Assembly (NCBI RefSeq): GCF_014202695.1
Contig: NZ_JACHHH010000005.1
Span: forward strand, 93,790 to 157,789
DNA length: 64,000 nt
Direction: 5' to 3'
Source: Oribacterium sinus
GTDB taxonomy: Bacteria > Bacillota > Clostridia > Lachnospirales > Lachnospiraceae
Position 1 is the first letter of the stretch; the number at the start of each line of letters is the position of its first letter. Below are positions 1 to 64,000 of this stretch, one piece after another. The notes beneath the pieces are model-generated. The model worked only from the letters and a program-made list of their open reading frames with translations, was not told where the DNA came from and did not search any database. Both the position numbers and the translations under genes were made by a program.

Positions 1-1091
1 GCTACAGCTTCCAGCAAGGAACGCTTGGCAATCAATAAATGGCAGAAATAATTTACACTTCGGAGAAGCTCCGGACTGTAGTCCGGCTTAAAGTGAGGCT
101 CAAAATAGTAGGCAGAGGCAAAGTCAATTTTGTCCTCATCACTATAGAGAAGCTCCGCCTTGGGATGCTCCTTGATGGTTTTTGCAATGGTATATAAGGC
201 ATCTTCCGTCAGCTCATCATCATGGTCGGAGAAAATGATGAAATCTCCCTTAGCCATGGCAATGGCGGCATTGGTATTTCCGGAAATACCCAGGTTCTTG
301 GGAAGTACGGAAAAACGCACTCTGCTGTCCTTCTCCTGATACTCCTGTAAAACCGAAACCGGGGACTTTTCTCCATTTTCCAAAGTATCCCCGGAAAGCT
401 CGGAAGCATCCGCAAGGCAAATTTCAAAATGGGGATAGGTCTGGGATAAAATACTGTCCAAGAGTCTTCTTAAAAAAGTTTCCTTAGGACGATAGACCGG
501 AATCACAATGGAAAAAAGCAGAGGATTCTCCCAAACTTCCGCCCTTTGCCGTGAAATCTCTTCCGCTCCGGTCTTCTCTTTTTTGTACCACTCGTTATAG
601 TCGTAATCCTGCTCGATGCTCTTTAGCTTCCGCACACTCTTATGCCAAAGAGCGGACAGACCGCCCTTTTTCAAGGTATCCTTTACCGCTTCCACGGTTT
701 CCCATTGGAAGAGGGCTAAGAATTTCTCCATCTTTTTATGGGCATGGGAGTTAAAGGACTCGATTTTTTTATCATCAAAACTAAAACGACGAAGCTGCTG
801 ATCCACCTGAATCAAAAGCTCCACCCTCTCGCCTTTAGAAAGCGCATAGGGGGTGTCTAAAGAAAAGCCCAGCTTCCTCTTAATTTTCTTCCCGTTTTCC
901 TCCTCGTACTTGGGAAAATAGGCTTCATTTACGGTTTCCCGCTCCACTTCCTCATAGGAAAATTCTCTCTTTTCCCCTGCCTTTCCCTGGACGGACAGTT
1001 TCACCGGGGTCTCCGGATCTCTTCCAAAGGCCCAGCCCTGAATATGCAATTTTCCTTCTCTGACTAAGGCAATATCAATCTTTGCTCTCAT
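1..1091 (-). CDS. Family 2 glycosyltransferase, C-terminus beyond window
   Basis: Open reading frame of about 363 codons that starts with ATG at 1091 and runs off the left edge without a stop. The first 185 or so residues form a beta-rich then charged N-terminal region. A GT-A domain begins near residue 190 with a FSIVIPVY strand and carries a DHDDE metal/nucleotide-sugar motif near residue 290, followed by an SDEDK segment. This is the usual GT2 arrangement of cell-wall or exopolysaccharide glycosyltransferases that transfer a sugar from NDP-sugar to a growing glycan. It lies 6 bp downstream of the next glycosyltransferase gene, so the two are probably co-transcribed. The acceptor and sugar cannot be read from sequence. 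Confidence 0.85.
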   Translation of the reverse strand, partial: MRAKIDIALVREGKLHIQGWAFGRDPETPVKLSVQGKAGEKREFSYEEVERETVNEAYFPKYEEENGKKIKRKLGFSLDTPYALSKGERVELLIQVDQQLRRFSFDDKKIESFNSHAHKKMEKFLALFQWETVEAVKDTLKKGGLSALWHKSVRKLKSIEQDYDYNEWYKKEKTGAEEISRQRAEVWENPLLFSIVIPVYRPKETFLRRLLDSILSQTYPHFEICLADASELSGDTLENGEKSPVSVLQEYQEKDSRVRFSVLPKNLGISGNTNAAIAMAKGDFIIFSDHDDELTEDALYTIAKTIKEHPKAELLYSDEDKIDFASAYYFEPHFKPDYSPELLRSVNYFCHLLIAKRSLLEAV

Positions 1092-1097
1092 TTTCTC

Positions 1098-2177
1098 TTA
1101 CACCTCTTCCGAAGAACTTTCATCCTGTACAGGCTGTTCCGAGGAACTAACTTCGCCGCTTGCTTGTTTCGAAGCACTGCTTTCGCCGGCATCCTGCCCC
1201 GGCTGTTCCGAAAAATTCAATCTTTCTTCCTCCACTACCAGCGGTCTCTTCATCACCCTTTGGTTAATGGATAATATATACTCTCCCAAAAGTCCGATAA
1301 AAAAGATTTGCACAGAGCCCAGGAAAAGCATTCCTATAAGCATAGGTGCCATACCGGCAGGGAAACGATCCCACCAGATCAACTTCATAATCAAATACAG
1401 TAAGCCAAAGAGCATGGAAAGGCCGGCGCAGATTCCCCCGAAAAATACCGCAATTCGAAGTCCCACCTTGGTATAGCTGGTAAAGCTCAGCATGGCTGCA
1501 TCATACAGGGTATAGAAATTGTTATGGGTAACCCCGGCCCGGCGCTTGGGCTGGGTATAGGGGATATCCTTTCTTCTGTATCCAAGCTCCGCCACAATCC
1601 CCCGAAGGAAGGGGGTGGGATCGTCCAGAGATTTCATCACGGAAATAAAGCCCTGATCGTAAAGACCGAAGCCGGTAAACTGACTGATTTGATCCACGGA
1701 AGACATTTTTCGAATCAGCTTATAGTACAGGCTCCGAAGGGCGTACATGATTTTTGACTCGTTGCTTTCGGTCTTAACCCCTATTACAATGCGGTAGCCC
1801 TCCTCCCAGGCATGAACGAAGCGGGGAATCATTTCCACCGGATCCTGAAAGTCCGCCGCCATCAAAATGGTGGCATCTCCCGTACTTTGCAGCATGGCAT
1901 AGTAGGGGGAATTAAATTGGCCGAAATTCTTAGCATTAAAAATCGCCTTAATCCCCTTATCCAGCTTGCAAAGCCCCCGAATCTTCTCTCTGGTTTTATC
2001 GGAGGAATCATTGTCGATAAAAAGAATTTCGTATTGATACTCCGGAAGCTGCTCCTTAAAGCAGAGCCTGAGAGCATTGGCCAAGGGAACTACATTTTCC
2101 TCTTCGTTATAACAGGGAACAACGATACTAATGGTTTTTTTCAAAAGAAACCTCTTTCTAAAATGCCCTATCTCCAT
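1098..2177 (-). CDS. Polyprenyl-phosphate glycosyltransferase, DPM1/GtrB type
   Basis: A 359-residue membrane-anchored GT2 protein. VVPCYNEEENV at residues 19-29 starts the GT-A fold, ND at 56-57 and DFQDP at 109-113 are the nucleotide and metal motifs, and two hydrophobic helices lie at roughly 240-305. This is the layout of enzymes that load a sugar onto undecaprenyl phosphate (GtrB, ArnC, DPM1 relatives), so the likely role is making a lipid-linked sugar donor for surface-glycan decoration. The last 50 residues are an acidic Ser/Glu/Gln tail built from partly repeated SSEQPxQD and SSxSxxxSGEV blocks, which is unusual for the family. It follows the dehydrogenase gene by 11 bp, consistent with one operon. 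Confidence 0.85.
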   Translation of the reverse strand: MEIGHFRKRFLLKKTISIVVPCYNEEENVVPLANALRLCFKEQLPEYQYEILFIDNDSSDKTREKIRGLCKLDKGIKAIFNAKNFGQFNSPYYAMLQSTGDATILMAADFQDPVEMIPRFVHAWEEGYRIVIGVKTESNESKIMYALRSLYYKLIRKMSSVDQISQFTGFGLYDQGFISVMKSLDDPTPFLRGIVAELGYRRKDIPYTQPKRRAGVTHNNFYTLYDAAMLSFTSYTKVGLRIAVFFGGICAGLSMLFGLLYLIMKLIWWDRFPAGMAPMLIGMLFLGSVQIFFIGLLGEYILSINQRVMKRPLVVEEERLNFSEQPGQDAGESSASKQASGEVSSSEQPVQDESSSEEV

Positions 2178-2188
2178 AGGGGCATCTT

Positions 2189-3394
2189 CTAAATTTCCAT
2201 ATATACAGCCACCTTAATGGCTCTTCTTTCCTTCATATCATAGAGGGCATCCGGAATTTTGTCCATGCCGTGATAGCGCTTTGTAAGGAAAATGCTTGGA
2301 TGGAAGCCGGATTCCTGTACCTTCTCCAATACCCATTCCAAATGCTTTCTGCCCCCCTTGGAAAGGGAAAAGCGAAGGGTCTTTCCGGCCATGCCCTTTC
2401 CTAAGGAAAATTTCGGAAGCAATAGTCCGTCTATGGCCTTCTTCCGCTTTTTCTTTTCTCCCAGAGAAAGCTCCATATCCTGCCCCGCCATTTCCAGGGC
2501 TTCCACATCCTCCTCGGAGCCGAAGTAGGCTACATTGCTGATAATGCCGGTGCCATATTTTACCATGTCCAGGGCCTGCGCCAGGGCATACTCGTCTCCA
2601 CCGCAGATGAGAACCTTATCCACGCCCTTTCCTTCCGTTTCCTCCCAGATGGCATTGACTATAGGGGAATGGGTGGAGTTTGCCAGAGGGTGCTTATCCT
2701 TTGGAAGGGAGGCTTTGCAGGTCTTATAGTCCAGCACCACTACCGGGCAGCTTTCCGAAGAAAGGCTTTCCGCCATCCTTTTGCTGTCCTCCCGGCTTCC
2801 CACTGCAAAAATCTTCTTGGCACCCATAAGCTTTGCGGCAAAGACAGCCCCAAGGCCGATAGCCCCTATTCCCAGTACACAAACCGTATCCCCTTCCTTA
2901 ACTTCTGCTTCCTCCGCAGCGGTAAAGCCGGTTTGCAAAACATCCACAGAAAGGAGGACATCCTCCAAATCCATGCCCTTTGGGATTTTCCCAAGGTTTT
3001 GATCTGCATAGGGAAGATAAAAGCACTCCTGAAAGGCTCCGTCATTGGACTTTCCCAGGCTATGGGCGGAGAAGGGATGCCCCGCATGGGCTTCATTTTC
3101 CAAAACCTCAGGACTCCCCCAATCCGGAGTAATAGCGGAAATCGCCACAATCTCCCCCTCGGAAAAGTCCTTCACCTCTCTCCCTTTTTTCAGGATTCTG
3201 CCAATACACTCATGCCCCAGCGTCAGGTCTTTTCTTTTTGGAGAGCCCTGCCAAATGGTATGCACATCACTGGTACAGGGGCTGACGAGAACCGGCGTAA
3301 TCAATACCCCATGCTCTTCTAAAAGCTTAGGCTTTTCCTTTTCGATAAAGGAGACTTTTCCTCTCCCCTCCAGTACAAAGGCTTTCATCCGCAT
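2189..3394 (-). CDS. Zinc-dependent secondary alcohol dehydrogenase-like protein (MDR family)
   Basis: A 401-residue medium-chain dehydrogenase. It resembles the Thermoanaerobacter secondary alcohol dehydrogenase group: SPCTSDVHT, GHE and AITPDW blocks are all present. Catalytic zinc ligands can be placed at C40, H61-E62 and D151. The Rossmann motif GIGAIG is at 175-180 and is followed by GSRED, a loop compatible with NADP(H) binding. No four-cysteine structural zinc lobe is visible, as in the tetrameric bacterial subgroup. Start could be M1 (3394) or M3 (3388); M3 matches family starts. Its place between a glycosyltransferase and a sugar methyltransferase suggests that it reduces a keto-sugar or another cluster intermediate rather than a simple alcohol, but this is inference. 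Confidence 0.8.
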   Translation of the reverse strand: MRMKAFVLEGRGKVSFIEKEKPKLLEEHGVLITPVLVSPCTSDVHTIWQGSPKRKDLTLGHECIGRILKKGREVKDFSEGEIVAISAITPDWGSPEVLENEAHAGHPFSAHSLGKSNDGAFQECFYLPYADQNLGKIPKGMDLEDVLLSVDVLQTGFTAAEEAEVKEGDTVCVLGIGAIGLGAVFAAKLMGAKKIFAVGSREDSKRMAESLSSESCPVVVLDYKTCKASLPKDKHPLANSTHSPIVNAIWEETEGKGVDKVLICGGDEYALAQALDMVKYGTGIISNVAYFGSEEDVEALEMAGQDMELSLGEKKKRKKAIDGLLLPKFSLGKGMAGKTLRFSLSKGGRKHLEWVLEKVQESGFHPSIFLTKRYHGMDKIPDALYDMKERRAIKVAVYMEI

Positions 3395-3450
3395 TTTCCT
3401 TTCTATAACTTACTACTTACCGCTTGTCGTTTATAATCCAAAAAAACAGT

Positions 3451-4773
3451 CTACAGCTCCTCTATCTTCTCTCCCCTTAAGGCCAAAACCCTGGGGCAGG
3501 GGCGTAAATCTCTTCGAATAATACCGGCAATTTCCTCCGTATAGCCCGGCGCCACAATCAGAATCTCCTCTACAGGCTCCTTTTGAAAATGGCTCTTATC
3601 CACAATGGGAAGGTGGGAGGCAGGGCTGTATTTTCCCTGTTTAAAGGGGGCGGAGTCAATGATATAAGCCACTTCCTCCTGTAAGGCTGTGGTGGAAAGG
3701 AGGGTTAAGCCCTGGTGGCTGGCACCCCACACCGCCATTTTCTCCCCCTTCTTCCTAAGACCTTCCAAATGCTTTTGGATGTCTTCTTGGATGGCCTTCT
3801 CATTTTCCAAAATCGGCTTAATATCCACCTTCTGTCCCAATGAGCGGAAGGTGGTACAGCTTTCCTTTTCCCGCTTTTCCAAGAGAAACTCTATGGTATC
3901 CCGGTTGATAACCCTGCTTTCCACCAGGGAAAAGCCCTGATCCTGTACCAGACTCAAAAGACTTTCCTCACTGTAGTTGGCAATATGGTCCCGAAGCAGC
4001 TCATAGTAGGAAAGGTGGTCTAAGATGTATTGAAAGCTGGGCACAGTGAGGAGAAAATATCCCCCCATTTTTAAATGCTCATAGGCAAAGGAGAGCATTT
4101 CCCCGGGATTGGGCTGATGCTCTAAAAAGTTAAACTGTACCATGGCGTCTAACAGCCCCTCTACCGGACGGGTTTTTCCGCTTTGCAAATGCTTTCCTTC
4201 CATATTTTTCAGCCCGAAGCCTGCTTCCGGAAAGCCCTGATACAGGGAAAGCCCTGCTGCCTGCCCCTTCTCCACCAGCTCCTTTTTATGCTCAATCCCC
4301 AGCACATAGGGTTCAAGCTTTTGGCTTCTTTTTGCACCTATGCTTAAACTTGTGCCGGAAGCTGTATCAGGACTTGTAACGGAGTTTACATCAGAACTTG
4401 TGTCGGATCCGCTTTCCACCCCGGACCACATGGCCAGAAACTCTCCTGCTCCGGCGCCCAACTCTAAAATCAAAGGTCTCTTTTCTTCCTTTTTTGCCAA
4501 AAAAGAGAGAAGCTTTTGATACTCTTCCTCCCTCAGGGCTTTCATAGTGCTGCTGCCACCCCCGGCCCGAATCACATCCTTGTAATAGGGAACCGCTTCC
4601 GTATCAAATTGCACAAGACCGCAGGACCTGCATTGGCAAAGGGAAAGATCCATCCCCTTCTCCGTAGCCAGCTCTTCCCTTGTGGGAAATTCCTGGGCAG
4701 ACTTAGGCATATTATGAAAAACAGCCAGCTCCTCCAAATTTTCTCCACAGGCTAAACATTTTTTCTCTGCCAT
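3451..4773 (-). CDS. SAM-dependent sugar C-methyltransferase-like protein
   Basis: A 440-residue three-part protein. The N-terminus has two CxxC pairs (C6/C9 and C48/C51) typical of the zinc-binding domain of NDP-hexose C-methyltransferases. A Rossmann methyltransferase core with the SAM motif LELGAGAGEF near residues 101-110 follows. The C-terminal third, with AVWGASHQG and YIIDSAPFKQGKYSP, matches the associated C-terminal domain of this family. These enzymes add a methyl branch to a keto-sugar nucleotide. A Ser/Thr/Asp-rich insertion at about 118-150 interrupts the SAM domain and looks like degenerate repeat expansion. The gene starts right after a 12-bp tandem-repeat spacer and precedes the dehydrogenase. 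The exact substrate is unknown. Confidence 0.75.
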   Translation of the reverse strand: MAEKKCLACGENLEELAVFHNMPKSAQEFPTREELATEKGMDLSLCQCRSCGLVQFDTEAVPYYKDVIRAGGGSSTMKALREEEYQKLLSFLAKKEEKRPLILELGAGAGEFLAMWSGVESGSDTSSDVNSVTSPDTASGTSLSIGAKRSQKLEPYVLGIEHKKELVEKGQAAGLSLYQGFPEAGFGLKNMEGKHLQSGKTRPVEGLLDAMVQFNFLEHQPNPGEMLSFAYEHLKMGGYFLLTVPSFQYILDHLSYYELLRDHIANYSEESLLSLVQDQGFSLVESRVINRDTIEFLLEKREKESCTTFRSLGQKVDIKPILENEKAIQEDIQKHLEGLRKKGEKMAVWGASHQGLTLLSTTALQEEVAYIIDSAPFKQGKYSPASHLPIVDKSHFQKEPVEEILIVAPGYTEEIAGIIRRDLRPCPRVLALRGEKIEEL

Positions 4774-4776
4774 GCT

Positions 4777-4972
4777 TTCCCTCTTTTCTATATACTCTTC
4801 TATATACGCTTCTATAATACTTTTCTATATTCTTTTCTATATTCTTTTCTATATTCTTTTCTATATTCTTTTCTATATTCTTTTCTATATTCTTTTCTAT
4901 ATTCTTTTCTATATTCTTTTCTACATATTTTTCTATATAGTTTTTTATATAGTTTTCTATACTCTCTTCTGA
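4777..4972. repeat. 12-bp tandem array (TTTTCTATATTC)n between genes
   Basis: About 8.5 perfect copies of TTTTCTATATTC occupy 4821-4922, flanked on both sides by degenerate copies that extend to the ends of the 183-bp spacer and into the last codons of the SDR gene. On the transcribed (minus) strand it reads as an A/G-rich (GAATATAGAAAA)n leader directly before the methyltransferase start at 4773. The unit length is a multiple of three, so it leaves open an artefactual plus-strand frame of FYIL repeats. Copy-number change could alter spacing, mRNA structure or coupling between the two genes. Confidence 0.95.
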
Positions 4973-6168
4973 TAAAAGTGTTGATACAGCTCTTCTATTC
5001 CCTGCTGAAAGGAGATTTTCTCCAAAAATCCTCTATCGTATAAGTCTTTTATAGAAGGCTTTAAATCCACAGGTCCCTCCGCATTGGAAGCCCGCTCTCC
5101 GAATCGAAGAAGAGAGGAGGACGGGCTTAAGGTCTTTCCTTCTTTCTTTTCTAAAAATGCCTTGCCAAGACTCTCTATTTCCAAAACATAGTCCTTCAAA
5201 GGGCGACTATTCTGACTGCAAAGGTCATAAGTACCGCTTCCGAATCCTCCCTCCAGCAGGAAAGCTATGGCTCTAGCCAAGTCCCTTGCCTCCATAAAGT
5301 TCCACATTTGACTGCATGGGCTTAAATCCATGGACTGACCTGCCAGTACCGCCTGCACCAGAGTATGTACCAAAGTCGTCTCATGGTCGCCTACGCCATA
5401 GACGGAAAAGATCCGAAGGTCTAAGAACTTCATCGGATTCTCTTGTTCCGCCTTTTGTTCCGCCTTTTGTTCCGCCTTTTGTACTGCCTTTTGTTCCGCC
5501 TTCTGTTCCGCCTTTTGTTCCGCCTTTTGTTCTGTCTCTTTTGCCTTCTCTTGTTCCGTCTCTTCCGTATCATCGAAAGACCTAAAGCATTGTTCCGAAA
5601 AAGCGGAGTCTTCTACTGCTCTGCCACCGGAAAGTCCGTAGCGGGAAAAGCTAAGCTTTGCCTTTCCATAGGCACTCACCGGCTCCGGATTTTCCCTTGT
5701 ACCTCTGCCGTATTCCGCCTGAGAGCCGGCAAAGAGAAAGTACTTCACGCCGGTTTGAAGCCCCCATTGGTAAAAGCCCTTACTCATCAAAAGGTTTTGT
5801 TCCTGAATCTTCGGATTTTCTCTCCCCTTGGAGCCTACACCGTCCCAGGCAAAGTGAATGATGGCATCCAAGTCATTTGGAACTAGAGACGCTAAAGCAA
5901 AGCCATCCCGGGAGAAGGCAGCTTCCCAGGAGAAACTGTCTTCTTGTTTCCTGATGCCTTCTGCCAAAGCAATTTCCCCTTCCTCTGCATAGGAGGAAAA
6001 TGCCTTCATATCAACGGAAATGAGCTGAAGCCCCCTAAGGGACTCCAGCTTCTCTCTATTTTTACTCTCTTTTCGAACAATGCCATAGACCTGATGGCCT
6101 TGGGAAAGCAGTTCCTTTGCGGTATAAATCCCCAGAAAACTGCTTACCCCACTGATTAATATCTTCAC
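4957..6168 (-). CDS. NAD-dependent epimerase/dehydratase (extended SDR)
   Basis: A 403-residue extended short-chain dehydrogenase. The N-terminal nucleotide-binding motif is GVSSFLG at residues 7-13, and a catalytic YGKAK (YxxxK) lies near residue 167. The later IFSVYG and RDLARAIAFLLEG stretches are typical of nucleotide-sugar epimerases, reductases and dehydratases. About 33 residues at 210-242 are an inserted KAEQ repeat placed between the catalytic lysine helix and the conserved LRIFSVYG strand. The rest of the fold looks complete. It probably modifies a keto NDP-sugar in the same pathway as the neighbouring TPP enzyme and methyltransferase. Confidence 0.85.
   Translation of the reverse strand: MKILISGVSSFLGIYTAKELLSQGHQVYGIVRKESKNREKLESLRGLQLISVDMKAFSSYAEEGEIALAEGIRKQEDSFSWEAAFSRDGFALASLVPNDLDAIIHFAWDGVGSKGRENPKIQEQNLLMSKGFYQWGLQTGVKYFLFAGSQAEYGRGTRENPEPVSAYGKAKLSFSRYGLSGGRAVEDSAFSEQCFRSFDDTEETEQEKAKETEQKAEQKAEQKAEQKAVQKAEQKAEQKAEQENPMKFLDLRIFSVYGVGDHETTLVHTLVQAVLAGQSMDLSPCSQMWNFMEARDLARAIAFLLEGGFGSGTYDLCSQNSRPLKDYVLEIESLGKAFLEKKEGKTLSPSSSLLRFGERASNAEGPVDLKPSIKDLYDRGFLEKISFQQGIEELYQHFYQKRV
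5442..5540 (-). repeat. In-frame 12-bp repeats in the SDR gene (KAEQ tract)
   Basis: About eight copies of the unit TTGTTCCGCCTT (plus strand) lie head to tail with only a few substitutions and encode Lys-Ala-Glu-Gln repeats. The tract keeps the frame. It falls in a predicted surface loop of the dehydrogenase, so the protein can probably tolerate length change. The low divergence between copies points to recent slippage expansion. Confidence 0.95.
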
Positions 6169-6235
6169 AAAACTCCCTTATTGCTTGATTGTTCCCGCTT
6201 GAAAATACTTTGCATCTTCCTTTGAAAAGCTTTCC

Positions 6236-8419
6236 TTATTTCTTTCTGGGATAGAGCATAAGCATTTCCATTTCCTCCTCCGGAAGGAAGGGCGCCATAT
6301 CCTCAAGAGGCGGGCTGAAGAGATTGCCCTCCGCATCTCTCTTGGCACTGGACTTTGGCAGGAACTGCTGCTCCATACTGACAAATACCTCACAAATCAC
6401 GGGTCCGCTCTGTCCTAAAGTCTTTTCAATCCCCTGCTCAAGCTCCGCATTTTCCTTGATGGAAACATAGGGATAGCCGTAGGCATGGGCCAGCTTTTCC
6501 AAATTCGGGAAGGACAGGTCACAGCCCTCCACACCGGAGTCCACACCGATTCCCACCAGGGGCTTTCCGAAGAAGCTGTTCTGGGTCTGGCGAATGGAGT
6601 GGTAGCCTCCATTGTTTACCACGAAAATCTTAATGGGCATCTGATGATGGATAATGGTTTGCAATTCCTGCAAATTCATCTGAATAGAGCCGTCGCCGGT
6701 CATCAGAAGAATATCCTTCCCTTGGTAAGGAGGATAAATTTCTCCCTTACCCTTCCAATAGGGATCCTCAGAAAGACGCTTTTTCTCTTCCTCGGTAAAA
6801 TCCACTACGCCGTAGTAGGCACCGATAGCCGCCGGCAATCCGTACCCCATGGAAGCCACACCGTCCTGGCTGATAAAACGGGTTCCCTTTTTGATGATAT
6901 AGCTCTGTCCGCCGGCAACACAGGGAGAACCGTTTCCCACCACGGTAATCTGGTCTTCCGAAGCCCTCTCTGAAAGCTTTTCCACAAGGGCGTAAACATT
7001 GGTCAACTCCCCTTTCCGCTCCTCCAGATACTCCGGAAGCACGGTGGGATAGTTTGCCTGATAAAAACGGATGGTGTCAAGCCAGCTTAGCTTCTCATCC
7101 TGCTTTTCTGCCAAAATCTTTTCTGCCGCATCTTCCCGCACAAAGCCTTTCGCCTTTTCTCTGGAAATTCCCTTTCCACCGGCAAAAAGAGGAAGCTTTT
7201 CTTCCTGCTTCAATAAATGCAGTAAAGCCTCTAAGAGAGCCTTGGCATCTCCGTGAAGCGCCAGGTCGCAGTGTACGGAGGGCTTTGCAATCTCTTCCAA
7301 ATCAATATCATTTTGCATCACATAGGCCTTAGGCGCCCATTCCCAAAAGCTGTATCCTACCTGACGAATATTTAAACGGGAGCCAATGCTTAAAATCACA
7401 TCAGCGTTTTGCACCGCCAGATTTCCCGGGCGGTCTCCTCTTCCTCCCGGACGGCCTGCATTTAAGGGATGAGTAGTGGGGAAGATATCCGGAGCATTCC
7501 AGCCCAAAACCACGGGGATTCCCAGCTTTTCCGCACATTCTAAGAACAAGCTCTCCGCTCCCGCAATACGAATACCGTTTCCGGTATAGAAGATAGGATG
7601 CTCACTGCTTCGAATCTTCTCTAAAACTTCCTTTGCCAGAGGAAGGAAATCCTGCCAGTTCTGAATCCCGGTCTTTTCCTTCTTCTCTGTTCTGTCCTCT
7701 TCCAGAATATGCGGATTCTTCTCAGAAGATAAAGCCTTTAAAAGAGCTTCCTTTTCCGCATCCGACGCAAAATACCGCCGAAGGGCAGTAGCAGTCTCCG
7801 GATGGGAATCCTTCACCCTTCCGTCTGCCCAGCCGTCTCCTCCTGCCTCATAACTTTCCGGGGAGAAGCCCAACAAATCCTCTTCCTCCACCATAAAGCC
7901 CTGCACGTCCACAGGAACGTCCAGCCAGCATGGTCCCGGACGTCCGGTCTGGCAAAGGTAAATTGCCTTTTCAATGGCATAACGCACCCGATAAGGGTCA
8001 ATCAGCATCTCGCTGTATTTACACATGCAGGATACGGATTGCAGAATATCAAATTCCTGGTCTCCCATGGCGCGGAGTGCTCTACCGGACCAACGGGCGG
8101 TATTGTCGTGACGCACCTGACCGGATAGAACCAGCATGGGAATGGAGTCCAGATACGCTCCTGCCACACCGGTAATGGCATTAGTACCGCCGGGGCCGGA
8201 AGTCACACATACAATCCCCGGTACATTATGGATTCTGGCATAGCTTTCCGCCGCCATGGCACAAGCCTGCTCATGGTGCTGGTATAAGGTCTTGATTCCC
8301 TTATGGTGTCCTAAGGCATCATTCAGGTGCATTGCCCCTCCGCCAACCACAGAGAAATTTCTGCTCAGTCCCATGGAATAACATTTTTGGGCAATGTAGT
8401 CTGCTACACGAATCTTCAT
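6236..8419 (-). CDS. Thiamine-pyrophosphate enzyme, acetolactate synthase-like
   Basis: A 727-residue protein with the three-domain plan of TPP-dependent decarboxylases/ligases. The catalytic glutamate is E50 in HHEQACAMAAES, SGPGGTNAITG follows near 75-85, and the TPP/Mg motif GDGSIQMN...NNGG lies near residues 568-600. Biosynthetic acetolactate synthases are about 560-600 residues; the extra length here sits in charged linkers near 195-265 and 385-440. No regulatory subunit or ilv gene is adjacent. IlvB-like enzymes in glycan clusters (for example YerE in yersiniose synthesis) transfer a two-carbon unit from pyruvate to a keto-sugar, and the surrounding SDR, methyltransferase and dehydrogenase make that role plausible here. 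A catabolic or branched-chain amino-acid role cannot be excluded. Confidence 0.8.
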   Translation of the reverse strand: MKIRVADYIAQKCYSMGLSRNFSVVGGGAMHLNDALGHHKGIKTLYQHHEQACAMAAESYARIHNVPGIVCVTSGPGGTNAITGVAGAYLDSIPMLVLSGQVRHDNTARWSGRALRAMGDQEFDILQSVSCMCKYSEMLIDPYRVRYAIEKAIYLCQTGRPGPCWLDVPVDVQGFMVEEEDLLGFSPESYEAGGDGWADGRVKDSHPETATALRRYFASDAEKEALLKALSSEKNPHILEEDRTEKKEKTGIQNWQDFLPLAKEVLEKIRSSEHPIFYTGNGIRIAGAESLFLECAEKLGIPVVLGWNAPDIFPTTHPLNAGRPGGRGDRPGNLAVQNADVILSIGSRLNIRQVGYSFWEWAPKAYVMQNDIDLEEIAKPSVHCDLALHGDAKALLEALLHLLKQEEKLPLFAGGKGISREKAKGFVREDAAEKILAEKQDEKLSWLDTIRFYQANYPTVLPEYLEERKGELTNVYALVEKLSERASEDQITVVGNGSPCVAGGQSYIIKKGTRFISQDGVASMGYGLPAAIGAYYGVVDFTEEEKKRLSEDPYWKGKGEIYPPYQGKDILLMTGDGSIQMNLQELQTIIHHQMPIKIFVVNNGGYHSIRQTQNSFFGKPLVGIGVDSGVEGCDLSFPNLEKLAHAYGYPYVSIKENAELEQGIEKTLGQSGPVICEVFVSMEQQFLPKSSAKRDAEGNLFSPPLEDMAPFLPEEEMEMLMLYPRKK

Positions 8420-8530
8420 CTCCTGCTTCCTCCTGCTCTTGTTTACATTTCATACCTTACCTACACTTTGTAAGCCGGTTCATCTTTGCGCCATACTTGT
8501 TTTCCAGTTCTTCCATTCTTTAGAAGTTTT

Positions 8531-8586
8531 CTGTTCTTTGCAAGCTTTTCTTTGCTAGCTGTTCTTTGCTAGCTGTTCTTTGCTGG
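8531..8586. repeat. Four 14-bp tandem repeats in the leader of the TPP gene
   Basis: Units starting at 8531, 8545, 8559 and 8573 share the form CTGTTCTTTGCTAG with one to three substitutions. They lie in the 220-bp spacer upstream of the TPP enzyme start (8419) and downstream of the arginase-like gene. Confidence 0.9.
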
Positions 8587-8639
8587 CAATTCTAAGCGGC
8601 TTACTGCTTTAAAACTCTATTTTCAGCATCTTCATGCTT

Positions 8640-9455
8640 TTATAGCTCTGTCTTTTGGAATAGCCCACAGGCATTTTCCTTATATTCCCGAATCAGAGAA
8701 AGGTTAAACTCCTCTCCCGGAGCAGCTTCTCCCTCTCCTTCGAAAATATTCATCCCCAAAATCCTCTGTCCCGAAGCCAAAACGCAGTCCATGGCGATAC
8801 GGTATTCCTGCTCCGTAAAGCCTTTCCCGAAAATGTCCTTATCCATAGAACAGTATAGAGGCAGCTGCACCAAACGAAGAAGGGAAGGAATGTGGGTCTT
8901 GGCTCTTCCGCTTTGAAAATCCCTATCCGTAAAACAATAAAGACTGGTGTGCATCAAGGGGTCCCGAACCCCGGGATGCTTCGCGGCAAGCTCCCTTCTG
9001 GATTCCAGGCTATCTCCGCCCCCCTGCATAGGAACAAACTCATCCCCTAAGGTCATTAAAGCATCGTTAATGATTCCTTTTTCCTCTTCGGTGGCTCCCA
9101 AAAGCAAAATTCCCCTGCAATGGGGAAGGCGAACCATTACCTGCCGAAGCCAGGAATTGTGACAAAGCGCCCTTGCCTCCCGCCTCTTCAAATCCGCCTG
9201 ATGGTCAAAAAGCAGAAGAATAAAGTCCTCCCGAAGTCTCTCTAAAAAAAACTTGGTCAAAAAGTGCATGGAAGCACAGTCAAAGAAATGCAATCCATAG
9301 GGGGAAATATTCTTTTCTAAGAGGCTTTTCCGAAAGCCCATGCAGCCCTGCTCCAATCTTTCCGGATAATAGCTTCCCTTTTCTCGAAGAGAAGAATACT
9401 CTTCTTTCCCATATCTTCCCTGAAAATCAAAAAAGGAAATCTGCTCTTTTTCCAT
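8640..9455 (-). CDS. Arginase-fold (ureohydrolase family) protein, atypical metal site
   Basis: A 271-residue protein recognised weakly as the clostridial arginase-like family. LHFFDCASMHFLTKFF is followed by LLLFDHQADLK, the position of the DxHxD metal motif, and CSMDKD (D205, D207) matches the SxDxD motif. In the usual FDHHTD version the middle histidine ligates Mn; here residue 86 is Gln while D84 and D88 remain. This could weaken or change metal binding. Arginase-fold enzymes hydrolyse guanidino or related C-N bonds, but the substrate here is unknown. It is flanked by truA and the TPP enzyme on the same strand. Start ATG at 9455 has GGGAG about 6 bases upstream. Confidence 0.55.
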   Translation of the reverse strand: MEKEQISFFDFQGRYGKEEYSSLREKGSYYPERLEQGCMGFRKSLLEKNISPYGLHFFDCASMHFLTKFFLERLREDFILLLFDHQADLKRREARALCHNSWLRQVMVRLPHCRGILLLGATEEEKGIINDALMTLGDEFVPMQGGGDSLESRRELAAKHPGVRDPLMHTSLYCFTDRDFQSGRAKTHIPSLLRLVQLPLYCSMDKDIFGKGFTEQEYRIAMDCVLASGQRILGMNIFEGEGEAAPGEEFNLSLIREYKENACGLFQKTEL

Positions 9456-9625
9456 GCCTTACTCCCTTCTTTCCTCTTCATCCCCTCAAGCCACTCTAAA
9501 GCTCTATTTTATACTTTCTATAAAGACAGTTCCATAGCCTATATAAAAACTGTATCCTAGCTTTATAACAACAATGCACTGTTCTCTAAAAAACAATTCC
9601 ATGGCCTTTCGAAAACTCTTCTATA

Positions 9626-10402
9626 CTATAAAAGAAAAGTCTGAAAATCTCCATAGTCTAAATTCATTAAGCAAAGCCCCTTTGCCGGAGCGGTGGGACC
9701 TGCCAGAGTGCGATCCTTCTTTTCCAAAATCTCTTCTAATTGGGAAAGGCTTATCCTTCCCCTCCCCAGCTCCAAAAGAGTCCCTGCCAGAATCCGAATC
9801 ATGTGGTACAAAAATCCATTTCCCTCTACAGAAAAATGAAGATAATCCCCCTCCTCTTCCATGGAAAAGCGATAAATCTCCCGCACAGAGCTTCCCCCCT
9901 GTAGAAGACTTTGAGCCTTGGGATTGGCAAAGCTTCGAAAATCATGCTCTCCCTTTAAAAGCTCCATTCCCTCGGCAATTTTCCCGCAATCCAGAGGAAA
10001 GGTATAGTGATAGGCTGTCCTTCTGCGAAGGGGATTTTCCACTTTGCTCCGGCAAATGCTGTAACGATAAGCCTTCCTATGAGGGGTAAAGCGGGGATGG
10101 AAATTCTGCTCCACGGAGTAGGCTTCCATCACCCTGATATCCTCCGGCAAATAGCTGTTTAATGCCCGTAAAATCTGTTCTCCGGAAACCTTCCCCTCCG
10201 TATCAAAGGAAAGAAGATTGCAAAGAGCATGCACCCCCTGATCCGTCCGACTAGCTCCGATAAAGTTCTCCATTTTCCATGGAAAAAGATTACGGAGCTG
10301 CTCTTCCACAGTACCTGCAATGGTGGAAAGCCCCTCCTGCTTTTGGAAGCCATGGTAGGACGTACCCTCATAGGCCAGTTTTAATACAATACGCTGTTCC
10401 AT
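9626..10402 (-). CDS. truA: tRNA pseudouridine(38-40) synthase TruA
   Basis: 258 residues, close to the usual length. The catalytic aspartate is D54 in GASRTDQGVHAL, and the C-terminal GNGFLYHMIRILAGTLLELGRG block is the family signature. It isomerises uridines 38-40 in the anticodon arm of many tRNAs. The gene follows ecfT by 63 bp, the standard Firmicute order ecfA1-ecfA2-ecfT-truA. The expected rplM-rpsI do not follow; an arginase-like gene does. Confidence 0.96.
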   Translation of the reverse strand: MEQRIVLKLAYEGTSYHGFQKQEGLSTIAGTVEEQLRNLFPWKMENFIGASRTDQGVHALCNLLSFDTEGKVSGEQILRALNSYLPEDIRVMEAYSVEQNFHPRFTPHRKAYRYSICRSKVENPLRRRTAYHYTFPLDCGKIAEGMELLKGEHDFRSFANPKAQSLLQGGSSVREIYRFSMEEEGDYLHFSVEGNGFLYHMIRILAGTLLELGRGRISLSQLEEILEKKDRTLAGPTAPAKGLCLMNLDYGDFQTFLL

Positions 10403-10465
10403 CTCTTCCTTTCTGTTGTTTACCCTTAGCCATTCTGTCCGCTTTATCTCTGCATAGTTCTGATT

Positions 10466-11272
10466 TTATGGTAGAGAGACAAATCTGCTTCCAATGGAAA
10501 GCGCCAACACTATAAGCAGGAAGAGATAGGAAAGATAGTCTCTTCTTTCATAGTGGAGAGGCTTCATTTTCGTTCTACCCTCTCCCCCCTGATAACAACG
10601 GGATTCCATGGCCAAAGCCAGATCATAGGCTCTTCGGAAGGCGGAAACAAAGAGGGGCACCAAAATCGGCACCATAGCCTTTGCCTTGTGAACGATTCCT
10701 CCGCTTTCAAAATCCGCTCCCCTGGCCATCTGGGCCTTCATAATCTTGTCCGTTTCCTCCACCAAAATCGGAATAAAACGTAGCGCAATGGACATCATCA
10801 TGGCAATCTCGTGGATGGGTAAATGCAGCTTTTTTAAGATGGAAAGACCCTTCTCCATACCGTCTGTCAGCTCATTGGGGGTGGTGCAAAGGGTCATTAA
10901 GGAGCTGCTTAATACCAAAAGAATCAGTCGCACCGCCATCATAGACGCAATGTGCAATCCCTCTTGGCTGATTTTAAAGATATAAAAGCGAAAAATCTCT
11001 TTTCCCGGTGTTAAAAACAGGTTAAAGCTCACCGACAGTAAGAGGAGGAACAAAACACTTTTCAATCCCCGAACCATAAAGGAGAAGGGAACATTGGAAA
11101 GCTTAATCAATAAAAGCAAAACCAGAGCCAGAAAAATATAGGCAGTCCAGCTGTTTACAATAAACAAGGCAATCAGAAACAAAAAGGTTCCTGCCAGCTT
11201 CACTCTGGGATCCAGTCTATGAAGAAGGGAGTCTACCGGGTAGTACTGCCCTAAAGTAATTTCTCTAAGCAT
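10466..11272 (-). CDS. ecfT: Energy-coupling factor transporter transmembrane protein EcfT
   Basis: 268-residue membrane protein with about five to six hydrophobic segments. The coupling region includes ALRFIPILVEET followed by QMARGADFE, whose Ala-Arg-Gly motif docks on the ATPases. A second motif appears as ESRCYQGGEGRT, with Cys in place of the usual Gly after Arg. EcfT links the two EcfA ATPases to interchangeable vitamin-binding S components in the membrane. Its start overlaps the end of the fused EcfA gene by 8 bp, which implies translational coupling. Confidence 0.95.
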   Translation of the reverse strand: MLREITLGQYYPVDSLLHRLDPRVKLAGTFLFLIALFIVNSWTAYIFLALVLLLLIKLSNVPFSFMVRGLKSVLFLLLLSVSFNLFLTPGKEIFRFYIFKISQEGLHIASMMAVRLILLVLSSSLMTLCTTPNELTDGMEKGLSILKKLHLPIHEIAMMMSIALRFIPILVEETDKIMKAQMARGADFESGGIVHKAKAMVPILVPLFVSAFRRAYDLALAMESRCYQGGEGRTKMKPLHYERRDYLSYLFLLIVLALSIGSRFVSLP

Positions 11273-13187
11273 TTTCCCCTCCCCTTCTCTTCTTATAGGC
11301 TGAAAGAATCATTGCCTTCGCTTCCTCTACCGTATTCTTCTTAGGGAAGGACAAGCCCTTTTCCTCCAAGCTATACAAAAAGGCACGAATCTGGGGCAGT
11401 CCTAAGCCCAGTTCCTCCATTTCCTTTTTATGGGAAAATACCTCCTCCGGGCTACCCTGCCGGATACATTCTCCTTGATTTAGGACAAAAACCTCCTCTG
11501 CATAGCGAGCCACATCATCCATGGAGTGAGAAACCAAGAGGATGGTCATGGCATAGCGCTCCTGCAAATGGGCAATCACTTGAAACAGCTCTTCCCTTCC
11601 TGCCGGATCTAAGCCTGCGGTGGGCTCATCCAAAATCAAAAGCTCCGGGTCCATAGCCAGCACCCCCGCAATAGCTACCCTTCGCTTCTGTCCGCCGGAA
11701 AGTTCAAAAGGAGACTTCTGCCATAGAGCTTCTTCCACTCCCATACTTCTTAAAGCCTCTTCCGCCTCTTTCCTGGCTTCCTCCAAAGATAGGCCCTGAT
11801 TCTTCGGCCCGAAAAGCACATCCTCGAAAACCGTTTCCTCAAAAAGCTGATACTCGGGATACTGGAAGACCAAGCCTACCTTGAAGCGAAGTCCTTGAAA
11901 ATCAAAGCCCTCTTCCCGGAAAGAAAGCACCCCTTCCTTTTCCACTTTTCTTTTCTTACCCTTCCAGAACAAAAAGCCCTTATCCTGTAGAATCAGGGCA
12001 GGATTCTTCCGAAAATGTACGGAAATCTCTCCTTCTTCCGGCTTAATCAGACCGTTAAAATGCTGTAAAAGGGTGGATTTTCCCGAACCGGTGTGACCAA
12101 TCAGGGCGGAAAAGCTTCCCCTCTTAATGGAAAGATGAATGTCTTTTAAGGCATAGCTTTCCATGGCAGTGCCCTTCTGATAAATGCAGGAAAGATTCTC
12201 CACTTTCAGGATAAAGTCCTTTTCTTTTTCCTTGTCCTTTTCATTTTCCGTTTCTTCTAAAGAGAGGGTAGGTGCTTGGGAAGCTGCTTCCTCTTCCCCG
12301 AAGGAATCCTTCCCGAAGATAGCAAGCAATTCCTCCACCAGCTCCTCTTCCTTTAAAATGCCCTCCGAAATCGGCATTCCTGAAAGGCAAAGCTCATGGG
12401 CCAGATCCGTAATCAAAGGCACATCCATCCGTAAAGACTTCAGCTCCTCCACCTTGGAAAAGATTTCCTTCGGCGTGCCGTCCAATACCAGCTTCCCTTG
12501 ATCCATAAGAATAATTCGATCCGCATCTACCGTCTCTTCCATATAATGGGTAATCAAGATGATGGTGATGCCCTTCTTTTGGTTCAGCTCCCGAATGGAA
12601 CGAATCACCTCCGCTCTACCGCTGGGATCCAGCATGGCGGTGGGCTCATCCAGTACAATGGTTTTCGGCTCCATAGCCAGAGTTCCTGCAATAGCTACCC
12701 TTTGCTTCTGTCCGCCGGATAAGTGATTAGGAGACTTCAGGCGGTAGGCTTCCATATTGACTGCGTCCAGAGCATCTGCCACTCTCTTCCAGATTTCCTC
12801 TGTAGGAATACCGATATTTTCCGGACCAAAGCCCACATCCTCCTCCACCACGGAGGCAATAATTTGGTTGTCGGGATTTTGAAAAACCATGCCCACCTTT
12901 TCCCGGATAGGGAAAACATTGGCCTCCTCCCGACTGTCCATACCGGAAATAATCACGCATCCCTCCGTAGGAATCTGTAAAGCATTAAAAAGCTTTGCCA
13001 GTGTGGATTTTCCGGAACCGTTGTGGCCCAGCACACAGACAAAGCTTCCCTCTTCGATTGTGAAATTCAAATGAGAAATAGCGGAAAGTTTCTCCACTAC
13101 CTCATCATTTTCATCCCTTCGTACGTATTCGTAAGTACAATCTTTTACTTCTATATTATTCAAAAATTTTCTCCTAAAGAAATACAC
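11265..13187 (-). CDS. ecfA1A2: Fused EcfA1-EcfA2 energy-coupling ABC ATPase
   Basis: A 640-residue protein with two complete ABC ATPase units. The first has Walker A GHNGSGKST (residues 54-62), signature LSGGQKQR and Walker B IVLDEPTAMLD. The second has Walker A GHTGSGKST near 363-372, signature LSGGQKRR and LLILDEPTAGLD. A charged linker at about 295-335 joins them. In most Firmicutes these are two separate genes of about 280 codons, so this is an in-frame fusion with no sign of frameshift. It powers group II ECF transporters with EcfT and S proteins such as BioY. A roughly 25-residue insertion rich in Lys/Gly/Glu follows the Walker A of the second unit. Confidence 0.93.
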   Translation of the reverse strand: MYFFRRKFLNNIEVKDCTYEYVRRDENDEVVEKLSAISHLNFTIEEGSFVCVLGHNGSGKSTLAKLFNALQIPTEGCVIISGMDSREEANVFPIREKVGMVFQNPDNQIIASVVEEDVGFGPENIGIPTEEIWKRVADALDAVNMEAYRLKSPNHLSGGQKQRVAIAGTLAMEPKTIVLDEPTAMLDPSGRAEVIRSIRELNQKKGITIILITHYMEETVDADRIILMDQGKLVLDGTPKEIFSKVEELKSLRMDVPLITDLAHELCLSGMPISEGILKEEELVEELLAIFGKDSFGEEEAASQAPTLSLEETENEKDKEKEKDFILKVENLSCIYQKGTAMESYALKDIHLSIKRGSFSALIGHTGSGKSTLLQHFNGLIKPEEGEISVHFRKNPALILQDKGFLFWKGKKRKVEKEGVLSFREEGFDFQGLRFKVGLVFQYPEYQLFEETVFEDVLFGPKNQGLSLEEARKEAEEALRSMGVEEALWQKSPFELSGGQKRRVAIAGVLAMDPELLILDEPTAGLDPAGREELFQVIAHLQERYAMTILLVSHSMDDVARYAEEVFVLNQGECIRQGSPEEVFSHKKEMEELGLGLPQIRAFLYSLEEKGLSFPKKNTVEEAKAMILSAYKKRRGGENA

Positions 13188-13272
13188 AATAAATCCTAGT
13201 CAGTATATCCCTTAGCATGTGAAAAGGCAATGAAATGCGGTTCTAATCGTCAGCTCATGCTTCATCATAGTC

Positions 13273-13980
13273 TTAATATGTCCATTTAAATTGTTTACTC
13301 CTTTGAAAAACAAAGCTAAAAATACCTTTTCCTGCAAAGAAATATGCTACACATAGCATCAGTAGAATAAAAAAGTCCTTAACCCCTGCTGTTTGATAAA
13401 TCAATAGAGCGTAAAAATGGGAACCTGCCGATAGCGGATTGGTATACTGCAAATATTCCGGCAAAGAAAGGATACTGCCGGAAAGAAATAAAAACAGATA
13501 ACCCACAATGCTGACAAAGGAGGCCATTTTCGTAAAAATGAGGGTTAAGGCAGACAGTACATAGGATATTCCCATACAGCCAAAACACACCAAGATAACA
13601 ATATAAAAATGTTCAAATCGAAAGCTCAGTTTTATAAACAAAGAAGCTATCCCTATGCAAACCAAGGCTTTTACACTGTTAATCATAAACCAGATTAAGG
13701 TTTTCACGCTAATGATTTGCATAATGGAATAGGGTTTAATCATCAGGTTTTGCAAAGTTCCCAGTTGCTTTTCTGTAGATATACATAAAGACGCTTCCGA
13801 TAAAACGCCATTTACCAAAACCCATAGAAGATAAGCAAAGAGTTTTTCCTCTTGTTCTCCCTCCGTATTCATGACTATCACGAGCAACAAAATGTCGGTG
13901 AATAGGCCCACAATATAATCCGGATAATAGCTGGCCGCCTCTATCAGACTTTTTTTAAATTCAGCCTTCATCAGTTTCAT
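13273..13980 (-). CDS. ABC-2 type transporter permease
   Basis: 235-residue protein with about six membrane-spanning segments and the general appearance of ABC-2 permeases (drug, lipid or bacteriocin export). It overlaps the partner ATPase gene by 20 bp, so the pair forms one exporter. Codon use and base composition look more A/T-rich than the opp or ribosomal neighbours, suggesting separate acquisition. A degraded copy of its 3' end lies upstream at 14938-15009. Confidence 0.85.
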   Translation of the reverse strand: MKLMKAEFKKSLIEAASYYPDYIVGLFTDILLLVIVMNTEGEQEEKLFAYLLWVLVNGVLSEASLCISTEKQLGTLQNLMIKPYSIMQIISVKTLIWFMINSVKALVCIGIASLFIKLSFRFEHFYIVILVCFGCMGISYVLSALTLIFTKMASFVSIVGYLFLFLSGSILSLPEYLQYTNPLSAGSHFYALLIYQTAGVKDFFILLMLCVAYFFAGKGIFSFVFQRSKQFKWTY

Positions 13981-14806
13981 GGAAAACCTCCAGCAATATT
14001 TCTTCCAAGTCTCTTTCCTTTTTTCTTATTTCCATAATTTCATATTTTCCATAATAACTTTGATAAATATCCTGAAAACTTCCCCGAATCGTGTCACTTT
14101 CCATTACGCTATCTTTTATATAAGAGACCGTATATAAATCTTTGTCTTCGTAATCTGCTTTATCGAAAGCATGGACGACTCCATCCTTTAAAATCAGTAT
14201 TCTACTTTGAAGCTTTTGTACTACATCCATTTGATGAGAGGTGAGTAATACTGCAATTTTCTCTGTTTTTATAATGGTATTCAATATCTGAATAACGGAT
14301 AACTTACTCTGAATATCCAGCCCCAAAGTAGGCTCATCCAAGAGCAAGAGCTTCGGAGAAGACATTAGGGCAATCAATAAGGCCAACTTTTGGCGCATTC
14401 CTCGAGAATAAGTTCCTACAGCTTCGTGGATTGCTTCTTCCAACTCAAACAAAGAAATATAAGTTTTTATTTTCTCGTTCCCGGAATCGAGTTTCAGTAG
14501 TCCGGAAAAGTACTCAATATTTTGCCATCCGGTAAGATAATCATAGACATTCACACTGGATTCCAGCAAAGCATTTACCTTGGAAAAATACTCCTCATTT
14601 TTATACGTAGAAATGTCTCGTCCCTCCAAGAAGATAGAGCCCGCATCTGCCTGTAGCATGCGAAGAATACAGTTAATTAAGGTAGTCTTTCCGGCCCCAT
14701 TATTCCCTAGCAAACAGACAATTTCTCCTTCATTGATGGAAAGATTCAGATTCTTCAAAACTTCTTTTGCCTTAAATCTTTTCTTCAAACCCTTGATTTC
14801 CAGCAT
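13961..14806 (-). CDS. ABC transporter ATP-binding protein (exporter type)
   Basis: 281 residues. Walker A GNNGAGKTT near residue 34, signature YSRGMRQKL near 136 and Walker B LLLLDEPTLGLD near 155 are intact. The SRGM signature is typical of ABC-2 export ATPases of the CcmA/BcrA type. The C-terminal 80 residues form an accessory region. A strong GGAGG precedes the ATG. With the overlapping permease it should export an unidentified substrate (lantibiotic immunity, drug or lipid are options). Two palindromes upstream may be operators. Confidence 0.9.
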   Translation of the reverse strand: MLEIKGLKKRFKAKEVLKNLNLSINEGEIVCLLGNNGAGKTTLINCILRMLQADAGSIFLEGRDISTYKNEEYFSKVNALLESSVNVYDYLTGWQNIEYFSGLLKLDSGNEKIKTYISLFELEEAIHEAVGTYSRGMRQKLALLIALMSSPKLLLLDEPTLGLDIQSKLSVIQILNTIIKTEKIAVLLTSHQMDVVQKLQSRILILKDGVVHAFDKADYEDKDLYTVSYIKDSVMESDTIRGSFQDIYQSYYGKYEIMEIRKKERDLEEILLEVFHETDEG

Positions 14807-14840
14807 TTACTACCTCCTTTCCTATCTGGTAGTTGCAACT

Positions 14841-14854
14841 GATATCGCGATACC
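14841..14854. promoter_or_regulatory. Palindrome GATATCGCGATACC, possible operator
   Basis: Near-perfect 14-bp palindrome (one mismatch) about 35 bp upstream of the exporter ATPase start. Its position suits a repressor site. No regulator gene is adjacent, so the binding factor is unknown. Confidence 0.4.
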
Positions 14855-14908
14855 ATCATTGGATTTACATCCTGACATAATCAGTAGATGATTCGCCCAA
14901 CTCAATTA

Positions 14909-14925
14909 TGTCACCAATGGTGACA
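14909..14925. promoter_or_regulatory. Perfect 7-3-7 inverted repeat, possible operator
   Basis: TGTCACC-AAT-GGTGACA is a perfect inverted repeat with a 3-base centre, about 100 bp upstream of the exporter operon. The geometry is typical of dimeric GntR- or TetR-type binding sites. It is too short and lacks a T-run, so it is not a terminator. Confidence 0.5.
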
Positions 14926-14937
14926 CATTTTCATTTC

Positions 14938-15045
14938 CTACACATAGCGTCATTAGAATAAAAAATTCTTAACGCTTGCTGTTTGATGAATCATTCGGGC
15001 ATATAAATGTCTCCTCCCGCCAAGAGTATAGCTCCCGCATCTGCC
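14938..15045 (-). pseudogene. Remnant of a second ABC exporter copy
   Basis: 14938-15009 aligns with 13347-13419, the 3' part of the permease gene: most of about 70 bases match, including runs such as CTACACATAGC, AGAATAAAAAA and TGCTGTTTGAT. Directly after it, about 15019-15045 resembles 14627-14653 in the ATPase gene, sharing CCCGCATCTGCCT. The two fragments adjoin, unlike in the intact genes, which implies a duplicated exporter that suffered large internal deletions. No reading frame remains. Confidence 0.75.
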
Positions 15046-15051
15046 TTTATC

Positions 15052-15622
15052 CTATTCGTCTAACATAATCTTTCCTTTTTTTGCTTTGACCTTAAGCATT
15101 TCCATTTGTTCTTTCTCAATCTGCTGAATACTTTTCTCCGGCTTTGGTAAATCCTCCGGCATCGTTCGCCGCTTCCGCTAAAAGTTGCTTCCACTGTTTA
15201 ATATCTCCCCTGACAACCAGCCTTCTCCTGTCCTCATCAAGCTTGTTAAAGTGGTCTGCTACCTCTTGCCTGTATGTCTGTATAGCGAAATAGGTCTGAC
15301 CAAGTGCAACCACTTCCTTCCTAGGGTCACTATTCTGAACAATAAGGTAACAGGCGTATCGAGATAATTCATAATCTTTCTTGGGGTTTGAAGTTGCCCC
15401 TGCCTCCACGATTTTCCTGACCTCAGGAAAATCGCCAACAACCCTATGCCCACTGTTTTCACAAGCAATCATTGCCCTCCCAATTACCTTTGAAAAATTC
15501 TCCCATTTTGTGTAATCTAGTGCAATCGCCAACTCCCGAGCACTCCAGTATTCAGATCCGTCACCTCGAATATGCTTTATTTCCTCAAATTGTTTATACT
15601 CCTTGGCTTTTAAGTCACTCAT
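15052..15622 (-). pseudogene. dinD: dinD, internally deleted and frameshifted
   Basis: The N-terminal 145 or so residues match DNA-damage-inducible protein D: FEEIKHI, EYWSARELA, ACENSGH, LSRYACYLIVQN and GQTYFAIQTYRQE. Full-length DinD has about 275 residues; this frame stops after about 168 with an unrelated end. In another frame the family C-terminus MPEDLPKPEKSIQQIEKEQ resumes exactly where the first frame loses similarity and continues to a TAG at 15052. So roughly 90-100 middle codons are deleted and the join is out of frame. Start ATG at 15622 has GGAG 6 bases upstream. No SOS box was recognised. Confidence 0.85.
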
Positions 15623-15719
15623 GTCCATCTCCAATCATATACTATGACTATACGCTCACTATTGCTTCCCTATTTTTTAGCTTCATCCCCCCAAAAAAGG
15701 CAATACTTTTCTATAAAAT

Positions 15720-15757
15720 ATTTAGACCTTCCAAGATATCTCTATCCCGGAAGGCCC
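15720..15757 (-). terminator. Possible terminator of the choline-binding protein gene
   Basis: On the minus strand GGCCTTCC pairs with GGAAGGTC across a roughly 16-base loop and is followed by TAAATATTTT. The stem is moderate and the T-run is interrupted. Confidence 0.4.
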
Positions 15758-15815
15758 AAACAAATATGCTAAAGAAAATCCCTTTTCGCATACGATACTG
15801 TATTTCTTTTTTGCA

Positions 15816-17126
15816 TTACTTTACCCACTGGCCTCTTTCATTTAAACGGAAGCCGGAAATAGTAGTGTTCTTCGCCATTGCCCCGTCCTCTCTGAAATAG
15901 TAGTAAACCGTGTTTCCGTTTTCCTGTAAGGAAATCCAGCCCGTTCTCATGGCACCGGAATTGTCAAAGTAATACTGCTCCTTGCCAATCTGCATGATAC
16001 CGTTGGAAAGCATAGCTCCACAGCGGTCATCCTTTTCCGGACGAAGATAATACCACTTCTGGTTAATGAATCTCCAGCCGGTCTTCATATCGCCGTTTAC
16101 AGGATCCAAATAGTACCAGTCTCCGTAGCTGTTCTTAAACCATCCGGTTTCCATCTCCGCCTGTCCGTTGAAATGATACCAATGTCCATTCCACTCTACC
16201 CAGGTATTGATGGCAGGCTGGCTGTTGGGAAAACGGAAATACCACTTTCCGTTGCTTTGGCTAAAGCCGATGGTACCGGGAATATTGGCAGTGCCGGAAT
16301 TGTTCTGTCCGTTCTGGCCATGTACCTGATTCTCACTGTATTTTCCTTCTCCATTGGAGCGGGTGCTCTGCTGGATGTCCAGAACTTCGGACTCCGCTTC
16401 TTCGGAGGACTTTCCCGCCTTCTTCTGCTCCTCGGTATAAGGAATGGTCTTTACGGAAAATGTATAGCTTCCCTCCTCTGTCATCCACGGATAAAAATTC
16501 AGACTTAACGCATCTGTGGTAATCTTTGCCAGTCTTCTGCCTTCCTTGAAAAGACTGACCTCATAGACGCCGGAACCGTTTTCCGGAGCAGTCCAACGAG
16601 CTCTTCCCAAGGAATTATTGTCCCACTGCAAATTATCCGCCATGGAATACTGCCCCTGCACCGCTCTTAACTGAATCAGAAGCTCCAGCTCCGTAGAGCT
16701 GATTCTCTTGGCACTAATCAGAGTTCCGTTGGTCACACGAACATTGTTGCTATTATAGGCACCGAAGAACTGGTAATAAAGGGTGTCTCCATTACTCTTA
16801 TCCCGGCTGTCCGCCACAAGATAAAGCTGCACCTTCGGGGTACTTCCCACGGTAACGTCTCCTGCATTTCCGCTGTCTACCCATTGAACCGCGTCCACAT
16901 GATATTTGTCACTGTCCCCTGTGGAAAAATCACCTTCGCTGATATTGCCAAGACTGTCTCCCGGATCCAGATTCCGAAGTCTTTCCTCCACCTTAATCCG
17001 AATCATATTGATATTGCTGATGCTATCCCTCGCAAAAGCAGGCATGCTCAAAGAAAAAAGCATTGTGGCCATAAAGGCTAAAGACAGCCCCAGGCGCTTT
17101 CCTGTATTTTGAAAAAATCTAATCAT
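15816..17126 (-). CDS. Secreted choline-binding / cell-wall-binding repeat protein
   Basis: 436 residues from ATG at 17126, chosen because AGGAGG lies 6 bases upstream; an upstream in-frame GTG sits inside that site. A signal peptide covers about residues 1-32 (cleavage after AFA). The middle 240 residues form a beta-rich region of unknown function. The C-terminal 150 residues contain about six aromatic/glycine repeats (WYFRF, WYHFNGQ, ETGWF, WYYLDPVNGDMKTGW, YYFDNSGAMRTGW) of the choline-binding or glucan-binding type, which anchor proteins to wall choline or glycans. Probably a surface adhesin or wall-associated protein. It is a single-gene unit with its own promoter. Confidence 0.88.
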   Translation of the reverse strand: MIRFFQNTGKRLGLSLAFMATMLFSLSMPAFARDSISNINMIRIKVEERLRNLDPGDSLGNISEGDFSTGDSDKYHVDAVQWVDSGNAGDVTVGSTPKVQLYLVADSRDKSNGDTLYYQFFGAYNSNNVRVTNGTLISAKRISSTELELLIQLRAVQGQYSMADNLQWDNNSLGRARWTAPENGSGVYEVSLFKEGRRLAKITTDALSLNFYPWMTEEGSYTFSVKTIPYTEEQKKAGKSSEEAESEVLDIQQSTRSNGEGKYSENQVHGQNGQNNSGTANIPGTIGFSQSNGKWYFRFPNSQPAINTWVEWNGHWYHFNGQAEMETGWFKNSYGDWYYLDPVNGDMKTGWRFINQKWYYLRPEKDDRCGAMLSNGIMQIGKEQYYFDNSGAMRTGWISLQENGNTVYYYFREDGAMAKNTTISGFRLNERGQWVK

Positions 17127-17154
17127 ACAAAACCTCCTGTTCACATTTCCTCCT

Positions 17155-17184
17155 AGTATAAGGCTGGGGCATAAGGGAAAACAA
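17155..17184 (-). promoter_or_regulatory. Sigma-A-like promoter of the choline-binding protein
   Basis: TTGTTT (17179-17184) and TATACT (17155-17160) are separated by 18 bp on the minus strand. Transcription would begin about 20 bases before the ATG at 17126, leaving just the ribosome site. Confidence 0.6.
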
Positions 17185-17325
17185 GTGCTTTTCTCTTACG
17201 ATTCCGGAACAGCTGACTTGCCGCAGACATTAAGGTATCAAGCTTCCTTATAGGCTAAAGATGATTCGAAAACATTCTGCAATCCCGTGACTCAATTATA
17301 TGGTATATTACAACGATTTGATTTC

Positions 17326-18528
17326 TTAAGTCCTCTTTATCCACTTTCCATTGGTAAAGTCGGGAATGGCCACCGGCTGTCCCCCAAGAGCAATGGACTC
17401 CTCCGCCAGAGCGGTAATGCTCATCCAGCTGGCCATATCATATACATCAATAGGCATAGGCAAGTCTTCCTGAAGACAGCGAACAAAGTCAGAGAAAATC
17501 AGGTAGTCCATGCCTCCATGTCCCTTCTTCACCCCCGCCTTGAGATATTCTCTCCACACAGGATGCTCATATTTTTCCCGGAAACGCTCCACATTTCCCC
17601 ACTGCTTCTTCCATTCAAAATGATCCTTTGCCCCCTCATCTCCATCCAGGAAAATGGAAGCATTATCCTCCATATACATCCCCTTGGTGCCCTGTACAGT
17701 AAAGCCCCGGGAATAGGCTCTGGGCAGGGTGGTATCCAGCGTTAGCAAAATGCTTTCCCCGTTACTGCATTTGATGATGGTATTCACCACATCTCCCTGC
17801 TGAAAAACGGTATTTTGTAGCGCCTTGTCTTCCGGCTTCTTTTCCTTAATATATTCTCTAAGTCCTGCCGCCTTGGAAGCCATGGAGCAAAGGCTTAGCA
17901 TACGATTTCCCCGGTTGATATGCAGCACCTTGGCAATGGGGCCAAGCTCATGGGTAGGATAATTTTCCGTATTTCGATGAATATAATTGTCCAGACGGTA
18001 ATGGCGATTTTCCTTTCCAAAGGAGATTTCTTCCCGCAAATCATGCTTGTATCCACCCTCACAATGCACGATTTCTCCCAGTACCCCTTCCTCTGCCATA
18101 CGATAAACCATCATCTCGTCTCTGCCATAGACACAGTTTTCCATAAACATGATGGGAGTCTTCGTTTCTTCATAGCAATCCACCAGCTTCCAGCACTCCG
18201 ACAGGGTATAGGCTCCCCCTACCTCGGAGGCCACCGCCTTTCCTGCCCGCATGGCCGCCATGGCTATTTCACTGTGGGTATCCCAGGAAGCACAAATCAA
18301 GACAGCATCCAGCTCCTCCATGGAAAGCATTTCCCTATAGTCGGAAAAGGTCTTCGGTCTTTCTCTTCCCATCTCCACAAGGGCATTGGCCACCTCCTCC
18401 TGCCGATCCCTATAAACATCACAAAGGGCAATAAAATCCACATCCGGATGCTCGGAATACACATTTTTTACTAAGTCTGCCCCTCTTTGTCCAAGTCCGA
18501 TTACCCCAAGCTTCACTTTCTTTCCCAT
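17326..18528 (-). CDS. Gfo/Idh/MocA family oxidoreductase
   Basis: 400 residues. The N-terminal Rossmann domain starts with GVIGLGQRG (residues 8-16) and LCDVYRDR. In place of the usual EKP motif there is AGKAVASEVGGAYTL, as in the GH109-like and uncharacterised branches of the family. The C-terminal half is the alpha/beta substrate domain, with CSNGESILLTLDT and a basic HKHDL-type stretch. Such enzymes oxidise or reduce sugars, inositols or sugar acids with NAD(P). It stands alone between the opp operon terminator and the choline-binding protein gene, so the substrate cannot be deduced. Start ATG at 18528 follows AAAGGA. Confidence 0.85.
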   Translation of the reverse strand: MGKKVKLGVIGLGQRGADLVKNVYSEHPDVDFIALCDVYRDRQEEVANALVEMGRERPKTFSDYREMLSMEELDAVLICASWDTHSEIAMAAMRAGKAVASEVGGAYTLSECWKLVDCYEETKTPIMFMENCVYGRDEMMVYRMAEEGVLGEIVHCEGGYKHDLREEISFGKENRHYRLDNYIHRNTENYPTHELGPIAKVLHINRGNRMLSLCSMASKAAGLREYIKEKKPEDKALQNTVFQQGDVVNTIIKCSNGESILLTLDTTLPRAYSRGFTVQGTKGMYMEDNASIFLDGDEGAKDHFEWKKQWGNVERFREKYEHPVWREYLKAGVKKGHGGMDYLIFSDFVRCLQEDLPMPIDVYDMASWMSITALAEESIALGGQPVAIPDFTNGKWIKRT

Positions 18529-18692
18529 AAGCTATCCTTTCCCGCCGTAATATCGCGCCATTTGTCCTAATTCTATCCATCATTCTATCACGATTCCATT
18601 TCAGAAAGCTTTCCCCAATGAATAAAAGATTTTCACTATCGCATACAGAAACCCCTGCCCGGGAAAGCATATCCGAACTATCTTTTTTCAAC

Positions 18693-18738
18693 AAAAAAGT
18701 ACAGTAGTAGGCACACAAATACCATCACTACTGCACTT
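18693..18738 (-). terminator. Terminator of the opp operon
   Basis: AGTGCAGTAGT pairs with ACTACTGTACT (one wobble) around a 17-base loop and is followed by six T on the minus strand, 15 bp after the oppF stop. Confidence 0.8.
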
Positions 18739-18753
18739 TCATTATAAAACGGT

Positions 18754-19791
18754 TTAACTCTTCACAGCTCCGTCATCATACAAATGACAGCAAACCTTAT
18801 GCCCATTGCCCATATCCTTTTCTTCCGGCACCTTACTCTTACAGATCTCCATACACTGGCTGCAACGGGTATGGAACTTACAGCCCTCAGGAGGGTTCGC
18901 CGGGGAAGGAATACTTCCTTCCAAAATAATACGATTCATCTTAGCCTCCGGATCAGGAATCGGAATCGCGGAGAACAAAGCCTTGGTATAGGGGTGGAGA
19001 GGATTGGCAAAGATATCCTCCGTATTTCCGAACTCCACCAGATTTCCAAGATACATGACTCCCACCGTATCCGCAATATGCTCAACCACGGATAAGTCAT
19101 GGGAAATAAAGAGGTAGGTCAGCTTATACTTTTCCTGTAAATCCTTCAAAAGGTTGATAATCTGCGCCTGAATGGATACGTCCAAGGCGGATACCGGCTC
19201 ATCACATACCACAAACTCCGGATTTAAGGCCAAGGCTCTGGCAATACAGATTCTCTGTCTTTGTCCACCGGAGAACTCATGGGGATAACGGCCCTTATGG
19301 AAGGGCTGCAAACCGCAGTTATCCATAATGCGGTCAATATAATCCTCGTATTCCTCCTTGGGAACCAGATGATGCTCCTTTACCGCTTCTCCGATGATTT
19401 CTCCTACAGGAAGTCTGGGAGAAAGGGATGAGAAGGGATCCTGGAAGATAATCTGCATCTTGGTACGCAGTTCGTTTAACTCGGATTTGGGAATATTGTA
19501 AACCTCTTTTCCGTTAAACAGCACATCTCCCGCTGTCTTCTCTCCGCTTAAACGCAGGATGGTTCTTCCTGTGGTGGTCTTTCCGCAACCGGACTCTCCC
19601 ACCAGCCCCATGGTGCTTCCTCTTTTGATGGAAAAGGAAACGCCGTCAATGGCCTTTACCTGTCCCACCACCGTATTAAAGAAGCCTCCTCTAATGGGGA
19701 AGTATTTCTTTAAGCCACGGACTTCTAAAATATTGTCTTCATTTTCCCGGACAGTCTTAGCTTCTGTATCCTTTAAAATGCTATTTTCCAT
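18754..19791 (-). CDS. oppF: Oligopeptide ABC transporter ATP-binding protein OppF
   Basis: 345 residues. Walker A GESGCGKTT, signature FSGGQRQR and Walker B FVVCDEPVSALD are intact. The C-terminal oligo/dipeptide extension carries the cysteine-rich FHTRCSQCMEIC segment, which binds an iron-sulfur cluster in some relatives. It pairs with OppD to power peptide import. Its ATG overlaps the oppD stop by one base (TAATG), so translation is coupled. Confidence 0.95.
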   Translation of the reverse strand: MENSILKDTEAKTVRENEDNILEVRGLKKYFPIRGGFFNTVVGQVKAIDGVSFSIKRGSTMGLVGESGCGKTTTGRTILRLSGEKTAGDVLFNGKEVYNIPKSELNELRTKMQIIFQDPFSSLSPRLPVGEIIGEAVKEHHLVPKEEYEDYIDRIMDNCGLQPFHKGRYPHEFSGGQRQRICIARALALNPEFVVCDEPVSALDVSIQAQIINLLKDLQEKYKLTYLFISHDLSVVEHIADTVGVMYLGNLVEFGNTEDIFANPLHPYTKALFSAIPIPDPEAKMNRIILEGSIPSPANPPEGCKFHTRCSQCMEICKSKVPEEKDMGNGHKVCCHLYDDGAVKS

Positions 19792-20930
19792 TATTTCCTC
19801 GCTTCCTCATCATACAGGTAGCAGCTTACTCTGTGGGTCTCGGAGAGGCTGATTTCTCCGGGATAAGCCCCGTCACAGCAGCCCTTCCGCTTGTCACAAC
19901 GATCTCGGAAGTAGCAATAATTCGGCATGTTAATGGGGTTTGGCACCTTTCCGGGAATGGAATAGAGCTTATCCACATGCTTTCCTACCACAGGCTTGGA
20001 AGCCATCAGACCGATGGTATAGGGGTGAGAAGGATTGGAAAAGATTTCCTTTGCCGTTCCCGCCTCTACCACACGACCGGAATACATAACCACTACATAG
20101 TCCGCCATTTCCGCAATTACTCCAAGGTCATGGGTAATCAGCATAATGGAGGAGTTAATCTTGTCCTTTAAGCCTCGTAACAAATCCAGAATCTGGGCCT
20201 GAATGGTTACGTCCAAGGCTGTTGTAGGCTCATCCGCAATAATCAGCTTGGGGGAGCAGGCCAGAGCCATGGCGATTACGATACGCTGACGCATACCGCC
20301 GGAAAGCTCGTGGGGATACATATTGTAAACGCCCTCACTGTTGGCAATGCCCACCATTTCCAAAAGCTCAATGGTACGCTTCTTCGCCGCCTCTTTTGTT
20401 TCATAACCGCTCTTATGGAACAAAAGCACCTCATCCACCTGGTCTCCGATTTTGAAAACCGGATTTAAGGAGGTCATAGGCTCCTGGAAAATCATGGACA
20501 TAAAGTTTCCCCGAAGGTGCTGCATCACTGTCTCAGGGGTCTTGGTAATGTCGTAAACCTTATCTCCAGTATTTAAGCGAATGGCTCCGTCCACAATCTG
20601 TCCCTGAGGCCGCTGTAAAAGCTGCATCAGAGAAAGGCTGGTTACGGATTTTCCGCAACCGGACTCTCCCACTACCCCCACGGTTTTTCCCATAGGAACG
20701 GAAAAGCTCACGGAATCCACACTCTTTACCGTTCCGGCATCCGTGTAGAAATAGGTCCGAAGATTCTCAAACTCCACCGTATTCTCCGGATTCTTCATCT
20801 CCGTCAAATACTCTGATTCCGGGACATTTTTCCGCTTCCGCTTTTTCTCTAAGGCAGCGGTGATTTTTCTATTTTCTTTCGATATCCTCCGGGATTCTTT
20901 ACCGGAGAGATAACCGTCTTCTCTTGCCAT
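19791..20930 (-). CDS. oppD: Oligopeptide ABC transporter ATP-binding protein OppD
   Basis: 379 residues, longer at the N-terminus than most OppD (about 330) because of a basic 50-residue leader. Walker A GESGCGKSV, signature LSGGMRQR and Walker B LIIADEPTTALD are present, with the C-terminal cysteine-containing FRDRCDKRKGCC element. The start has GAGGAT upstream. It lies fourth in the oppABCDF order and hydrolyses ATP together with OppF. Confidence 0.95.
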   Translation of the reverse strand: MAREDGYLSGKESRRISKENRKITAALEKKRKRKNVPESEYLTEMKNPENTVEFENLRTYFYTDAGTVKSVDSVSFSVPMGKTVGVVGESGCGKSVTSLSLMQLLQRPQGQIVDGAIRLNTGDKVYDITKTPETVMQHLRGNFMSMIFQEPMTSLNPVFKIGDQVDEVLLFHKSGYETKEAAKKRTIELLEMVGIANSEGVYNMYPHELSGGMRQRIVIAMALACSPKLIIADEPTTALDVTIQAQILDLLRGLKDKINSSIMLITHDLGVIAEMADYVVVMYSGRVVEAGTAKEIFSNPSHPYTIGLMASKPVVGKHVDKLYSIPGKVPNPINMPNYCYFRDRCDKRKGCCDGAYPGEISLSETHRVSCYLYDEEARK

Positions 20931-21004
20931 TTTCTATCCTCAACTTATCTTCCTACAGCTTTCCAAGGCAAATGCCGGAAAGCATGATTTTTTACCGAAA
21001 CCTT

Positions 21005-22606
21005 TTATCGCTTCATCTTCGGGTCAAAGGCATCTCGCAAGCCGTCTCCCACCAGGTTAAAGGCCAACACGGTAAGCAATAGGCAGACACCGGCAGGAAT
21101 CCAAATGAAGAGATAGTTACTTAAGACATAGGTATTGTTAACATCGTTAATGATATTTCCCCAGGAAGCAAAGGGGAACTTTACACCAAGTCCCAGGAAG
21201 GACAATACCGCCTCTGTCAAAATTACGCCTCCCAAACTCATGGTACAGGTAACAATGAGCTGAGGAATAACGTTTGGTAAAAGGTGTCGGAAGATTCGGT
21301 TTACGGGCTTAATGCCTGTAGCCTCCGCCGCAGTCATAAATTCCTGCTCTCTTAAAGTAAGAATCTGTCCACGCACCAATCTGGTGATGGAAGGCCAACC
21401 GAAAAATCCCAGAATAATCATCAGGTAAAACATACGAATCTGGGGATCCACTCTCATCGCATCCATAGCCGCACCGATGATGATGTAGATTGGAATGGTG
21501 GGAATGCAGTAGAAAATATCCACAATTCTCATGATTAAGGAATCAATCCAGCCTCCGAAATATCCGGAAATACCGCCCAGAAGCATTCCCAAAACGGTTT
21601 CGATAATCACAACTACGAAGCCGATATAAAGAGAAACTCTTCCGCCGTACATCAGTCTGGTCAACATATCCATACCGTTCTTATCGGTTCCCAGAGGATG
21701 GGCCTTGCTGGGTGGAGAATAAGAGTCATAGACCATCTGCTCTCTGCTTTGCAGAATATTATAGGTTTTGGAGGTGGCATCATATTCCATGGTATAGTTT
21801 GCCTCTACTCCGTCATCGTCGGTAAAGCTAAAACTGGTAGCTCCCGCCTGAATCTGCTCCAGAAGCTCTTCCTTAAACTTCTGGGAGAAGGTCACATCGC
21901 TCATAATGGCATTTACCACATAGCGGCTGGCATAGGCATAAGCTGTTCCGTCCTTTGTTACGGTTCCATCCTCGGAAAGGGTGTAACTGCTGCCCCCCTC
22001 CGTAAATTCCTTTTCTCCGTTCGTCAAGGCCTTTAAAATGCTTAGCTGCTCCGCAAAAGGAATCTGTCCTTCCCCGGAAACGGAAGTCACGGTATCCACT
22101 GCCGCAAAGGCTACCGGGTCAGAGCTCCCCTTCTTGCTAATGATATAGAAGTCTTTTCCCGCCTCTTCATAGCTGTAGTCTACGCCTCCTGCGGCAAACT
22201 CTGTCAGCTTCTTTCCCTTGGCCAATACGAACTGGGCCTGGGCAAGAGCAGGGAAGCTATCCTTTTCCGCCTGCTGATAACGAAGCTCCGTGTTTACCTT
22301 AACGCCGGCATACTTCTGGCTTTGGCTGTCCTTACGGTAGAAAAGTTGAGACTCTCCGTAGGGCATTAGGGCTCCTCCTAAGAAAGAGAAAAGAAACATG
22401 AAAATCAAAACCACCATGCCCAAAACCGCAATACGATTTCGGAAAAAACGCTTTGCCACCATTGCTCCGGGGGAGAGGGTTTTGACGCGTCGGTCATCAC
22501 TTAAAGAATATTCAGCATTCTTCGATGCATTAGCATCGCTATACTCTTCCGTATTCTGCACAGTTTCTTGTGTAGTTTTATCTACAGAATTTTCTAAATC
22601 AGACAT
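21005..22606 (-). CDS. oppC: Oligopeptide ABC transporter permease OppC with large extracytoplasmic insertion
   Basis: 533 residues from the ATG at 22606, which has GGAGGGG 5 bases upstream; a TTG 24 bases earlier is a poorer start. OppC is normally about 300 residues. Here TM1 (about 62-85) is followed by some 210 extra residues before the conserved YGGRVSLYIGFV segment; they are beta-rich with repeated Tyr/Thr/Gly motifs and should sit outside the membrane. The remaining TM2-TM6 and the EAA loop (EQEFMTAAEATGI) are normal. The insertion may contact the substrate-binding lipoprotein. It follows oppB by 16 bp. Confidence 0.92.
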   Translation of the reverse strand: MSDLENSVDKTTQETVQNTEEYSDANASKNAEYSLSDDRRVKTLSPGAMVAKRFFRNRIAVLGMVVLIFMFLFSFLGGALMPYGESQLFYRKDSQSQKYAGVKVNTELRYQQAEKDSFPALAQAQFVLAKGKKLTEFAAGGVDYSYEEAGKDFYIISKKGSSDPVAFAAVDTVTSVSGEGQIPFAEQLSILKALTNGEKEFTEGGSSYTLSEDGTVTKDGTAYAYASRYVVNAIMSDVTFSQKFKEELLEQIQAGATSFSFTDDDGVEANYTMEYDATSKTYNILQSREQMVYDSYSPPSKAHPLGTDKNGMDMLTRLMYGGRVSLYIGFVVVIIETVLGMLLGGISGYFGGWIDSLIMRIVDIFYCIPTIPIYIIIGAAMDAMRVDPQIRMFYLMIILGFFGWPSITRLVRGQILTLREQEFMTAAEATGIKPVNRIFRHLLPNVIPQLIVTCTMSLGGVILTEAVLSFLGLGVKFPFASWGNIINDVNNTYVLSNYLFIWIPAGVCLLLTVLAFNLVGDGLRDAFDPKMKR

Positions 22607-22622
22607 CTTTTCCCCTCCTTTC

Positions 22623-23609
22623 CTAATCAATGCGAACTCGAGGATCTACCACGGCATATAAAATATCCGTTAGCAGGTTTCCAATCAAGGTCAAAACGGC
22701 AATAAACACTAAGTAAAACATGGAGAACGGAATGTCTCCCGAAATCATAGCCTGATAAGAGGTGTAGCCGATTCCCGGAATGGAAAAGAGCTGCTCCGTA
22801 ATCATGGCTCCGGAAAATAATCCGGGAAGAGAGGTACCCCAGATGGTTACCAGCGTAATCAAAGTATTTCTGAAGGCATGATGATAGATTACCCGTCCCT
22901 CGGAAAGTCCCTTCGCTCTTGCCGTACGGATATAATCCGAATTTAATACCTCCAGCATATTGGTACGAATATATCGCATATACGCTCCGATGCTGGCAAT
23001 CAGAAGGGTAAGAATCGGTAAAATCAGGTGTAAAGCAATATCCATCTTCTTTCCGCTTGGAGAAAGAATATCGTAATTTCTTCCCACCAGTCCGCCTAAG
23101 TCGAACCATTGTAATTTCACGGAAAATACCAGCTTCAAAAGAGAAGCTGTGAAGAAGGTGGGAAGGGAAATTCCTGCCAAAGCTACGATAGAAATCACAT
23201 TATCCTGCCAGGAATACTGCTTGGTTGCCGCAATAATGCCCAAGGGCACGGAAATCGCAAATTCCAAAACCATAACCACAAAGCTCATGATAAAGGAAAT
23301 ACCCACTACCTCTTTAAATTTCTGGGTAACCGGCACGGTATACTTCCAGCTGTCTCCAAAGTCTCCTCGAAGTGCCTTGCCCAACCAGGCAAAGAATCCG
23401 GGCACAATGCCCTTGTCCATACCGTAAGTAGCCTCCAACTGCTGCATCCACTCTTCAAAGCTTTTGGAGCCGGGCTGTTGAGACTTCTGTCTGGCGATCT
23501 GCTCCAAATAGGAGGTTGGTAAAGATCGCATTAAAATATAAAGCAAGAAAGATACGATAAACAGAATCACTACGGACCATAATAATCGTTTGATAATATA
23601 CTTTTTCAC
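22623..23609 (-). CDS. oppB: Oligopeptide ABC transporter permease OppB
   Basis: 328 residues, standard OppB length, with N-terminal TM1, a periplasmic-type loop (residues 30-95), five further TM segments and the EAA coupling loop DYIRTARAKGLSE. With OppC it forms the peptide channel in the membrane. It is separated from oppA by a 100-bp spacer containing a strong hairpin, which may set a lower expression level than for oppA. Confidence 0.95.
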   Translation of the reverse strand: MKKYIIKRLLWSVVILFIVSFLLYILMRSLPTSYLEQIARQKSQQPGSKSFEEWMQQLEATYGMDKGIVPGFFAWLGKALRGDFGDSWKYTVPVTQKFKEVVGISFIMSFVVMVLEFAISVPLGIIAATKQYSWQDNVISIVALAGISLPTFFTASLLKLVFSVKLQWFDLGGLVGRNYDILSPSGKKMDIALHLILPILTLLIASIGAYMRYIRTNMLEVLNSDYIRTARAKGLSEGRVIYHHAFRNTLITLVTIWGTSLPGLFSGAMITEQLFSIPGIGYTSYQAMISGDIPFSMFYLVFIAVLTLIGNLLTDILYAVVDPRVRID

Positions 23610-23635
23610 TGAAAAACCTGCTCTTCCATATCAAG

Positions 23636-23674
23636 AATAGCCGCTTTCCTAAAGTTTCAGGAAATGCGGCTATT
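23636..23674 (-). other. Intercistronic hairpin between oppA and oppB
   Basis: On the minus strand AATAGCCGC and TTTCCT pair with AGGAAA and GCGGCTATT: 15 pairs with one bulged A and an 8-base loop. No T-run follows. Such hairpins downstream of binding-protein genes usually protect the upstream mRNA and reduce downstream expression. Confidence 0.8.
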
Positions 23675-23709
23675 ACCCGAAAAATGTAGACGGAACAATC
23701 CGTTTACTT

Positions 23710-26019
23710 TTACTTTGTTAATTGAAGATTCTCAATCTCGGTATACCACTTATAAAACGGACTCATATCCGGAGTAATGGTATCCACCTGAACACGCTGT
23801 GCAGAGAAAATGGTTACTTCTTTTCTCTGGTAGATTGGTACCTCGCAGGACCAGTCGATAATCTTGTCAAGACAAGCCTTGTACATGGTCTTACGATATT
23901 CCTGGTCGGTAGACTCTCTTGCCTGAAGAATCATAGTATCCAAATCCGCGTCTTCAATCTGGTACATATAGTTGGAACCGCCGGGAGCTGCTCCACCATT
24001 TGCAATATCGGAGTAATACACCTGGAACATATCCGGATCCGGTGTTGCCTGCCAAGCCGCACACCACATCTCTGCCTGCTTAGCCTGAATCTTGTTCCAC
24101 ATATCGGAGCTGTTGGAAATATCGTTAATGCTAAGCTTCATACCGATTTCCGCAAAGGCCTTCTGTGCCTCTGTCAAAATCATAAAGGAGGGGTGGTCTC
24201 CGGTTCCGGAACCGGGAATCATTACCTCATATTCCATCTTTGCTCCTGCAGGAGCTGCAGTAATCTTTCCATCTGCTACAGTGTAGCCTGCCGCCTCTAA
24301 GAATCCTAAAGCCGCCTTCTTTGCTGCTGCATATTTATCCTCATCGGACATTCCGGAGGTATAAATGGGTTCTCCCTTTGCATCCTTGGAGAAAGCAATC
24401 TGATAGCCGTCATCGGTAGGCTGAGGTGCTGCCCAGGAAGTATTAGTAATCGGATAATTAATAATACTTGCTCTATCTCCATAGTAGCTGCTTACCGCAA
24501 GGTCTCTATATACAGAGAAAATGGTGGCAAAGGCACGACGAAGATTCTTGGAAGCTTCACTTCCCGGCTCATTGTTTACAGAAACATTGTGGGTATTGAT
24601 ACCGATATAGCCATAACCTAAGGCATCTACGGCAGAGGTGTAAATCTTATCTCCGGAGATTTCTCCATTGCTGTTTGCCTTCTTAATGGCATCTGCAATT
24701 TCTGTAGTGTACTGTGGATTAGTTACGTCCGTCGTTCCGGTTAATACAGCGTTCACACGGTCAGCCTGTGCAACATAGTTCACCTTCAAACTCTTGGTCT
24801 TCGGTGCGCCGAGATAGTAGTTCTCGTTTGCCTTCATGGAAACCACACCGTTTTCATATTTCTCAAAAACATAGGGACCTGCACCTAAAGGCTGGGTGGT
24901 CTTTGCACGTACACCGCTTAAATCGCCCTTAGGGAAACCGAACTTATTGTTCGCATAGTCATACTGGGCAGGATCTCCATAATAATGTAAAGGAGAAACG
25001 GCAAAGGTAAGCTGATAAATCGTCTGAGCATCCACCTTGGTTGTTATAATACGTACAGAATAATCTCCGGTCTTCTGAATACCGCTGATATTGGGAGCGG
25101 AATTACCGGTTTCCACACCGACTGCGTAATCCTTGTAGCTTTCCATTAACTCGGTAAAGGGAGTTCCTGCACTCTCTGCAGAGCTCATATCTTTTACACT
25201 GCCGTTATACTTTGCCACCATGGCATTGAAGAAATCCATAGCTGTTGCATCTTCCTTCAAGCCTTCATAGCCATAGTTTGCCGCAAATGCCGCTACGGAA
25301 TCCCCTTCCTTATTGCTTCCATTGGCAATCAAGGCATCCTCAATTTCCTTTACAAAGGCCTCTGCAGCCTTCTTGTAATCTGCCCAGAACTTTGTCTGCT
25401 GTTCCTCTGTCCACTTGGAGAAGTCCTTATTGTCCTCTCCTGCAGCCAGAATCAGATTAAAGAGGGGTTCCATACCCTTTCTGTACTCTTCCATACCCTG
25501 AATCGGTAAAGAGTAGATAGAAGCCAATCCGTCATAGGTCGGATCTGAATATACATACATGGAGAAAATCACATCATCAGCAGTTAAAGGCTTACCGTCG
25601 GAGAACTTTACGTCGTCTCTTAAAGTAAAGTCATAATATACAGTTCCGTCTGCATTCTCGGTAACTGCCAGGTCGGAAATTCCCTTATAGGTGTATTCCT
25701 TACCGTTATACTCCTTGGTCTCCCCTTCAATCCCCTTGTAAATAATGGCACCGCTACGATCTGAGTTTAAGAGAGTAGTCGCAGTTAAATTTGCTACATC
25801 CTGATCCTGTACAGTCTCCGCAAAGAACATAGAAAACTTCGCACTAAACTCATCCTGAGCAAAAACCAAGGAACCGTCGGTATTGCCGGCAGCTTCTTGA
25901 CCGCTTTCGCCCTGAGCCTTTGTTCCATCCTCCGCTTTCTTGGGAGAACATCCTGCCAATGCGGAAAACGCCATCACTGATGCAAGCAGTGATGCCATAA
26001 TCGCTTTTCTTTTCTTCAT
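23710..26019 (-). CDS. oppA: Oligopeptide-binding lipoprotein OppA
   Basis: 769 residues, a family 5 extracellular solute-binding protein. The lipobox is LAGC with the lipidated cysteine at 24, followed by a short charged linker. Typical elements include FTLRDDVKFSDGKPLTADDVIFS and a C-terminal CAAWQATPDPDMFQVYY-like region. Most OppA proteins have 540-600 residues; an insertion of about 130 residues around 175-310 (rich in Glu/Lys/Ala) accounts for the excess. It captures peptides outside the cell for OppBCDF. AAAGGAGG precedes the ATG, in keeping with high expression of the first gene of the operon. Confidence 0.93.
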   Translation of the reverse strand: MKKRKAIMASLLASVMAFSALAGCSPKKAEDGTKAQGESGQEAAGNTDGSLVFAQDEFSAKFSMFFAETVQDQDVANLTATTLLNSDRSGAIIYKGIEGETKEYNGKEYTYKGISDLAVTENADGTVYYDFTLRDDVKFSDGKPLTADDVIFSMYVYSDPTYDGLASIYSLPIQGMEEYRKGMEPLFNLILAAGEDNKDFSKWTEEQQTKFWADYKKAAEAFVKEIEDALIANGSNKEGDSVAAFAANYGYEGLKEDATAMDFFNAMVAKYNGSVKDMSSAESAGTPFTELMESYKDYAVGVETGNSAPNISGIQKTGDYSVRIITTKVDAQTIYQLTFAVSPLHYYGDPAQYDYANNKFGFPKGDLSGVRAKTTQPLGAGPYVFEKYENGVVSMKANENYYLGAPKTKSLKVNYVAQADRVNAVLTGTTDVTNPQYTTEIADAIKKANSNGEISGDKIYTSAVDALGYGYIGINTHNVSVNNEPGSEASKNLRRAFATIFSVYRDLAVSSYYGDRASIINYPITNTSWAAPQPTDDGYQIAFSKDAKGEPIYTSGMSDEDKYAAAKKAALGFLEAAGYTVADGKITAAPAGAKMEYEVMIPGSGTGDHPSFMILTEAQKAFAEIGMKLSINDISNSSDMWNKIQAKQAEMWCAAWQATPDPDMFQVYYSDIANGGAAPGGSNYMYQIEDADLDTMILQARESTDQEYRKTMYKACLDKIIDWSCEVPIYQRKEVTIFSAQRVQVDTITPDMSPFYKWYTEIENLQLTK

Positions 26020-26068
26020 TCTACTTCCTCCTTTTAGTAATTTCTTGGCTTCCTTTCAAACTGCATTT

Positions 26069-26617
26069 TCATTCATTATAGCTTGTTCTTTCCTCCATTT
26101 TCCAAGAAGAAAAGCTCTGTTTTAACTTCCGCCAAAACAGAATAGAAGAAACGAAATATCCCAAAACCAAAGCTAAAACCATAACTTCGCCTAAAAGCCC
26201 TCCATCTCTTCCCCCTCTTAGGAGATAAATCCCTTGGAATAGAAGAAGGATGCCCGCGAAAAGGAAGGAAAGAACTACATTTCCCTCCAAAGGGATAAAG
26301 CTTTTTTGATAGGTCCATCCGTCCACGGTGCCTTCCTTCCGAAGATATCCTAAGAATCGAACTGAGGCCAAAAACACCTGGATAATGCACATCCCATAGG
26401 GTAGGGTTAGAAAAAGTTTGTGGGATAAAGCCGGCTTCGAGAAAAATCCCGGAATCAAGAGAAAAGGAAGTTGAAAGAAATAGCAGGCAATTAAAAGCCG
26501 TTTTTCTTTTCTTTGCAGTTCCAAAGGCCGTATATCTTTATACAGCTTCTTTCTGGCTTCATCTGCCTCTTTGGAAAGAACGCCGCCTTTTCCATAGGGC
26601 GTCCTAAACATTCCCAT
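26069..26617 (-). CDS. Small membrane protein of unknown function
   Basis: 182 residues, no family recognised. A charged N-terminal 40 residues (EADEARKKLYKDIRPLELQRKEKR) is followed by four hydrophobic helices at about 42-60, 70-90, 112-130 and 142-162, and a short basic C-terminus. GGAGG lies 8 bases before the ATG. It precedes oppA, but the operon promoter begins within its end, so co-function is uncertain. Confidence 0.65.
   Translation of the reverse strand: MGMFRTPYGKGGVLSKEADEARKKLYKDIRPLELQRKEKRLLIACYFFQLPFLLIPGFFSKPALSHKLFLTLPYGMCIIQVFLASVRFLGYLRKEGTVDGWTYQKSFIPLEGNVVLSFLFAGILLLFQGIYLLRGGRDGGLLGEVMVLALVLGYFVSSILFWRKLKQSFSSWKMEERTSYNE
26075..26080 (-). promoter_or_regulatory. Probable -10 box of the opp operon
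   Basis: TATAAT on the minus strand, 55 bp upstream of the oppA ATG. A TTGGAA lies 19 bp further upstream as a weak -35. The promoter lies inside the last codons of the preceding membrane-protein gene. Confidence 0.5.
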
Positions 26618-27062
26618 GCTATTTCCTCCATAGTTTCGGCTTTTCTTGATTATCAGTCTTTTTTTTGATTCTTAGTCTTTTTTCTTGATTCTTAGTCTTT
26701 TTCCTTGCTGGCTGTTCCATCCTATAATGAAAAAGTATTGTGATCTCCTGAAGCTCATTTTTTCTCACTAAATCAGTTCATGATTTGAAAATAAGAAAAT
26801 TCTTTGTTTCTCACAATATTTTAACCCATAGCTTACCTGTATTTTTATGCTACGTCAATTATATTTATAGAATAAGAGATATTCCTAATTATTTTTTCTT
26901 TCTTATTTTGCCAATTTTATTTATAGAAGCATTATCATTTTTTTACATTTTGATATTCCATTTTTCTATAAGCTCTCTATCTTTTATTTTGTTTTAGAAA
27001 TATTACTCAGTAATCTTCCTGAGTCCTTATGCAAATACGCCAGTTTTTACGCTTTAGACATT
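26618..27062. other. A/T-rich intergenic region with tandem repeats, no gene
   Basis: 445 bases between the small membrane protein and the ribosomal operon terminator. The part near the gene holds a tandem array. The rest, about 26750-27050, is strikingly A/T-rich compared with the surroundings. A 70-codon plus-strand frame here encodes only a low-complexity hydrophobic string without a ribosome site and is not accepted as a gene. Confidence 0.7.
26645..26708. repeat. Three 20-21-bp tandem repeats upstream of the membrane protein
   Basis: Three copies of TTGATT(C/A)T(T/C)AGTCTTTTTT(C) follow one another about 30-90 bp upstream of the start at 26617. Confidence 0.85.
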
Positions 27063-27091
27063 AAAAAAGAGGAAGCAAGCTTCCTCTTTTT
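27063..27091 (-). terminator. Terminator of the S10-spc-alpha operon
   Basis: AAAAAGAGGAAGC-aa-GCTTCCTCTTTTT, a perfect stem with flanking A and T runs, 33 bp after the rplQ stop. The symmetry would let it work in both directions. Confidence 0.93.
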
Positions 27092-27123
27092 AAGCAACTT
27101 TGTTCTATTCGTTTTGTAAAATA

Positions 27124-27660
27124 TTATACAAGCTCTAAAAGAACTTCCATAGCAGCATCTCCCTTACGAAGACCTACCTTTACGATTCTTGTATATCCAC
27201 CGTGACGGTTCTCGTACTTTGGTGCAATCTCTTCAAAAAGCTTCTTTGCCAAGTCTAACTTCTTGGTGTTCTTCTTTCTTCCGGCTGCTTCTGCAGGTCT
27301 AACTGTGGGAACATAGGTCGCTGCAAGAATCTGGCGACGAGCCTGCAAACGAGAAGGCTTATCCTTCTGGATGGACTTCTCTACTTCCTCATAAACGGTA
27401 ACCTTCTTACCGTCTTTGACTTCTTTAACGCGCTTTCCATCAGCGTCCTTCTTTGCAACCTTTGCATTAACGACAACCATTTCATAGTTATCTTTCTCTC
27501 TTACTGCCAAAGCAATAAGCTTCTCTACCTGCTTACGAACTTCCTTCGCTCTAGCCTCAGTAGTAAAAATCTTTCCATGCTCCAATAAAGAAGTGGTTAA
27601 TGCACGAAGCATTGCCTTTCTCTGGTTTGAAGCTCTTCCTAACTTTCTATAATTTGCCAT
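27124..27660 (-). CDS. rplQ: 50S ribosomal protein L17, extended form
   Basis: 178 residues; bacterial L17 is usually 115-130. The N-terminal core ([18 protein letters not shown]) and the C-terminal [19 protein letters not shown] are normal. Between about residues 62 and 120 there is a Lys-rich insertion ([19 protein letters not shown] and following) placed between two core helices. It is the last gene of the cluster, followed by the terminator. Confidence 0.96.
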
Positions 27661-27711
27661 GTTTTCTCCTTATCCGTGCTTTTTAGTCTTACCGGTTGGC
27701 CTTACTGTTAT

Positions 27712-28656
27712 CTATTCTTCCGGAAATGATAATCCCAGATTCAAATCTCTTAACTTCGCCAAAACTTCCTCAAGAGACTTTCTTCCAAGATTACGAACCT
27801 TCATCATATCCTCCGGTGTCTTGGAGGTTAACTCGGACACTGTGTTGATTCCTGCTCTCTTCAAGCAGTTATAAGAACGGACACTTAATTCCAGTTCATC
27901 AATATTCATTTCCATTACTTTGCCCTTTTCATCTTCGGGCTTATCCACCATAAGCTCTGTTGCAGCCACTTCTTCAGAAAGCGCTACAAACAAATCCAGG
28001 TGCTGAAAAAGCATTTGTGCCGCCTTGGAAATCGCATCTTCCGGAGACATACTTCCGTTGGTATATACATCCAAAGTCAATCGATCATAGTCCGTCATAT
28101 TTCCTACACGGGTATTCTCGATAGACATATTTACTCTTTCCACTGGAGTATACAAAGCATCAATGTCCTGATATTCCTTTGGTGCTTCTACTCTTCCTTC
28201 TGCCTTTTCTCCGGAGTAACCCTGCCCTCTACTGATAAAGAGGGAAATGGAGCCTTGGGCTCCCGCCTCTACAGTAGCAATATGCTCTGTAGGATTACTC
28301 AGCTTAAGTTCCGACTCTCCAATAAAATCTTCAGCCAGAATCTCGGACTTTCCGGATAAATCAACGGAAACTTCCAGACTTTCCACTTCCTCCGGCAAAA
28401 TCACCGCAATGCTCTTAAGATTGGTTAAGAGCTCAGGGAAACTTTCCTGAATTCCGGAAACCTTGTCTCCGGACAGATTTTCGATCTTAATTGCAGAAAT
28501 CGCAGCCCCGGGCAGAGAGGAAAGCATCATCCTCCGAAGAGAATTTCCTAGGGTTGAGCCGTAGCCTCGTTCCAGTGGTTCACATACGAAACGACCAAAA
28601 CGCTTATCCTCTGAAATTTCAAGAATTTCAATGTTTGGTTTTGTAAAATCAAACAT
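27712..28656 (-). CDS. rpoA: RNA polymerase alpha subunit
   Basis: 314 residues with both the N-terminal assembly domain (LGNSLRRMMLSSLPG) and the C-terminal DNA- and activator-binding domain (LSVRSYNCLKRAGINT, KVRNLGRKSLEEV). It is in its usual place between rpsD and rplQ. AAGGAGG precedes the ATG. Confidence 0.98.
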   Translation of the reverse strand: MFDFTKPNIEILEISEDKRFGRFVCEPLERGYGSTLGNSLRRMMLSSLPGAAISAIKIENLSGDKVSGIQESFPELLTNLKSIAVILPEEVESLEVSVDLSGKSEILAEDFIGESELKLSNPTEHIATVEAGAQGSISLFISRGQGYSGEKAEGRVEAPKEYQDIDALYTPVERVNMSIENTRVGNMTDYDRLTLDVYTNGSMSPEDAISKAAQMLFQHLDLFVALSEEVAATELMVDKPEDEKGKVMEMNIDELELSVRSYNCLKRAGINTVSELTSKTPEDMMKVRNLGRKSLEEVLAKLRDLNLGLSFPEE

Positions 28657-28680
28657 GCTGCCTCCTTTTTTAGGCTATCA

Positions 28681-29274
28681 TTACTTAGAATACAACTCGA
28701 CGATTAACATTTCGTTTACAGGAACGTCAATGTCTTCTCTGTGTGGAAGAGACTTAATGGTTGCGCTAAGCTTCTCAGCATCCATCTCTAACCATGCCGG
28801 TACCATTCTGCCGTTGGTTACTTCCACAATATCCTTATATCTCTGTGCAGTTCTCATGGATTCTTTAATCTGAATCACATCACCTGCAGATACAAGATAA
28901 GAAGGAATGTTTACAATCTTTCCGTTAACGGTTACGTGACGGTGTCCTACAACCTGTCTAGCTTCTCTTCTGGTTCTAGCCATTCCCATACGGAAAATAA
29001 CGTTGTCCAGACGAGACTCTAAAAGAATCATAAGGTTCTCACCGGTCTGTCCTGCTAACTTCTCTGCCTTAGCATAGTAGTTACGGAAAGGCTTCTCTAA
29101 TACGCCATAGATGAACTTTGCCTTCTGCTTCTCTCTAAGCTGAAGACCGTACTCGCTCATCTTTCTTCTTGGGTTACGAAGCTGTCTGTTGGATTTCTTA
29201 TCCACTCCTAAAAATACGGGGTCCAGTCCAAGTGACCTGCATCTTTTAAGCACAGGAACTTTATCTACTGCCAT
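28681..29274 (-). CDS. rpsD: 30S ribosomal protein S4
   Basis: 197 residues with an S4 RNA-binding domain (RLDNVIFRMGMARTRREARQ, VNGKIVNIPSY). The N-terminus lacks the CxxC zinc motif found in some S4 versions. S4 starts assembly of the 30S body. It is separated from rpsK by 168 bp, the largest spacer in the alpha operon, which may hold an S4 feedback site. Confidence 0.98.
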   Translation of the reverse strand: MAVDKVPVLKRCRSLGLDPVFLGVDKKSNRQLRNPRRKMSEYGLQLREKQKAKFIYGVLEKPFRNYYAKAEKLAGQTGENLMILLESRLDNVIFRMGMARTRREARQVVGHRHVTVNGKIVNIPSYLVSAGDVIQIKESMRTAQRYKDIVEVTNGRMVPAWLEMDAEKLSATIKSLPHREDIDVPVNEMLIVELYSK

Positions 29275-29442
29275 TTTATCCTCCTAAATATCAAGTTTTG
29301 TCGACTCAACAAGCCAACATCCCTAAAAAATTGATACGCCCTTTACACCGATAAGGCTTCTTCAGGCTGACCACATGGTCATACTGTTCTGTATAAGCTT
29401 ATGCCGCTATAGGAAATTCCACAATCTCCCGGGCACAGTGCA

Positions 29443-29838
29443 TTATACTCTTCTGCGCTTTGGTGGGCGGCATCCGTTATGTGGAACCGGTGTAACGTCC
29501 TTGATGGAGGTTACTTCCAATCCGTTTGCTGCTAAAGCACGGATTGCTGCTTCTCTTCCGGATCCCGGTCCTTTAACCATTACATCCACATACTTTAAGC
29601 CGTGTACCAAAGCTGCCTTTACAGCAGTCTCAGCAGCCATCTGCGCTGCATATGGAGTAGATTTTCTTGAACCTCTAAATCCCAGACCGCCGGCACTTGC
29701 CCATGATAAAGCATTACCCTGAGCATCTGTCAAAGTAACGATAGTGTTATTGAAAGATGATTGGATATGTGCCTGTCCGCGTTCAACGTTTTTCTTTACG
29801 CGCTTTTTTGTCACTCTCTTACCAGTTGACTTAGCCAT
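29443..29838 (-). CDS. rpsK: 30S ribosomal protein S11
   Basis: 131 residues with the family core [15 protein letters not shown] and the C-terminal [18 protein letters not shown]. It forms part of the 30S platform. Standard position after rpsM. Confidence 0.98.
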
Positions 29839-29915
29839 AGTTAAACTAACCTACTTTCCTTTTTCTCTTCTTCCTGTATTTAAAACATGAAGATCCATTA
29901 GTTACTGTTCAGACC

Positions 29916-30284
29916 TTACTTCTTCTTGTTAGCAACGGTCTTTCTTGGTCCCTTACGGGTTCTTGCATTGGTCTTAGTCTTCTGACCTCTTACGGGAAGT
30001 CCCTTTCTGTGACGGATTCCTCTGTAGCAACCAATTTCCTGCAAACGCTTGATGTTTAAAGCGATCTCTCTACGAAGGTCACCTTCTACCATCTGGTGTT
30101 CTGCAATATAGGTCGCCAGAGTCTTTACCTCATCGTCAGTTAAATCCTTTACTCTTGTGTCCGGATTCACGCCGGTTTCTGCAAGGATCTTGTCTGCTGA
30201 GGGTCTTCCGATTCCGTAGATGTAAGTCAAACCGATTTCGATTCGCTTCTCTCTAGGTAAATCCACACCTGCAATACGAGCCAT
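29916..30284 (-). CDS. rpsM: 30S ribosomal protein S13
   Basis: 122 residues, beginning with [20 protein letters not shown] and ending in a basic tail ([18 protein letters not shown]) that contacts P-site tRNA. A strong AGGAGG precedes the ATG. Confidence 0.98.
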
Positions 30285-30304
30285 CTTTGATTTCCTCCTG
30301 TTAA

Positions 30305-30418
30305 TTAACCTTGTCTCTGCTTATGCTTAGGGTTTTCACAGATAATTCTGATGGAGCCCTTTCGCTTGATTACTTTGCATTTTTCGCAGATAGGTTTTAC
30401 TGATGATCTTACTTTCAT
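30305..30418 (-). CDS. rpmJ: 50S ribosomal protein L36
   Basis: 37 residues: [16 protein letters not shown] start, zinc ligands in CEKC and then CENPKH, and the terminal KQRQG. The ligand set C-x2-C-x12-C-x4-H is the zinc-containing (C+) form. It lies in the conserved infA-rpmJ-rpsM order with 20 bp to rpsM. Confidence 0.97.
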
Positions 30419-30503
30419 AAGTAAAATTCCCCTTTCCTTTACGAATTTGAACAGAGTTGCCGTATCATTCTAGCAAAACAGTCTTGAAATGTAAAGCGAA
30501 ACC

Positions 30504-30722
30504 CTACTTATCTCTCCAGATAATTCTTCCCTTTGATAAGTCATAGGGAGAAAGCTCAATAGTCACCTTATCTCCCGGTAAAATACGAATGTAGTTCATT
30601 CTTAATTTTCCGGAAATATGAGCCAATACCTGATGCCCGTTTTCCAGTTCAACCTGAAACATGGCATTTGGTAACTTCTCGATTACCTTACCTGTAATTT
30701 CGATTACATCTGATTTCGACAT
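30504..30722 (-). CDS. infA: Translation initiation factor IF-1
   Basis: 72 residues from ATG at 30722 (MSKSDVIE), the family start; AAAGGA lies 10 bases upstream. A TTG two codons earlier is possible but less likely. The single OB-fold domain is complete through [10 protein letters not shown]. It occupies the ribosomal A site during initiation. Confidence 0.97.
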
Positions 30723-30729
30723 ACTCAAT

Positions 30730-31485
30730 TCATCCTTTCGATAGACTTAGGATTTCCGGTCCGTTGTCTGTGATTAAAATTGTATTTTCATAATGTGCCG
30801 TAAGCTTGCCGTCCAAGGGAACCACCGTCCAATCATTGGATAAAACCCTGACCGCAGGATTTCCTTCCGTGATCATGGGCTCTATGGCCAGGGTCATCCC
30901 CGCCTGAAGCTTCGGGCCTTTCTTCTTCATACGATAGTTGGGTACTTCCGGATCCATATGTACCTGATGGCCGATGCCGTGTCCCACATACTGGGTAACT
31001 ACGCCGTAGCCATGAGCTTCAACATAATCTCCGATACTTCCGCAAATATCATTTAGATGATTTCCGGGAACCGCATTTTCGATTCCTCGGAAAAAGGATT
31101 CTTTACAAGTTTCCACCAGTCTTTTTGCATTGGGAGCGATTTCTCCCACCGCCCAAGTTCTTGCGGCATCGCTGTGATAGCCCTTGTAATTTACTCCGAT
31201 ATCGAAGGAAACGATGTCTCCCTCTTTTAAAATCCTTGTCTTCTCCGGTATTCCGTGAATCAACTCCTCATTCACGGATACGCAACAAGCTGCCGGAAAG
31301 TCATAGAGATGAAGAAAGCTGGGAGTACATTTTGCTTTTCGGATGAGCTCCTCTGCGTACTTATCCAGTTCGTAGGTGCTCTTTCCCGGGGCTACCGCCT
31401 CTCCTACTTTCTCATGTACTTCTGCAAGAACCTTGCCTGCTTCCCGCATTAGTTCAATTTCTCTTTTGGACTTAATCTCAATCAT
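30730..31485 (-). CDS. map: Methionine aminopeptidase type I
   Basis: 251 residues. The dinuclear metal ligands can be seen in [18 protein letters not shown] (two Asp), GHGIG (His), AIEPMIT (Glu) and the final HYENTILIT (Glu). It lacks the N-terminal SH3-binding extension. It removes initiator methionine. The start overlaps the adk stop by 8 bp. Confidence 0.97.
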
Positions 31486-32143
31486 GGATTTTCCTTTCCA
31501 CTTGGCTCAAGATTTCCTTTACCCTTGCAAATACCGTTTCTAAATCTTTTGTTCCGTCAATCTCTTCCAGAATTCCCTCTTTCTTATAGAAGGAAATCAA
31601 TGGTTCGGTACTCTGATGATAAACCTTCAAACGATTTTTTACCGTATTCTCTTCATCATCTTTTCTCTGCACAAGATGCTCACCGCAGTTGTCGCAAACC
31701 CCCTCTTTTTTCGGCTTTAAGGTTTCCAAATGGAAAATCGCGCCACAATGGGGACAGGTTCTGCGGCCGGCCATTCTGTGAATAATCACATCATCCGGTA
31801 CTTCAACGTCCAATGCAAGATCAATCTTTTCTCCTTTTGGAGCCAGAGCATTTTCTAAAGCTTCAGCCTGAGGAATGGTTCTGGGGAATCCGTCCAGGAT
31901 ATAGCCCTTCTCACAATCCTTTTCTTCCAAACGGTTCAGAAGCATCGCAATGGTGATTTCATCGGGAACCAGCTCCCCATGATCCATATATGTCTTTGCT
32001 TTTAAACCAAGCTCTGTTTCCCCTTTAAGATTAGCCCGGAAAATATCTCCGGTGGAAATATGGGGTAAACCGTAAACCTTAGAAATACGACTTGCCTGGC
32101 TTCCTTTTCCCGCACCAGGCGCTCCTAACATGATAATCTTCAA
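31478..32143 (-). CDS. adk: Adenylate kinase, zinc-binding long form
   Basis: 221 residues. P-loop GAPGAGKGSQ at 7-16, then DGFPRT and the LID with CPHC...CDNC, a four-cysteine zinc site typical of Gram-positive enzymes. It interconverts ATP+AMP and 2 ADP. It follows secY after a spacer containing a stable hairpin. Confidence 0.97.
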   Translation of the reverse strand: MKIIMLGAPGAGKGSQASRISKVYGLPHISTGDIFRANLKGETELGLKAKTYMDHGELVPDEITIAMLLNRLEEKDCEKGYILDGFPRTIPQAEALENALAPKGEKIDLALDVEVPDDVIIHRMAGRRTCPHCGAIFHLETLKPKKEGVCDNCGEHLVQRKDDEENTVKNRLKVYHQSTEPLISFYKKEGILEEIDGTKDLETVFARVKEILSQVERKIHD

Positions 32144-32178
32144 TATGGGCCTCTTTCATGATGGGATAAACCACTATG

Positions 32179-32204
32179 AGCCTCCTTAGTTTACTAAGGA
32201 GGCT
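32179..32204 (-). other. Perfect hairpin between secY and adk
   Basis: AGCCTCCTTAG-TTTA-CTAAGGAGGCT is an 11-bp perfect stem with a 4-base loop, 6 bp after the secY stop and about 35 bp before the adk start. No T-run follows, so it is more likely an mRNA processing or stability element, or a partial attenuator, than a full terminator. Confidence 0.85.
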
Positions 32205-32209
32205 ATAGA

Positions 32210-33550
32210 TTAGTTGTCTAAAAATCCTTTGTAGTTTCTAATTACCATTTGAGAATCGATGGCCTTCAAAGTTTCCAAAACAACACCTACGATGATGATT
32301 AAGGAAGTTCCGGAGAAGGAAATTCTGCTGACGTTAAATACGCCTGAAATGATAATGGGAACTAATGCAATAATAGCCAGTCCAGTGGCTCCGATAAAAA
32401 TAATATATCGAAGAATACCTTCCAGATAATCACTGGTCGGCTTTCCCGGTCTGATTCCGGGAATAAAACCACCCTGCTTCTTCATATTGTTTGCTACTTC
32501 CAAGGGATTAAAGGAAATAGAAGTATAGAAGTAAGCAAAGAAATACAGTAGGGCAATGTAGAGAACTAAACCTAAGGAATAAATCGGAGCATTGGGATTT
32601 GCCCAAGAACCGGAATTTAATCCCATGATAATCTGTCCTACAATAGAGCTTTGATCCACCCTTATAATCTGCCCGATAACCACCGGCATGGTCATTAAGG
32701 AGGAAGCAAAGATTACCGGCATAACACTTGCCGTATTCACCTTTAACGGAATCTGAGACTGCTGTCCGCCAACAAGTCCTCTTCCCTGTACTCTTCTACT
32801 ATACTGCACCGGGATTCTTCTTTCTGCATCCTGCAGAACTACGGTAAACGCCACCATACAGAAGATTGCCGCAGCAATGATAATAGCCGCTACAACCATC
32901 TTCGCAGTGTTATTTCCCATAATAAATCTCTCATAAAGTGTGAGAAAATCCTGTGGAACCGAGGATAAGATATTGAACAAAAGAACCAGAGAAATACCAT
33001 TTCCCACTCCCTTGTCCGTAATTCTTTCTCCAATCCACATCAGAAGTGCAGATCCGGCTGTCATTGCTACTACGCAAATCACTACGCCGGCAATCTTACG
33101 AAAGACTGAACCCTCTGCATATCCAATCAGAAGTCCGGAACCGCCAAATCCTACTGCCATAGCTGTAGACTCTAAAAGTGCTAAACCGATGGTCACGTAT
33201 CTGGTGTATTCTGTCAGCTTCTTTCTTCCCTCTTCTCCATCCTTCTGCATTTCTTCCAGGGCGGGAATCGCCACGGTTAAAAGCTGGATAATAATGGAGG
33301 AAGTGATATAGGGGGTAATGGATAATGCAAAAATACTGAGCTGCTCGAAGGATCCTCCGGTCATGGTATTAAACCAACCGAAAGCATCGTTTCCGGCCAT
33401 GCTCTTAAATAAATCTCCAAAATATCCCGGATTTACACCCGGGATAGGAAGATTTGATCCAAAACGAATTACTACGAGCATAAGGAAAACATAAATAAGA
33501 CGGTCTCTTAAATCTTTTACCTTAAATGCATTTCGTATTGTTTGAAGCAT
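32210..33550 (-). CDS. secY: Preprotein translocase subunit SecY
   Basis: 446 residues with ten membrane segments; the N-terminal RDLRDRLIYVF-type start, the plug region near GVNPGYFGDLF and the C-terminal QMVIRNYKGFL are present. It is the channel of the Sec translocon. It starts one base after the rplO stop. Confidence 0.97.
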   Translation of the reverse strand: MLQTIRNAFKVKDLRDRLIYVFLMLVVIRFGSNLPIPGVNPGYFGDLFKSMAGNDAFGWFNTMTGGSFEQLSIFALSITPYITSSIIIQLLTVAIPALEEMQKDGEEGRKKLTEYTRYVTIGLALLESTAMAVGFGGSGLLIGYAEGSVFRKIAGVVICVVAMTAGSALLMWIGERITDKGVGNGISLVLLFNILSSVPQDFLTLYERFIMGNNTAKMVVAAIIIAAAIFCMVAFTVVLQDAERRIPVQYSRRVQGRGLVGGQQSQIPLKVNTASVMPVIFASSLMTMPVVIGQIIRVDQSSIVGQIIMGLNSGSWANPNAPIYSLGLVLYIALLYFFAYFYTSISFNPLEVANNMKKQGGFIPGIRPGKPTSDYLEGILRYIIFIGATGLAIIALVPIIISGVFNVSRISFSGTSLIIIVGVVLETLKAIDSQMVIRNYKGFLDN

Positions 33551-33994
33551 TTAGATCACCTCACAGGTTCCGCCCACAGCCTCAATCTTCTCCTTTGCGC
33601 TCTCGGAGAAAGCATTTACCTTAACAGTAAGCTTCTTTGTTAATTCACCGTTTCCAAGAATCTTAACACCGTCATTTACCTTACGGATGATTCTCTTCTC
33701 CAGTAAATTTTCTAAAGTAACCTCATCTCCTGCATTGTAACGATCTTCCAATACGGAAACGTTGATTCCTGTAATTACCTTTGAGTTGGGATCTGTAAAT
33801 CCTCTCTTAGGAATACGACGGAATAAGGGCATCTGTCCACCCTCGAAACCGATTCTTGGTGCTCCGGAACGAGCCTTCTGACCCTTGTGTCCCTTACCTG
33901 CTGTCTTACCATTTCCTGAACCGTGACCTCTGCCACGACGGAAATTCTGGGAGTGCTTAGAGCCCTCTGCAGGTGATAACTTTGATAACTCCAT
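33551..33994 (-). CDS. rplO: 50S ribosomal protein L15
   Basis: 147 residues. The Gly/Arg-rich N-terminal arm ([20 protein letters not shown]) and the globular domain ending [16 protein letters not shown] are typical. Last ribosomal gene before secY. Confidence 0.98.
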
Positions 33995-34004
33995 AGTCGC
34001 CTCC

Positions 34005-34187
34005 TTAAATCTCTTCCACTTTTACCAAGTGATTGACTCTCTGAATCATTCCCTTAGTGGTGCCATTGTTCGGAAGCTCTACAGACTGACGAATCTTCTT
34101 AAGTCCAAGAGCCTGAACGGTTGCCTTCTGCTTAGGGATGGCACCGATAGGAGACTTCACTAAAGTAATTTTTAATTTATCTGCCAT
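34005..34187 (-). CDS. rpmD: 50S ribosomal protein L30
   Basis: 60 residues, the short bacterial form: [20 protein letters not shown], then [15 protein letters not shown]. Conserved position rpsE-rpmD-rplO. Confidence 0.98.
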
Positions 34188-34201
34188 TTCTACCCTCCCT
34201 C

Positions 34202-34711
34202 TTAACCTGTAATTTCTGCTACAGTTTTGCCACGGAGTGCAGCGAACTGCTCAGGAGTCTTCATAGAAGTAAGTCCCTGTAAAGTTGCATAAACTACATT
34301 TGTCTTGTTGTTAGATCCTAAAGACTTTGTACGGATGTTTCTGATTCCTGCCAACTCACACACCATACGTGCAGGTCCGCCGGCGATGATACCTGTTCCT
34401 TCAGGAGCCTTCTTCAGAAGAACTGTGGAAGCTCCGAACTTTCCAAGGTAATCGTGTGGTACAGACTTATCCTCATTTACAGGTACAGTAACCATGTTTC
34501 TTACTGCAGCCTCTCTTGCCTTACGAATCGCTTCAGGTACCTCAGTTGCCTTACCGGTACCGCAGCCAACGTGTCCATTTCCATCTCCAACTACTACAAG
34601 AGCGGAGAATCTCATGGTACGTCCACCTTTAACAGTCTTAGCAACACGCTTGATGGCTACTACACTGTCATTTAACTCTAACTGATTTGCGTCAATTTTT
34701 TCGCGCTTCAT
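34202..34711 (-). CDS. rpsE: 30S ribosomal protein S5
   Basis: 169 residues. The double-stranded RNA-binding N-domain ([20 protein letters not shown]) and the C-domain ([15 protein letters not shown]) are complete. S5 contributes to decoding accuracy. Confidence 0.98.
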
Positions 34712-34732
34712 CTTAGTGATTTCTCCTCTCGA

Positions 34733-35095
34733 TTAGAATACTAGTCCGGCTTCTCTTGCAGCATCTGCAAGGGCCTGAACCTTACCATGATACAGGAAGC
34801 CGCCTCTGTCGAATACCACTTCCTTGACTCCCTTAGCCAAAGCCTTCTCAGCGATGGCCTTACCTACATACTGAGCTGCCTCAACATTGTCGGTAAACTG
34901 CAAATTCGCATTCTTATCTAAGGTAGAAGCTGCACACAGGGTGTTCCCTGCAGCGTCATCAATAAGCTGTGCATACATGTGCTTATTGGAACGAAAAACC
35001 GCAAGACGTGGTCTCTCAGGAGTACCAGATAAACGGTTTCTGATTCTTGCGTGCTTTTTTTGACGAAGCTCGGCTTTATTTTTCTTGCTAACCAT
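34733..35095 (-). CDS. rplR: 50S ribosomal protein L18
   Basis: 120 residues. Basic N-terminus [20 protein letters not shown] and C-terminal [24 protein letters not shown] match L18, the 5S rRNA-binding protein. Confidence 0.98.
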
Positions 35096-35110
35096 TCTAC
35101 TTTCCTCCTA

Positions 35111-35650
35111 TTATTTCTTACCAGTCTTACCGACTTTACGACGAATGACCTCGGTAGAGTACTTAATTCCCTTACCCTTATAAGGCTCCGGTGCTCTCTT
35201 AGAGCGGATTTCCGCAGCATACTGGCCAACCTTCTCTTTGTCGATTCCTCTGACAAATACGGTGTTGGCTCCCTCTAATACGGTCTCCAAGCCTTCCGGA
35301 TCTTCCATGGTTACAGGGTGAGAATATCCTAAAGTCAAAGTCAAGGTCTTACCCTGCTTTGCCGCTCTGTATCCTACACCATTGATTTCCAGCTTCTTCT
35401 CGTAACCGTTGCTTACACCTTCAACCATGTTGAACAGTAAAGCTCTGGATAATCCGTGAAGAGACTTCTCTTTCTTATTGTCATTTGGACGAGTAACCAC
35501 TAAGTGGCCATCCTCTTCCTTAATTGTGATTTCTTTTGCAAAGGTTCTCTCTAAGGTTCCCTTTGGTCCCTTTACCTTTACTACATTGTCCTTAATCTCA
35601 ACAGTAACGCCTGCCGGGATCGCGACCGGTAACTTTCCGATACGTGACAT
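35111..35650 (-). CDS. rplF: 50S ribosomal protein L6
   Basis: 179 residues. [15 protein letters not shown] start and C-terminal motif [20 protein letters not shown] are diagnostic. Two similar domains, as usual. Confidence 0.98.
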
Positions 35651-35711
35651 AGTATACTCCTCTCTTAAATTCTCAGTAAAATACTGTTTTCAGAAAATAT
35701 ATTCCGACAGA

Positions 35712-36113
35712 TTACCATACAAAGGCAAGGACTTCTCCGCCTACACCCTTTTGTCTTGCTTCCTTGTCGGTGATTACACCCTGGTTTGTGGAAATGATTG
35801 CTGTACCTAGTCCACCAAGTACTCTAGGCATATTTTCTTTGCCGGCGTATACACGAAGACCCGGCTTGGAAATTCTACGAATTCCGGAAATGATCTTCTC
35901 ATTCTTGTTGGAACCGTACTTCAGTCCGATCTTAATGTCCTGGAATTTTCCATTTTCAACTAACTCGCAGCTGGAAATGTAACCTTCCTTCAGAAGAATC
36001 TCAGCAATAGACTGCTTCATCTTAGATGCTGGGATACATACGCTGTCATGTTTTGCAGTGTTTGCATTACGAATTCTTGTAAGCATATCTGCGATTGGAT
36101 CACTCATACTCAT
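35712..36113 (-). CDS. rpsH: 30S ribosomal protein S8
   Basis: 133 residues; [18 protein letters not shown] start and the C-terminal [25 protein letters not shown] motif. ATG codons at residues 1 and 3 are both possible starts. S8 is the usual feedback repressor of the spc genes in other bacteria. Confidence 0.98.
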
Positions 36114-36222
36114 TTTTACGGATATCCTTTCTTTTTATCTATGAGGATGCGCCCTATGCACTATCCTCTTTGCAAACGAAATATCGAATGCTTATGCAAT
36201 CGATATTCGTTTTACAATCATT

Positions 36223-36408
36223 TTACCAAGATGCTTTTCTCACCCCTGGAATCTCTCCCTTATATGCTAACTCACGGAAGCATACACGGCAGATTCCGTA
36301 CTTACGAAGTACAGAGTGGGGACGTCCACAAATCTTACATCTTGTGTATTCTCTTGTGGAGAACTTTGCAGGTCTCTGCTGCTTTAATTTCATTGATAAT
36401 TTAGCCAT
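36223..36408 (-). CDS. rpsZ: 30S ribosomal protein S14, zinc-binding type
   Basis: 61 residues, the short type Z form with four cysteines (C24, C27, C40, C43) that hold zinc. This is the usual S14 of Firmicutes within the spc operon. Confidence 0.98.
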
Positions 36409-36420
36409 TTTTTCCTCCGA

Positions 36421-36960
36421 TTATTTCGCAAAAGGCATATTGAACAGGGTAAGAAGCTCTCTGGACTCTTCGTCAGTCTTTGCAGTTGTAACGAAGATGA
36501 TATCCATTCCTCTAACCTTATCTACCTTGTCGAACTCGATTTCAGGGAAAATAATCTGCTCTTTGATTCCAAGGGCATAGTTTCCTCTACCATCGAAGGC
36601 ATTGGGGTTCACACCACGGAAGTCTCTTACTCGAGGAAGAGCCAAGTTGATCAAACGATCAGCGAACTCGTACATCTTCTCTCCGCGAAGAGTAACCTTA
36701 CATCCAATTGCCTGTCCCTCTCTGATCTTGAAGTTCGCAACGGACTTTCTTGCCTTTGTTGTTACAGCATGCTGTCCGGTAATGATCTCTAAATCACGTA
36801 CTGCACTGTCGAGAACCTTGGAATTTTCTTTTGCTTCACCAACACCCATGTTGATGACGATTTTTTCAAGCTTTGGAATTTCGTTAACATTCTTATAGTT
36901 AAACTTCTTCTGCATAGCTTCTTTGATTTCGCTATTGTAAATTTCCTTTAATCTAGCCAT
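36421..36960 (-). CDS. rplE: 50S ribosomal protein L5
   Basis: 179 residues. [34 protein letters not shown] and [15 protein letters not shown] are all typical. L5 binds 5S rRNA in the central protuberance. Confidence 0.98.
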
Positions 36961-36979
36961 CCTTTATTCCTCCTTTCTC

Positions 36980-37285
36980 TTAGTCAATAACCTTACCGGT
37001 CTTCTTAGCCACACGAACCTTCTTGCCATTCTCAAGCTTGAATCCTACGCGAGTAGCCTGTCCATCAACAACAAGCATTACATTGGATGCATCCAAAGCT
37101 GCTTCCTTACGAACAATTCCGCCCTGTGGGTTAGCCTGACTTGGCTTCTGGTGCTTGGTTACCATGTTGCAACCTTCTACCACTACCTTGTTGGTCTTTG
37201 GATCGAAGGATAAAACCTTACCCTGCTTACCATTGTCCTTACCGGTAATGATCTTTACCATATCGTCTTTCTTAATTCTACGCAT
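36980..37285 (-). CDS. rplX: 50S ribosomal protein L24
   Basis: 101 residues with an N-terminal KOW motif ([19 protein letters not shown]) and [17 protein letters not shown]. An early assembly protein of the large subunit. Confidence 0.98.
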
Positions 37286-37298
37286 CTGGCTCCCCTCC

Positions 37299-37667
37299 TT
37301 ATAATACTTCCGGTGCGAGGGATACGATCTTCATGTAACCATGATCTCTTAACTCTCTTGCTACCGGTCCAAAGATACGGGTGCCCTTTGCGGTATTATC
37401 CTCCTTGAGGATAACTGCTGCGTTCTCATCGAAACGGATATAGCTACCATCTTTTCTTCTGGTCTCATCCACTGTACGAACCACAACGGCCTTTACAACG
37501 TCACCCTTCTTAACCTGTCCGCCGGGAATAGCGTCCTTTACGGAAGCTACAATGATGTCTCCGATGGCGGCATATCTTCTGGTAGAGCCTCCCATAACAC
37601 GGATGCAAAGAAGCTCTCTTGCACCTGTGTTATCAGCAACTCTAAGTCTTGTTTCCTGCTGAATCAT
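37299..37667 (-). CDS. rplN: 50S ribosomal protein L14
   Basis: 122 residues. [20 protein letters not shown] start and C-terminal [24 protein letters not shown] are the classic ends of L14. Confidence 0.99.
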
Positions 37668-37691
37668 ATATGCTCCTTCCTTGCTCCTATA

Positions 37692-37946
37692 TTACTTCGC
37701 CTTCTCAATGATGGAAGTAAGTCTCCATCTCTTGGTCTTAGATAAAGGTCTGGTTGCCATTACCTTAACTGTATCTCCCTCACCAGCCTCATTGTTCTCA
37801 TCATGAGCGTAAATCTTAACGGTACGCTTTACGATTTTTCCAATAAGAGGGTGCTTCACGTGATCTTCAATAGCGATAACGATGGTCTTGTCCATCTTTG
37901 CACTAACCACCTTACCGGTACGGGTTTTTCTCAGATTTCTTTCCAT
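37692..37946 (-). CDS. rpsQ: 30S ribosomal protein S17
   Basis: 84 residues from ATG at 37946 (MERNLRKTR), which matches family starts and has GGGAG 9 bases upstream; an in-frame start 7 codons earlier overlaps rpmC by 4 bp and is less likely. The core [17 protein letters not shown] is intact. Confidence 0.96.
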
Positions 37947-37963
37947 TATTCTGTTCTCCCTTC

Positions 37964-38167
37964 TCACGCTTTCGCTTTCTCAGTGATAACAGTCTGAATC
38001 CGAGCGATGTTTTTCCGAACCTCGGTAATGCGGGCTGTATTATCCAACTGATTGGTTGCATTCTGGAATCGCAGATTGAAAAGTTCTTTCTTTGCGGAAA
38101 CCAGCTCTTCATTCAGCTGCTCAGCTGACTTTGCCTTCAGCTCTTCTAAATATGTTTTCTTTTTCAT
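37964..38167 (-). CDS. rpmC: 50S ribosomal protein L29
   Basis: 67 residues, two helices; [21 protein letters not shown] and [18 protein letters not shown] match L29 near the peptide exit. It shares its first base with the rplP stop. Confidence 0.97.
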
Positions 38168-38595
38168 TAGTTATCACCGCCTTCCAGATCTGCCTTTGCG
38201 ACGATTTTGCAGTTACAAGGAAGCTTGTGAGAAGCAAGACGTAATGCCTCTCTTGCAATTTCCTCCGGTACACCGGCAATCTCAAATAACACGCGTCCCG
38301 GCTTAACTACTGCAACCCAGTACTCTGTAGCACCCTTTCCGGATCCCATACGTACTCCCAAGGGCTTTGCAGATACAGGCTTGTCTGGAAAAATGTCGAT
38401 CCAAACCTTACCGCCACGCTTAATGTATCTTGTAAGGGCAACTCTGGCTGCCTCGATCTGATTGGATCTGATCCAACAAGGTTCAGTGGAAATAATTCCG
38501 AATTCTCCATGGCTAACGGTATTGCCTCTAGTAGCCTTACCGGTCATTCTTCCGCGCATCTGCTTACGGAATTTCGTTCTCTTAGGCATTAACAT
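38167..38595 (-). CDS. rplP: 50S ribosomal protein L16
   Basis: 142 residues; [20 protein letters not shown] near the start and [20 protein letters not shown] in the middle. Start at MLM or at the second methionine (38589). It binds near the A-site tRNA. Confidence 0.98.
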
Positions 38596-38597
38596 AA

Positions 38598-39260
38598 TTA
38601 TTTCTCGCTCCCTTCCTTATTTTTCTTGGCAGGAAGTACCTCGCCCTTGTAAATCCATACCTTTACTCCTAATTTTCCATAGGTAGTATCGGCCTCAGCA
38701 AATCCATAATCGATATCTGCACGAAGAGTCTGAAGAGGAATTGTTCCCTCGCTATAGAACTCACGTCTTGCGATATCCGCTCCGCCCAAACGTCCACCAA
38801 CGGAAGCCTTAATTCCCAAAGCTCCTGCCTTCATGGTTCTGGACATAGCCTGCTTCAAAGCTCTACGGAAAGATACACGGTTCTCTAAGGACAACGCGAT
38901 ACTTTCTGCAACAAGCTGTGCATCTCTATCCGGTCTCTTGATTTCCTTGATATCGATGAAGATGTTCTTGTTGGTAATCTTCTGAACATCCTTCTTTAAC
39001 TTCTCGATTTCCGCTCCGCCCTTACCGATAACGTATCCGGGCTTAGCAGTAAATACGATAATGCGAACCTTATCCTCAGCCGCTCTCTCGATTTCAATCT
39101 TAGAGACATTTGCGGAATACAGCTTCTTCTTTAAAAATTCTCTGATCTTGTGATCTTCGATAAGATTATCTGCAAAGTTTTTCTTGTCTGCATACCACTT
39201 AGAATCCCAGTCCTTAATGATACCGACTCTCATACCGTGCGGATTGACTTTCTGTCCCAT
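38598..39260 (-). CDS. rpsC: 30S ribosomal protein S3
   Basis: 220 residues. [20 protein letters not shown] start, KH domain with [13 protein letters not shown] and C-terminal [19 protein letters not shown]. Part of the mRNA entry site. Confidence 0.99.
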
Positions 39261-39271
39261 TCCTTGCCTCC

Positions 39272-39661
39272 TTACTTTCTTTCGTCCAGAATAACAGTGA
39301 TGTGTGAGCTTCTCTTGAAGATTCTATAAGCTCTACCCTGTGCTCTTGGGTGGATTCTCTTTAATGTTGGAGCTGCATTTGCGAAGCACTCTGCAACATA
39401 AAGATTCTCTCTATTCATATTGTTATTGTTTTCTGCATTAGCAGCTGCGGACGCAAGAAGTTTCTTAACCAATGTGGAAGCATATCTTGGGTTATAGGTA
39501 ACGATTCCCAATGCCTCTTCCAAGCCCTTGCCACGAATAGCATCTAAAACAAAGCAAGCTTTCTGTACAGACACTCTAGCATAAGAAAGCTTAGCGGAAG
39601 GTCTTTTATCTTTATTTGCATTTCTCTCTCTTTTAATCTGAGATCTATGACCTTTTGACAT
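39272..39661 (-). CDS. rplV: 50S ribosomal protein L22
   Basis: 129 residues. The core [20 protein letters not shown] and the tunnel-lining hairpin with [19 protein letters not shown] are typical. Changes in this hairpin cause macrolide resistance in other bacteria; none of the known alterations is obvious. Confidence 0.98.
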
Positions 39662-39689
39662 TTTTCATGTCCTCCTTTCTCTATGCAGA

Positions 39690-39968
39690 TTATCCTCTTC
39701 TTTCGTCGCCGTTACCGTGATGTCCGCGGTAAGTTCTTGTTGCAACGAATTCTCCCAGCTTGTGTCCTACCATGTCCTCTGTAACGTATACAGGTACATG
39801 CTTTCTTCCGTCATGAACCGCAATGGTGTGTCCAACAAATGACGGGAAGATTGTGGAACGACGAGACCAAGTTTTCACTACTGTCTTTTGATTCTGTGCA
39901 TTCAGTGCATCCACAGCCTTTAAAAGACTCTGATCTGCAAATGGTCCTTTTTTAATAGAACGTGCCAT
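39690..39968 (-). CDS. rpsS: 30S ribosomal protein S19
   Basis: 92 residues. [19 protein letters not shown] and [20 protein letters not shown] are diagnostic. It contacts S13 in the head. Confidence 0.99.
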
Positions 39969-39987
39969 TTTTCTTTCTCCTCCTCAA

Positions 39988-40833
39988 TTATTTGATGGCT
40001 CTACCATCACGTCTTCTTACGATAAGCTTATTGGAAAGCTTCTTCTTGTTTCTGGTCTTCAAACCAAGTGCAGGCTTACCCCAAGGTGTGCTAGGTCCGC
40101 TCCGTCCGATAGGAGCTCTACCTTCTCCACCTCCGTGTGGGTGGTCGTTAGGGTTCATAACAGATCCGCGAACTGTTGGACGGATACCCATGTGACGCTT
40201 TCTTCCTGCCTTACCAAGATTGATGAGGTTGTGGTCTCCGTTACCTACTACACCGATGGTTGCACGGCACTCGATAGGAACCATTCTCATTTCTCCGGAA
40301 GGAAGTCTTAAGGTTGCATACTTTCCTTCTCTCGCCATAAGCTGTGCTGCATTTCCTGCGGAACGAACCAGCTGTGCTCCCTTACCGGGCTTTAACTCGA
40401 TAGCATGAATTTCGGAACCTACAGGGATAGCGGACAATGGTAAGCAGTTTCCTACTCTTGCCTCTGCCTCTGCTCCGGACATAACCTTCATCCCGTCAGT
40501 TAAACCGTTAGGTGCAAGGATGTATGCCTTGGATCCGTCTGCATAAGAGAGAAGTGCGATGTTTGCGGAACGGTTTGGATCGTACTCGATACCTACAACA
40601 GTTGCCACAATGCCGTCCTTACTGTTTCTCTTAAAGTCGATAATTCTGTACTTCTGCTTATTTCCACCACCGTGGTGACGAACAGTGATCTTACCCTGGT
40701 TATTTCTACCGGCAGTCTTTTTATTCTTAGCCAAAAGAGATTTTTCCGGTGTCTTCTTGGTAACTTCAGCGAAGTCGGAACCGGTCATATTTCTTCTGGA
40801 CGGTGTATAAGCTTTATATGTCTTAATACCCAT
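39988..40833 (-). CDS. rplB: 50S ribosomal protein L2
   Basis: 281 residues. [18 protein letters not shown] start, then [17 protein letters not shown] and the C-terminal [20 protein letters not shown], which holds the conserved histidine near the peptidyl-transferase centre. Confidence 0.99.
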
Positions 40834-40895
40834 TTTCCTTTTTCTCCTTCTTTCTGCGTATAATTGAGAAATTTTTTCACGCAGTTCTTAGCAAT

Positions 40896-41195
40896 TTACA
40901 GTGCGCTGAAAATCTCGATTTCTTTAGACTCAGCAGTCAATGTAACGATTGCCTTCTTAGTCTTAGCTGTCTTTCCGAATACCATTCCTCTTCTTTTCTT
41001 CTTTCCGTCAAGGTTCATGGTGTTAACAGCCTTTACCTTTGTTCCTTCGAACATCTTCTCTACAGCTTCTCTGATCTGAATCTTGTTCGCTTCAGGATTT
41101 ACCAGGAAGGTGTACTTTTTCTCGCTCATGTCTGCCATGGACTTCTCAGTCACAACAGGGCGAAGAATCACATCGAAATATTGTAAGTTAGCCAT
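40896..41195 (-). CDS. rplW: 50S ribosomal protein L23
   Basis: 99 residues with [19 protein letters not shown] and [21 protein letters not shown]23 forms the docking site at the tunnel exit. It shares one base with the rplD stop. Confidence 0.98.
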
Positions 41196-41815
41196 TATGC
41201 GTATACCTCCTCAAGTTTTAAAAGAGCCGCCTTTGTAGCTAATACAGTGCCGTACTTCAAAACATCGTAAACGTTTAACTCGTTAACCTGAGCTGTCTTT
41301 ACATTCTGAATATTTCTTGCAGAAAGCACAGTATTCTGATCATTCTGATCCAGAAGAACGAAAGCCTTGTTTACCTTGAAAGCGTCTAACATGCTCTGGA
41401 AGTTCTTGGTCTTGATTTCGTCGAAACGAATCTCATCCAATACAATAAGCTTGTTCTCTGCCACTGCGTTAGACAGTGCAGACTTTAACGCTGCTCTCTT
41501 TTCCTTCTTGTTCATGCCGGTGGTGTAATCTCTTGGAGTCGGGGCAAATACTACTCCGCCGCCCTTCCACTGCGGGGCACGAATGGAACCTTGTCTTGCA
41601 TGACCTGTTCCCTTTTGTCTCCAAGGCTTTCTTCCGCCTCCGGAAACCTCTGCACGAGTAAGGGCTTTCTGTGTTCCCTGACGCTTGTTAGCAAGCTGTG
41701 CAACTACTGCGAGGTGTAATAAGTGCTCGTGAACCGGTGCTGCGAAAATCGCATCATTCAGATCCATCTTGCCAACTTCCTTACCCTGCATATTAAATAC
41801 AGATACGTTAGCCAT
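41195..41815 (-). CDS. rplD: 50S ribosomal protein L4
   Basis: 206 residues. The tunnel loop [19 protein letters not shown] is intact. In some bacteria L4 represses its own operon through the S10 leader; whether this happens here is unknown. Confidence 0.98.
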
Positions 41816-41841
41816 TAGTATGTTCCTCCTTCCTTCTCGTC

Positions 41842-42471
41842 TTAGGACTTAACAGCTTCTTTGATGGTTACAAGAGCCTTCTTTGGTCCCGGAACCGCAC
41901 CCTTTACCAGGATTAATCCCTGTTCTGCATCAACCTTCACTACAGTAAGGTTCTGAGTAGTAACCTTTACCGCACCCATGTGAGAGGGCATTCCCTTACC
42001 GGGAAGTACTCTGGATGGTGTTGCAGATGTACCGTTAGATCCCTGATGACGATGGAACTTAGAACCGTGGGTCATTGGTCCTCTGTGCTGTCCATATTTC
42101 TTAATAGCAGATGCAAATCCCTTACCCTTGGAAGTAGCACTTACGTCTACCTTATCTCCCTCGGCGAAGATATCTGCCTTAATCTCATCTTTAACCTTAT
42201 ACTCTTCTGCATTCTCAAAACGGAATTCTCTTAAGAATCTCTTGTAAGAAACGCCGGCCTTGTCGAACTGTCCCTTAAGAGGCTTGTTCACCAGCTTCTC
42301 TCTCTTCTCTAAAAATCCCACCTGAACTGCCTTGTAACCGTCGTTCTCAAGGGTCTTTACCTGGGTAACCACGCAAGGACCGGCCTGCAGTACAGTTACT
42401 GGAATCAACACACCATTTTCATCCCAAATCTGTGTCATTCCTACTTTTGTTGCCAAAATAGCTTTCTTCAT
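41842..42471 (-). CDS. rplC: 50S ribosomal protein L3
   Basis: 209 residues. [20 protein letters not shown] start and [20 protein letters not shown], including the glutamine methylated in some bacteria, are present. Confidence 0.98.
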
Positions 42472-42516
42472 CTGTTCTCCTTTCTACAGCGGAACCGTAA
42501 TCGGTTCATACTAGAA

Positions 42517-42834
42517 TTATTTGTTTTTCATCTTGATGTCTACGAAAACACCTGCGGGCATCTCCAATCTCTGTAAGCTGTCCATGGTCTTCTGGTTAGG
42601 ATTGATGACATCAATCAATCTCTTGTGGGTTCTCTGCTCAAACTGCTCGCGAGAATCCTTGTACTTGTGCACTGCACGAAGAATTGTTACAACTTCCTTC
42701 TTGGTAGGAAGAGGTACTGGGCCGGAAACCTGAGAACCTGTCTTCTTGCAGTTCTCTACGATTTTTGCGGCGGATTCGTCCACAAGGCCGTGCTCGTAAG
42801 CCTTGAGGGTGATTCTCATTACTTGACTTGCCAT
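42517..42834 (-). CDS. rpsJ: 30S ribosomal protein S10
   Basis: 105 residues. [20 protein letters not shown] and [20 protein letters not shown] are typical. It is the first gene of the S10 operon. GGAGG lies about 12 bases before ATG, a long spacing filled with a T-run. Confidence 0.98.
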
Positions 42835-43078
42835 AAAAAAAGTCGCCTCCTATCGGGTTATTGACGATAAGTTGGTGACTGTACACGTTTCCGCGCGTAT
42901 CTTTTAAAAATACACACGCCGCACCCGCTGCTTGGTGCTTAGATTGTAGTACAGTGACCTGCCGTCAGTTTCAAAACTTGACATTCGCTCCAGAAAGCTC
43001 TCTGTAGAAACTTATACATTACTGCTTTCATTTCTATAGTAATCTTTTCCTTCAACGCTATCATGCCACAGCCGTACT
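42835..43078 (-). other. S10 operon leader, about 235 nt, structured
   Basis: The transcript from the promoter at 43079-43107 has a leader of about 235 nt before rpsJ. It contains GAAGGAAAAG, then ATTACT/AGTAAT able to form a hairpin, ACAGAGAGC, a GCACC/GGGTGC hairpin and a GTGTGTAT/ATACGCGC stem just before the ribosome site. Such length and structure suggest translational feedback or attenuation. No standard riboswitch is recognised with confidence. Confidence 0.55.
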
Positions 43079-43107
43079 AAAATACCATATCCCCGGGCAG
43101 AAAGCAA
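43079..43107 (-). promoter_or_regulatory. Main promoter of the S10 operon
   Basis: TTGCTT (43102-43107) and TATTTT (43079-43084) with 17-bp spacing on the minus strand, and a TG one base before the -10 (extended -10). It lies between the apbE terminator and rpsJ, about 245 bp upstream of the rpsJ start. Confidence 0.65.
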
Positions 43108-43223
43108 GATTTATCCCGCTTTTTTTGCACAAAATCAAAAACATGAGAAAAACCTCTTATCGTCTCGAATCCTTGTTTTCGGATTCAATTCCACGCTGCC
43201 GTGCGTGTCGCATAAGTATAATA

Positions 43224-43252
43224 GAAAAAAGAAGTCTTGTAAAGACTTCTTT
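43224..43252 (-). terminator. Terminator of the apbE unit
   Basis: GAAAGAAGTC-TTTACAA-GACTTCTTTTTT on the minus strand, beginning right at the apbE stop codon. Strong stem plus T-run. Confidence 0.88.
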
Positions 43253-44370
43253 CACTTGTCAGCCGATATTTTCCTCAAAAAATTCTCCGTATACTCTTGT
43301 GTTCCATCCGGCTCAATCCACATCGCTTCCACATCCGCTCCGCCATCCTGAATCTTCTTCAGAAGCGCTTTTCCCTCTTTCACATCCAGAATAAAAAGAG
43401 CCGTAGAAAGCCCGTCCGCAAGGCCGGAATCCTTGGTCAAAATGCTTACGGAACGGTGGCGGTCAGCCGGCATCCCTGTTCTCGGGTCCACGATATGGGC
43501 ATATCGCTTTCCGTTTACCACATAAAAACGCTCATAGTCTCCACTGGTGACCAAAGAAGTGTCTTCAATTTCTCCCGCCACCGCAAACTGTTCTTCATCC
43601 TGTCCATCCACGTAAAAGGGATTTTCCACGGGGCAAACCCAGCGTTTTCCGTCTCCCCTTTTTCCGATAGCCCTCAGGTTTCCGCCAATATTCAGTAAAT
43701 AATGCTTAGCACCGGCTTCTTCCAGAAGCTCTGCGGCCCTTTCCACGGACCAGCCCTTGGCAATACCGCCTACATCCAGCCTAAGCTCAGGATCTTGAAA
43801 ATACACGGTGGAGTTTTCTTCATCCAAAATTAAATCCTCAATATTACAATGTTTGGACGCCTCCAAAAGAGCAGTTTCCTCCGGAAGACTTGCATTTTCC
43901 GGATTGGCAATGCCTGCCTCCCGGTAATCGTGCCAGATTCGCAGCACTGCCCCGTAGGCAATATTTACCTCTCCATCGGTCTTTTCATATATTTCCTTTC
44001 CGAACTTCAGTAAGGCCATTATCTCCGGATCCACCTTTACCGGAGCAGTGCCGGCATTTTCATTTACATACTTTAAGTTCTGCACTCCGGGATAATCGTC
44101 ATACACATCAAAAAGCTGATGGAGCTCCTGCAGGCGCTTATGCACTGCCTTAAAGTTTTTCTGAAAATCACCTTCATTACCCTCGTAGCCGATGACCAGA
44201 GAAACCGTATCAAAGACATCCATAAACTGGTCCTGGTAGCGATTCTTCTTTCCGCAGCCGCTAAGAAGAAGGCAGACACTGAGGACAAGGCAAGCGCCAA
44301 GGGCAAGACAGGACTTTCGAAAGCGTAAAAAAGAAAAAGAAGCATGAGGAAATGTCTTTTTAGTGCTCAC
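43252..44370 (-). CDS. apbE: FAD:protein FMN transferase lipoprotein ApbE
   Basis: 372 residues. A lipobox LLSGC gives lipidation near residue 39. Family motifs: DVGGIAKGW near 203, LLNIGGNLRAIG and TSGDYERFYVVNGKRYAHIVDPRTG, with the Asp/Thr Mg ligands near the end. The enzyme links FMN covalently to Thr residues of Rnf/Nqr subunits and other extracytoplasmic flavoproteins. The start is GTG, overlapping the GNAT gene by 11 bp and lacking a close strong ribosome site, so translation is probably coupled. No rnf genes are in the window. Confidence 0.93.
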   Translation of the reverse strand: MSTKKTFPHASFSFLRFRKSCLALGACLVLSVCLLLSGCGKKNRYQDQFMDVFDTVSLVIGYEGNEGDFQKNFKAVHKRLQELHQLFDVYDDYPGVQNLKYVNENAGTAPVKVDPEIMALLKFGKEIYEKTDGEVNIAYGAVLRIWHDYREAGIANPENASLPEETALLEASKHCNIEDLILDEENSTVYFQDPELRLDVGGIAKGWSVERAAELLEEAGAKHYLLNIGGNLRAIGKRGDGKRWVCPVENPFYVDGQDEEQFAVAGEIEDTSLVTSGDYERFYVVNGKRYAHIVDPRTGMPADRHRSVSILTKDSGLADGLSTALFILDVKEGKALLKKIQDGGADVEAMWIEPDGTQEYTENFLRKISADK

Positions 44371-44644
44371 GATACAAAATCCCCTCTTCCTCTTTGTGAC
44401 GGGCGAACCATGTCTTTACATAGGGGCAGGTGGGAAGAATTTTTCCGCCCTGTCCCTTAACCTCTGCAATAGCTTTTTCCACCAAGGTTCCTGCAATCCC
44501 CTGTCCTCGGAGAGAGGGGTCCACAAAGGTATGGTCAAACTCATAGACCTTTTCCTCTTCTATATAATAAGGAAAAGTTATTTCCGCCAGTACTTTTCCG
44601 GCCTCTTCATAGCGAATCTGATGCTTCTCTATTTTCCATTCCAT
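44360..44644 (-). CDS. Small GNAT-type N-acetyltransferase (YjdJ-like)
   Basis: 94 residues from ATG at 44644, which follows AGGAG by 6 bases; an upstream start has no such site. FDHTFVDPSLRGQGIAGTLV contains the acetyl-CoA loop RGQGIA, and PTCPYVKTWFARHKE is the typical end of this short single-domain subgroup. Substrate unknown. It overlaps apbE. Confidence 0.85.
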   Translation of the reverse strand: MEWKIEKHQIRYEEAGKVLAEITFPYYIEEEKVYEFDHTFVDPSLRGQGIAGTLVEKAIAEVKGQGGKILPTCPYVKTWFARHKEEEGILYREH

Positions 44645-44770
44645 AAACTGCTCCTTTCTAAAAAACAGCAAAACCGCTCTTCGGTTTAGCCTTTAAATCC
44701 ATTTTTCAACAAGAAAAAGTAAAGATGTCTTCTGTAACAAAGTTAGTTTACTATAACATTTTTTCTTCAC

Positions 44771-44857
44771 AAAAAAAAGCTTCACTTTCCTCCGACAGAA
44801 CTGAACTGTTCTCCCCCCAGACTAAACCAGTCTGCATTATGGAAAAGAAGCTTTTTT
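44771..44857. terminator. Large structured bidirectional terminator
   Basis: AAAAAAAGCTTC(A)CTTTCC at 44771-44790 can pair with GGAAAAGAAGCTTTTTT at 44841-44857; A- and T-runs on both sides allow termination in either direction. Inside lie two smaller hairpins, AGAAC/GTTCT and CAGACT/AGTCTG, so the RNA could form a branched junction. It directly follows the DUF421 gene stop. Confidence 0.7.
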
Positions 44858-44863
44858 CTTTTT

Positions 44864-45211
44864 TTAGCATTCTCTATGATTTATACGGAAATAACTTAAG
44901 CTCTCCTTTGTTACATTCACTACGGGAAGGGCAATACCGTCCAGAACCTGCTTCATTTTTACATTGTGCATCTTCACGTAGCGAAGAAGCAGAACCAGAC
45001 CGCACCAAATCGCCAACACCGCCAGATATTCCCAAATCTTGATGTTGTCGTTATAAATTACACCGCCGATAATACCGCCCAATACATAGTTTTGTACCGC
45101 ATCGGAGGCTGTACTGGGTGCCAGATTGCCTTTTCCTGAGATGTTAATGACAAAAATCAAAGCAAAAAAGCCGATAAATAACTTTTCCGCTACTAAAATG
45201 AATTCCTGCAT
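44864..45211 (-). CDS. DUF421 (YetF-like) membrane protein, short
   Basis: 115 residues. The N-terminal transmembrane part (LFIGFFALIFVINISGKGNL, QNYVLGGIIGGVIYND) matches the DUF421/YetF family. Usual members have a further 50-100 cytoplasmic residues after the third helix; this one ends shortly after KQVLDGIALPVVN, just where that domain should begin. It may be a C-terminally truncated gene or a genuine short form. AGGAGG precedes the start. Function of the family is not established. Confidence 0.75.
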   Translation of the reverse strand: MQEFILVAEKLFIGFFALIFVINISGKGNLAPSTASDAVQNYVLGGIIGGVIYNDNIKIWEYLAVLAIWCGLVLLLRYVKMHNVKMKQVLDGIALPVVNVTKESLSYFRINHREC

Positions 45212-45230
45212 CCTCTTGCCTCCTAACGTT

Positions 45231-45280
45231 TAAAAAGCCGGGAAAGAAAAATGCTCTCTACGCGCTTTCCTTTCCCGGCC
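45231..45280 (-). terminator. Terminator after tRNA-Ser
   Basis: GCCGGGAAAGGAAA pairs with TTTTTCTTTCCCGGC and is followed by TTTTTAAA on the minus strand, immediately after the tRNA-Ser 3' end. Confidence 0.9.
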
Positions 45281-45285
45281 TATCC

Positions 45286-45373
45286 CGGAGATAGAGAGAT
45301 TTGAACTCTCGCGCCGGTTTCCCGACCTACCGCATTTCGAGTGCGGACCCTTCAACCACTTGGGTATATCTCC
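45286..45373 (-). tRNA. tRNA-Ser (anticodon CGA)
   Basis: Acceptor arms GGAGATA/TATCTCC, D-arm CCC..GGG, anticodon stem CCGCA/TGCGG around CTCGAAA (anticodon CGA, codon UCG), a long variable arm GTCGGGAAACCGGC and GAGAGTTCAAATCTCTC T-arm. Class II tRNA of 88 nt including the discriminator G. Confidence 0.95.
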
Positions 45374-45384
45374 TGATTTTTTGT

Positions 45385-45410
45385 AAAAAAAACGGCGAGA
45401 CAGTCTCGCC
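45385..45410 (-). terminator. Terminator between the two tRNAs
   Basis: GGCGAGACTGTCTCGCC, a near-perfect hairpin, then GTTTTTTTT on the minus strand. It lies between tRNA-Leu and tRNA-Ser, so the downstream tRNA depends on read-through or its own start. Confidence 0.9.
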
Positions 45411-45422
45411 ATTCCTTCACAA

Positions 45423-45508
45423 TGCCGGCGACCGGGGTCGAACCGGTATGGGATTTTTGTCCCGCAGGATTTTAAGTCCTGTGCGTCTACCTATTCCGCC
45501 ACGCCGGC
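45423..45508 (-). tRNA. tRNA-Leu (anticodon UAA)
   Basis: Acceptor GCCGGCG/CGCCGGC, anticodon stem CAGGA/TCCTG around CTTAAAA (anticodon TAA), long variable arm CGGGACAAAAATCCCAT and ACCGGTTCGACCCCGGT T-arm. Class II tRNA of 86 nt; CCA is not encoded. Confidence 0.95.
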
Positions 45509-45553
45509 GTTTCAAGTTTCCCTGAAAACGTCGCATTGTTTTGCAACAGTACG

Positions 45554-45582
45554 ATAATACAGAATGTTCCTCTGCTTGTCAA
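45554..45582 (-). promoter_or_regulatory. Strong promoter of the tRNA-Leu gene
   Basis: TTGACA (45577-45582) and TATTAT (45554-45559) with 17-bp spacing on the minus strand, about 45 bp upstream of the tRNA 5' end. Confidence 0.85.
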
Positions 45583-45667
45583 TACGGGGGCAGTAAAAAT
45601 TCAAAAAAGTTTTGAAGATTTGAAGAGTTAATTCTCAAACTAGGTTCCACAACGGGATTTACCCGCG

Positions 45668-45686
45668 GGAATTCCTTTAGAATTCC
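45668..45686. other. Perfect hairpin after the GNAT gene
   Basis: GGAATTC-CTTTA-GAATTCC, a 7-bp perfect stem 20 bp after the acetyltransferase stop. No T-run follows on the minus strand, so termination is doubtful. Confidence 0.6.
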
Positions 45687-45706
45687 TTTTAGAAAATTTG
45701 AAATCT

Positions 45707-46192
45707 TTACGTAAAATAGTCGTAGGCTAAACGCTTGGTTCCATCTCCTACGATAACCTCTCCACAATATTGAAATCCGAAACGCTGAATGGCCCTTTGC
45801 ATGACCTGATTATTCTCATGGGTATCAATCCTAAGGTAGGGATGCTGTTCCTTACAAAACTGAAAGCATAACTGGGCAAGACCGGGAATTTTTCCGGAGG
45901 ATACCACCCGATGAATGACACCATAGGCTTCATTCCTATGCCAAGCTCCTTCATAGATTTCTTTATAATTGGGCTCTTCTCCCACATGAAAATGAAAGAC
46001 CAGCGCAATCTCCTCCGCCTCTCCTACATAGAGATAGCCCTCTTCGATATCCTTTCGAATCAAATCCTCCGGAGGATTATTCTTTCCCCACTGCGTAGGA
46101 TTCCCGTTTTTCTCCATAAATTCTCTGGCCTTTTCGTATAAAGGCATAATCTGCCGTAAATCTTCCGGATTTGCTTTTCGAATCTGTAGCAT
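45707..46192 (-). CDS. GNAT family N-acetyltransferase
   Basis: 161 residues from ATG at 46192, which has AGGAGG 9 bases upstream; the ATG three codons earlier abuts that site. It begins IRKANPEDLRQIMPLYEKAR and has the RIDTHENNQVMQRAIQRFGF segment that is typical of acetyltransferases related to RimI/YjgM. The acetyl-CoA loop is less clear (VVSSGKIPGLA). Substrate unknown. Confidence 0.85.
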   Translation of the reverse strand: MLQIRKANPEDLRQIMPLYEKAREFMEKNGNPTQWGKNNPPEDLIRKDIEEGYLYVGEAEEIALVFHFHVGEEPNYKEIYEGAWHRNEAYGVIHRVVSSGKIPGLAQLCFQFCKEQHPYLRIDTHENNQVMQRAIQRFGFQYCGEVIVGDGTKRLAYDYFT

Positions 46193-46213
46193 AACGGTCA
46201 TCCTCCTAATCTC

Positions 46214-46290
46214 TTTAAAGCTTCTTTGGAAAGTATCGTTGAAAAGTATCTTTGAAAAGCTTCTTTTATAAATTCCTGTTGAAATCCTCG
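46214..46290. repeat. Degenerate 13-bp tandem repeats upstream of the GNAT gene
   Basis: Successive units such as GTATCGTTGAAAA, GTATCTTTGAAAA, GCTTCTTTTATAAA and TTCCTGTTGAAA cover most of the 80 bp before the acetyltransferase start. Confidence 0.7.
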
Positions 46291-46470
46291 TTAAAAAGCC
46301 CCCCCTTGGACTTTATCTCTAAACTTATATGATAGCTGTTTTCAGCGCAAAATAATCACTAAATTATCCATCAAAACTTATTTGTTTTCCACAAAGACTG
46401 TCTTTTTTTCTCTCATTATGACTTTTTCTATTCCCAGGGTAGCGGATAAGCTGATATCCTTACACTTTCC

Positions 46471-46532
46471 CCTATATACTCCACATTCGGATATTATCCG
46501 TAAGTGGATATTATCCGAATGTGGAGTATAGG
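46471..46532. repeat. Large inverted repeat upstream of the Tad operon
   Basis: CCTATATACTCCACATTC... (46471-46499) pairs with ...GAATGTGGAGTATAGG (46505-46532) over about 26 positions, with one 2-base bulge and a short mismatch, leaving a 5-base centre. The element GGATATTATCCG also occurs twice as a direct repeat inside it. Outer GGTAGC/GCTACC can extend the structure. It ends about 20 bp before the TATAAT of the pilus operon. Confidence 0.9.
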
Positions 46533-46575
46533 AGATTCCTAAGGCTACCGCTATAATCCTTTTCAGGAGGTGGAT

Positions 46576-46992
46576 ATGCCTTATCTCAAACATCATTTTC
46601 TTTATCTTTTTCTACTCTATGCAGCCATCAAAGATTTACAAGAACGGAAAATCCCCAAAGTCTATTTTATACTTTTTCCCTCATTCTTTTTCTTCCTTCT
46701 TGCTTTCCCCTTTGAAGCCGCAGATCTGAAAAAATCCCTTATTACCCTTATCTACTGGATTCTAAGTCTTTTCGTAAGCTATCCCCTCTTTTATTTCACC
46801 GCCGCCGGAGGAGCAGACTGGAAACTATGCTCCCTTCTTATCCCCCTTTTACCCTTGGAAGAAAGTCTTCCCCTTCTCCTCCTGGCATCCCTTTTCTCTT
46901 TCCTTTTATTTTTCATTTGTCGCACAGAAGACATTCCCTATGCTTTTTCTCTCTTTCTCGGCTACACCCCGATTATGCTGATGAAAGGATAA
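46576..46992 (+). CDS. tadV: Prepilin peptidase TadV/CpaA (A24 family), first copy
   Basis: 138 residues from ATG at 46576, 5 bases after AGGAGG. Membrane protein of about five helices. The two aspartates of the A24 aspartic proteases can be placed in AIKDLQERKIP and in GGADWKL, which replaces the usual GxGD by GGAD. It should cleave and perhaps methylate Flp-type prepilins at the membrane. It is the first gene of the only plus-strand operon. Confidence 0.85.
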   Translation: MPYLKHHFLYLFLLYAAIKDLQERKIPKVYFILFPSFFFFLLAFPFEAADLKKSLITLIYWILSLFVSYPLFYFTAAGGADWKLCSLLIPLLPLEESLPLLLLASLFSFLLFFICRTEDIPYAFSLFLGYTPIMLMKG

Positions 46993-47023
46993 ATTCTTAA
47001 TTCCCACAGAAAGGATATTCGTC

Positions 47024-48037
47024 ATGGAAAAAATTCTTGCCATCTACGATGAAGATGCCCTGTATTGCAAGCGCCTTAGCCTTTACCTTCGGCAAAACAC
47101 CAAGCTCCCCTTCCAAATCTATCCGATTCTTAACAAAGAAAGCCTGGAAAGCTTCTCCAAGAAAAAGGAAGTGGATCTTCTGCTTCTCTCCGAAAAAAAT
47201 GCGAAAAACCTCCATTTTTCTCCCAAGTCCCACAAAACCCTTTATCTTTCCGAAGAAAATCTGCTTACAAAGCAACGGAAGGAGAATTGTATCTATAAAT
47301 ACCAGTCCGGAGACCAAATTATGCGGGAAATTCTGGTGCAGTACGGAGAGTTGGAGCTTTTAGCGGAAGGAGGCCAGCATCGTGCGGATGTATTTCTGGT
47401 TTACAGCCCCCTGGGTCGTTTGGGAAAAACCACATTTTCCAAAGCCTTGGCTAAGGAACTGGGGAAGAATAGAAAGACGCTCTATCTCAGTCTGGAAGAG
47501 TCCGCTTTTTCTCCAAAGGATCAGGAAAAGGAGAAGGAATGTTTAACGGAAGCCCTGTATCACTTTAAGGAAAATCATCTGACTCCGATGATTTTGCGAG
47601 CCCTTTCCTATGCCAAAGATAACTATGTCACCATCCATCCGGTTCGAAGTCCGGAGGATATCAGCAGTGTCTCTCAAAGAGACCTTTCTCTTTTCTTGGA
47701 AAAAATTGCGGAAGAAGCGGGGGCTGATGCTTTGGTTGTAGATACCGACAGCAGTATGAGTCGTTATCTGGAATGTTTCACTTTAGCCAGAAAAGTCTTT
47801 CTTCCGGTTTTGGAAGACCGAAAAAGCAAGACTAAGCTTTCCGTTCTTCAACAATACTTGGAGAAAAATGCAGGAGAAGGCGTAGCGGAAAAATTCATTC
47901 AATGCAATCTCCCCACTCTGACAGAAGAAAGCGCCTCCTTCCCCGCCTTGGAACAATACTGCCGGGAGCTTTTATTACGACAGGTCTATGAAGAGGAGCA
48001 GGTAGAAGCGGAGCAATACCGAAAAATGGCTTTATAA
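47024..48037 (+). CDS. tadZ: TadZ/CpaE-like pilus localisation ATPase
   Basis: 337 residues. The first 110 resemble a degenerate receiver-like domain. A ParA/MinD-type P-loop appears as SPLGRLGKTT near residues 127-136, followed by VVDTDSSMSRYLE (Walker B region). TadZ/CpaE proteins place the pilus machine at cell poles or membrane sites. It sits between the peptidase and the TadA motor, as in other Gram-positive Tad loci. Confidence 0.82.
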   Translation: MEKILAIYDEDALYCKRLSLYLRQNTKLPFQIYPILNKESLESFSKKKEVDLLLLSEKNAKNLHFSPKSHKTLYLSEENLLTKQRKENCIYKYQSGDQIMREILVQYGELELLAEGGQHRADVFLVYSPLGRLGKTTFSKALAKELGKNRKTLYLSLEESAFSPKDQEKEKECLTEALYHFKENHLTPMILRALSYAKDNYVTIHPVRSPEDISSVSQRDLSLFLEKIAEEAGADALVVDTDSSMSRYLECFTLARKVFLPVLEDRKSKTKLSVLQQYLEKNAGEGVAEKFIQCNLPTLTEESASFPALEQYCRELLLRQVYEEEQVEAEQYRKMAL

Positions 48038-48044
48038 GCATTTG

Positions 48045-48140
48045 GAAGATAGCGATAGAGATAGAAATAGAAACAAAAATAGAAATGAGAATAGATACAA
48101 GAAGCGATACAAGAATCGATATGCGAATCGAAATATGAAT
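48045..48140. repeat. Degenerate 6/12-bp repeats upstream of tadA
   Basis: A run of units like AGATAGCGATAG, AGATAGAAATAG, AAACAAAAATAG and GATACAAGAAGC fills nearly all of the 119-bp spacer between tadZ and the tadA start. A/G-rich in the transcribed sense, like the other gene-proximal arrays. Confidence 0.8.
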
Positions 48141-48156
48141 CGGAAAGGAGCTTAAA

Positions 48157-49326
48157 GTGCTGGCCCTGGATCAGGTAAAACAAGAAATCAAAAAAGAGCT
48201 TTTGCTGGATTTGGAAGAAAAACAAGTCAGTGACAGCCATTTGTATCAGGAAATCGACTCCGCCCTTTTAAGCCGAAAGGATCTGGCTTTGCGGGAAAAA
48301 CTCTACTTAAGAAGCGCGGTTTTTGACAGCTTTCGAAGGCTGGATCTACTTTCCGAACTATTGGATGACGGTACGGTCAGTGAAATCATGATAAACGGTC
48401 CAAAAGAGATCTTTGTGGAAAGAAAGGGGCGAATGGAGCGCTGGCAGGGCTCCTTTCAAAGTGAAGAACAGCTTGCGGATTTGATTCAACAGATTGTTTC
48501 CCGAATCAATCGTGCGGTAAATACCAAAAGTCCCATTGTAGATGCCCGCTTAGAAGATGGCTCCCGTGTTCATGTGGTGCTTCCCCCCATTGCACTAAAG
48601 GGACCTACGGTCACAATACGAAAATTTCCGGAGCCTATCACCATGAAAAAGTTAATTCAACTGGAAAGTCTCACGGAGGAAGCAAGTCATTTTCTGCAGT
48701 CTCTGGTTCGTTCCTCTTATAACATTTTCATTTCCGGCGGTACCAACAGTGGAAAGACCACTTTCTTAAACGCACTTTCTCAGTACATCCCTAAGGAGGA
48801 GCGAATTATTACCATCGAAGATAGCGCGGAGCTACAGATTCAATCCGTGGAAAACCTGGTTTCTTTAGAAACCAGAAACGCCAATGCGGAGGGAGAAGGC
48901 GCCGTCAGTATCTCCGATTTAATTAAAGCCTCCCTCAGAATGAGCCCGAACCGTATTATTGTTGGAGAGGTTAGAGGAAAGGAATGTCTGGATATGTTAA
49001 ACGCCATGAACACCGGTCACGACGGCAGCATTTCCACCGGTCACGCCAATTCCTCTACGGATATGTTAAAGCGAATGGAAACCATGGTGTTGCAGGGTGC
49101 GGATCTTCCTCTCCCATCCATTAGAAACATGATTGCCTCCGCCATTGAAATTATGGTTCATCTTGGGAGAACCAAGGATCACAAACGGCGGGTTTTGGAA
49201 ATATCAGAAGTAATGGGGATTGAAAATGGAGAAGTTAAACTCAAAAAATTATATCAATACAATGGCAAAATTCTTGAAAAGCTGTCGGATCTCCATAACG
49301 AAGACAAACTCCGTAGTCGATTATAG
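48157..49326 (+). CDS. tadA: Tad pilus assembly ATPase TadA/CpaF
   Basis: 389 residues from GTG at 48157 with AAAGGAG 6 bases upstream. A secretion ATPase of the PulE/VirB11 superfamily: N-terminal helical domain (SEIMINGPKEIFVERKG), Walker A SGGTNSGKTT near 193-202, the Asp box RIITIEDSAELQIQ, and Walker B IIVGEVRGKE with GHDGSISTGHANS. It drives extension and retraction of the Flp pilus from the cytoplasm. Confidence 0.95.
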   Translation: MLALDQVKQEIKKELLLDLEEKQVSDSHLYQEIDSALLSRKDLALREKLYLRSAVFDSFRRLDLLSELLDDGTVSEIMINGPKEIFVERKGRMERWQGSFQSEEQLADLIQQIVSRINRAVNTKSPIVDARLEDGSRVHVVLPPIALKGPTVTIRKFPEPITMKKLIQLESLTEEASHFLQSLVRSSYNIFISGGTNSGKTTFLNALSQYIPKEERIITIEDSAELQIQSVENLVSLETRNANAEGEGAVSISDLIKASLRMSPNRIIVGEVRGKECLDMLNAMNTGHDGSISTGHANSSTDMLKRMETMVLQGADLPLPSIRNMIASAIEIMVHLGRTKDHKRRVLEISEVMGIENGEVKLKKLYQYNGKILEKLSDLHNEDKLRSRL

Positions 49327-50053
49327 AGAGTACATCATTTATCTTCCGGAATACCTCTTCCTATGGGTCAAGTTCCTATTGCTCCTTCTCCTTTTCTCCT
49401 ATGCCTTTTATCAGCATATTCTCTTCTTTTTGCTTCTGCTTCCCTTCAGTTTTTTCTATCCTTTTCTCCAAAGAAATAAATTAAGAAAAAAGCGACAGGA
49501 GGTATTGGTTTCCCAATTTAAAGAAATGCTTTCCATCCTCAGTGCCTATCTGAGTGCCGGATATTCTTTGGAAAATGCCCTATTCGCCTGCATCCCGGAT
49601 CTGGAAAATCTTTTGGGGAAGAAGTGCTATATGGTAGAGGAGCTGAAGCAAATCAAACGCTCCCTTTCCATGAATTGCCCTTTGGAAGAAGCTCTTTCCC
49701 AATTTGCTCTTCGTTCCGGTGTTGATGATATCCATAATTTCTCGGAAATCTTCCTGGTGGCAAAGCGCTCCGGAGGAGATCTGATTCAGATTATTCAGCA
49801 AAGCAGTACGATTATTCGAGATAAACTGACCATTACCGAAGAAATTATCACCCTCAATGCTTCCAGACGATTCGAGCAAAAGATAATGAACGGTGTACCC
49901 TTCTTTATGATTTTTTATCTAAATGCCAGCTCTCCCGAATTTTTCCGGATTCTTTATTCCAGTATTATGGGAAGAGTGGTAATGAGCTTCTGTCTCTGTA
50001 TATACCTTCTGGCCATTTACCTCTCCCAAAAGATTATTGCCATCCCCGTATAA
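49226..50053 (+). CDS. tadB: Tad platform membrane protein TadB
   Basis: Type II secretion F domain protein of about 275 residues. The recognisable part begins near VVDYREYIIYLPEYL and contains two N-terminal helices, the F domain (FKEMLSILSAYLSAGYSLENAL, LEEALSQFALRSGVDDIHNF) and C-terminal helices. The reading frame begins about 100 bp inside tadA. ATG at 49226 follows GGGG, but a later start is possible, since no other good ribosome site is seen. It forms the inner platform with the TadC-like protein. Confidence 0.85.
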   Translation: MEKLNSKNYINTMAKFLKSCRISITKTNSVVDYREYIIYLPEYLFLWVKFLLLLLLFSYAFYQHILFFLLLLPFSFFYPFLQRNKLRKKRQEVLVSQFKEMLSILSAYLSAGYSLENALFACIPDLENLLGKKCYMVEELKQIKRSLSMNCPLEEALSQFALRSGVDDIHNFSEIFLVAKRSGGDLIQIIQQSSTIIRDKLTITEEIITLNASRRFEQKIMNGVPFFMIFYLNASSPEFFRILYSSIMGRVVMSFCLCIYLLAIYLSQKIIAIPV

Positions 50054-50096
50054 GGCTTATCAGATGGAATCTATTGTCACCAAAAAAGGACTATCT

Positions 50097-51518
50097 ATGA
50101 ACCCCTACACTATAAAGCAAGAACTCAAAAAAATATGGTTTCGTATTCCGGGCTCTAAAACAGAACTACTGAAAAAGCAAATCCTTATTCTGATTGTCTC
50201 CCTTCTTCTTGCTGCACTCCTCTTCATGCAGGGAACAGAGCAGCAATTCCTCCTCCCCGGAAATCAAATCCAAAGAGAGCCTATAGGAGGAGTAGAGAAA
50301 AAAATCCCCCTCAATGTTACGGGAATTTCAGGAAAGAAAAAGGAAGAAATTTATGTCACGGTATCTCCAAGGCTCTATAGCAAGGAAGAAGCGGATAAAG
50401 CTTTTGCGAAGCTGCAAGGCAAAATGGAAAGCTTAATTCTAAGCGAGGAAGACAGCTTTGACGGCATCTCCGGAAATATACAGCTCAAAAAAATCTTTAA
50501 TCCGGAAAACATCAAAGCTACCTGGAGTTTTCGTCCGGAAAGCTTATGGACCAATCAGAAGGAAACTCCCCTTCAAGATAGCGATAAAAGCTACACAAAG
50601 TATAGAGATATTTTAGAAGACTCAGGACAAATCCATCATGAATATCTGGAAAAAGACCAGATTCTTACAGGAACATTGGAAGTAGTTCTCAGCGCCAATA
50701 TTCATCCTGAAGAGGAAGTGGAAGGGGATGAAATCAGCAGTTTCTTTAACGAAAATAATGAAATCACCTACAACTCACCCACCTACTCCTATGCCCTTCG
50801 TATTTTGCCCTTAAAGCTAAGTGAAACCGAAGCCCTGGAAATGGCCCTTCAAAATACATTACAGTACAGCAATGAACATACCCGTTCCACGGATAAACTG
50901 CTTTTGCCCAAAGAAATTATGGGGCATCATATTCATTTTTCCGAAAAAAAGAATTTTCGCTATCTATTGATTCCGCTTCTAGGTCTTTTTGCCTGCTTTC
51001 TTCTCCCTCTGCAAGCTTTAGAGCAACAGAAAACCCGTCAAAAAACCAGACTGTCCTCCCTTACCCTGGATTATGCAGAATTGGTTTCCAAGTTAGTAGT
51101 TTATCTTGGAGCAGGCCTGGCCATACGGAACAGCTTTTCGGAAATAGCCAAGCACTACAACTATCTGGTGAAAAATTGTCATCAGGAATCCCACCCCTTA
51201 TATGAGGAGTTAAATACCCTCTTAAACCAGCTGGCAAGCAATGTGGGGGAGGGAGAGGCCTATTTGAATTTTTCGAAAAGAATTGCTTTAAAGCCCTATG
51301 GCAAGCTCATCAGTCTCATAGAACAAAACAGGAAAAATGGCAGCAAGGATCTTTCCCGTCAGCTCCATATGGAAATGGAAGAAGCTTTTTCCGTACGAAA
51401 ACATATGGCAAAGCGTCTGGGAGAAGAAGCCGGAACCAAGCTTCTGCTTCCTTTAATATTACAACTCTTTGTCATTATGCTGATGATTCTGTATCCGGCC
51501 ATGCAATCCCTACACTAA
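50097..51518 (+). CDS. tadC: TadC-like platform protein with extracytoplasmic domain
   Basis: 473 residues from ATG at 50097, which has AAAGGA 6 bases upstream; a frame extension to 50037 lacks such a site. A helix near 22-42 is followed by some 230 residues predicted outside the membrane, then a second helix near 285-305 and a type II secretion F domain (ELVSKLVVYLGAGLAIRNSF) with C-terminal helices. Classical TadC has about 300 residues and no large outer domain, so this is an enlarged form. It should pair with TadB. Confidence 0.82.
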   Translation: MNPYTIKQELKKIWFRIPGSKTELLKKQILILIVSLLLAALLFMQGTEQQFLLPGNQIQREPIGGVEKKIPLNVTGISGKKKEEIYVTVSPRLYSKEEADKAFAKLQGKMESLILSEEDSFDGISGNIQLKKIFNPENIKATWSFRPESLWTNQKETPLQDSDKSYTKYRDILEDSGQIHHEYLEKDQILTGTLEVVLSANIHPEEEVEGDEISSFFNENNEITYNSPTYSYALRILPLKLSETEALEMALQNTLQYSNEHTRSTDKLLLPKEIMGHHIHFSEKKNFRYLLIPLLGLFACFLLPLQALEQQKTRQKTRLSSLTLDYAELVSKLVVYLGAGLAIRNSFSEIAKHYNYLVKNCHQESHPLYEELNTLLNQLASNVGEGEAYLNFSKRIALKPYGKLISLIEQNRKNGSKDLSRQLHMEMEEAFSVRKHMAKRLGEEAGTKLLLPLILQLFVIMLMILYPAMQSLH

Positions 51519-51608
51519 AAAGACGAAGAGAGTTCTTGGAAAACAGCAAGCATTCTCTTTGCCCATACATTCACTCGGCAATCATGCCGCACACAAAAGG
51601 AGGTTACG

Positions 51609-51848
51609 ATGTACAAATACGCATTAGAAGATGCCCATTATGCAATGGACGCCTGGCTTTTTTCCAGAATAGAACAATGCAGGAAAAAACGAAGGGATTT
51701 GCTGAATGGTGATGAGGCCATCGGCACCATTGAGTTGGTTCTCATTATGGTGGTCTTAATCGGTTTAGTTATTATCTTCAAGGCAAAAATTGTTAAAGTG
51801 CTGGAAGAGATTATGAAAAAAATCGAAGATCAAAGTAAGGGTATTTAA
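51609..51848 (+). CDS. flp: Flp1-like pilin
   Basis: 79 residues. A 34-residue leader is followed by GDEAIGTIELVLIMVVLIG, the Flp1-like hydrophobic pilin segment with the glutamate needed for assembly, then a short amphipathic tail. The leader is long for a Flp prepilin, whose cleavage site is normally after a Gly close to the Glu. This is the likely major pilus subunit. AGGAGG lies just upstream. Confidence 0.88.
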   Translation: MYKYALEDAHYAMDAWLFSRIEQCRKKRRDLLNGDEAIGTIELVLIMVVLIGLVIIFKAKIVKVLEEIMKKIEDQSKGI

Positions 51849-51890
51849 AGTGCTTTCTTGATACTTCCCCTTTTTGGAAAGGAAGAGTTT

Positions 51891-53921
51891 ATGGCGAAAA
51901 AACAATTCTCCGCATCGATTACGGTATTTCTTTCCCTAATCTTTGTTCTGGTAGCTGCACTGGTGCTTACCATTGCGGAATCCGCCAGAACAATCTCCCA
52001 AAAGCTCTATATGCAAACCGCCTTAAACAGTGCCATGGAGTCCCTTTTTTCAGAATTTCATAGGCCGCTTTGGGAAAACTACCGTATATATGCCCTGGAA
52101 TATCGAGATGATAAGCTGCTGCAAGAAGAACTGGAGGGCTTCACCTCCCTTTATACAGAAGCCAAGGATCTCTTTCCATGCAAGGTGGAGAAGGAAGACT
52201 TTCTCTTTCCCAATCGGGGAATCCTTTGCGAAGACCATTATTTTGAAGAAGAAGTGCTGGAATACATGCCGGCACTTCTGGCAAAGGATGCCATAGAATT
52301 TTTAGGAGAGAAGAAAGAAGACACGGAAGCCCTTGCTACTCTGAAGGATTTTCAAAAGAAAGAAAAAGAATCCAAAAGCATAGAAGAATTACAAAAAAAA
52401 TATTCCCTAAGCCATCGAGATATTGAAGCCTTGGAAGGACTGATTGAGACCATCGATATGGAGTGCAAAGCTTGTGCAACACAGCATAAGAACGGCGCAA
52501 AAGCACTTTCTGCCCACAATCCGGGAGCTTTTTATTCTTCCTGTGCCGGCTTTACTGCCGGACTGGAAAGAATTCAGCAAACTGTGCCAAGGTACCAATC
52601 CACTGCCGATTCCCTTCGGGAAAAAGTAGCCCAGTTGCGGCAACACTTTGAAGAAGAAAAGCCAAATTTGGAAGAAGACGGCATTGCCGCTATAGAGGCT
52701 GAATTAAGCAGCTACGACCAATATTTGGATGCGGAGGGCAGCATAAGGCAAAACATTGAAGCTCTTCCGCCAAAGTGTGACAGCTTAAAAGCACAGGCAG
52801 AAACGGTGAAGCAAGAAGTAAAAGATTTTGAGGAATGGTTGGAGGAAGAACGAGAAGCAAGAAGGGAAAATGAAGACGAGGAGGACGATGATGAAGAAGA
52901 CTTATCCCAAGAAATTCAAGACTTTTATCATTCCGCAGAAGCAGAATGGAACAGCTTTTCCCTTCCGGCCTACAACGGACAGGTCACAAAAATCAACAAG
53001 CAAAATAGAAAAGCCTTGGAAAACCTTAGAAATCTGGGTAAGAAAAAGCTCTTGGAATATCTCCTTCCCGAGGGAGTACCCTGTCCAAGTGATGATGAAA
53101 AATACGCCGTACCTCCCGGATTTTCTACAAACTCCAAGGCCAATCCCTTACAGGTGGGGCTTTTGGGAGAATACTCTTTACGGTACTTCCATTCCTATCA
53201 TAAAAAGGATGACGATAAATCCATTCCATATAGCGGAGCAAACGGCATGGAGGTGGAATATCTTATCCACCAGAAAAAGAGCGACTATGCAAACCTTTCG
53301 GCACAGGTCCTGTCTCTTCTAGCTTTCCGAGAAGCTATGAACTTTATCTATATAATGAAAAGTCCGGAGATGCGGGAAGAAGCCAAAGCCTTTGTTACAG
53401 CCTTTCTCGCCGTTACTTTAAACCCCATTGTGATAGAGGTCTTTACCCTCTTCGTCATCGGTATTTGGGCCTTTGCCCAATCCCTAATCGATGTCAGACA
53501 GCTTTTGGATGATAAACGGGTTCCGCTTATGCATAGTGAAGAAAGCTGGCGGCTCTCACTATCTCACCTGCTTACTTTCAACATAAATGAAGAAGGTGGC
53601 GACGAAAATCAGGGAAAGCACGGACTATCCTATCAAGATTATTGCAGAGCCTTTCTCTTTGCCTCCGGCTGTTTGTCCCAAAGCAAAGTCAATGACAGAA
53701 TGCTGTATTGCATGGAGAAGAATATCCAAAGCACCGTATCAGAAAAGGAAAGCCAATTTCAATTAGAGCATTGCCTATATTTTCTTTCCACAGACGCCGG
53801 AATTAAGTCTAAGCACAGCCTCTACCATAAAGGATTTTTGGAAAGTCTGGGGCTTCGCCCGGAAGAGCACTACCAATTCACCCTTCATTCCGACTATAAA
53901 TACAAAAATCTCAGCCACTAA
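51891..53921 (+). CDS. Large TadG/TadE-like pilus-associated protein (DUF5702-like)
   Basis: 676 residues from ATG at 51891 (GGAAGAG just upstream; an upstream TTG is less likely). An N-terminal helix (ITVFLSLIFVLVAALVLTIAE) resembles minor pilin-like TadE/G starts. A coiled-coil, Glu/Lys-rich region at about 150-330 includes an acidic stretch of Glu/Asp repeats near 325-345, and a helix pair lies near 500-545. Similar proteins occur in Lachnospiraceae Tad loci; they may form a tip or outer scaffold. Function not established. Confidence 0.7.
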   Translation: MAKKQFSASITVFLSLIFVLVAALVLTIAESARTISQKLYMQTALNSAMESLFSEFHRPLWENYRIYALEYRDDKLLQEELEGFTSLYTEAKDLFPCKVEKEDFLFPNRGILCEDHYFEEEVLEYMPALLAKDAIEFLGEKKEDTEALATLKDFQKKEKESKSIEELQKKYSLSHRDIEALEGLIETIDMECKACATQHKNGAKALSAHNPGAFYSSCAGFTAGLERIQQTVPRYQSTADSLREKVAQLRQHFEEEKPNLEEDGIAAIEAELSSYDQYLDAEGSIRQNIEALPPKCDSLKAQAETVKQEVKDFEEWLEEEREARRENEDEEDDDEEDLSQEIQDFYHSAEAEWNSFSLPAYNGQVTKINKQNRKALENLRNLGKKKLLEYLLPEGVPCPSDDEKYAVPPGFSTNSKANPLQVGLLGEYSLRYFHSYHKKDDDKSIPYSGANGMEVEYLIHQKKSDYANLSAQVLSLLAFREAMNFIYIMKSPEMREEAKAFVTAFLAVTLNPIVIEVFTLFVIGIWAFAQSLIDVRQLLDDKRVPLMHSEESWRLSLSHLLTFNINEEGGDENQGKHGLSYQDYCRAFLFASGCLSQSKVNDRMLYCMEKNIQSTVSEKESQFQLEHCLYFLSTDAGIKSKHSLYHKGFLESLGLRPEEHYQFTLHSDYKYKNLSH

Positions 53922-54027
53922 GATTCCAATACCGAATATCATGAAAGCGGCAATGGTTCTAAACAAGCTATGGTTCCAAAAGAGCTATGGAGCCGTTTTC
54001 CTATAAAAAATAGCAAGAGGAGTATTT

Positions 54028-54921
54028 ATGAGAGGCCAAAGCAATTTTCTTTCCTTTCGAAAACCAAGACTGTGTAGAAAAAAAGTGGACAAAGCGGAGG
54101 CTTTATTCTCCTCTTACTTTCAAAAGAATCTGCTTGCCTCCCTGACGATAGAAGCAGCCTTTTCCTTAAGCCTTTTTCTTTTTGCCATCATCATTCTGAT
54201 GACTCCCCTTTTTATCTTGAACCGGGAAATCCGCATCAGCCGAGAAATGGAGAAGAACGCCAGAATCCTTTGTATGGCCAAATATCTGGAACACTATGGA
54301 TTGAAAAAAACAGATATCGCGGATATCGAGCACATCGATCAGATTCTGGAAATTTCGGAAACCGCACTGGAAGACATCCTTCTCCCGAATACTATTCCCA
54401 CGGAGGGAATGGAAAACATTCAAAGCTTTCGCTCTCATATTACCGAAGAAGATATTTATCTGAACTTACAGTACGACGAACCCATACCCTTCGGACTTCT
54501 ACAAAAGAAGAACATGAGACAGGAAATCGTTGCCCATAGAAGAGCCTGGGTTGGTGCCAAGGGTGCCCGTTGGGAAAAAGAAGAAAATGCAGAAGAAGAG
54601 AATGAGGAGGAAATGGTTTACGTGATAGACGGGCCTTCCAAGGTCTATCATCTGTCTTCGGATTGCACTTACATTTCCAATGACTTTCTAAGCTGCAGCG
54701 CCAGAAAAATCGACGGTACAAATGCAAAATACGGTGGAAAATTCTGTCCCTGCAAAGCCTGCCACCCGGATCCAAACAGTCCTGTAGTGTACTACACCGA
54801 AGCCGGAAGGCGATATCACAGCAGCACCGACTGCCCGGCCATGCGTTCCAGTGTCCATAAGATTCCGCTCAAGCAGGCTTTAGAGGAGGGCAGACATCCC
54901 TGTCCCAGATGCGGTAAATAA
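54028..54921 (+). CDS. tadE: TadE-like minor pilin with duplicated cysteine/histidine domain
   Basis: 297 residues. The N-terminal SLTIEAAFSLSLFLFAIIIL near residues 38-57 is a TadE-like pilin segment. The C-terminal 95 residues contain two copies of a YHxSxDC...G..CxxC module (VYHLSSDCTY...CPCKAC and RYHSSTDCPA...CPRCGK), each with one Cys-His set followed by a CxxC, which suggests metal binding or disulfides outside the cell. This module is found at the ends of various secreted Firmicute proteins. Its fusion to a minor pilin suggests a metal-stabilised tip. Confidence 0.8.
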   Translation: MRGQSNFLSFRKPRLCRKKVDKAEALFSSYFQKNLLASLTIEAAFSLSLFLFAIIILMTPLFILNREIRISREMEKNARILCMAKYLEHYGLKKTDIADIEHIDQILEISETALEDILLPNTIPTEGMENIQSFRSHITEEDIYLNLQYDEPIPFGLLQKKNMRQEIVAHRRAWVGAKGARWEKEENAEEENEEEMVYVIDGPSKVYHLSSDCTYISNDFLSCSARKIDGTNAKYGGKFCPCKACHPDPNSPVVYYTEAGRRYHSSTDCPAMRSSVHKIPLKQALEEGRHPCPRCGK

Positions 54922-54967
54922 GACTTAAATAAATCGAAAAACTTGTACAGAAACAGGAGGAAAGAGT

Positions 54968-55462
54968 ATGGCGGAACCACAGTATTTTACTATCAGCAAA
55001 GGAATTCTTTTTCTCCTGTTCTTTGCTTTCACCCTCTTTTTTGACTGTCGAAAGCGAAGAATACCCTCTATGATTTTTTTGCTATTTGGGGGAATCCTGC
55101 TCATCCATAGCATTTTCTTTAGGAAGATTTATTATGCTTTCTTTTCTTCCTTATCCATGGAGGAATTCCCCTTGCTCCTTCTCCCTACTCTTTTCGCTTT
55201 TTTTCTTCTTCTCCTTTCCAAGTGGAGTAGAGAAGCCATAGGCTACGGGGATAGTTTATTTATTCTGCTTTCCTCTTTTTATTGTAATGCTTATCATTTC
55301 TTCTTTTTGATTATTACCGCCTTCTCTTGTTCCACCATAGTATCCATGTTTTTGTTTTGTTCCTGCAAGCTGAAAAAGAAAAATCCTAAAAACTGCCGTT
55401 TTCCCTTCCTTCCCTGTTTTCTCCCCGGAGTACTGTATTTGCTTGGTATTTCCTTTTTCTAA
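54968..55462 (+). CDS. Prepilin peptidase, second copy (A24 family)
   Basis: 164 residues, five or more membrane helices. Active-site aspartates lie in FDCRKRRIPS and in GYGDSL (the classic GxGD motif). It is the better match to A24 consensus of the two peptidases in this operon. Possible division of labour: one enzyme for the major Flp pilin, the other for the TadE-like proteins. AGGAGG lies 7 bases before the ATG. Confidence 0.8.
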   Translation: MAEPQYFTISKGILFLLFFAFTLFFDCRKRRIPSMIFLLFGGILLIHSIFFRKIYYAFFSSLSMEEFPLLLLPTLFAFFLLLLSKWSREAIGYGDSLFILLSSFYCNAYHFFFLIITAFSCSTIVSMFLFCSCKLKKKNPKNCRFPFLPCFLPGVLYLLGISFF

Positions 55463-55529
55463 ACAAAAGGGAAAAGAATAATCTGTGCTTTGAAATAATT
55501 GATTTTACATACACTAGAAAGGAATCCCT

Positions 55530-55841
55530 ATGCATACCATTGAAACCACTGTTCTCTTAGGTATTTGTTTTTTATGCCTGGTAATCCTTTTACAAGAAAA
55601 TATACAACTGCATGAACGTATACGGGAGAAAGCACAAGCAGCCTATCACGAAGAAGTAGAAAGCCATAGTCTGGAAAAACCCAAGGACTATTTTAAGGTA
55701 GAGCTCTATACTCGCTTCTTTTCCGTTGCTGAGGATTTACTCATACGAAAAAAAGACGAAAGCTCTCAAGCAGAAGGAAAGTCAGACGCGAAGGATGCCG
55801 ATAACAATCCGGAAAAGACAGAAAATCAAGAACTCCCATAG
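55530..55841 (+). CDS. Small pilin-like membrane protein
   Basis: 103 residues. An N-terminal helix (TIETTVLLGICFLCLVIL) with a glutamate at residue 5 resembles the start of mature pilins or TadE/F proteins. The remainder is a charged stretch ending in an acidic tail. Place in the operon suggests a minor pilus component; no family is recognised. Confidence 0.6.
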   Translation: MHTIETTVLLGICFLCLVILLQENIQLHERIREKAQAAYHEEVESHSLEKPKDYFKVELYTRFFSVAEDLLIRKKDESSQAEGKSDAKDADNNPEKTENQELP

Positions 55842-55905
55842 CCTTTAATTCACAAGTGCTCCTAAATAGATTCCCATAAAAGCGCAGATAGAGAAAGGAA
55901 CTTCC

Positions 55906-57138
55906 ATGTCAAACTACAGTCCTCAATTTAAAAATGACTTTCAACACAGCTTTATGTATCTTCATAGCGTTCCTCAAGAGGAAAATCATGAGCAAAAAAT
56001 TCTTCGGCAATGCCAAATTCCGGGAACCTTATCCTTTCGCCTGCTGGAGGAAGAAGGGGAGAATTTCTTACAGTATGATTTCTCTCCCTATCAAAGAGCC
56101 TGCTTGTATTTTTCTCAAAGGAAAATACGACTGCAGCACCTTAGTTCACTTTTTTCCTCTCTACAGAATGCCCTACGAAATATGGAGGAATATCTTCTCT
56201 CTCCTTCTCTCCTATCTATTGAATGGGAAGAAATCTTTTATGATGTGGAAAATCAGCATTTTCTCTTTCCTCTTATTCCCTTCAAAAAAGAATATCCGGA
56301 GGAAGGCTTGTCTGCTCTTTTGGAGCAGGTATTGGAAAATATTGATGAAGAAGAGGAAGCTGTAGTATTGGCGGCTTTTTTACTGTATCAAGAGCAAAAA
56401 CACGGCGGTTTGCAATTATCCCGTATCCTGCAAATCCTTCATATTCAAGAGCAGAAGCAGCTTGTTCCAAAATCGCAAGAAAAGGAAATAAGCTCCTCCA
56501 GGACCATGCAAAAAAGTCCCCACCCGTCTTCCCAAGCTTTTTCCGGTGAAAAAGCATCGTCCCGAGTCTTCCCTAAGCCTCTAGGTGAAAAAACAACAAC
56601 TGCTCAATCCCTTGAAGATTCCGGAAAGAATTATACGGAATTGGATTTATGCCAATGCTCCACCTCTTCCTTCCAAAAACAGGAGCAGGAAACACCTGAG
56701 TTTGCTACACAATCCGCTGTAGATTCCAATCATTTTCAAGAAGAGCATTCCTATACGGATGCAGCAAATACCATTCCGAAGAAAAAGGGCTTCCTGGCAT
56801 CTCTTCACTTGCCTTCTTCTATTGCTTCTCCTGCTTCTTCTCCTGCTTCTTCCCCTGTTTCTTCCCTCGTTTCTTCTCCTGTTTCTTCCCTTGCAGACCG
56901 TGAACAAAAGAAAAGAAAAAAGGAAGGCAGAAAGAAAATGCTGCTGGGCATCTTCCTTATGCTCTTCCTTCCTTTAGCTCTATTCTATTTCAAGGGCTCC
57001 GGTTTTCTATTCCATTATCTTCCCTTTGTTATTCTACTGGAGCTGGCTCTTCTTCTGTATACAGCTCTGGATTATCTAATTCTGCTTCTTTCTTCCCCTG
57101 GAAGTGAAGATAAGCAAAAATGCAAAACATCGGGATGA
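55906..57138 (+). CDS. DUF6382-like protein with two C-terminal helices
   Basis: 410 residues. The first 185 residues (YLHSVPQEENHEQKILRQCQ, LSIEWEEIFYDVENQHFLF) resemble the DUF6382 domain that ends Lachnospiraceae Tad operons, often followed by an FHA domain. Here no FHA domain is seen; instead a low-complexity Ser/Pro/Lys linker with repeated SSPASSPVSS units leads to two helices at about 345-395. The last 110 bp overlap the convergent protease gene. Role unknown, perhaps cytoplasmic control of the pilus. Confidence 0.65.
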   Translation: MSNYSPQFKNDFQHSFMYLHSVPQEENHEQKILRQCQIPGTLSFRLLEEEGENFLQYDFSPYQRACLYFSQRKIRLQHLSSLFSSLQNALRNMEEYLLSPSLLSIEWEEIFYDVENQHFLFPLIPFKKEYPEEGLSALLEQVLENIDEEEEAVVLAAFLLYQEQKHGGLQLSRILQILHIQEQKQLVPKSQEKEISSSRTMQKSPHPSSQAFSGEKASSRVFPKPLGEKTTTAQSLEDSGKNYTELDLCQCSTSSFQKQEQETPEFATQSAVDSNHFQEEHSYTDAANTIPKKKGFLASLHLPSSIASPASSPASSPVSSLVSSPVSSLADREQKKRKKEGRKKMLLGIFLMLFLPLALFYFKGSGFLFHYLPFVILLELALLLYTALDYLILLLSSPGSEDKQKCKTSG

Positions 57139-57892
57139 TACAAAGATAAGACATTACATTAATAAATCCATTGATTAAATCTGTATCTAAAAATGGAGGC
57201 AGGGTTCCACTTAAATTGTTTACGCCATGAGCCAGTACTGTGAAAAACAAGGATCTGCTTTTCTTCATGAAATAACCGAGGGCTATACCGGTCATAGCGG
57301 TATACACTGCCTGAATGAAGCTTCCGTGCCATACGCCGAACATCACACCGGAAAGCACGGCAGGGAACCAAAGTATATCTGTTACCTCTTCAAAGCTGCT
57401 AAAAATAATTCCACGGAATAAAATCTCTTCTACCAGCGGTCCCACAACCACGATGGCTAAGAAAGTCCAGATAAAGGGTCCCTGATCCAAATCATCGTAA
57501 AGTGTGGAAAAAGCCTCTGATTCTTTTCCTAAAAAGGAGATATTATTTCCCACAAACTCTGCAAAATTCAACCAGATGGTTGCCAATCCTCCTACACCAA
57601 ATCCAATGACTATGGCAAAGAGGATATTTTGCCAAAGCGGTAAACTTACTTCTGCCTTTTTTCTTGGAAAGACCTTTCGATAAAACAGGTAACAGATTAC
57701 CGATAAAACCACCGCTGTGGTTGCATCGATAAAGCTGGCACTGGTATCGATAAATGACTCACTTACGGCAAATAAGTCAAATGCTTTATGAATAATGAAG
57801 ATTACAACATCTCCAATGCGGTCATAAACAAATAATACAAGTAACGGCAGAAATAAAAACAGTACTTTCCTTTTGTCCATCAAATTCTCCAT
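57029..57892 (-). CDS. CPBP family intramembrane glutamic protease
   Basis: 287 residues, about eight helices. The three catalytic motifs are EEILFRG near 154, FGVWHG near 188 and LAHGVNN near 222. Such Abi/CAAX-type proteases act in membrane protein processing and often in bacteriocin self-immunity. The C-terminal 36 residues are encoded opposite the end of the pilus operon. It has its own ribosome site (AAGGAG). Substrate unknown. Confidence 0.88.
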   Translation of the reverse strand: MENLMDKRKVLFLFLPLLVLFVYDRIGDVVIFIIHKAFDLFAVSESFIDTSASFIDATTAVVLSVICYLFYRKVFPRKKAEVSLPLWQNILFAIVIGFGVGGLATIWLNFAEFVGNNISFLGKESEAFSTLYDDLDQGPFIWTFLAIVVVGPLVEEILFRGIIFSSFEEVTDILWFPAVLSGVMFGVWHGSFIQAVYTAMTGIALGYFMKKSRSLFFTVLAHGVNNLSGTLPPFLDTDLINGFINVMSYLCIIPMFCIFAYLHFQGKKEAELDNPELYTEEEPAPVE

Positions 57893-57970
57893 TGTTTCTC
57901 CTTCTCTACTTTTCCTTTTTACTTTTTGAACAATACTTTTTCGACATTTTTTTCGTAAAGAATAAGTATT

Positions 57971-58849
57971 TTATTCCAGCACAACCGTTTTCCCGATTTT
58001 AACGGTATTTCTCTGTTCCTTTGCCGTGTATAACATCCGATCCGCTAGTGGCATAAGATTCCGTACGATGGACTGTTCATAATAGCCCCCAATACTTAAG
58101 GTAATATGCAAATCCGGATATTCTTTGAAGCATAGCTGCTCCACCTTTTTACGGATACGCTGAAGCTTTCTGCGGAAAGCCTCCTCTGTGATTTTGGAAA
58201 AGCAAAGAATGAATTCATCTCCCCCATAGCGAATCAGTTGGTCCGAGCTTCGAACACAAGATTGAATCAAATCCGCAGAAGATCTCAAAGCCAAATCCCC
58301 CACTACGTGACCATAGCCGTCATTTATATCTTTAAAATGATCAATATCAATCATGGCCAGAGCTTGATACTGCTTTTCCTGTACCTTTTCATCATAAAAT
58401 CTTCTATTCCAGGCCTTGGTAAGACTATCGGCATAGATTGCCATATCCAAATGAGCTATCTTTTCAATCACTCCACCGGTTCCGGAAACCCCCATTAAAG
58501 CAGATTCTTCCATGGAAGACACCATTTCAATAACATAAGGCACTCCTTCAATTTCCGTATATTGAGCAATCACAAAATAGATATCATCATCAATAAATTC
58601 AAACTTCTCTGCCCGGCCCTTGGTAGACATGGCTTTAGCAACAATACAAAATCTACAATCTCCTCTACGATTCCATCGTGCATCACAAACCGAATGTAGT
58701 TCCTCTACGCGGTTTGGGTAAAGCTTTACCACCTTTTTGTTCCACGGGTTAACAATACTGACAGCATGAAATGCGGATGCTAATTCTTTAAGCCGTAACG
58801 TAATGGTGTCATAATCCAGATTTAACCATGAATCTGCCCTGTCACTCAT
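57971..58849 (-). CDS. Diguanylate cyclase with GGDEF domain
   Basis: 292 residues. The C-terminal half is a GGDEF domain with MIDIDHFKDINDGYGH near 163 and RYGGDEF near 196. The inhibitory I-site RxxD (RSSD) lies exactly five residues before GGDEF, so product inhibition is likely. The N-terminal half is a sensory region with a CRFC pair and IAQYTEIEGVPYVIEMVSSM, a small cysteine-containing domain common before clostridial GGDEF proteins. It should make cyclic di-GMP. It shares a strand with the EAL gene behind it. Confidence 0.93.
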   Translation of the reverse strand: MSDRADSWLNLDYDTITLRLKELASAFHAVSIVNPWNKKVVKLYPNRVEELHSVCDARWNRRGDCRFCIVAKAMSTKGRAEKFEFIDDDIYFVIAQYTEIEGVPYVIEMVSSMEESALMGVSGTGGVIEKIAHLDMAIYADSLTKAWNRRFYDEKVQEKQYQALAMIDIDHFKDINDGYGHVVGDLALRSSADLIQSCVRSSDQLIRYGGDEFILCFSKITEEAFRRKLQRIRKKVEQLCFKEYPDLHITLSIGGYYEQSIVRNLMPLADRMLYTAKEQRNTVKIGKTVVLE

Positions 58850-58927
58850 TCTTTATCCTTTCTTAAAACTTTCCCCTACTCTGTTCCCCTATATCTAAAC
58901 TAGTACTACTCCGAACTTAAACATAAT

Positions 58928-59027
58928 ACTCTACACTTACACACATCAATACTCTACACACGTCAATCTTCTACACACATACAATCTTCTACACACATAC
59001 AATCTTCTACACACATACAAAGATTTC
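58928..59027. repeat. 18-bp tandem repeats upstream of the GGDEF gene
   Basis: Five to six copies of TCTACACACATACAATCT, the last three nearly identical, lie between the EAL gene stop and the GGDEF gene start. Confidence 0.92.
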
Positions 59028-59062
59028 TAGCGTTCAAAAAAGTCCTCTTCTTGAATAATTCT

Positions 59063-60721
59063 TTAATCTTCTTTATGCATCATAGATACCTTCTCCATAT
59101 TCAAAGTATGAATACCGAAAATTACCCTATCCTGCTTTGAGCGCTCATGAGAACGGATTAAGACGAAACGTTTCCATACATATTCGTTCTTACGATTCTT
59201 GCTCCTAAAATACGCTAAAAGAAAATCATTCTCCGCACATTCCACTCTTTCCGCCATAGTGTCAGGATTTAAGAACTGCCAGCATGCTTTCTTATCCTTC
59301 GGATAGACTTTGTTTTCCACAAACTTTTCGATTTCTCCCCGAAGATTACTACTCTCATGAACTCCTTCATAGATTTCGTTGACATAAACCGGATTTAATA
59401 TATTCTGCTTTAAGTCAAAAACAAAAACCATATCATAGACGGTATATAGTGGACTTAATGCCTCCTGAAACTCCTTATTCTTTTGAAATCTTCTGATATT
59501 GGACAGGATATCCAAGCGCACCAAAAAAATATTTTTCTCTCCTTTTCTGGCTACCAATCTGGTCTGGAATTGACAATGCCTGCCTCCGGATAAAAAATCC
59601 ATGGCTTCAATTCGTCCGGATTCCTTGGCTACATCCATAATATCCCGCATTTTATCCGTAAAAAGAATAGATCTGTCATTTAACAAATCCTGAAATTGAT
59701 GAGTTCCCTCATAGCCCAGCTCCAAAAGATTCTTTCGATATGGCTTGGTAAAATTCAAGTGTTTTAATACCCCATCCATCTCCGACATAACCGCCACCGG
59801 CTGACCTGTTTCAAAGCCATGAATGCTGGGGGAAGAATCGGAGCGCTCCAAGTCAAAGGGAATGGGACTGATGATATTGACAAAACCGATTTCATCGTAC
59901 AGATAACAATCTTCTTCCGTCTCCATTTCACAGTTTTCTTTCGTGGAAGCAAACCACTCCTTCATGGGTTCAGGTCTGGCAAAATAATAGCCCTGCATTC
60001 TTTCACAACCTGCCACCTTTAAAAAACGATATTGCTCTTCCGTTTCCACACCTTCCGCTACCGTATGAATCCCGATTTCCTTCGCCATATACAGAATAGA
60101 AGAAATGATTATAAGAGACTTTTTCCCCATATCACTGAGGAAACGCATATCAATTTTAAAGGTATCAAACTCAAACTCCTTCAAAAGATTTAAAGAGGAA
60201 TATCCGGAGCCGAAATCATCCATCCATACCTTATAGCCCAGAGTGTGCAATTCTCTTACCGTATCCTTCATATAGGCTTCATTTTCCATTACGGCACTTT
60301 CCGTAATTTCAATATGAAGATAATTTCTCGGCAAGGAATTCCTTTCCATGATTTTTTCCATCTCTTGAAGAAGTTTAGGCACATCAAAATCCAGGCGGGA
60401 AAAGTTCATTGAAATCGGTACGATAAACTGTCCTCGTCTTCTTCTTTCTCCAAGCTCCCGACATATCGTTTCCATTACATATCGGTCCAGAAGATGTATC
60501 TTTCTTTTTTTCTCCAGCACGGGTATAAACTCCCCCGGAGAAATCATCCCATATACCGGATCTATCCAACGGGATAGAGCTTCCGCTCCGCAAACACGCT
60601 TTGATAATCCACGAATATTGGTCTGCAAATACACCTGAATCCATTCTTTTTCAATGGCTTCTTCGATATGGTTTTCTATATAGCTTTCCAGTTCCTTATC
60701 CTTGGGTTTTCTCAGTGACAT
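59063..60721 (-). CDS. Cyclic di-GMP phosphodiesterase (EAL domain) with C-terminal sensor
   Basis: 552 residues. The EAL domain comes first: EAL at 47-49, NFSRLDF, EITESAVM, MDDFGSGYSS, KIDMRF and AEGVET are present, so the catalytic set for Mg and c-di-GMP hydrolysis seems complete. From about 285 to 552 there is a PAS-like tail (QFQTRLVARKGEKNIFLVRL and following). An EAL-then-PAS order is less common than the reverse. It works against the neighbouring diguanylate cyclase. Confidence 0.92.
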   Translation of the reverse strand: MSLRKPKDKELESYIENHIEEAIEKEWIQVYLQTNIRGLSKRVCGAEALSRWIDPVYGMISPGEFIPVLEKKRKIHLLDRYVMETICRELGERRRRGQFIVPISMNFSRLDFDVPKLLQEMEKIMERNSLPRNYLHIEITESAVMENEAYMKDTVRELHTLGYKVWMDDFGSGYSSLNLLKEFEFDTFKIDMRFLSDMGKKSLIIISSILYMAKEIGIHTVAEGVETEEQYRFLKVAGCERMQGYYFARPEPMKEWFASTKENCEMETEEDCYLYDEIGFVNIISPIPFDLERSDSSPSIHGFETGQPVAVMSEMDGVLKHLNFTKPYRKNLLELGYEGTHQFQDLLNDRSILFTDKMRDIMDVAKESGRIEAMDFLSGGRHCQFQTRLVARKGEKNIFLVRLDILSNIRRFQKNKEFQEALSPLYTVYDMVFVFDLKQNILNPVYVNEIYEGVHESSNLRGEIEKFVENKVYPKDKKACWQFLNPDTMAERVECAENDFLLAYFRSKNRKNEYVWKRFVLIRSHERSKQDRVIFGIHTLNMEKVSMMHKED

Positions 60722-60848
60722 CCTTCCACTCCTTTATCCTATCAAAAGATTTTCGTCTTTAAACGGATAAATCATAAGTATAAAAGCATAAGATTTCCCC
60801 TTACTTTTCATAAAAAACAAAAGCTATGCTTCTTACCGGATTATCGAA

Positions 60849-61664
60849 CTATTGCAGCAGATCCTTCACAATTTCTCCCCCCATAATTAAACCTACCACA
60901 GGAGGAACAAAAGCAACGGAACCGGGGATGGACCGTTTTCCCTTCGCTTTAGGAATCTCCAAATCCGCTCCGGCTTCCTTCGCTTTAGCAATCTCCAAAT
61001 CCGCTCCACTGTTTTCAGTGTGAGGAAGCTCTGAAACCGTTTGCACTTCTTCCTCTTGTTCTATGGACTCTATGGGTTTCCTGGGCATTTCTTCGGAATA
61101 CACCACCTTCAGGCTTTCTATTCCTCTTTTTTTACATTCTCTTCTCATTACCTTGGCCAGAGGACAAATCTTAGTTTCATACAGATCCGCCACCTTAAAC
61201 CCGGCAGGATTCAGCTTATTGCCTGCTCCCATGGCGGAAATAATCGGCACACCGGCTTCCTTGGCCGCTTCAATCAAAGACAGCTTTGCTGCCACCGTAT
61301 CCACTGCATCCACCACATAATCATAAGCAGAAAAGTCAAACTGATCTTTGGTTTCCGGTAAATAAAAACAGCGAAAAGCCCGGACTTTACAGTCCGGATT
61401 GATGGAATGAATTCTTTCCTCCGCAATCTCCACTTTGGCTCTTCCTACGGTATCCCTTGTGGCAATGATTTGTCTGTTCAAATTACTTAAGCAAACCACA
61501 TCATCATCTACCACATCGATTTGTCCGACTCCGCTTCTCACAAGGGACTCTACACAATAGCCTCCCACTCCGCCGATACCGAAAACAATTACCTTGGCTT
61601 TACTTAACTTTTCCACTGCATCAGCCCCAAGCAATCGCTCGGTTCTTGAAAATTGACCTTCCAT
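60849..61664 (-). CDS. tcdA: tRNA threonylcarbamoyladenosine dehydratase TcdA
   Basis: 271 residues from ATG at 61664 (GGGGAG 5 bases upstream). An E1-like ThiF fold: GIGGVGGYC for ATP binding, DDDVVCLSNLNRQ, and MGAGNKLNP. It cyclises t6A to ct6A at position 37 of tRNAs. A 36-bp duplication gives two GADLEI(A/P)KAK units in a loop before the C-terminal GSVAFVPPVVGLIMGGEIVKD segment. This loop is variable in the family and the fold should tolerate it. Confidence 0.92.
   Translation of the reverse strand: MEGQFSRTERLLGADAVEKLSKAKVIVFGIGGVGGYCVESLVRSGVGQIDVVDDDVVCLSNLNRQIIATRDTVGRAKVEIAEERIHSINPDCKVRAFRCFYLPETKDQFDFSAYDYVVDAVDTVAAKLSLIEAAKEAGVPIISAMGAGNKLNPAGFKVADLYETKICPLAKVMRRECKKRGIESLKVVYSEEMPRKPIESIEQEEEVQTVSELPHTENSGADLEIAKAKEAGADLEIPKAKGKRSIPGSVAFVPPVVGLIMGGEIVKDLLQ
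60942..61007 (-). repeat. 36-bp in-frame duplication within tcdA
   Basis: The unit starting CTTCGCTTTAG at 60942 recurs at 60978 with a single base difference over about 30 bases, giving 1.8 copies. Confidence 0.92.
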
Positions 61665-61686
61665 CCTTACTCCCCAACCCAAAATT

Positions 61687-62226
61687 TTATTCTGCCTGCA
61701 AAAACGACAGTCTGCTCCTGATTTTCCTTCCTAAAGCCAGTGCCAAAAAGACCTTGATGGCATCCGGAAGAATAAAGGGAAGCACGCCTACCGATAATGC
61801 CTTACCAAAATCCATAGACAAAACCTTTCCCAACCATAAAGTCCCCAGTAAATAGCAGAGAACAATACCGAAGGCCAAGCCCAGATACTGTTTTACAAAG
61901 CTTTTGGAAAAACGCTCCACAGCAAAGCCGCCAAAAAAAGCAAGGAAAATCATGCCGATTAAATAGCCTCCTGTCGGTCCCAGTAGCTTTTCCACACCGG
62001 CACCATAATTCGAAAAAACCGGTAAGCCGATGAAGCCCAGCAAAAGATATAAAAGGTAAGAAAGCATTCCCAGATTTCTTCCTAGAATCGTTACCGATAA
62101 ACATACTGCAAAGGTGCCTAAGGAAATCGGCACAGGTCCGATATTAATGGAAATCGGCGATAAGATACAGCATACCGCCGTCATAATAGCCGTTAGACTC
62201 ATTTGCTTTACAGAAATAGCTTTCAT
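61687..62226 (-). CDS. bioY: Biotin transporter S component BioY
   Basis: 179 residues, six helices. VKQMSLTAIMTAVCCILSPI start, LGTFAVCLSVTILG, and GPTGGYLIGMIFLAFFGG are typical of BioY. It binds biotin with high affinity and joins EcfA-EcfT modules (the fused EcfA1A2 and EcfT at 10.5-13.2 kb fit). No BirA-like palindrome is recognised upstream. It follows manA and precedes tcdA by 22 bp. Confidence 0.93.
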   Translation of the reverse strand: MKAISVKQMSLTAIMTAVCCILSPISINIGPVPISLGTFAVCLSVTILGRNLGMLSYLLYLLLGFIGLPVFSNYGAGVEKLLGPTGGYLIGMIFLAFFGGFAVERFSKSFVKQYLGLAFGIVLCYLLGTLWLGKVLSMDFGKALSVGVLPFILPDAIKVFLALALGRKIRSRLSFLQAE

Positions 62227-62308
62227 ACTTTTCCTTCCCTTCCCTAGAAAATTGCTTTTCCCTTGAATATTACTTTTGCCTTCAATGTTACTGAATACTT
62301 TAAACTGC

Positions 62309-63571
62309 TTAATCCTCCCGGACGCAGTTCTTTTCGCTAAGGAAAGTCAATAAAAACTTTCCTGTGCCTTTTAATGACCACTGTCCCTCTTCCGCAGGGA
62401 GGAAATAGCTTTCTCCCTTTTTTACAAAGCACTTGGATTTCTGTCCCTTGGAAGAGTAAGTTTCCTCTTTATACTCCGGAGAACCATCCGGATGCTTTTC
62501 CTTAGCATGCTTAGTTTCTACGGTAAGTACCCCTTCTCCCTCCAAAACCAAGAGAGAAAGGAAGCTCTCTTCCGTGAGTTTTCCGCTGTAGAAAGCATTT
62601 TCCTCTAAGAAAAGTCTGTCTACTGTAAAATATTCGCAGGAACCGATTTGTTCCAGGTAGATGTTTTCTCCTGTCGCGCTTTCTCCTGCCGCCTTTTCTC
62701 CTGCCGCCTTTTCTCCTACCGGCTTTTTCCCTTGCTTTTTGAATGCTTCTTGCCTATATGCGGAAAGCTGTTTTCGGTTCATCACCTCTAAAGCCTTCTC
62801 CACATGCAGTTCTCTTGTATTTCCCTGGGCATCTTTTCTTCCATAATCGTAAACTCTGTAGGTCAGATTGGAATTTTGCTGTACTTCCGCAAGCAGGATA
62901 CCTGCTCCGATGGCGTGTACGGTTCCTGCCGGAATGAAAAATACATCCCCCGGTTCTACCATCACCTTACAAAGAAGAGAAGGAAAGTTTTCCGCCTCTA
63001 TCGCTCTTCGGATTTCTTCTTCCGTATAGTCTTTTTGAAATCCGAAATACAGGAAAGCGCCTTCCTCTCGTTCCAAGACAATCCACATCTCTGTTTTGCC
63101 GTATTGCCCCTCCCGGGATAAAGCAAAGCTGTCATCGGGATGTACCTGGATGGACAAGGCTTTCTTTGCATCAATCAGCTTAATCAGCGTTGGAAAAAAG
63201 GGAAAGGCTTTTCCAAAGCTTCCCACTGCCTCAGGATGGTATTTTAGATATTCGGCAAAGCTTTCTCCTTCAGAAGAACTTTCCTCTTCGGAAAAACTCT
63301 CTCCTTCGGAAGATTCCTTTCCCTCGGAGCAAACCTTTCCTTCAGAAGATTCCTTTCCCTCGGAGCAAACCTCCCCTTCAGAAGATTCCTTTCCTTCGGA
63401 ACAAAGCTCTTCTTCAGAAAAACTGATACGGCTGTCTCCATCCGAATGGGCGGAAAGCACCCAAGCCTCCGCAAGGGGAGTGTTGGGGGAGGATATCCCG
63501 TATTTCCGAATCAACTTTTCTCCTCCCCACAAATACTGTTTACAAGCCGGATGAATTTTTCCTATTGCCAT
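62309..63571 (-). CDS. manA: Mannose-6-phosphate isomerase, class I, with repeat insertions
   Basis: 420 residues; compact Firmicute enzymes have about 310-320. Zinc ligands lie in IQVHPDD (Gln, His), KTEMW (Glu) and AGTVHAIGAG (His), so the site is intact. It interconverts fructose-6-phosphate and mannose-6-phosphate, supplying mannose or GDP-sugars. Two low-complexity insertions account for the length: a Ser/Glu/Gly/Cys/Lys repeat (36-bp units) at about residues 52-103 and a GEKAA repeat near 282-300. Both lie between core strands. It is the first gene of a small set with bioY and tcdA. Confidence 0.9.
   Translation of the reverse strand: MAIGKIHPACKQYLWGGEKLIRKYGISSPNTPLAEAWVLSAHSDGDSRISFSEEELCSEGKESSEGEVCSEGKESSEGKVCSEGKESSEGESFSEEESSSEGESFAEYLKYHPEAVGSFGKAFPFFPTLIKLIDAKKALSIQVHPDDSFALSREGQYGKTEMWIVLEREEGAFLYFGFQKDYTEEEIRRAIEAENFPSLLCKVMVEPGDVFFIPAGTVHAIGAGILLAEVQQNSNLTYRVYDYGRKDAQGNTRELHVEKALEVMNRKQLSAYRQEAFKKQGKKPVGEKAAGEKAAGESATGENIYLEQIGSCEYFTVDRLFLEENAFYSGKLTEESFLSLLVLEGEGVLTVETKHAKEKHPDGSPEYKEETYSSKGQKSKCFVKKGESYFLPAEEGQWSLKGTGKFLLTFLSEKNCVRED
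62661..62725 (-). repeat. 15-bp in-frame repeats in manA (GEKAA tract)
   Basis: About four copies of TTCTCCTGCCGCCTT (plus strand), two identical and two diverged, encode Gly-Glu-Lys-Ala-Ala units. Confidence 0.92.
63265..63420 (-). repeat. 36-bp in-frame repeats in manA (SEGKE tract)
   Basis: Three to four copies of a 36-bp unit, itself built of 12-18-bp subunits, encode CSEGKESSEGxV repeats. Two adjacent copies differ at only a few bases. Confidence 0.93.
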
Positions 63572-63624
63572 AAACCATTTTCCTTCCTAAGTACTTCTCC
63601 CGGATTAGTTCCTTCGGGATCCCT

Positions 63625-64000
63625 CTATGGGCTTACTCCCGGGCCGTTATTACTGTCTCGCTCTCCCAGGTAATTTCCCGGTCCCGGACCGCTATAGAAG
63701 GGAGATCCTTCTCCGCTCTTACTTTCGAGAGTTTCTTCTTCCTTCCTGGGCAGGCTTCGAACACGGCGGATGGCCGCATCCAGCTGCTGGCTTAAGCTGT
63801 AATAGTCTTCACTGCCGTTCAACTCCTGCAAACGTTCGATAGCATCATTAATCAATGCCTCCGTATCTCCGTCTCTATACTCTAAGCTCTGTAAACCGGT
63901 CAGAGCGGATAAGAAGGACTCTCGCTTGGCATTCTTCTGCGCCTTTTCCTCCGCTTCCTTTGCCTTACTTTCCGCTATAGATTCCTGTACTCTGGATTCT
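63625..64000 (-). CDS. C-terminal end of an unidentified protein
   Basis: An open frame enters from the right edge and ends with TAG at 63625, giving about 124 residues. They comprise a Glu/Lys/Ala-rich coiled coil (ESKAKEAEEKAQKNAKRESF), a helical segment (TEALINDAIERLQELN and QQLDAAIRRVRSLP) and a disordered Gly/Pro/Ser tail. No family recognised. The start is outside the window. Confidence 0.7.
   Translation of the reverse strand, partial: ESRVQESIAESKAKEAEEKAQKNAKRESFLSALTGLQSLEYRDGDTEALINDAIERLQELNGSEDYYSLSQQLDAAIRRVRSLPRKEEETLESKSGEGSPFYSGPGPGNYLGERDSNNGPGVSP

Follow-up and report, generated by a model that had tools for sequence, protein, structure and literature searches.

A 64,000-nucleotide stretch of DNA from Oribacterium sinus (hereafter the window) carries short tandem arrays in many of the gaps between its genes, which raises the question of whether these arrays are regulatory elements set in front of start codons or the products of a mutational habit of the genome as a whole. 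By using Tandem Repeats Finder (TRF) at a minimum score of 40, every array previously listed for the window was recovered. On the minus strand, a 12-bp array of 15.7 copies (4782–4970) lies between an epimerase-like gene (4957–6168) and a methyltransferase gene (3451–4773); it starts within the 3' end of the upstream gene, whose stop codon falls in the first copy, and the corresponding gap of O. parvum contains an unrelated 14-bp array of 2.1 copies. The same strand holds a 14-bp array of 3.9 copies (8531–8584) in the 220-bp co-directional gap before a TPP-enzyme gene (6236–8419), a previously unlisted 23-bp array of 2.5 copies (9519–9573) in the co-directional gap 9456–9625, and a 20-bp array of 3.4 copies (26641–26707) before an ORF (26069–26617) whose relatives, in a search of 16 other members of the genus, were confined to O. 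parvum (G009). Further minus-strand arrays are a weak, degenerate 13-bp array of 3.8 copies (46217–46266) in a divergent gap of 831 bp, an 18-bp array of 4.7 copies (58938–59020) in a co-directional gap of 213 bp that precedes a GGDEF gene (57971–58849), and an 18-bp array of 2.9 copies (62240–62292) in a gap of 82 bp ahead of a BioY gene (61687–62226), where the matching O. parvum gap measures 26 bp and has no array. A TRF row at 46489–46525, in the same divergent gap as the 13-bp array, was rejected because it is part of a hairpin with 25-nt arms.

Two spacer arrays lie on the plus strand. A weak 6/12-bp array (48055–48121) occupies the 119-bp gap (48038–48156) before a T2SSE-type ATPase gene (48157–49326), a gap of 8 bp in O. 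parvum, and the score of the best array in this gap was equalled or exceeded in 5 of 200 simulations of it. A marginal 17-bp array of 2.2 copies (53953–53990) is found in a co-directional gap that is 10 bp long in O. parvum and here 163 bp with the called start at 54085, shortening to 106 bp if translation begins at the ATG at 54028. A 12-bp array of 6.3 copies (56813–56888), also on the plus strand, falls inside an open frame (55906–57138) that the gene caller missed and is probably coding. Three other coding arrays, all on the minus strand, comprise a 12-bp array read as (EQKA)n within the epimerase-like gene (5443–5532), together with a 15-bp array (62664–62727) and an 18/36/72-bp array encoding a serine/glutamate/glycine-rich repeat (63264–63424) in the gene at 62309–63460 (63571 by the longest ORF). 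These four arrays, although of the same kind, had been omitted from the earlier list. At a score of at least 50, the window spacers gave 11 arrays versus 1.2 per simulation (five simulations), so that about one weak array may be due to chance; after corrections, 9 of the 11 spacer rows are true spacer arrays.

The earlier note had proposed that such arrays reflect a genome-wide habit, a proposal that the genome bears out. In an 864-kb sample of this Oribacterium genome, 93 arrays were detected in 166 kb of spacer compared with 5.3 in simulated spacers (82 in 156 kb with the window left out), and 59 arrays were located in coding sequence compared with 4, 4 and 6 after codon permutation. Since the excess over the simulated or permuted expectation extends to both compartments (approximately 17-fold in spacers and 12-fold in genes), the phenomenon is genome-wide, while the presence of arrays is lineage-specific; their head-to-tail copies exceed chance, as in VNTR or minisatellite loci. 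Genes were called by our own codon-score script, which misses some, such as 55906–57138, and some of the arrays counted in spacers may therefore lie in coding sequence; in G008 and G011, the coding fractions (0.61 and 0.68, respectively) point to poor gene calling. Left out before the counts were L087 (N), L140, L141 and L148 (contigs <2.6 kb), and L088. The spacers of O. parvum contain 21 arrays (including three CRISPR-like rows) versus 0.8 simulated. In small control samples (11–100 kb for each genome, often taken from the start of a contig), 14 pooled genomes of other genera yielded 11 spacer arrays in 89 kb versus 2.5 simulated, and 100 kb of E. coli yielded none in spacers. The density of coding arrays is 8.75 per 100 kb here and 4.4 in the 14 pooled genomes, with values of 8.5 for G057 and 28 for G046; coding arrays are not peculiar to this genome. 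Density sampling within the genus covered members other than G002, G003 and G012.

With regard to position, the earlier description of the arrays as lying just upstream of start codons does not hold as a rule. Arrays cover 3.2% of the start-only zone, 5.5% of the stop-only zone and 3.5% of the 5' side of divergent gaps, with a peak of 8.8% in short co-directional gaps, and the test for enrichment upstream of starts that had been recommended revealed no start-specific enrichment in the 864-kb sample. Targeting of start codons was also considered from pooled gaps and rejected: 58% of arrays fall within 100 bp of starts (28% at random) and 62% within 100 bp of stops (28% at random), a nearness to both that arises because arrays favour short gaps. 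Co-directional placement applies to most listed arrays of the window but not to the one at 46217–46266; as 80% of the gap bases (8102 of 10,120) are co-directional, location before a co-directional gene largely reflects the base rate. The ribosomal operon (28681–42834) is indeed free of arrays, which is weak evidence given its 1429 spacer bases by our own caller, for which the density of the genome predicts about 0.8 arrays. As a population, the arrays do not behave as contingency repeats, in which length alters a promoter, start or frame; single arrays could act in this way.

The claim that arrays are A/G-rich in the transcribed sense was correct for spacers, yet the same bias occurs inside genes, and spacer arrays show no purine surplus over the remainder of their own gaps. 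The purine fraction in sense is 0.644 versus 0.547 ± 0.014 for spacer arrays (n = 53) and 0.718 versus 0.550 ± 0.012 for coding arrays (n = 57). Coding arrays contain 43.8% A and 14.3% T (versus 29.2% and 26.1%), and arrays of co-directional gaps 38.7% A and 24.2% T (versus 32.8% and 30.5%), that is, the coding strand is A-enriched and T-depleted, as in Borg-type repeats. When the majority strand of a stretch was taken as a stand-in for the leading strand, the seven minority-strand coding arrays retained the bias (mean 0.708), the four minority-strand spacer arrays had values of 0.45, 0.58, 0.73 and 0.77, and two such coding arrays in O. parvum averaged 0.474. Strand asymmetry extends to divergent and convergent gaps (19 arrays, 0.158 versus 0.093 ± 0.016). 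Predicted structure is weak (median −0.078 versus −0.147 kcal/mol per nt, P = 6e-4, not composition-corrected). Purine content showed no significant relation to gap length (0.615 in longer gaps versus 0.554, P = 0.13), and a link to expression through the codon score of the downstream gene was rejected, array gaps being no different (P = 0.68).

The units themselves bear the mark of the reading frame. Of 154 arrays, 16 lie on gene borders and were excluded; among the other 138, the period is a multiple of three in 53 of the 57 coding arrays and in 31 of the 81 located in spacers; because 21 of 24 coding arrays in other genera share this property, it is not diagnostic of Borg-type repeats. Units are mostly 12–36 bp long, and among 77 units of 9–40 bp, 46 of 2926 pairs pass a lax similarity score (applied with no chance control), the best-matching pairs resembling A/G-rich simple sequence. 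A consensus common to many gaps, as expected of a dispersed MIRU- or REP-like family, was not observed. Copies are imperfect (TRF matches mostly ~70–97%) and lack the error-free units of Borg repeats. In 12 indel-free spacer arrays of at least 3.5 copies, mean identity between neighbouring copies is 0.858, and neighbour versus distant values are 0.858 versus 0.842 at lag 2 and 0.851 versus 0.849 at lag 3, a near-equality that counts against taking copy identity as evidence of stepwise duplication. A decay of identity with distance (24 of 27 arrays) was nearly gone in these 12 arrays; since indels alone lower identity at larger lags, such decay cannot serve as evidence. Seeding of arrays from gene ends was rejected as a general origin (4 of 291 versus 2 of 873 controls at a score of at least 28, P = 0.037; 6 of 291 versus 13 of 873 at score 24, P = 0.33), and seeding from downstream gene starts gave 2 of 291 versus 0 of 873 (P = 0.06). 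Clear single cases of gene-end seeding are L107 17153–17237, L042 12008–12147 and a 41-bp array of O. parvum.

Comparison with O. parvum demonstrates that the arrays are lineage-specific. Among 54 orthologous gaps, seven have an array here only, two in O. parvum only, 44 in neither species and one in both, with different units. In all six co-directional cases with an array in this species alone, the gap exceeds its O. parvum partner (8, 10, 17, 23, 26 and 75 bp) by 56–153 bp, whereas one of the two co-directional gaps with an array in O. parvum only is 17 bp shorter in that species. However, 13 of 20 co-directional gaps that are at least 40 bp longer here than in O. parvum have no array at TRF score 30, so that tandem repeats account for only part of gap growth. 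The T2SSE junction provides a view across the genus, in which array variation is seen between species (one genome per species): the gap is at most 37 bp in 12 of 16 species, and long gaps of unlike sequence occur in this genome (G000, 119 bp), G006 (148 bp) and G007 (152 bp). Their repeats exceed simulation in G000 (5/200) and G006 (0/200) and are borderline in G007 (11/200). A fourth inflated junction, in G008, was not accepted and is left uncertain: in-frame starts lie further 5', so that its gap length of 112 bp varies with the start codon selected, and TRF detected no repeat in it. The accompanying T2SSE tree covers 15 of the 16 species (G002 absent), with several forks lacking resolution. 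A scan of viral contigs for two units of the 12-bp array gave no match.

Taken together, these observations favour, with a probability of about 0.6, frequent or readily tolerated tandem duplication over short local distances that is filtered by selection and accompanied by lineage-specific gap growth; the arrays resemble by-products of a mutational habit that are tolerated, more than switches set before starts. The chromosome would be unusually prone to such duplication, or unusually tolerant of it, most strongly in spacers but also in genes, where selection would retain lengths divisible by three, read as low-complexity stretches. Intergenic arrays could be of any length, and at short co-directional junctions a duplication would need to spare only the upstream stop codon and the downstream ribosome-binding site. 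Copies would then diverge, leaving units mostly unrelated between gaps and different between species, and some tight operon gaps would expand to ~80–180 bp. Slippage-type duplication is the probable underlying mutation, with selection apparently filtering in the main rather than favouring regulatory function. Neutral slippage alone fails to predict the sense-strand purine bias, and an additional mutational or selective asymmetry is therefore needed. Loss of mismatch repair was rejected as the cause, MutS1 and MutL scoring above the curated cut-off in this genome; a search for a repair defect there found none, MutS, MutL, PolA and RNase HII all being present (the latter two likewise above cut-off).

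Several other explanations have to be weighed against local duplication under selective filtering. One would be transcription-dependent mutation, in which purine-rich nascent RNA keeps to its template (R-loops), the coding strand is exposed, and A/G-rich transcribed tracts duplicate in genes and spacers alike. The sense purine bias in both compartments, its persistence in minority-strand coding arrays and the strand asymmetry in divergent and convergent gaps all fit, but the coding bias could stem from protein composition, the minority-strand cases in spacers and in O. parvum genes are few (four, and two with a mean of 0.474), and RNase HII is present; we regard this mechanism as unlikely. Variable-length, unstructured A/G-rich leaders might also have been selected as expression tuners that adjust how strongly the next gene is translated or relax its coupling to the preceding one, with copy number grading or switching expression. 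Purine-rich arrays that are weakly structured by prediction and located between stop and start codons would suit this role, as would an operon junction (T2SSE) that is long in three or four of 16 species. It is nevertheless an unlikely one, considering that arrays are not concentrated by starts, that the purine bias occurs inside genes as well, that genes after array gaps do not differ in codon score, that gaps with arrays in both species are rare, and that many consist of few imperfect copies and would be poor switches.

That the arrays are decayed remnants of a mobile or REP/MIRU-like family scattered through the spacers is very improbable: although location in spacers and a lineage-specific, insertion-like appearance are suggestive, and the 12-bp array is resembled at two other places in the genome (74% and 69%), units differ from gap to gap, in-frame arrays occur inside genes, and no shared flanks were visible by eye in 10 printed gaps. 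An assembly or chance artefact is hardly credible as a general account. This genome is a draft of 25 contigs in which copy numbers of longer arrays may be wrong, and a few weak arrays are near chance, but simulated and codon-permuted controls fall far below the observed counts, periods in genes are in frame, and O. parvum, with a main contig of 2.45 Mb, shows the same spacer excess.

Tight operon spacing is usually regarded as a selected trait. It is conceivable, though rather improbable, that transcription-oriented duplication opens tight operon junctions with A/G-rich unstructured spacers, converting coupled gene pairs into separately initiated ones and rewiring operon stoichiometry in one species after another with no need of promoters or mobile elements. 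The same operon junction differs by ~100 bp of repeat-rich sequence among Oribacterium species, including a named cultured strain, so that both what uncoupling costs and how local duplication gives rise to intergenic DNA are open to direct test.

An open-access literature search found no report of tandem arrays in Oribacterium. Other systems offer points of comparison. Phase-variable contingency repeats lie upstream of surface-protein genes in host-adapted bacteria; they share with the present arrays a location near gene starts, whereas the Oribacterium arrays have no start-specific enrichment. MIRU repeats of mycobacteria sit between operon genes and share a family consensus; the Oribacterium arrays are likewise intercistronic, but mostly without a common consensus. 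Bacterial minisatellite or VNTR loci are also short-period, mostly intergenic arrays, which, in the available sections of their description, have motifs mostly of 6–9 bp and are partly duplicated elsewhere in the genome in about a third of cases (PMC1853098); Oribacterium units are longer, most of them measuring at least 12 bp, and are purine-biased in sense. Microdiversity segments of 20–500 bp, small blocks gained or lost in frame within genes or upstream of them, with replication slippage as the proposed cause, are, in the portion available, defined from strain alignments and are not mainly tandem arrays (PMC2884548). The closest parallel appears to be the tandem repeats of archaeal Borgs, for which the available parts of the account describe many unrelated arrays over the whole replicon, in spacers and genes, with units divisible by three in genes and in only 14–38% of intergenic cases (31 of 81 here), A enrichment and T depletion on the coding strand, and arrays that differ between close relatives (PMC9879509). 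Borg units are perfect and reside on giant extrachromosomal elements whose host is nearly devoid of them, whereas Oribacterium copies are imperfect and chromosomal; growth relative to orthologous gaps, measured here, was not met in those parts of the Borg account (PMC9879509). The shared coding-strand A bias may hint at a common constraint on the formation or survival of arrays, whether in archaeal elements or on a bacterial chromosome.

Every short tandem array listed in the earlier note was recovered when Tandem Repeats Finder (TRF) was run on the window, with small coordinate shifts, and four more were found within open frames (5443-5532, 56813-56888, 62664-62727 and 63264-63424), three of which read in the frame of the gene as (EQKA)n, a KPVGEKAAGE-type repeat and a serine/glutamate/glycine-rich repeat. 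Sampling was extended to 40 stretches of the O. sinus genome (2.73 Mb, 25 contigs; window at 93790-157789 of contig 5) picked by fixed position rather than content, which together with the window cover 864 kb, about one-third of the genome. With genes called by a codon-usage script and arrays by TRF (score at least 50, period 5-100), the 166 kb of spacers contain 93 arrays, compared with 5.3 in simulations using the dinucleotides of each segment itself, and the density is still 52.5 arrays per 100 kb when the window, chosen by the author of the earlier note, is left out. Oribacterium parvum ACB1, the named relative matched by one window gene (best segment 64% identical), has 21 spacer arrays versus 0.8 simulated; three rows of the 21 are 61-bp arrays at 14603-16708 of the O. 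parvum stretch L061, CRISPR-like in combining a GGATCATCCCCGCATACGCGGG-type repeat with spacers that differ from one another. Elsewhere in the genus, one GC-rich member (G005) has a single array in 35.5 kb of spacers, and 11 further members have 18 in a pooled 93 kb, very unevenly distributed (6 in 8.6 kb in G013, 6 in 16 kb in G007, none in six). Fourteen genomes from other genera have 11 in a pooled 89 kb, exceeding the 2.5 simulated, and 100 kb of E. coli K-12 yielded none in 15 kb of spacers and one in genes.

Comparison of orthologous gaps with O. parvum indicates that the arrays are lineage-specific and usually lengthen tight junctions. Both window ends are syntenic with O. parvum, and the 106 reciprocal best hits obtained from the whole sample (median identity 71%) define 54 orthologous gaps, co-directional in 50 cases. 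Arrays are present only in O. sinus in seven, only in O. parvum in two, in both in one and in neither in 44; at the single shared gap (4774-4956), the units are unrelated, measuring 12 bp in O. sinus and 14 bp in O. parvum. All six co-directional gaps with an O. sinus-only array exceed their O. parvum partners, which span 8-75 bp, by 56, 100, 107, 111, 142 and 153 bp (the last dropping to 96 bp if the true start is the ATG at 54028), and the two gaps with an O. parvum-only array are 97 bp longer and 17 bp shorter there. Arrays explain the lengthening in part, not wholly: of the 32 co-directional gaps measuring 40 bp or more, 20 exceed their O. parvum counterpart by at least that much, with a detectable array in only seven of these.

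The gap (48038-48156) before the T2SSE-type ATPase gene at 48157-49326, whose O. parvum counterpart is 89% identical, was followed across 16 species, with lengths taken from stop and start positions. It is at most 37 bp in 12 species, down to a 4-bp overlap, and long, with unlike sequences, in O. sinus (119 bp) and in the genus members G006 (148 bp) and G007 (152 bp); in another, G008, it measures 112 bp if translation begins at the ATG closest to the match, earlier in-frame starts being present. By TRF, the score of the 5-bp repeat in the G006 gap was reached in 0 of 200 simulations of that gap, that of O. sinus in 5 of 200 and that of G007 in a borderline 11 of 200, and no repeat was detected in the G008 gap. 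A protein tree covering 15 of these 16 species pairs O. sinus, at full support, with O. parvum, whose gap is tight; the O. sinus inflation is therefore its own. The tree does not settle the placement of G006 and G007. The junction was thus probably inflated more than once.

The earlier note had placed the arrays just upstream of co-directional start codons. The orientation proved to be mostly a base rate, with a modest excess of about two standard deviations: for the 91 of 93 arrays with a called gene on both sides, 72 lie in co-directional, 10 in divergent and 9 in convergent gaps, versus 65.5, 14.1 and 11.4 under random placement (53, 7 and 4 versus 45.2, 11.7 and 7.1 in gaps of at most 600 bp). 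Instead of starts as such, coverage favours short gaps separating co-directional genes, reaching 8.8% (95% interval 6.0-11.8) where start and stop both lie within 150 bp, against 3.2% (1.6-5.0) where only a start is that close, 5.5% (3.3-8.1) where only a stop is, and 5.1% (2.3-9.1) deeper in the gap. In divergent gaps it is 3.5% beside the starts, and in convergent gaps 3.9% beside the stops. One 36-bp array of about five copies precedes a start codon (L107, 13666-13861); by eye, each unit carries an identical start-like ATGGAT, which may give the gene several in-frame starts. Two distinct features share the divergent gap 46193-47023: the weak 13-bp array and a strong hairpin (46475-46530; 25-nt arms, z = -9.5 versus shuffles). 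The hairpin is a REP-like dispersed palindrome, with similar sequence at about 14 distinct places in O. sinus, its own included, and two in O. parvum (overlapping matches on both strands merged); one of these two, at C1:790994, precedes the T2SSE gene of that species by about 1.7 kb. An S10-Clostridia ribosomal protein leader (Rfam RF03136) lies at 42959-43063, before the ribosomal operon.

Within O. sinus genes, 59 arrays (8.75 per 100 kb of coding sequence) were found versus 4, 4 and 6 after codon permutation. This excess is less distinctive than that of the spacers; the 14 genomes from other genera have 24 coding arrays in a pooled 541 kb (4.4 per 100 kb), with densities of 8.5 and 28 per 100 kb in G057 and G046. 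Periods are divisible by three in 53 of 57 almost wholly genic O. sinus arrays versus 31 of 81 almost wholly in spacers, and in 21 of 24 coding arrays of other genera, the plain reading being selection against frameshifts. Several coding arrays at 4345-6492 of stretch L033 have related 12-bp units (ATACCTTTCTCT) that, read by eye, would give EKGI-type repeats, which may resemble the C-terminal repeats of Rpn-type nucleases. The TPP-enzyme protein (6236-8419) matches many genus relatives (L190-L203) in separate blocks, and the full-length relatives have open frames of 715 to 873 aa; interdomain stretches therefore differ in length across the genus.

Local duplication filtered by selection is our first choice of origin, with a probability of roughly 60%: tandem duplications would arise locally, and selection would then determine which persist. 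Some arrays begin within the last bases of the gene upstream, whose stop codon they include (4782-4970; a 41-bp array in O. parvum); this is harmless because the first stop remains in place, and across the arrays it is only weakly commoner than chance. An apparent decay of identity with distance, as stepwise growth would give, nearly disappears in the 12 arrays without indels. No repair defect that might account for a high rate of duplication was found, MutS, MutL, PolA and RNase HII all being present.

Transcription-linked mutation as the source of the arrays remains a rival, to be weighed with their composition. Sense purine fraction is 0.644 in arrays of co-directional gaps of at most 600 bp (n=53) versus 0.547 ± 0.014 in random spacer segments, and 0.718 versus 0.550 ± 0.012 in coding arrays (A 43.8%, T 14.3%). 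Seven minority-strand coding arrays of O. sinus retain the bias (0.708), which speaks for the coding or transcribed sense over the replication strand as its axis; on the same strand, values for four spacer arrays are mixed (0.45-0.77), and the mean for two O. parvum coding arrays is 0.474. Spacer arrays show no purine difference from the remainder of their own gap (0.016, P = 0.52, n=49). The bias may belong with the excess of A over T in Firmicutes intergenic DNA, for which a selective effect was left as a possibility (PMC3174206). Selected tuning of expression likewise remains a rival; the predicted structure of RNA from the arrays is weaker than that of random spacer, which may follow from composition.

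A search of the open-access literature returned no report of such arrays for Oribacterium. The arrays do not form a dispersed repeat family, 46 of 2926 unit pairs being similar. Contingency repeats are defined in part by placement at starts or frame-breaking positions, which the O. sinus arrays as a population do not show. The closest parallel is with the tandem repeats of Borgs, archaeal extrachromosomal elements (PMC9879509), whose units differ from those of O. sinus in being perfect. The general class for these arrays is that of bacterial VNTR loci, defined by strain variation and viewed here through one genome per species.
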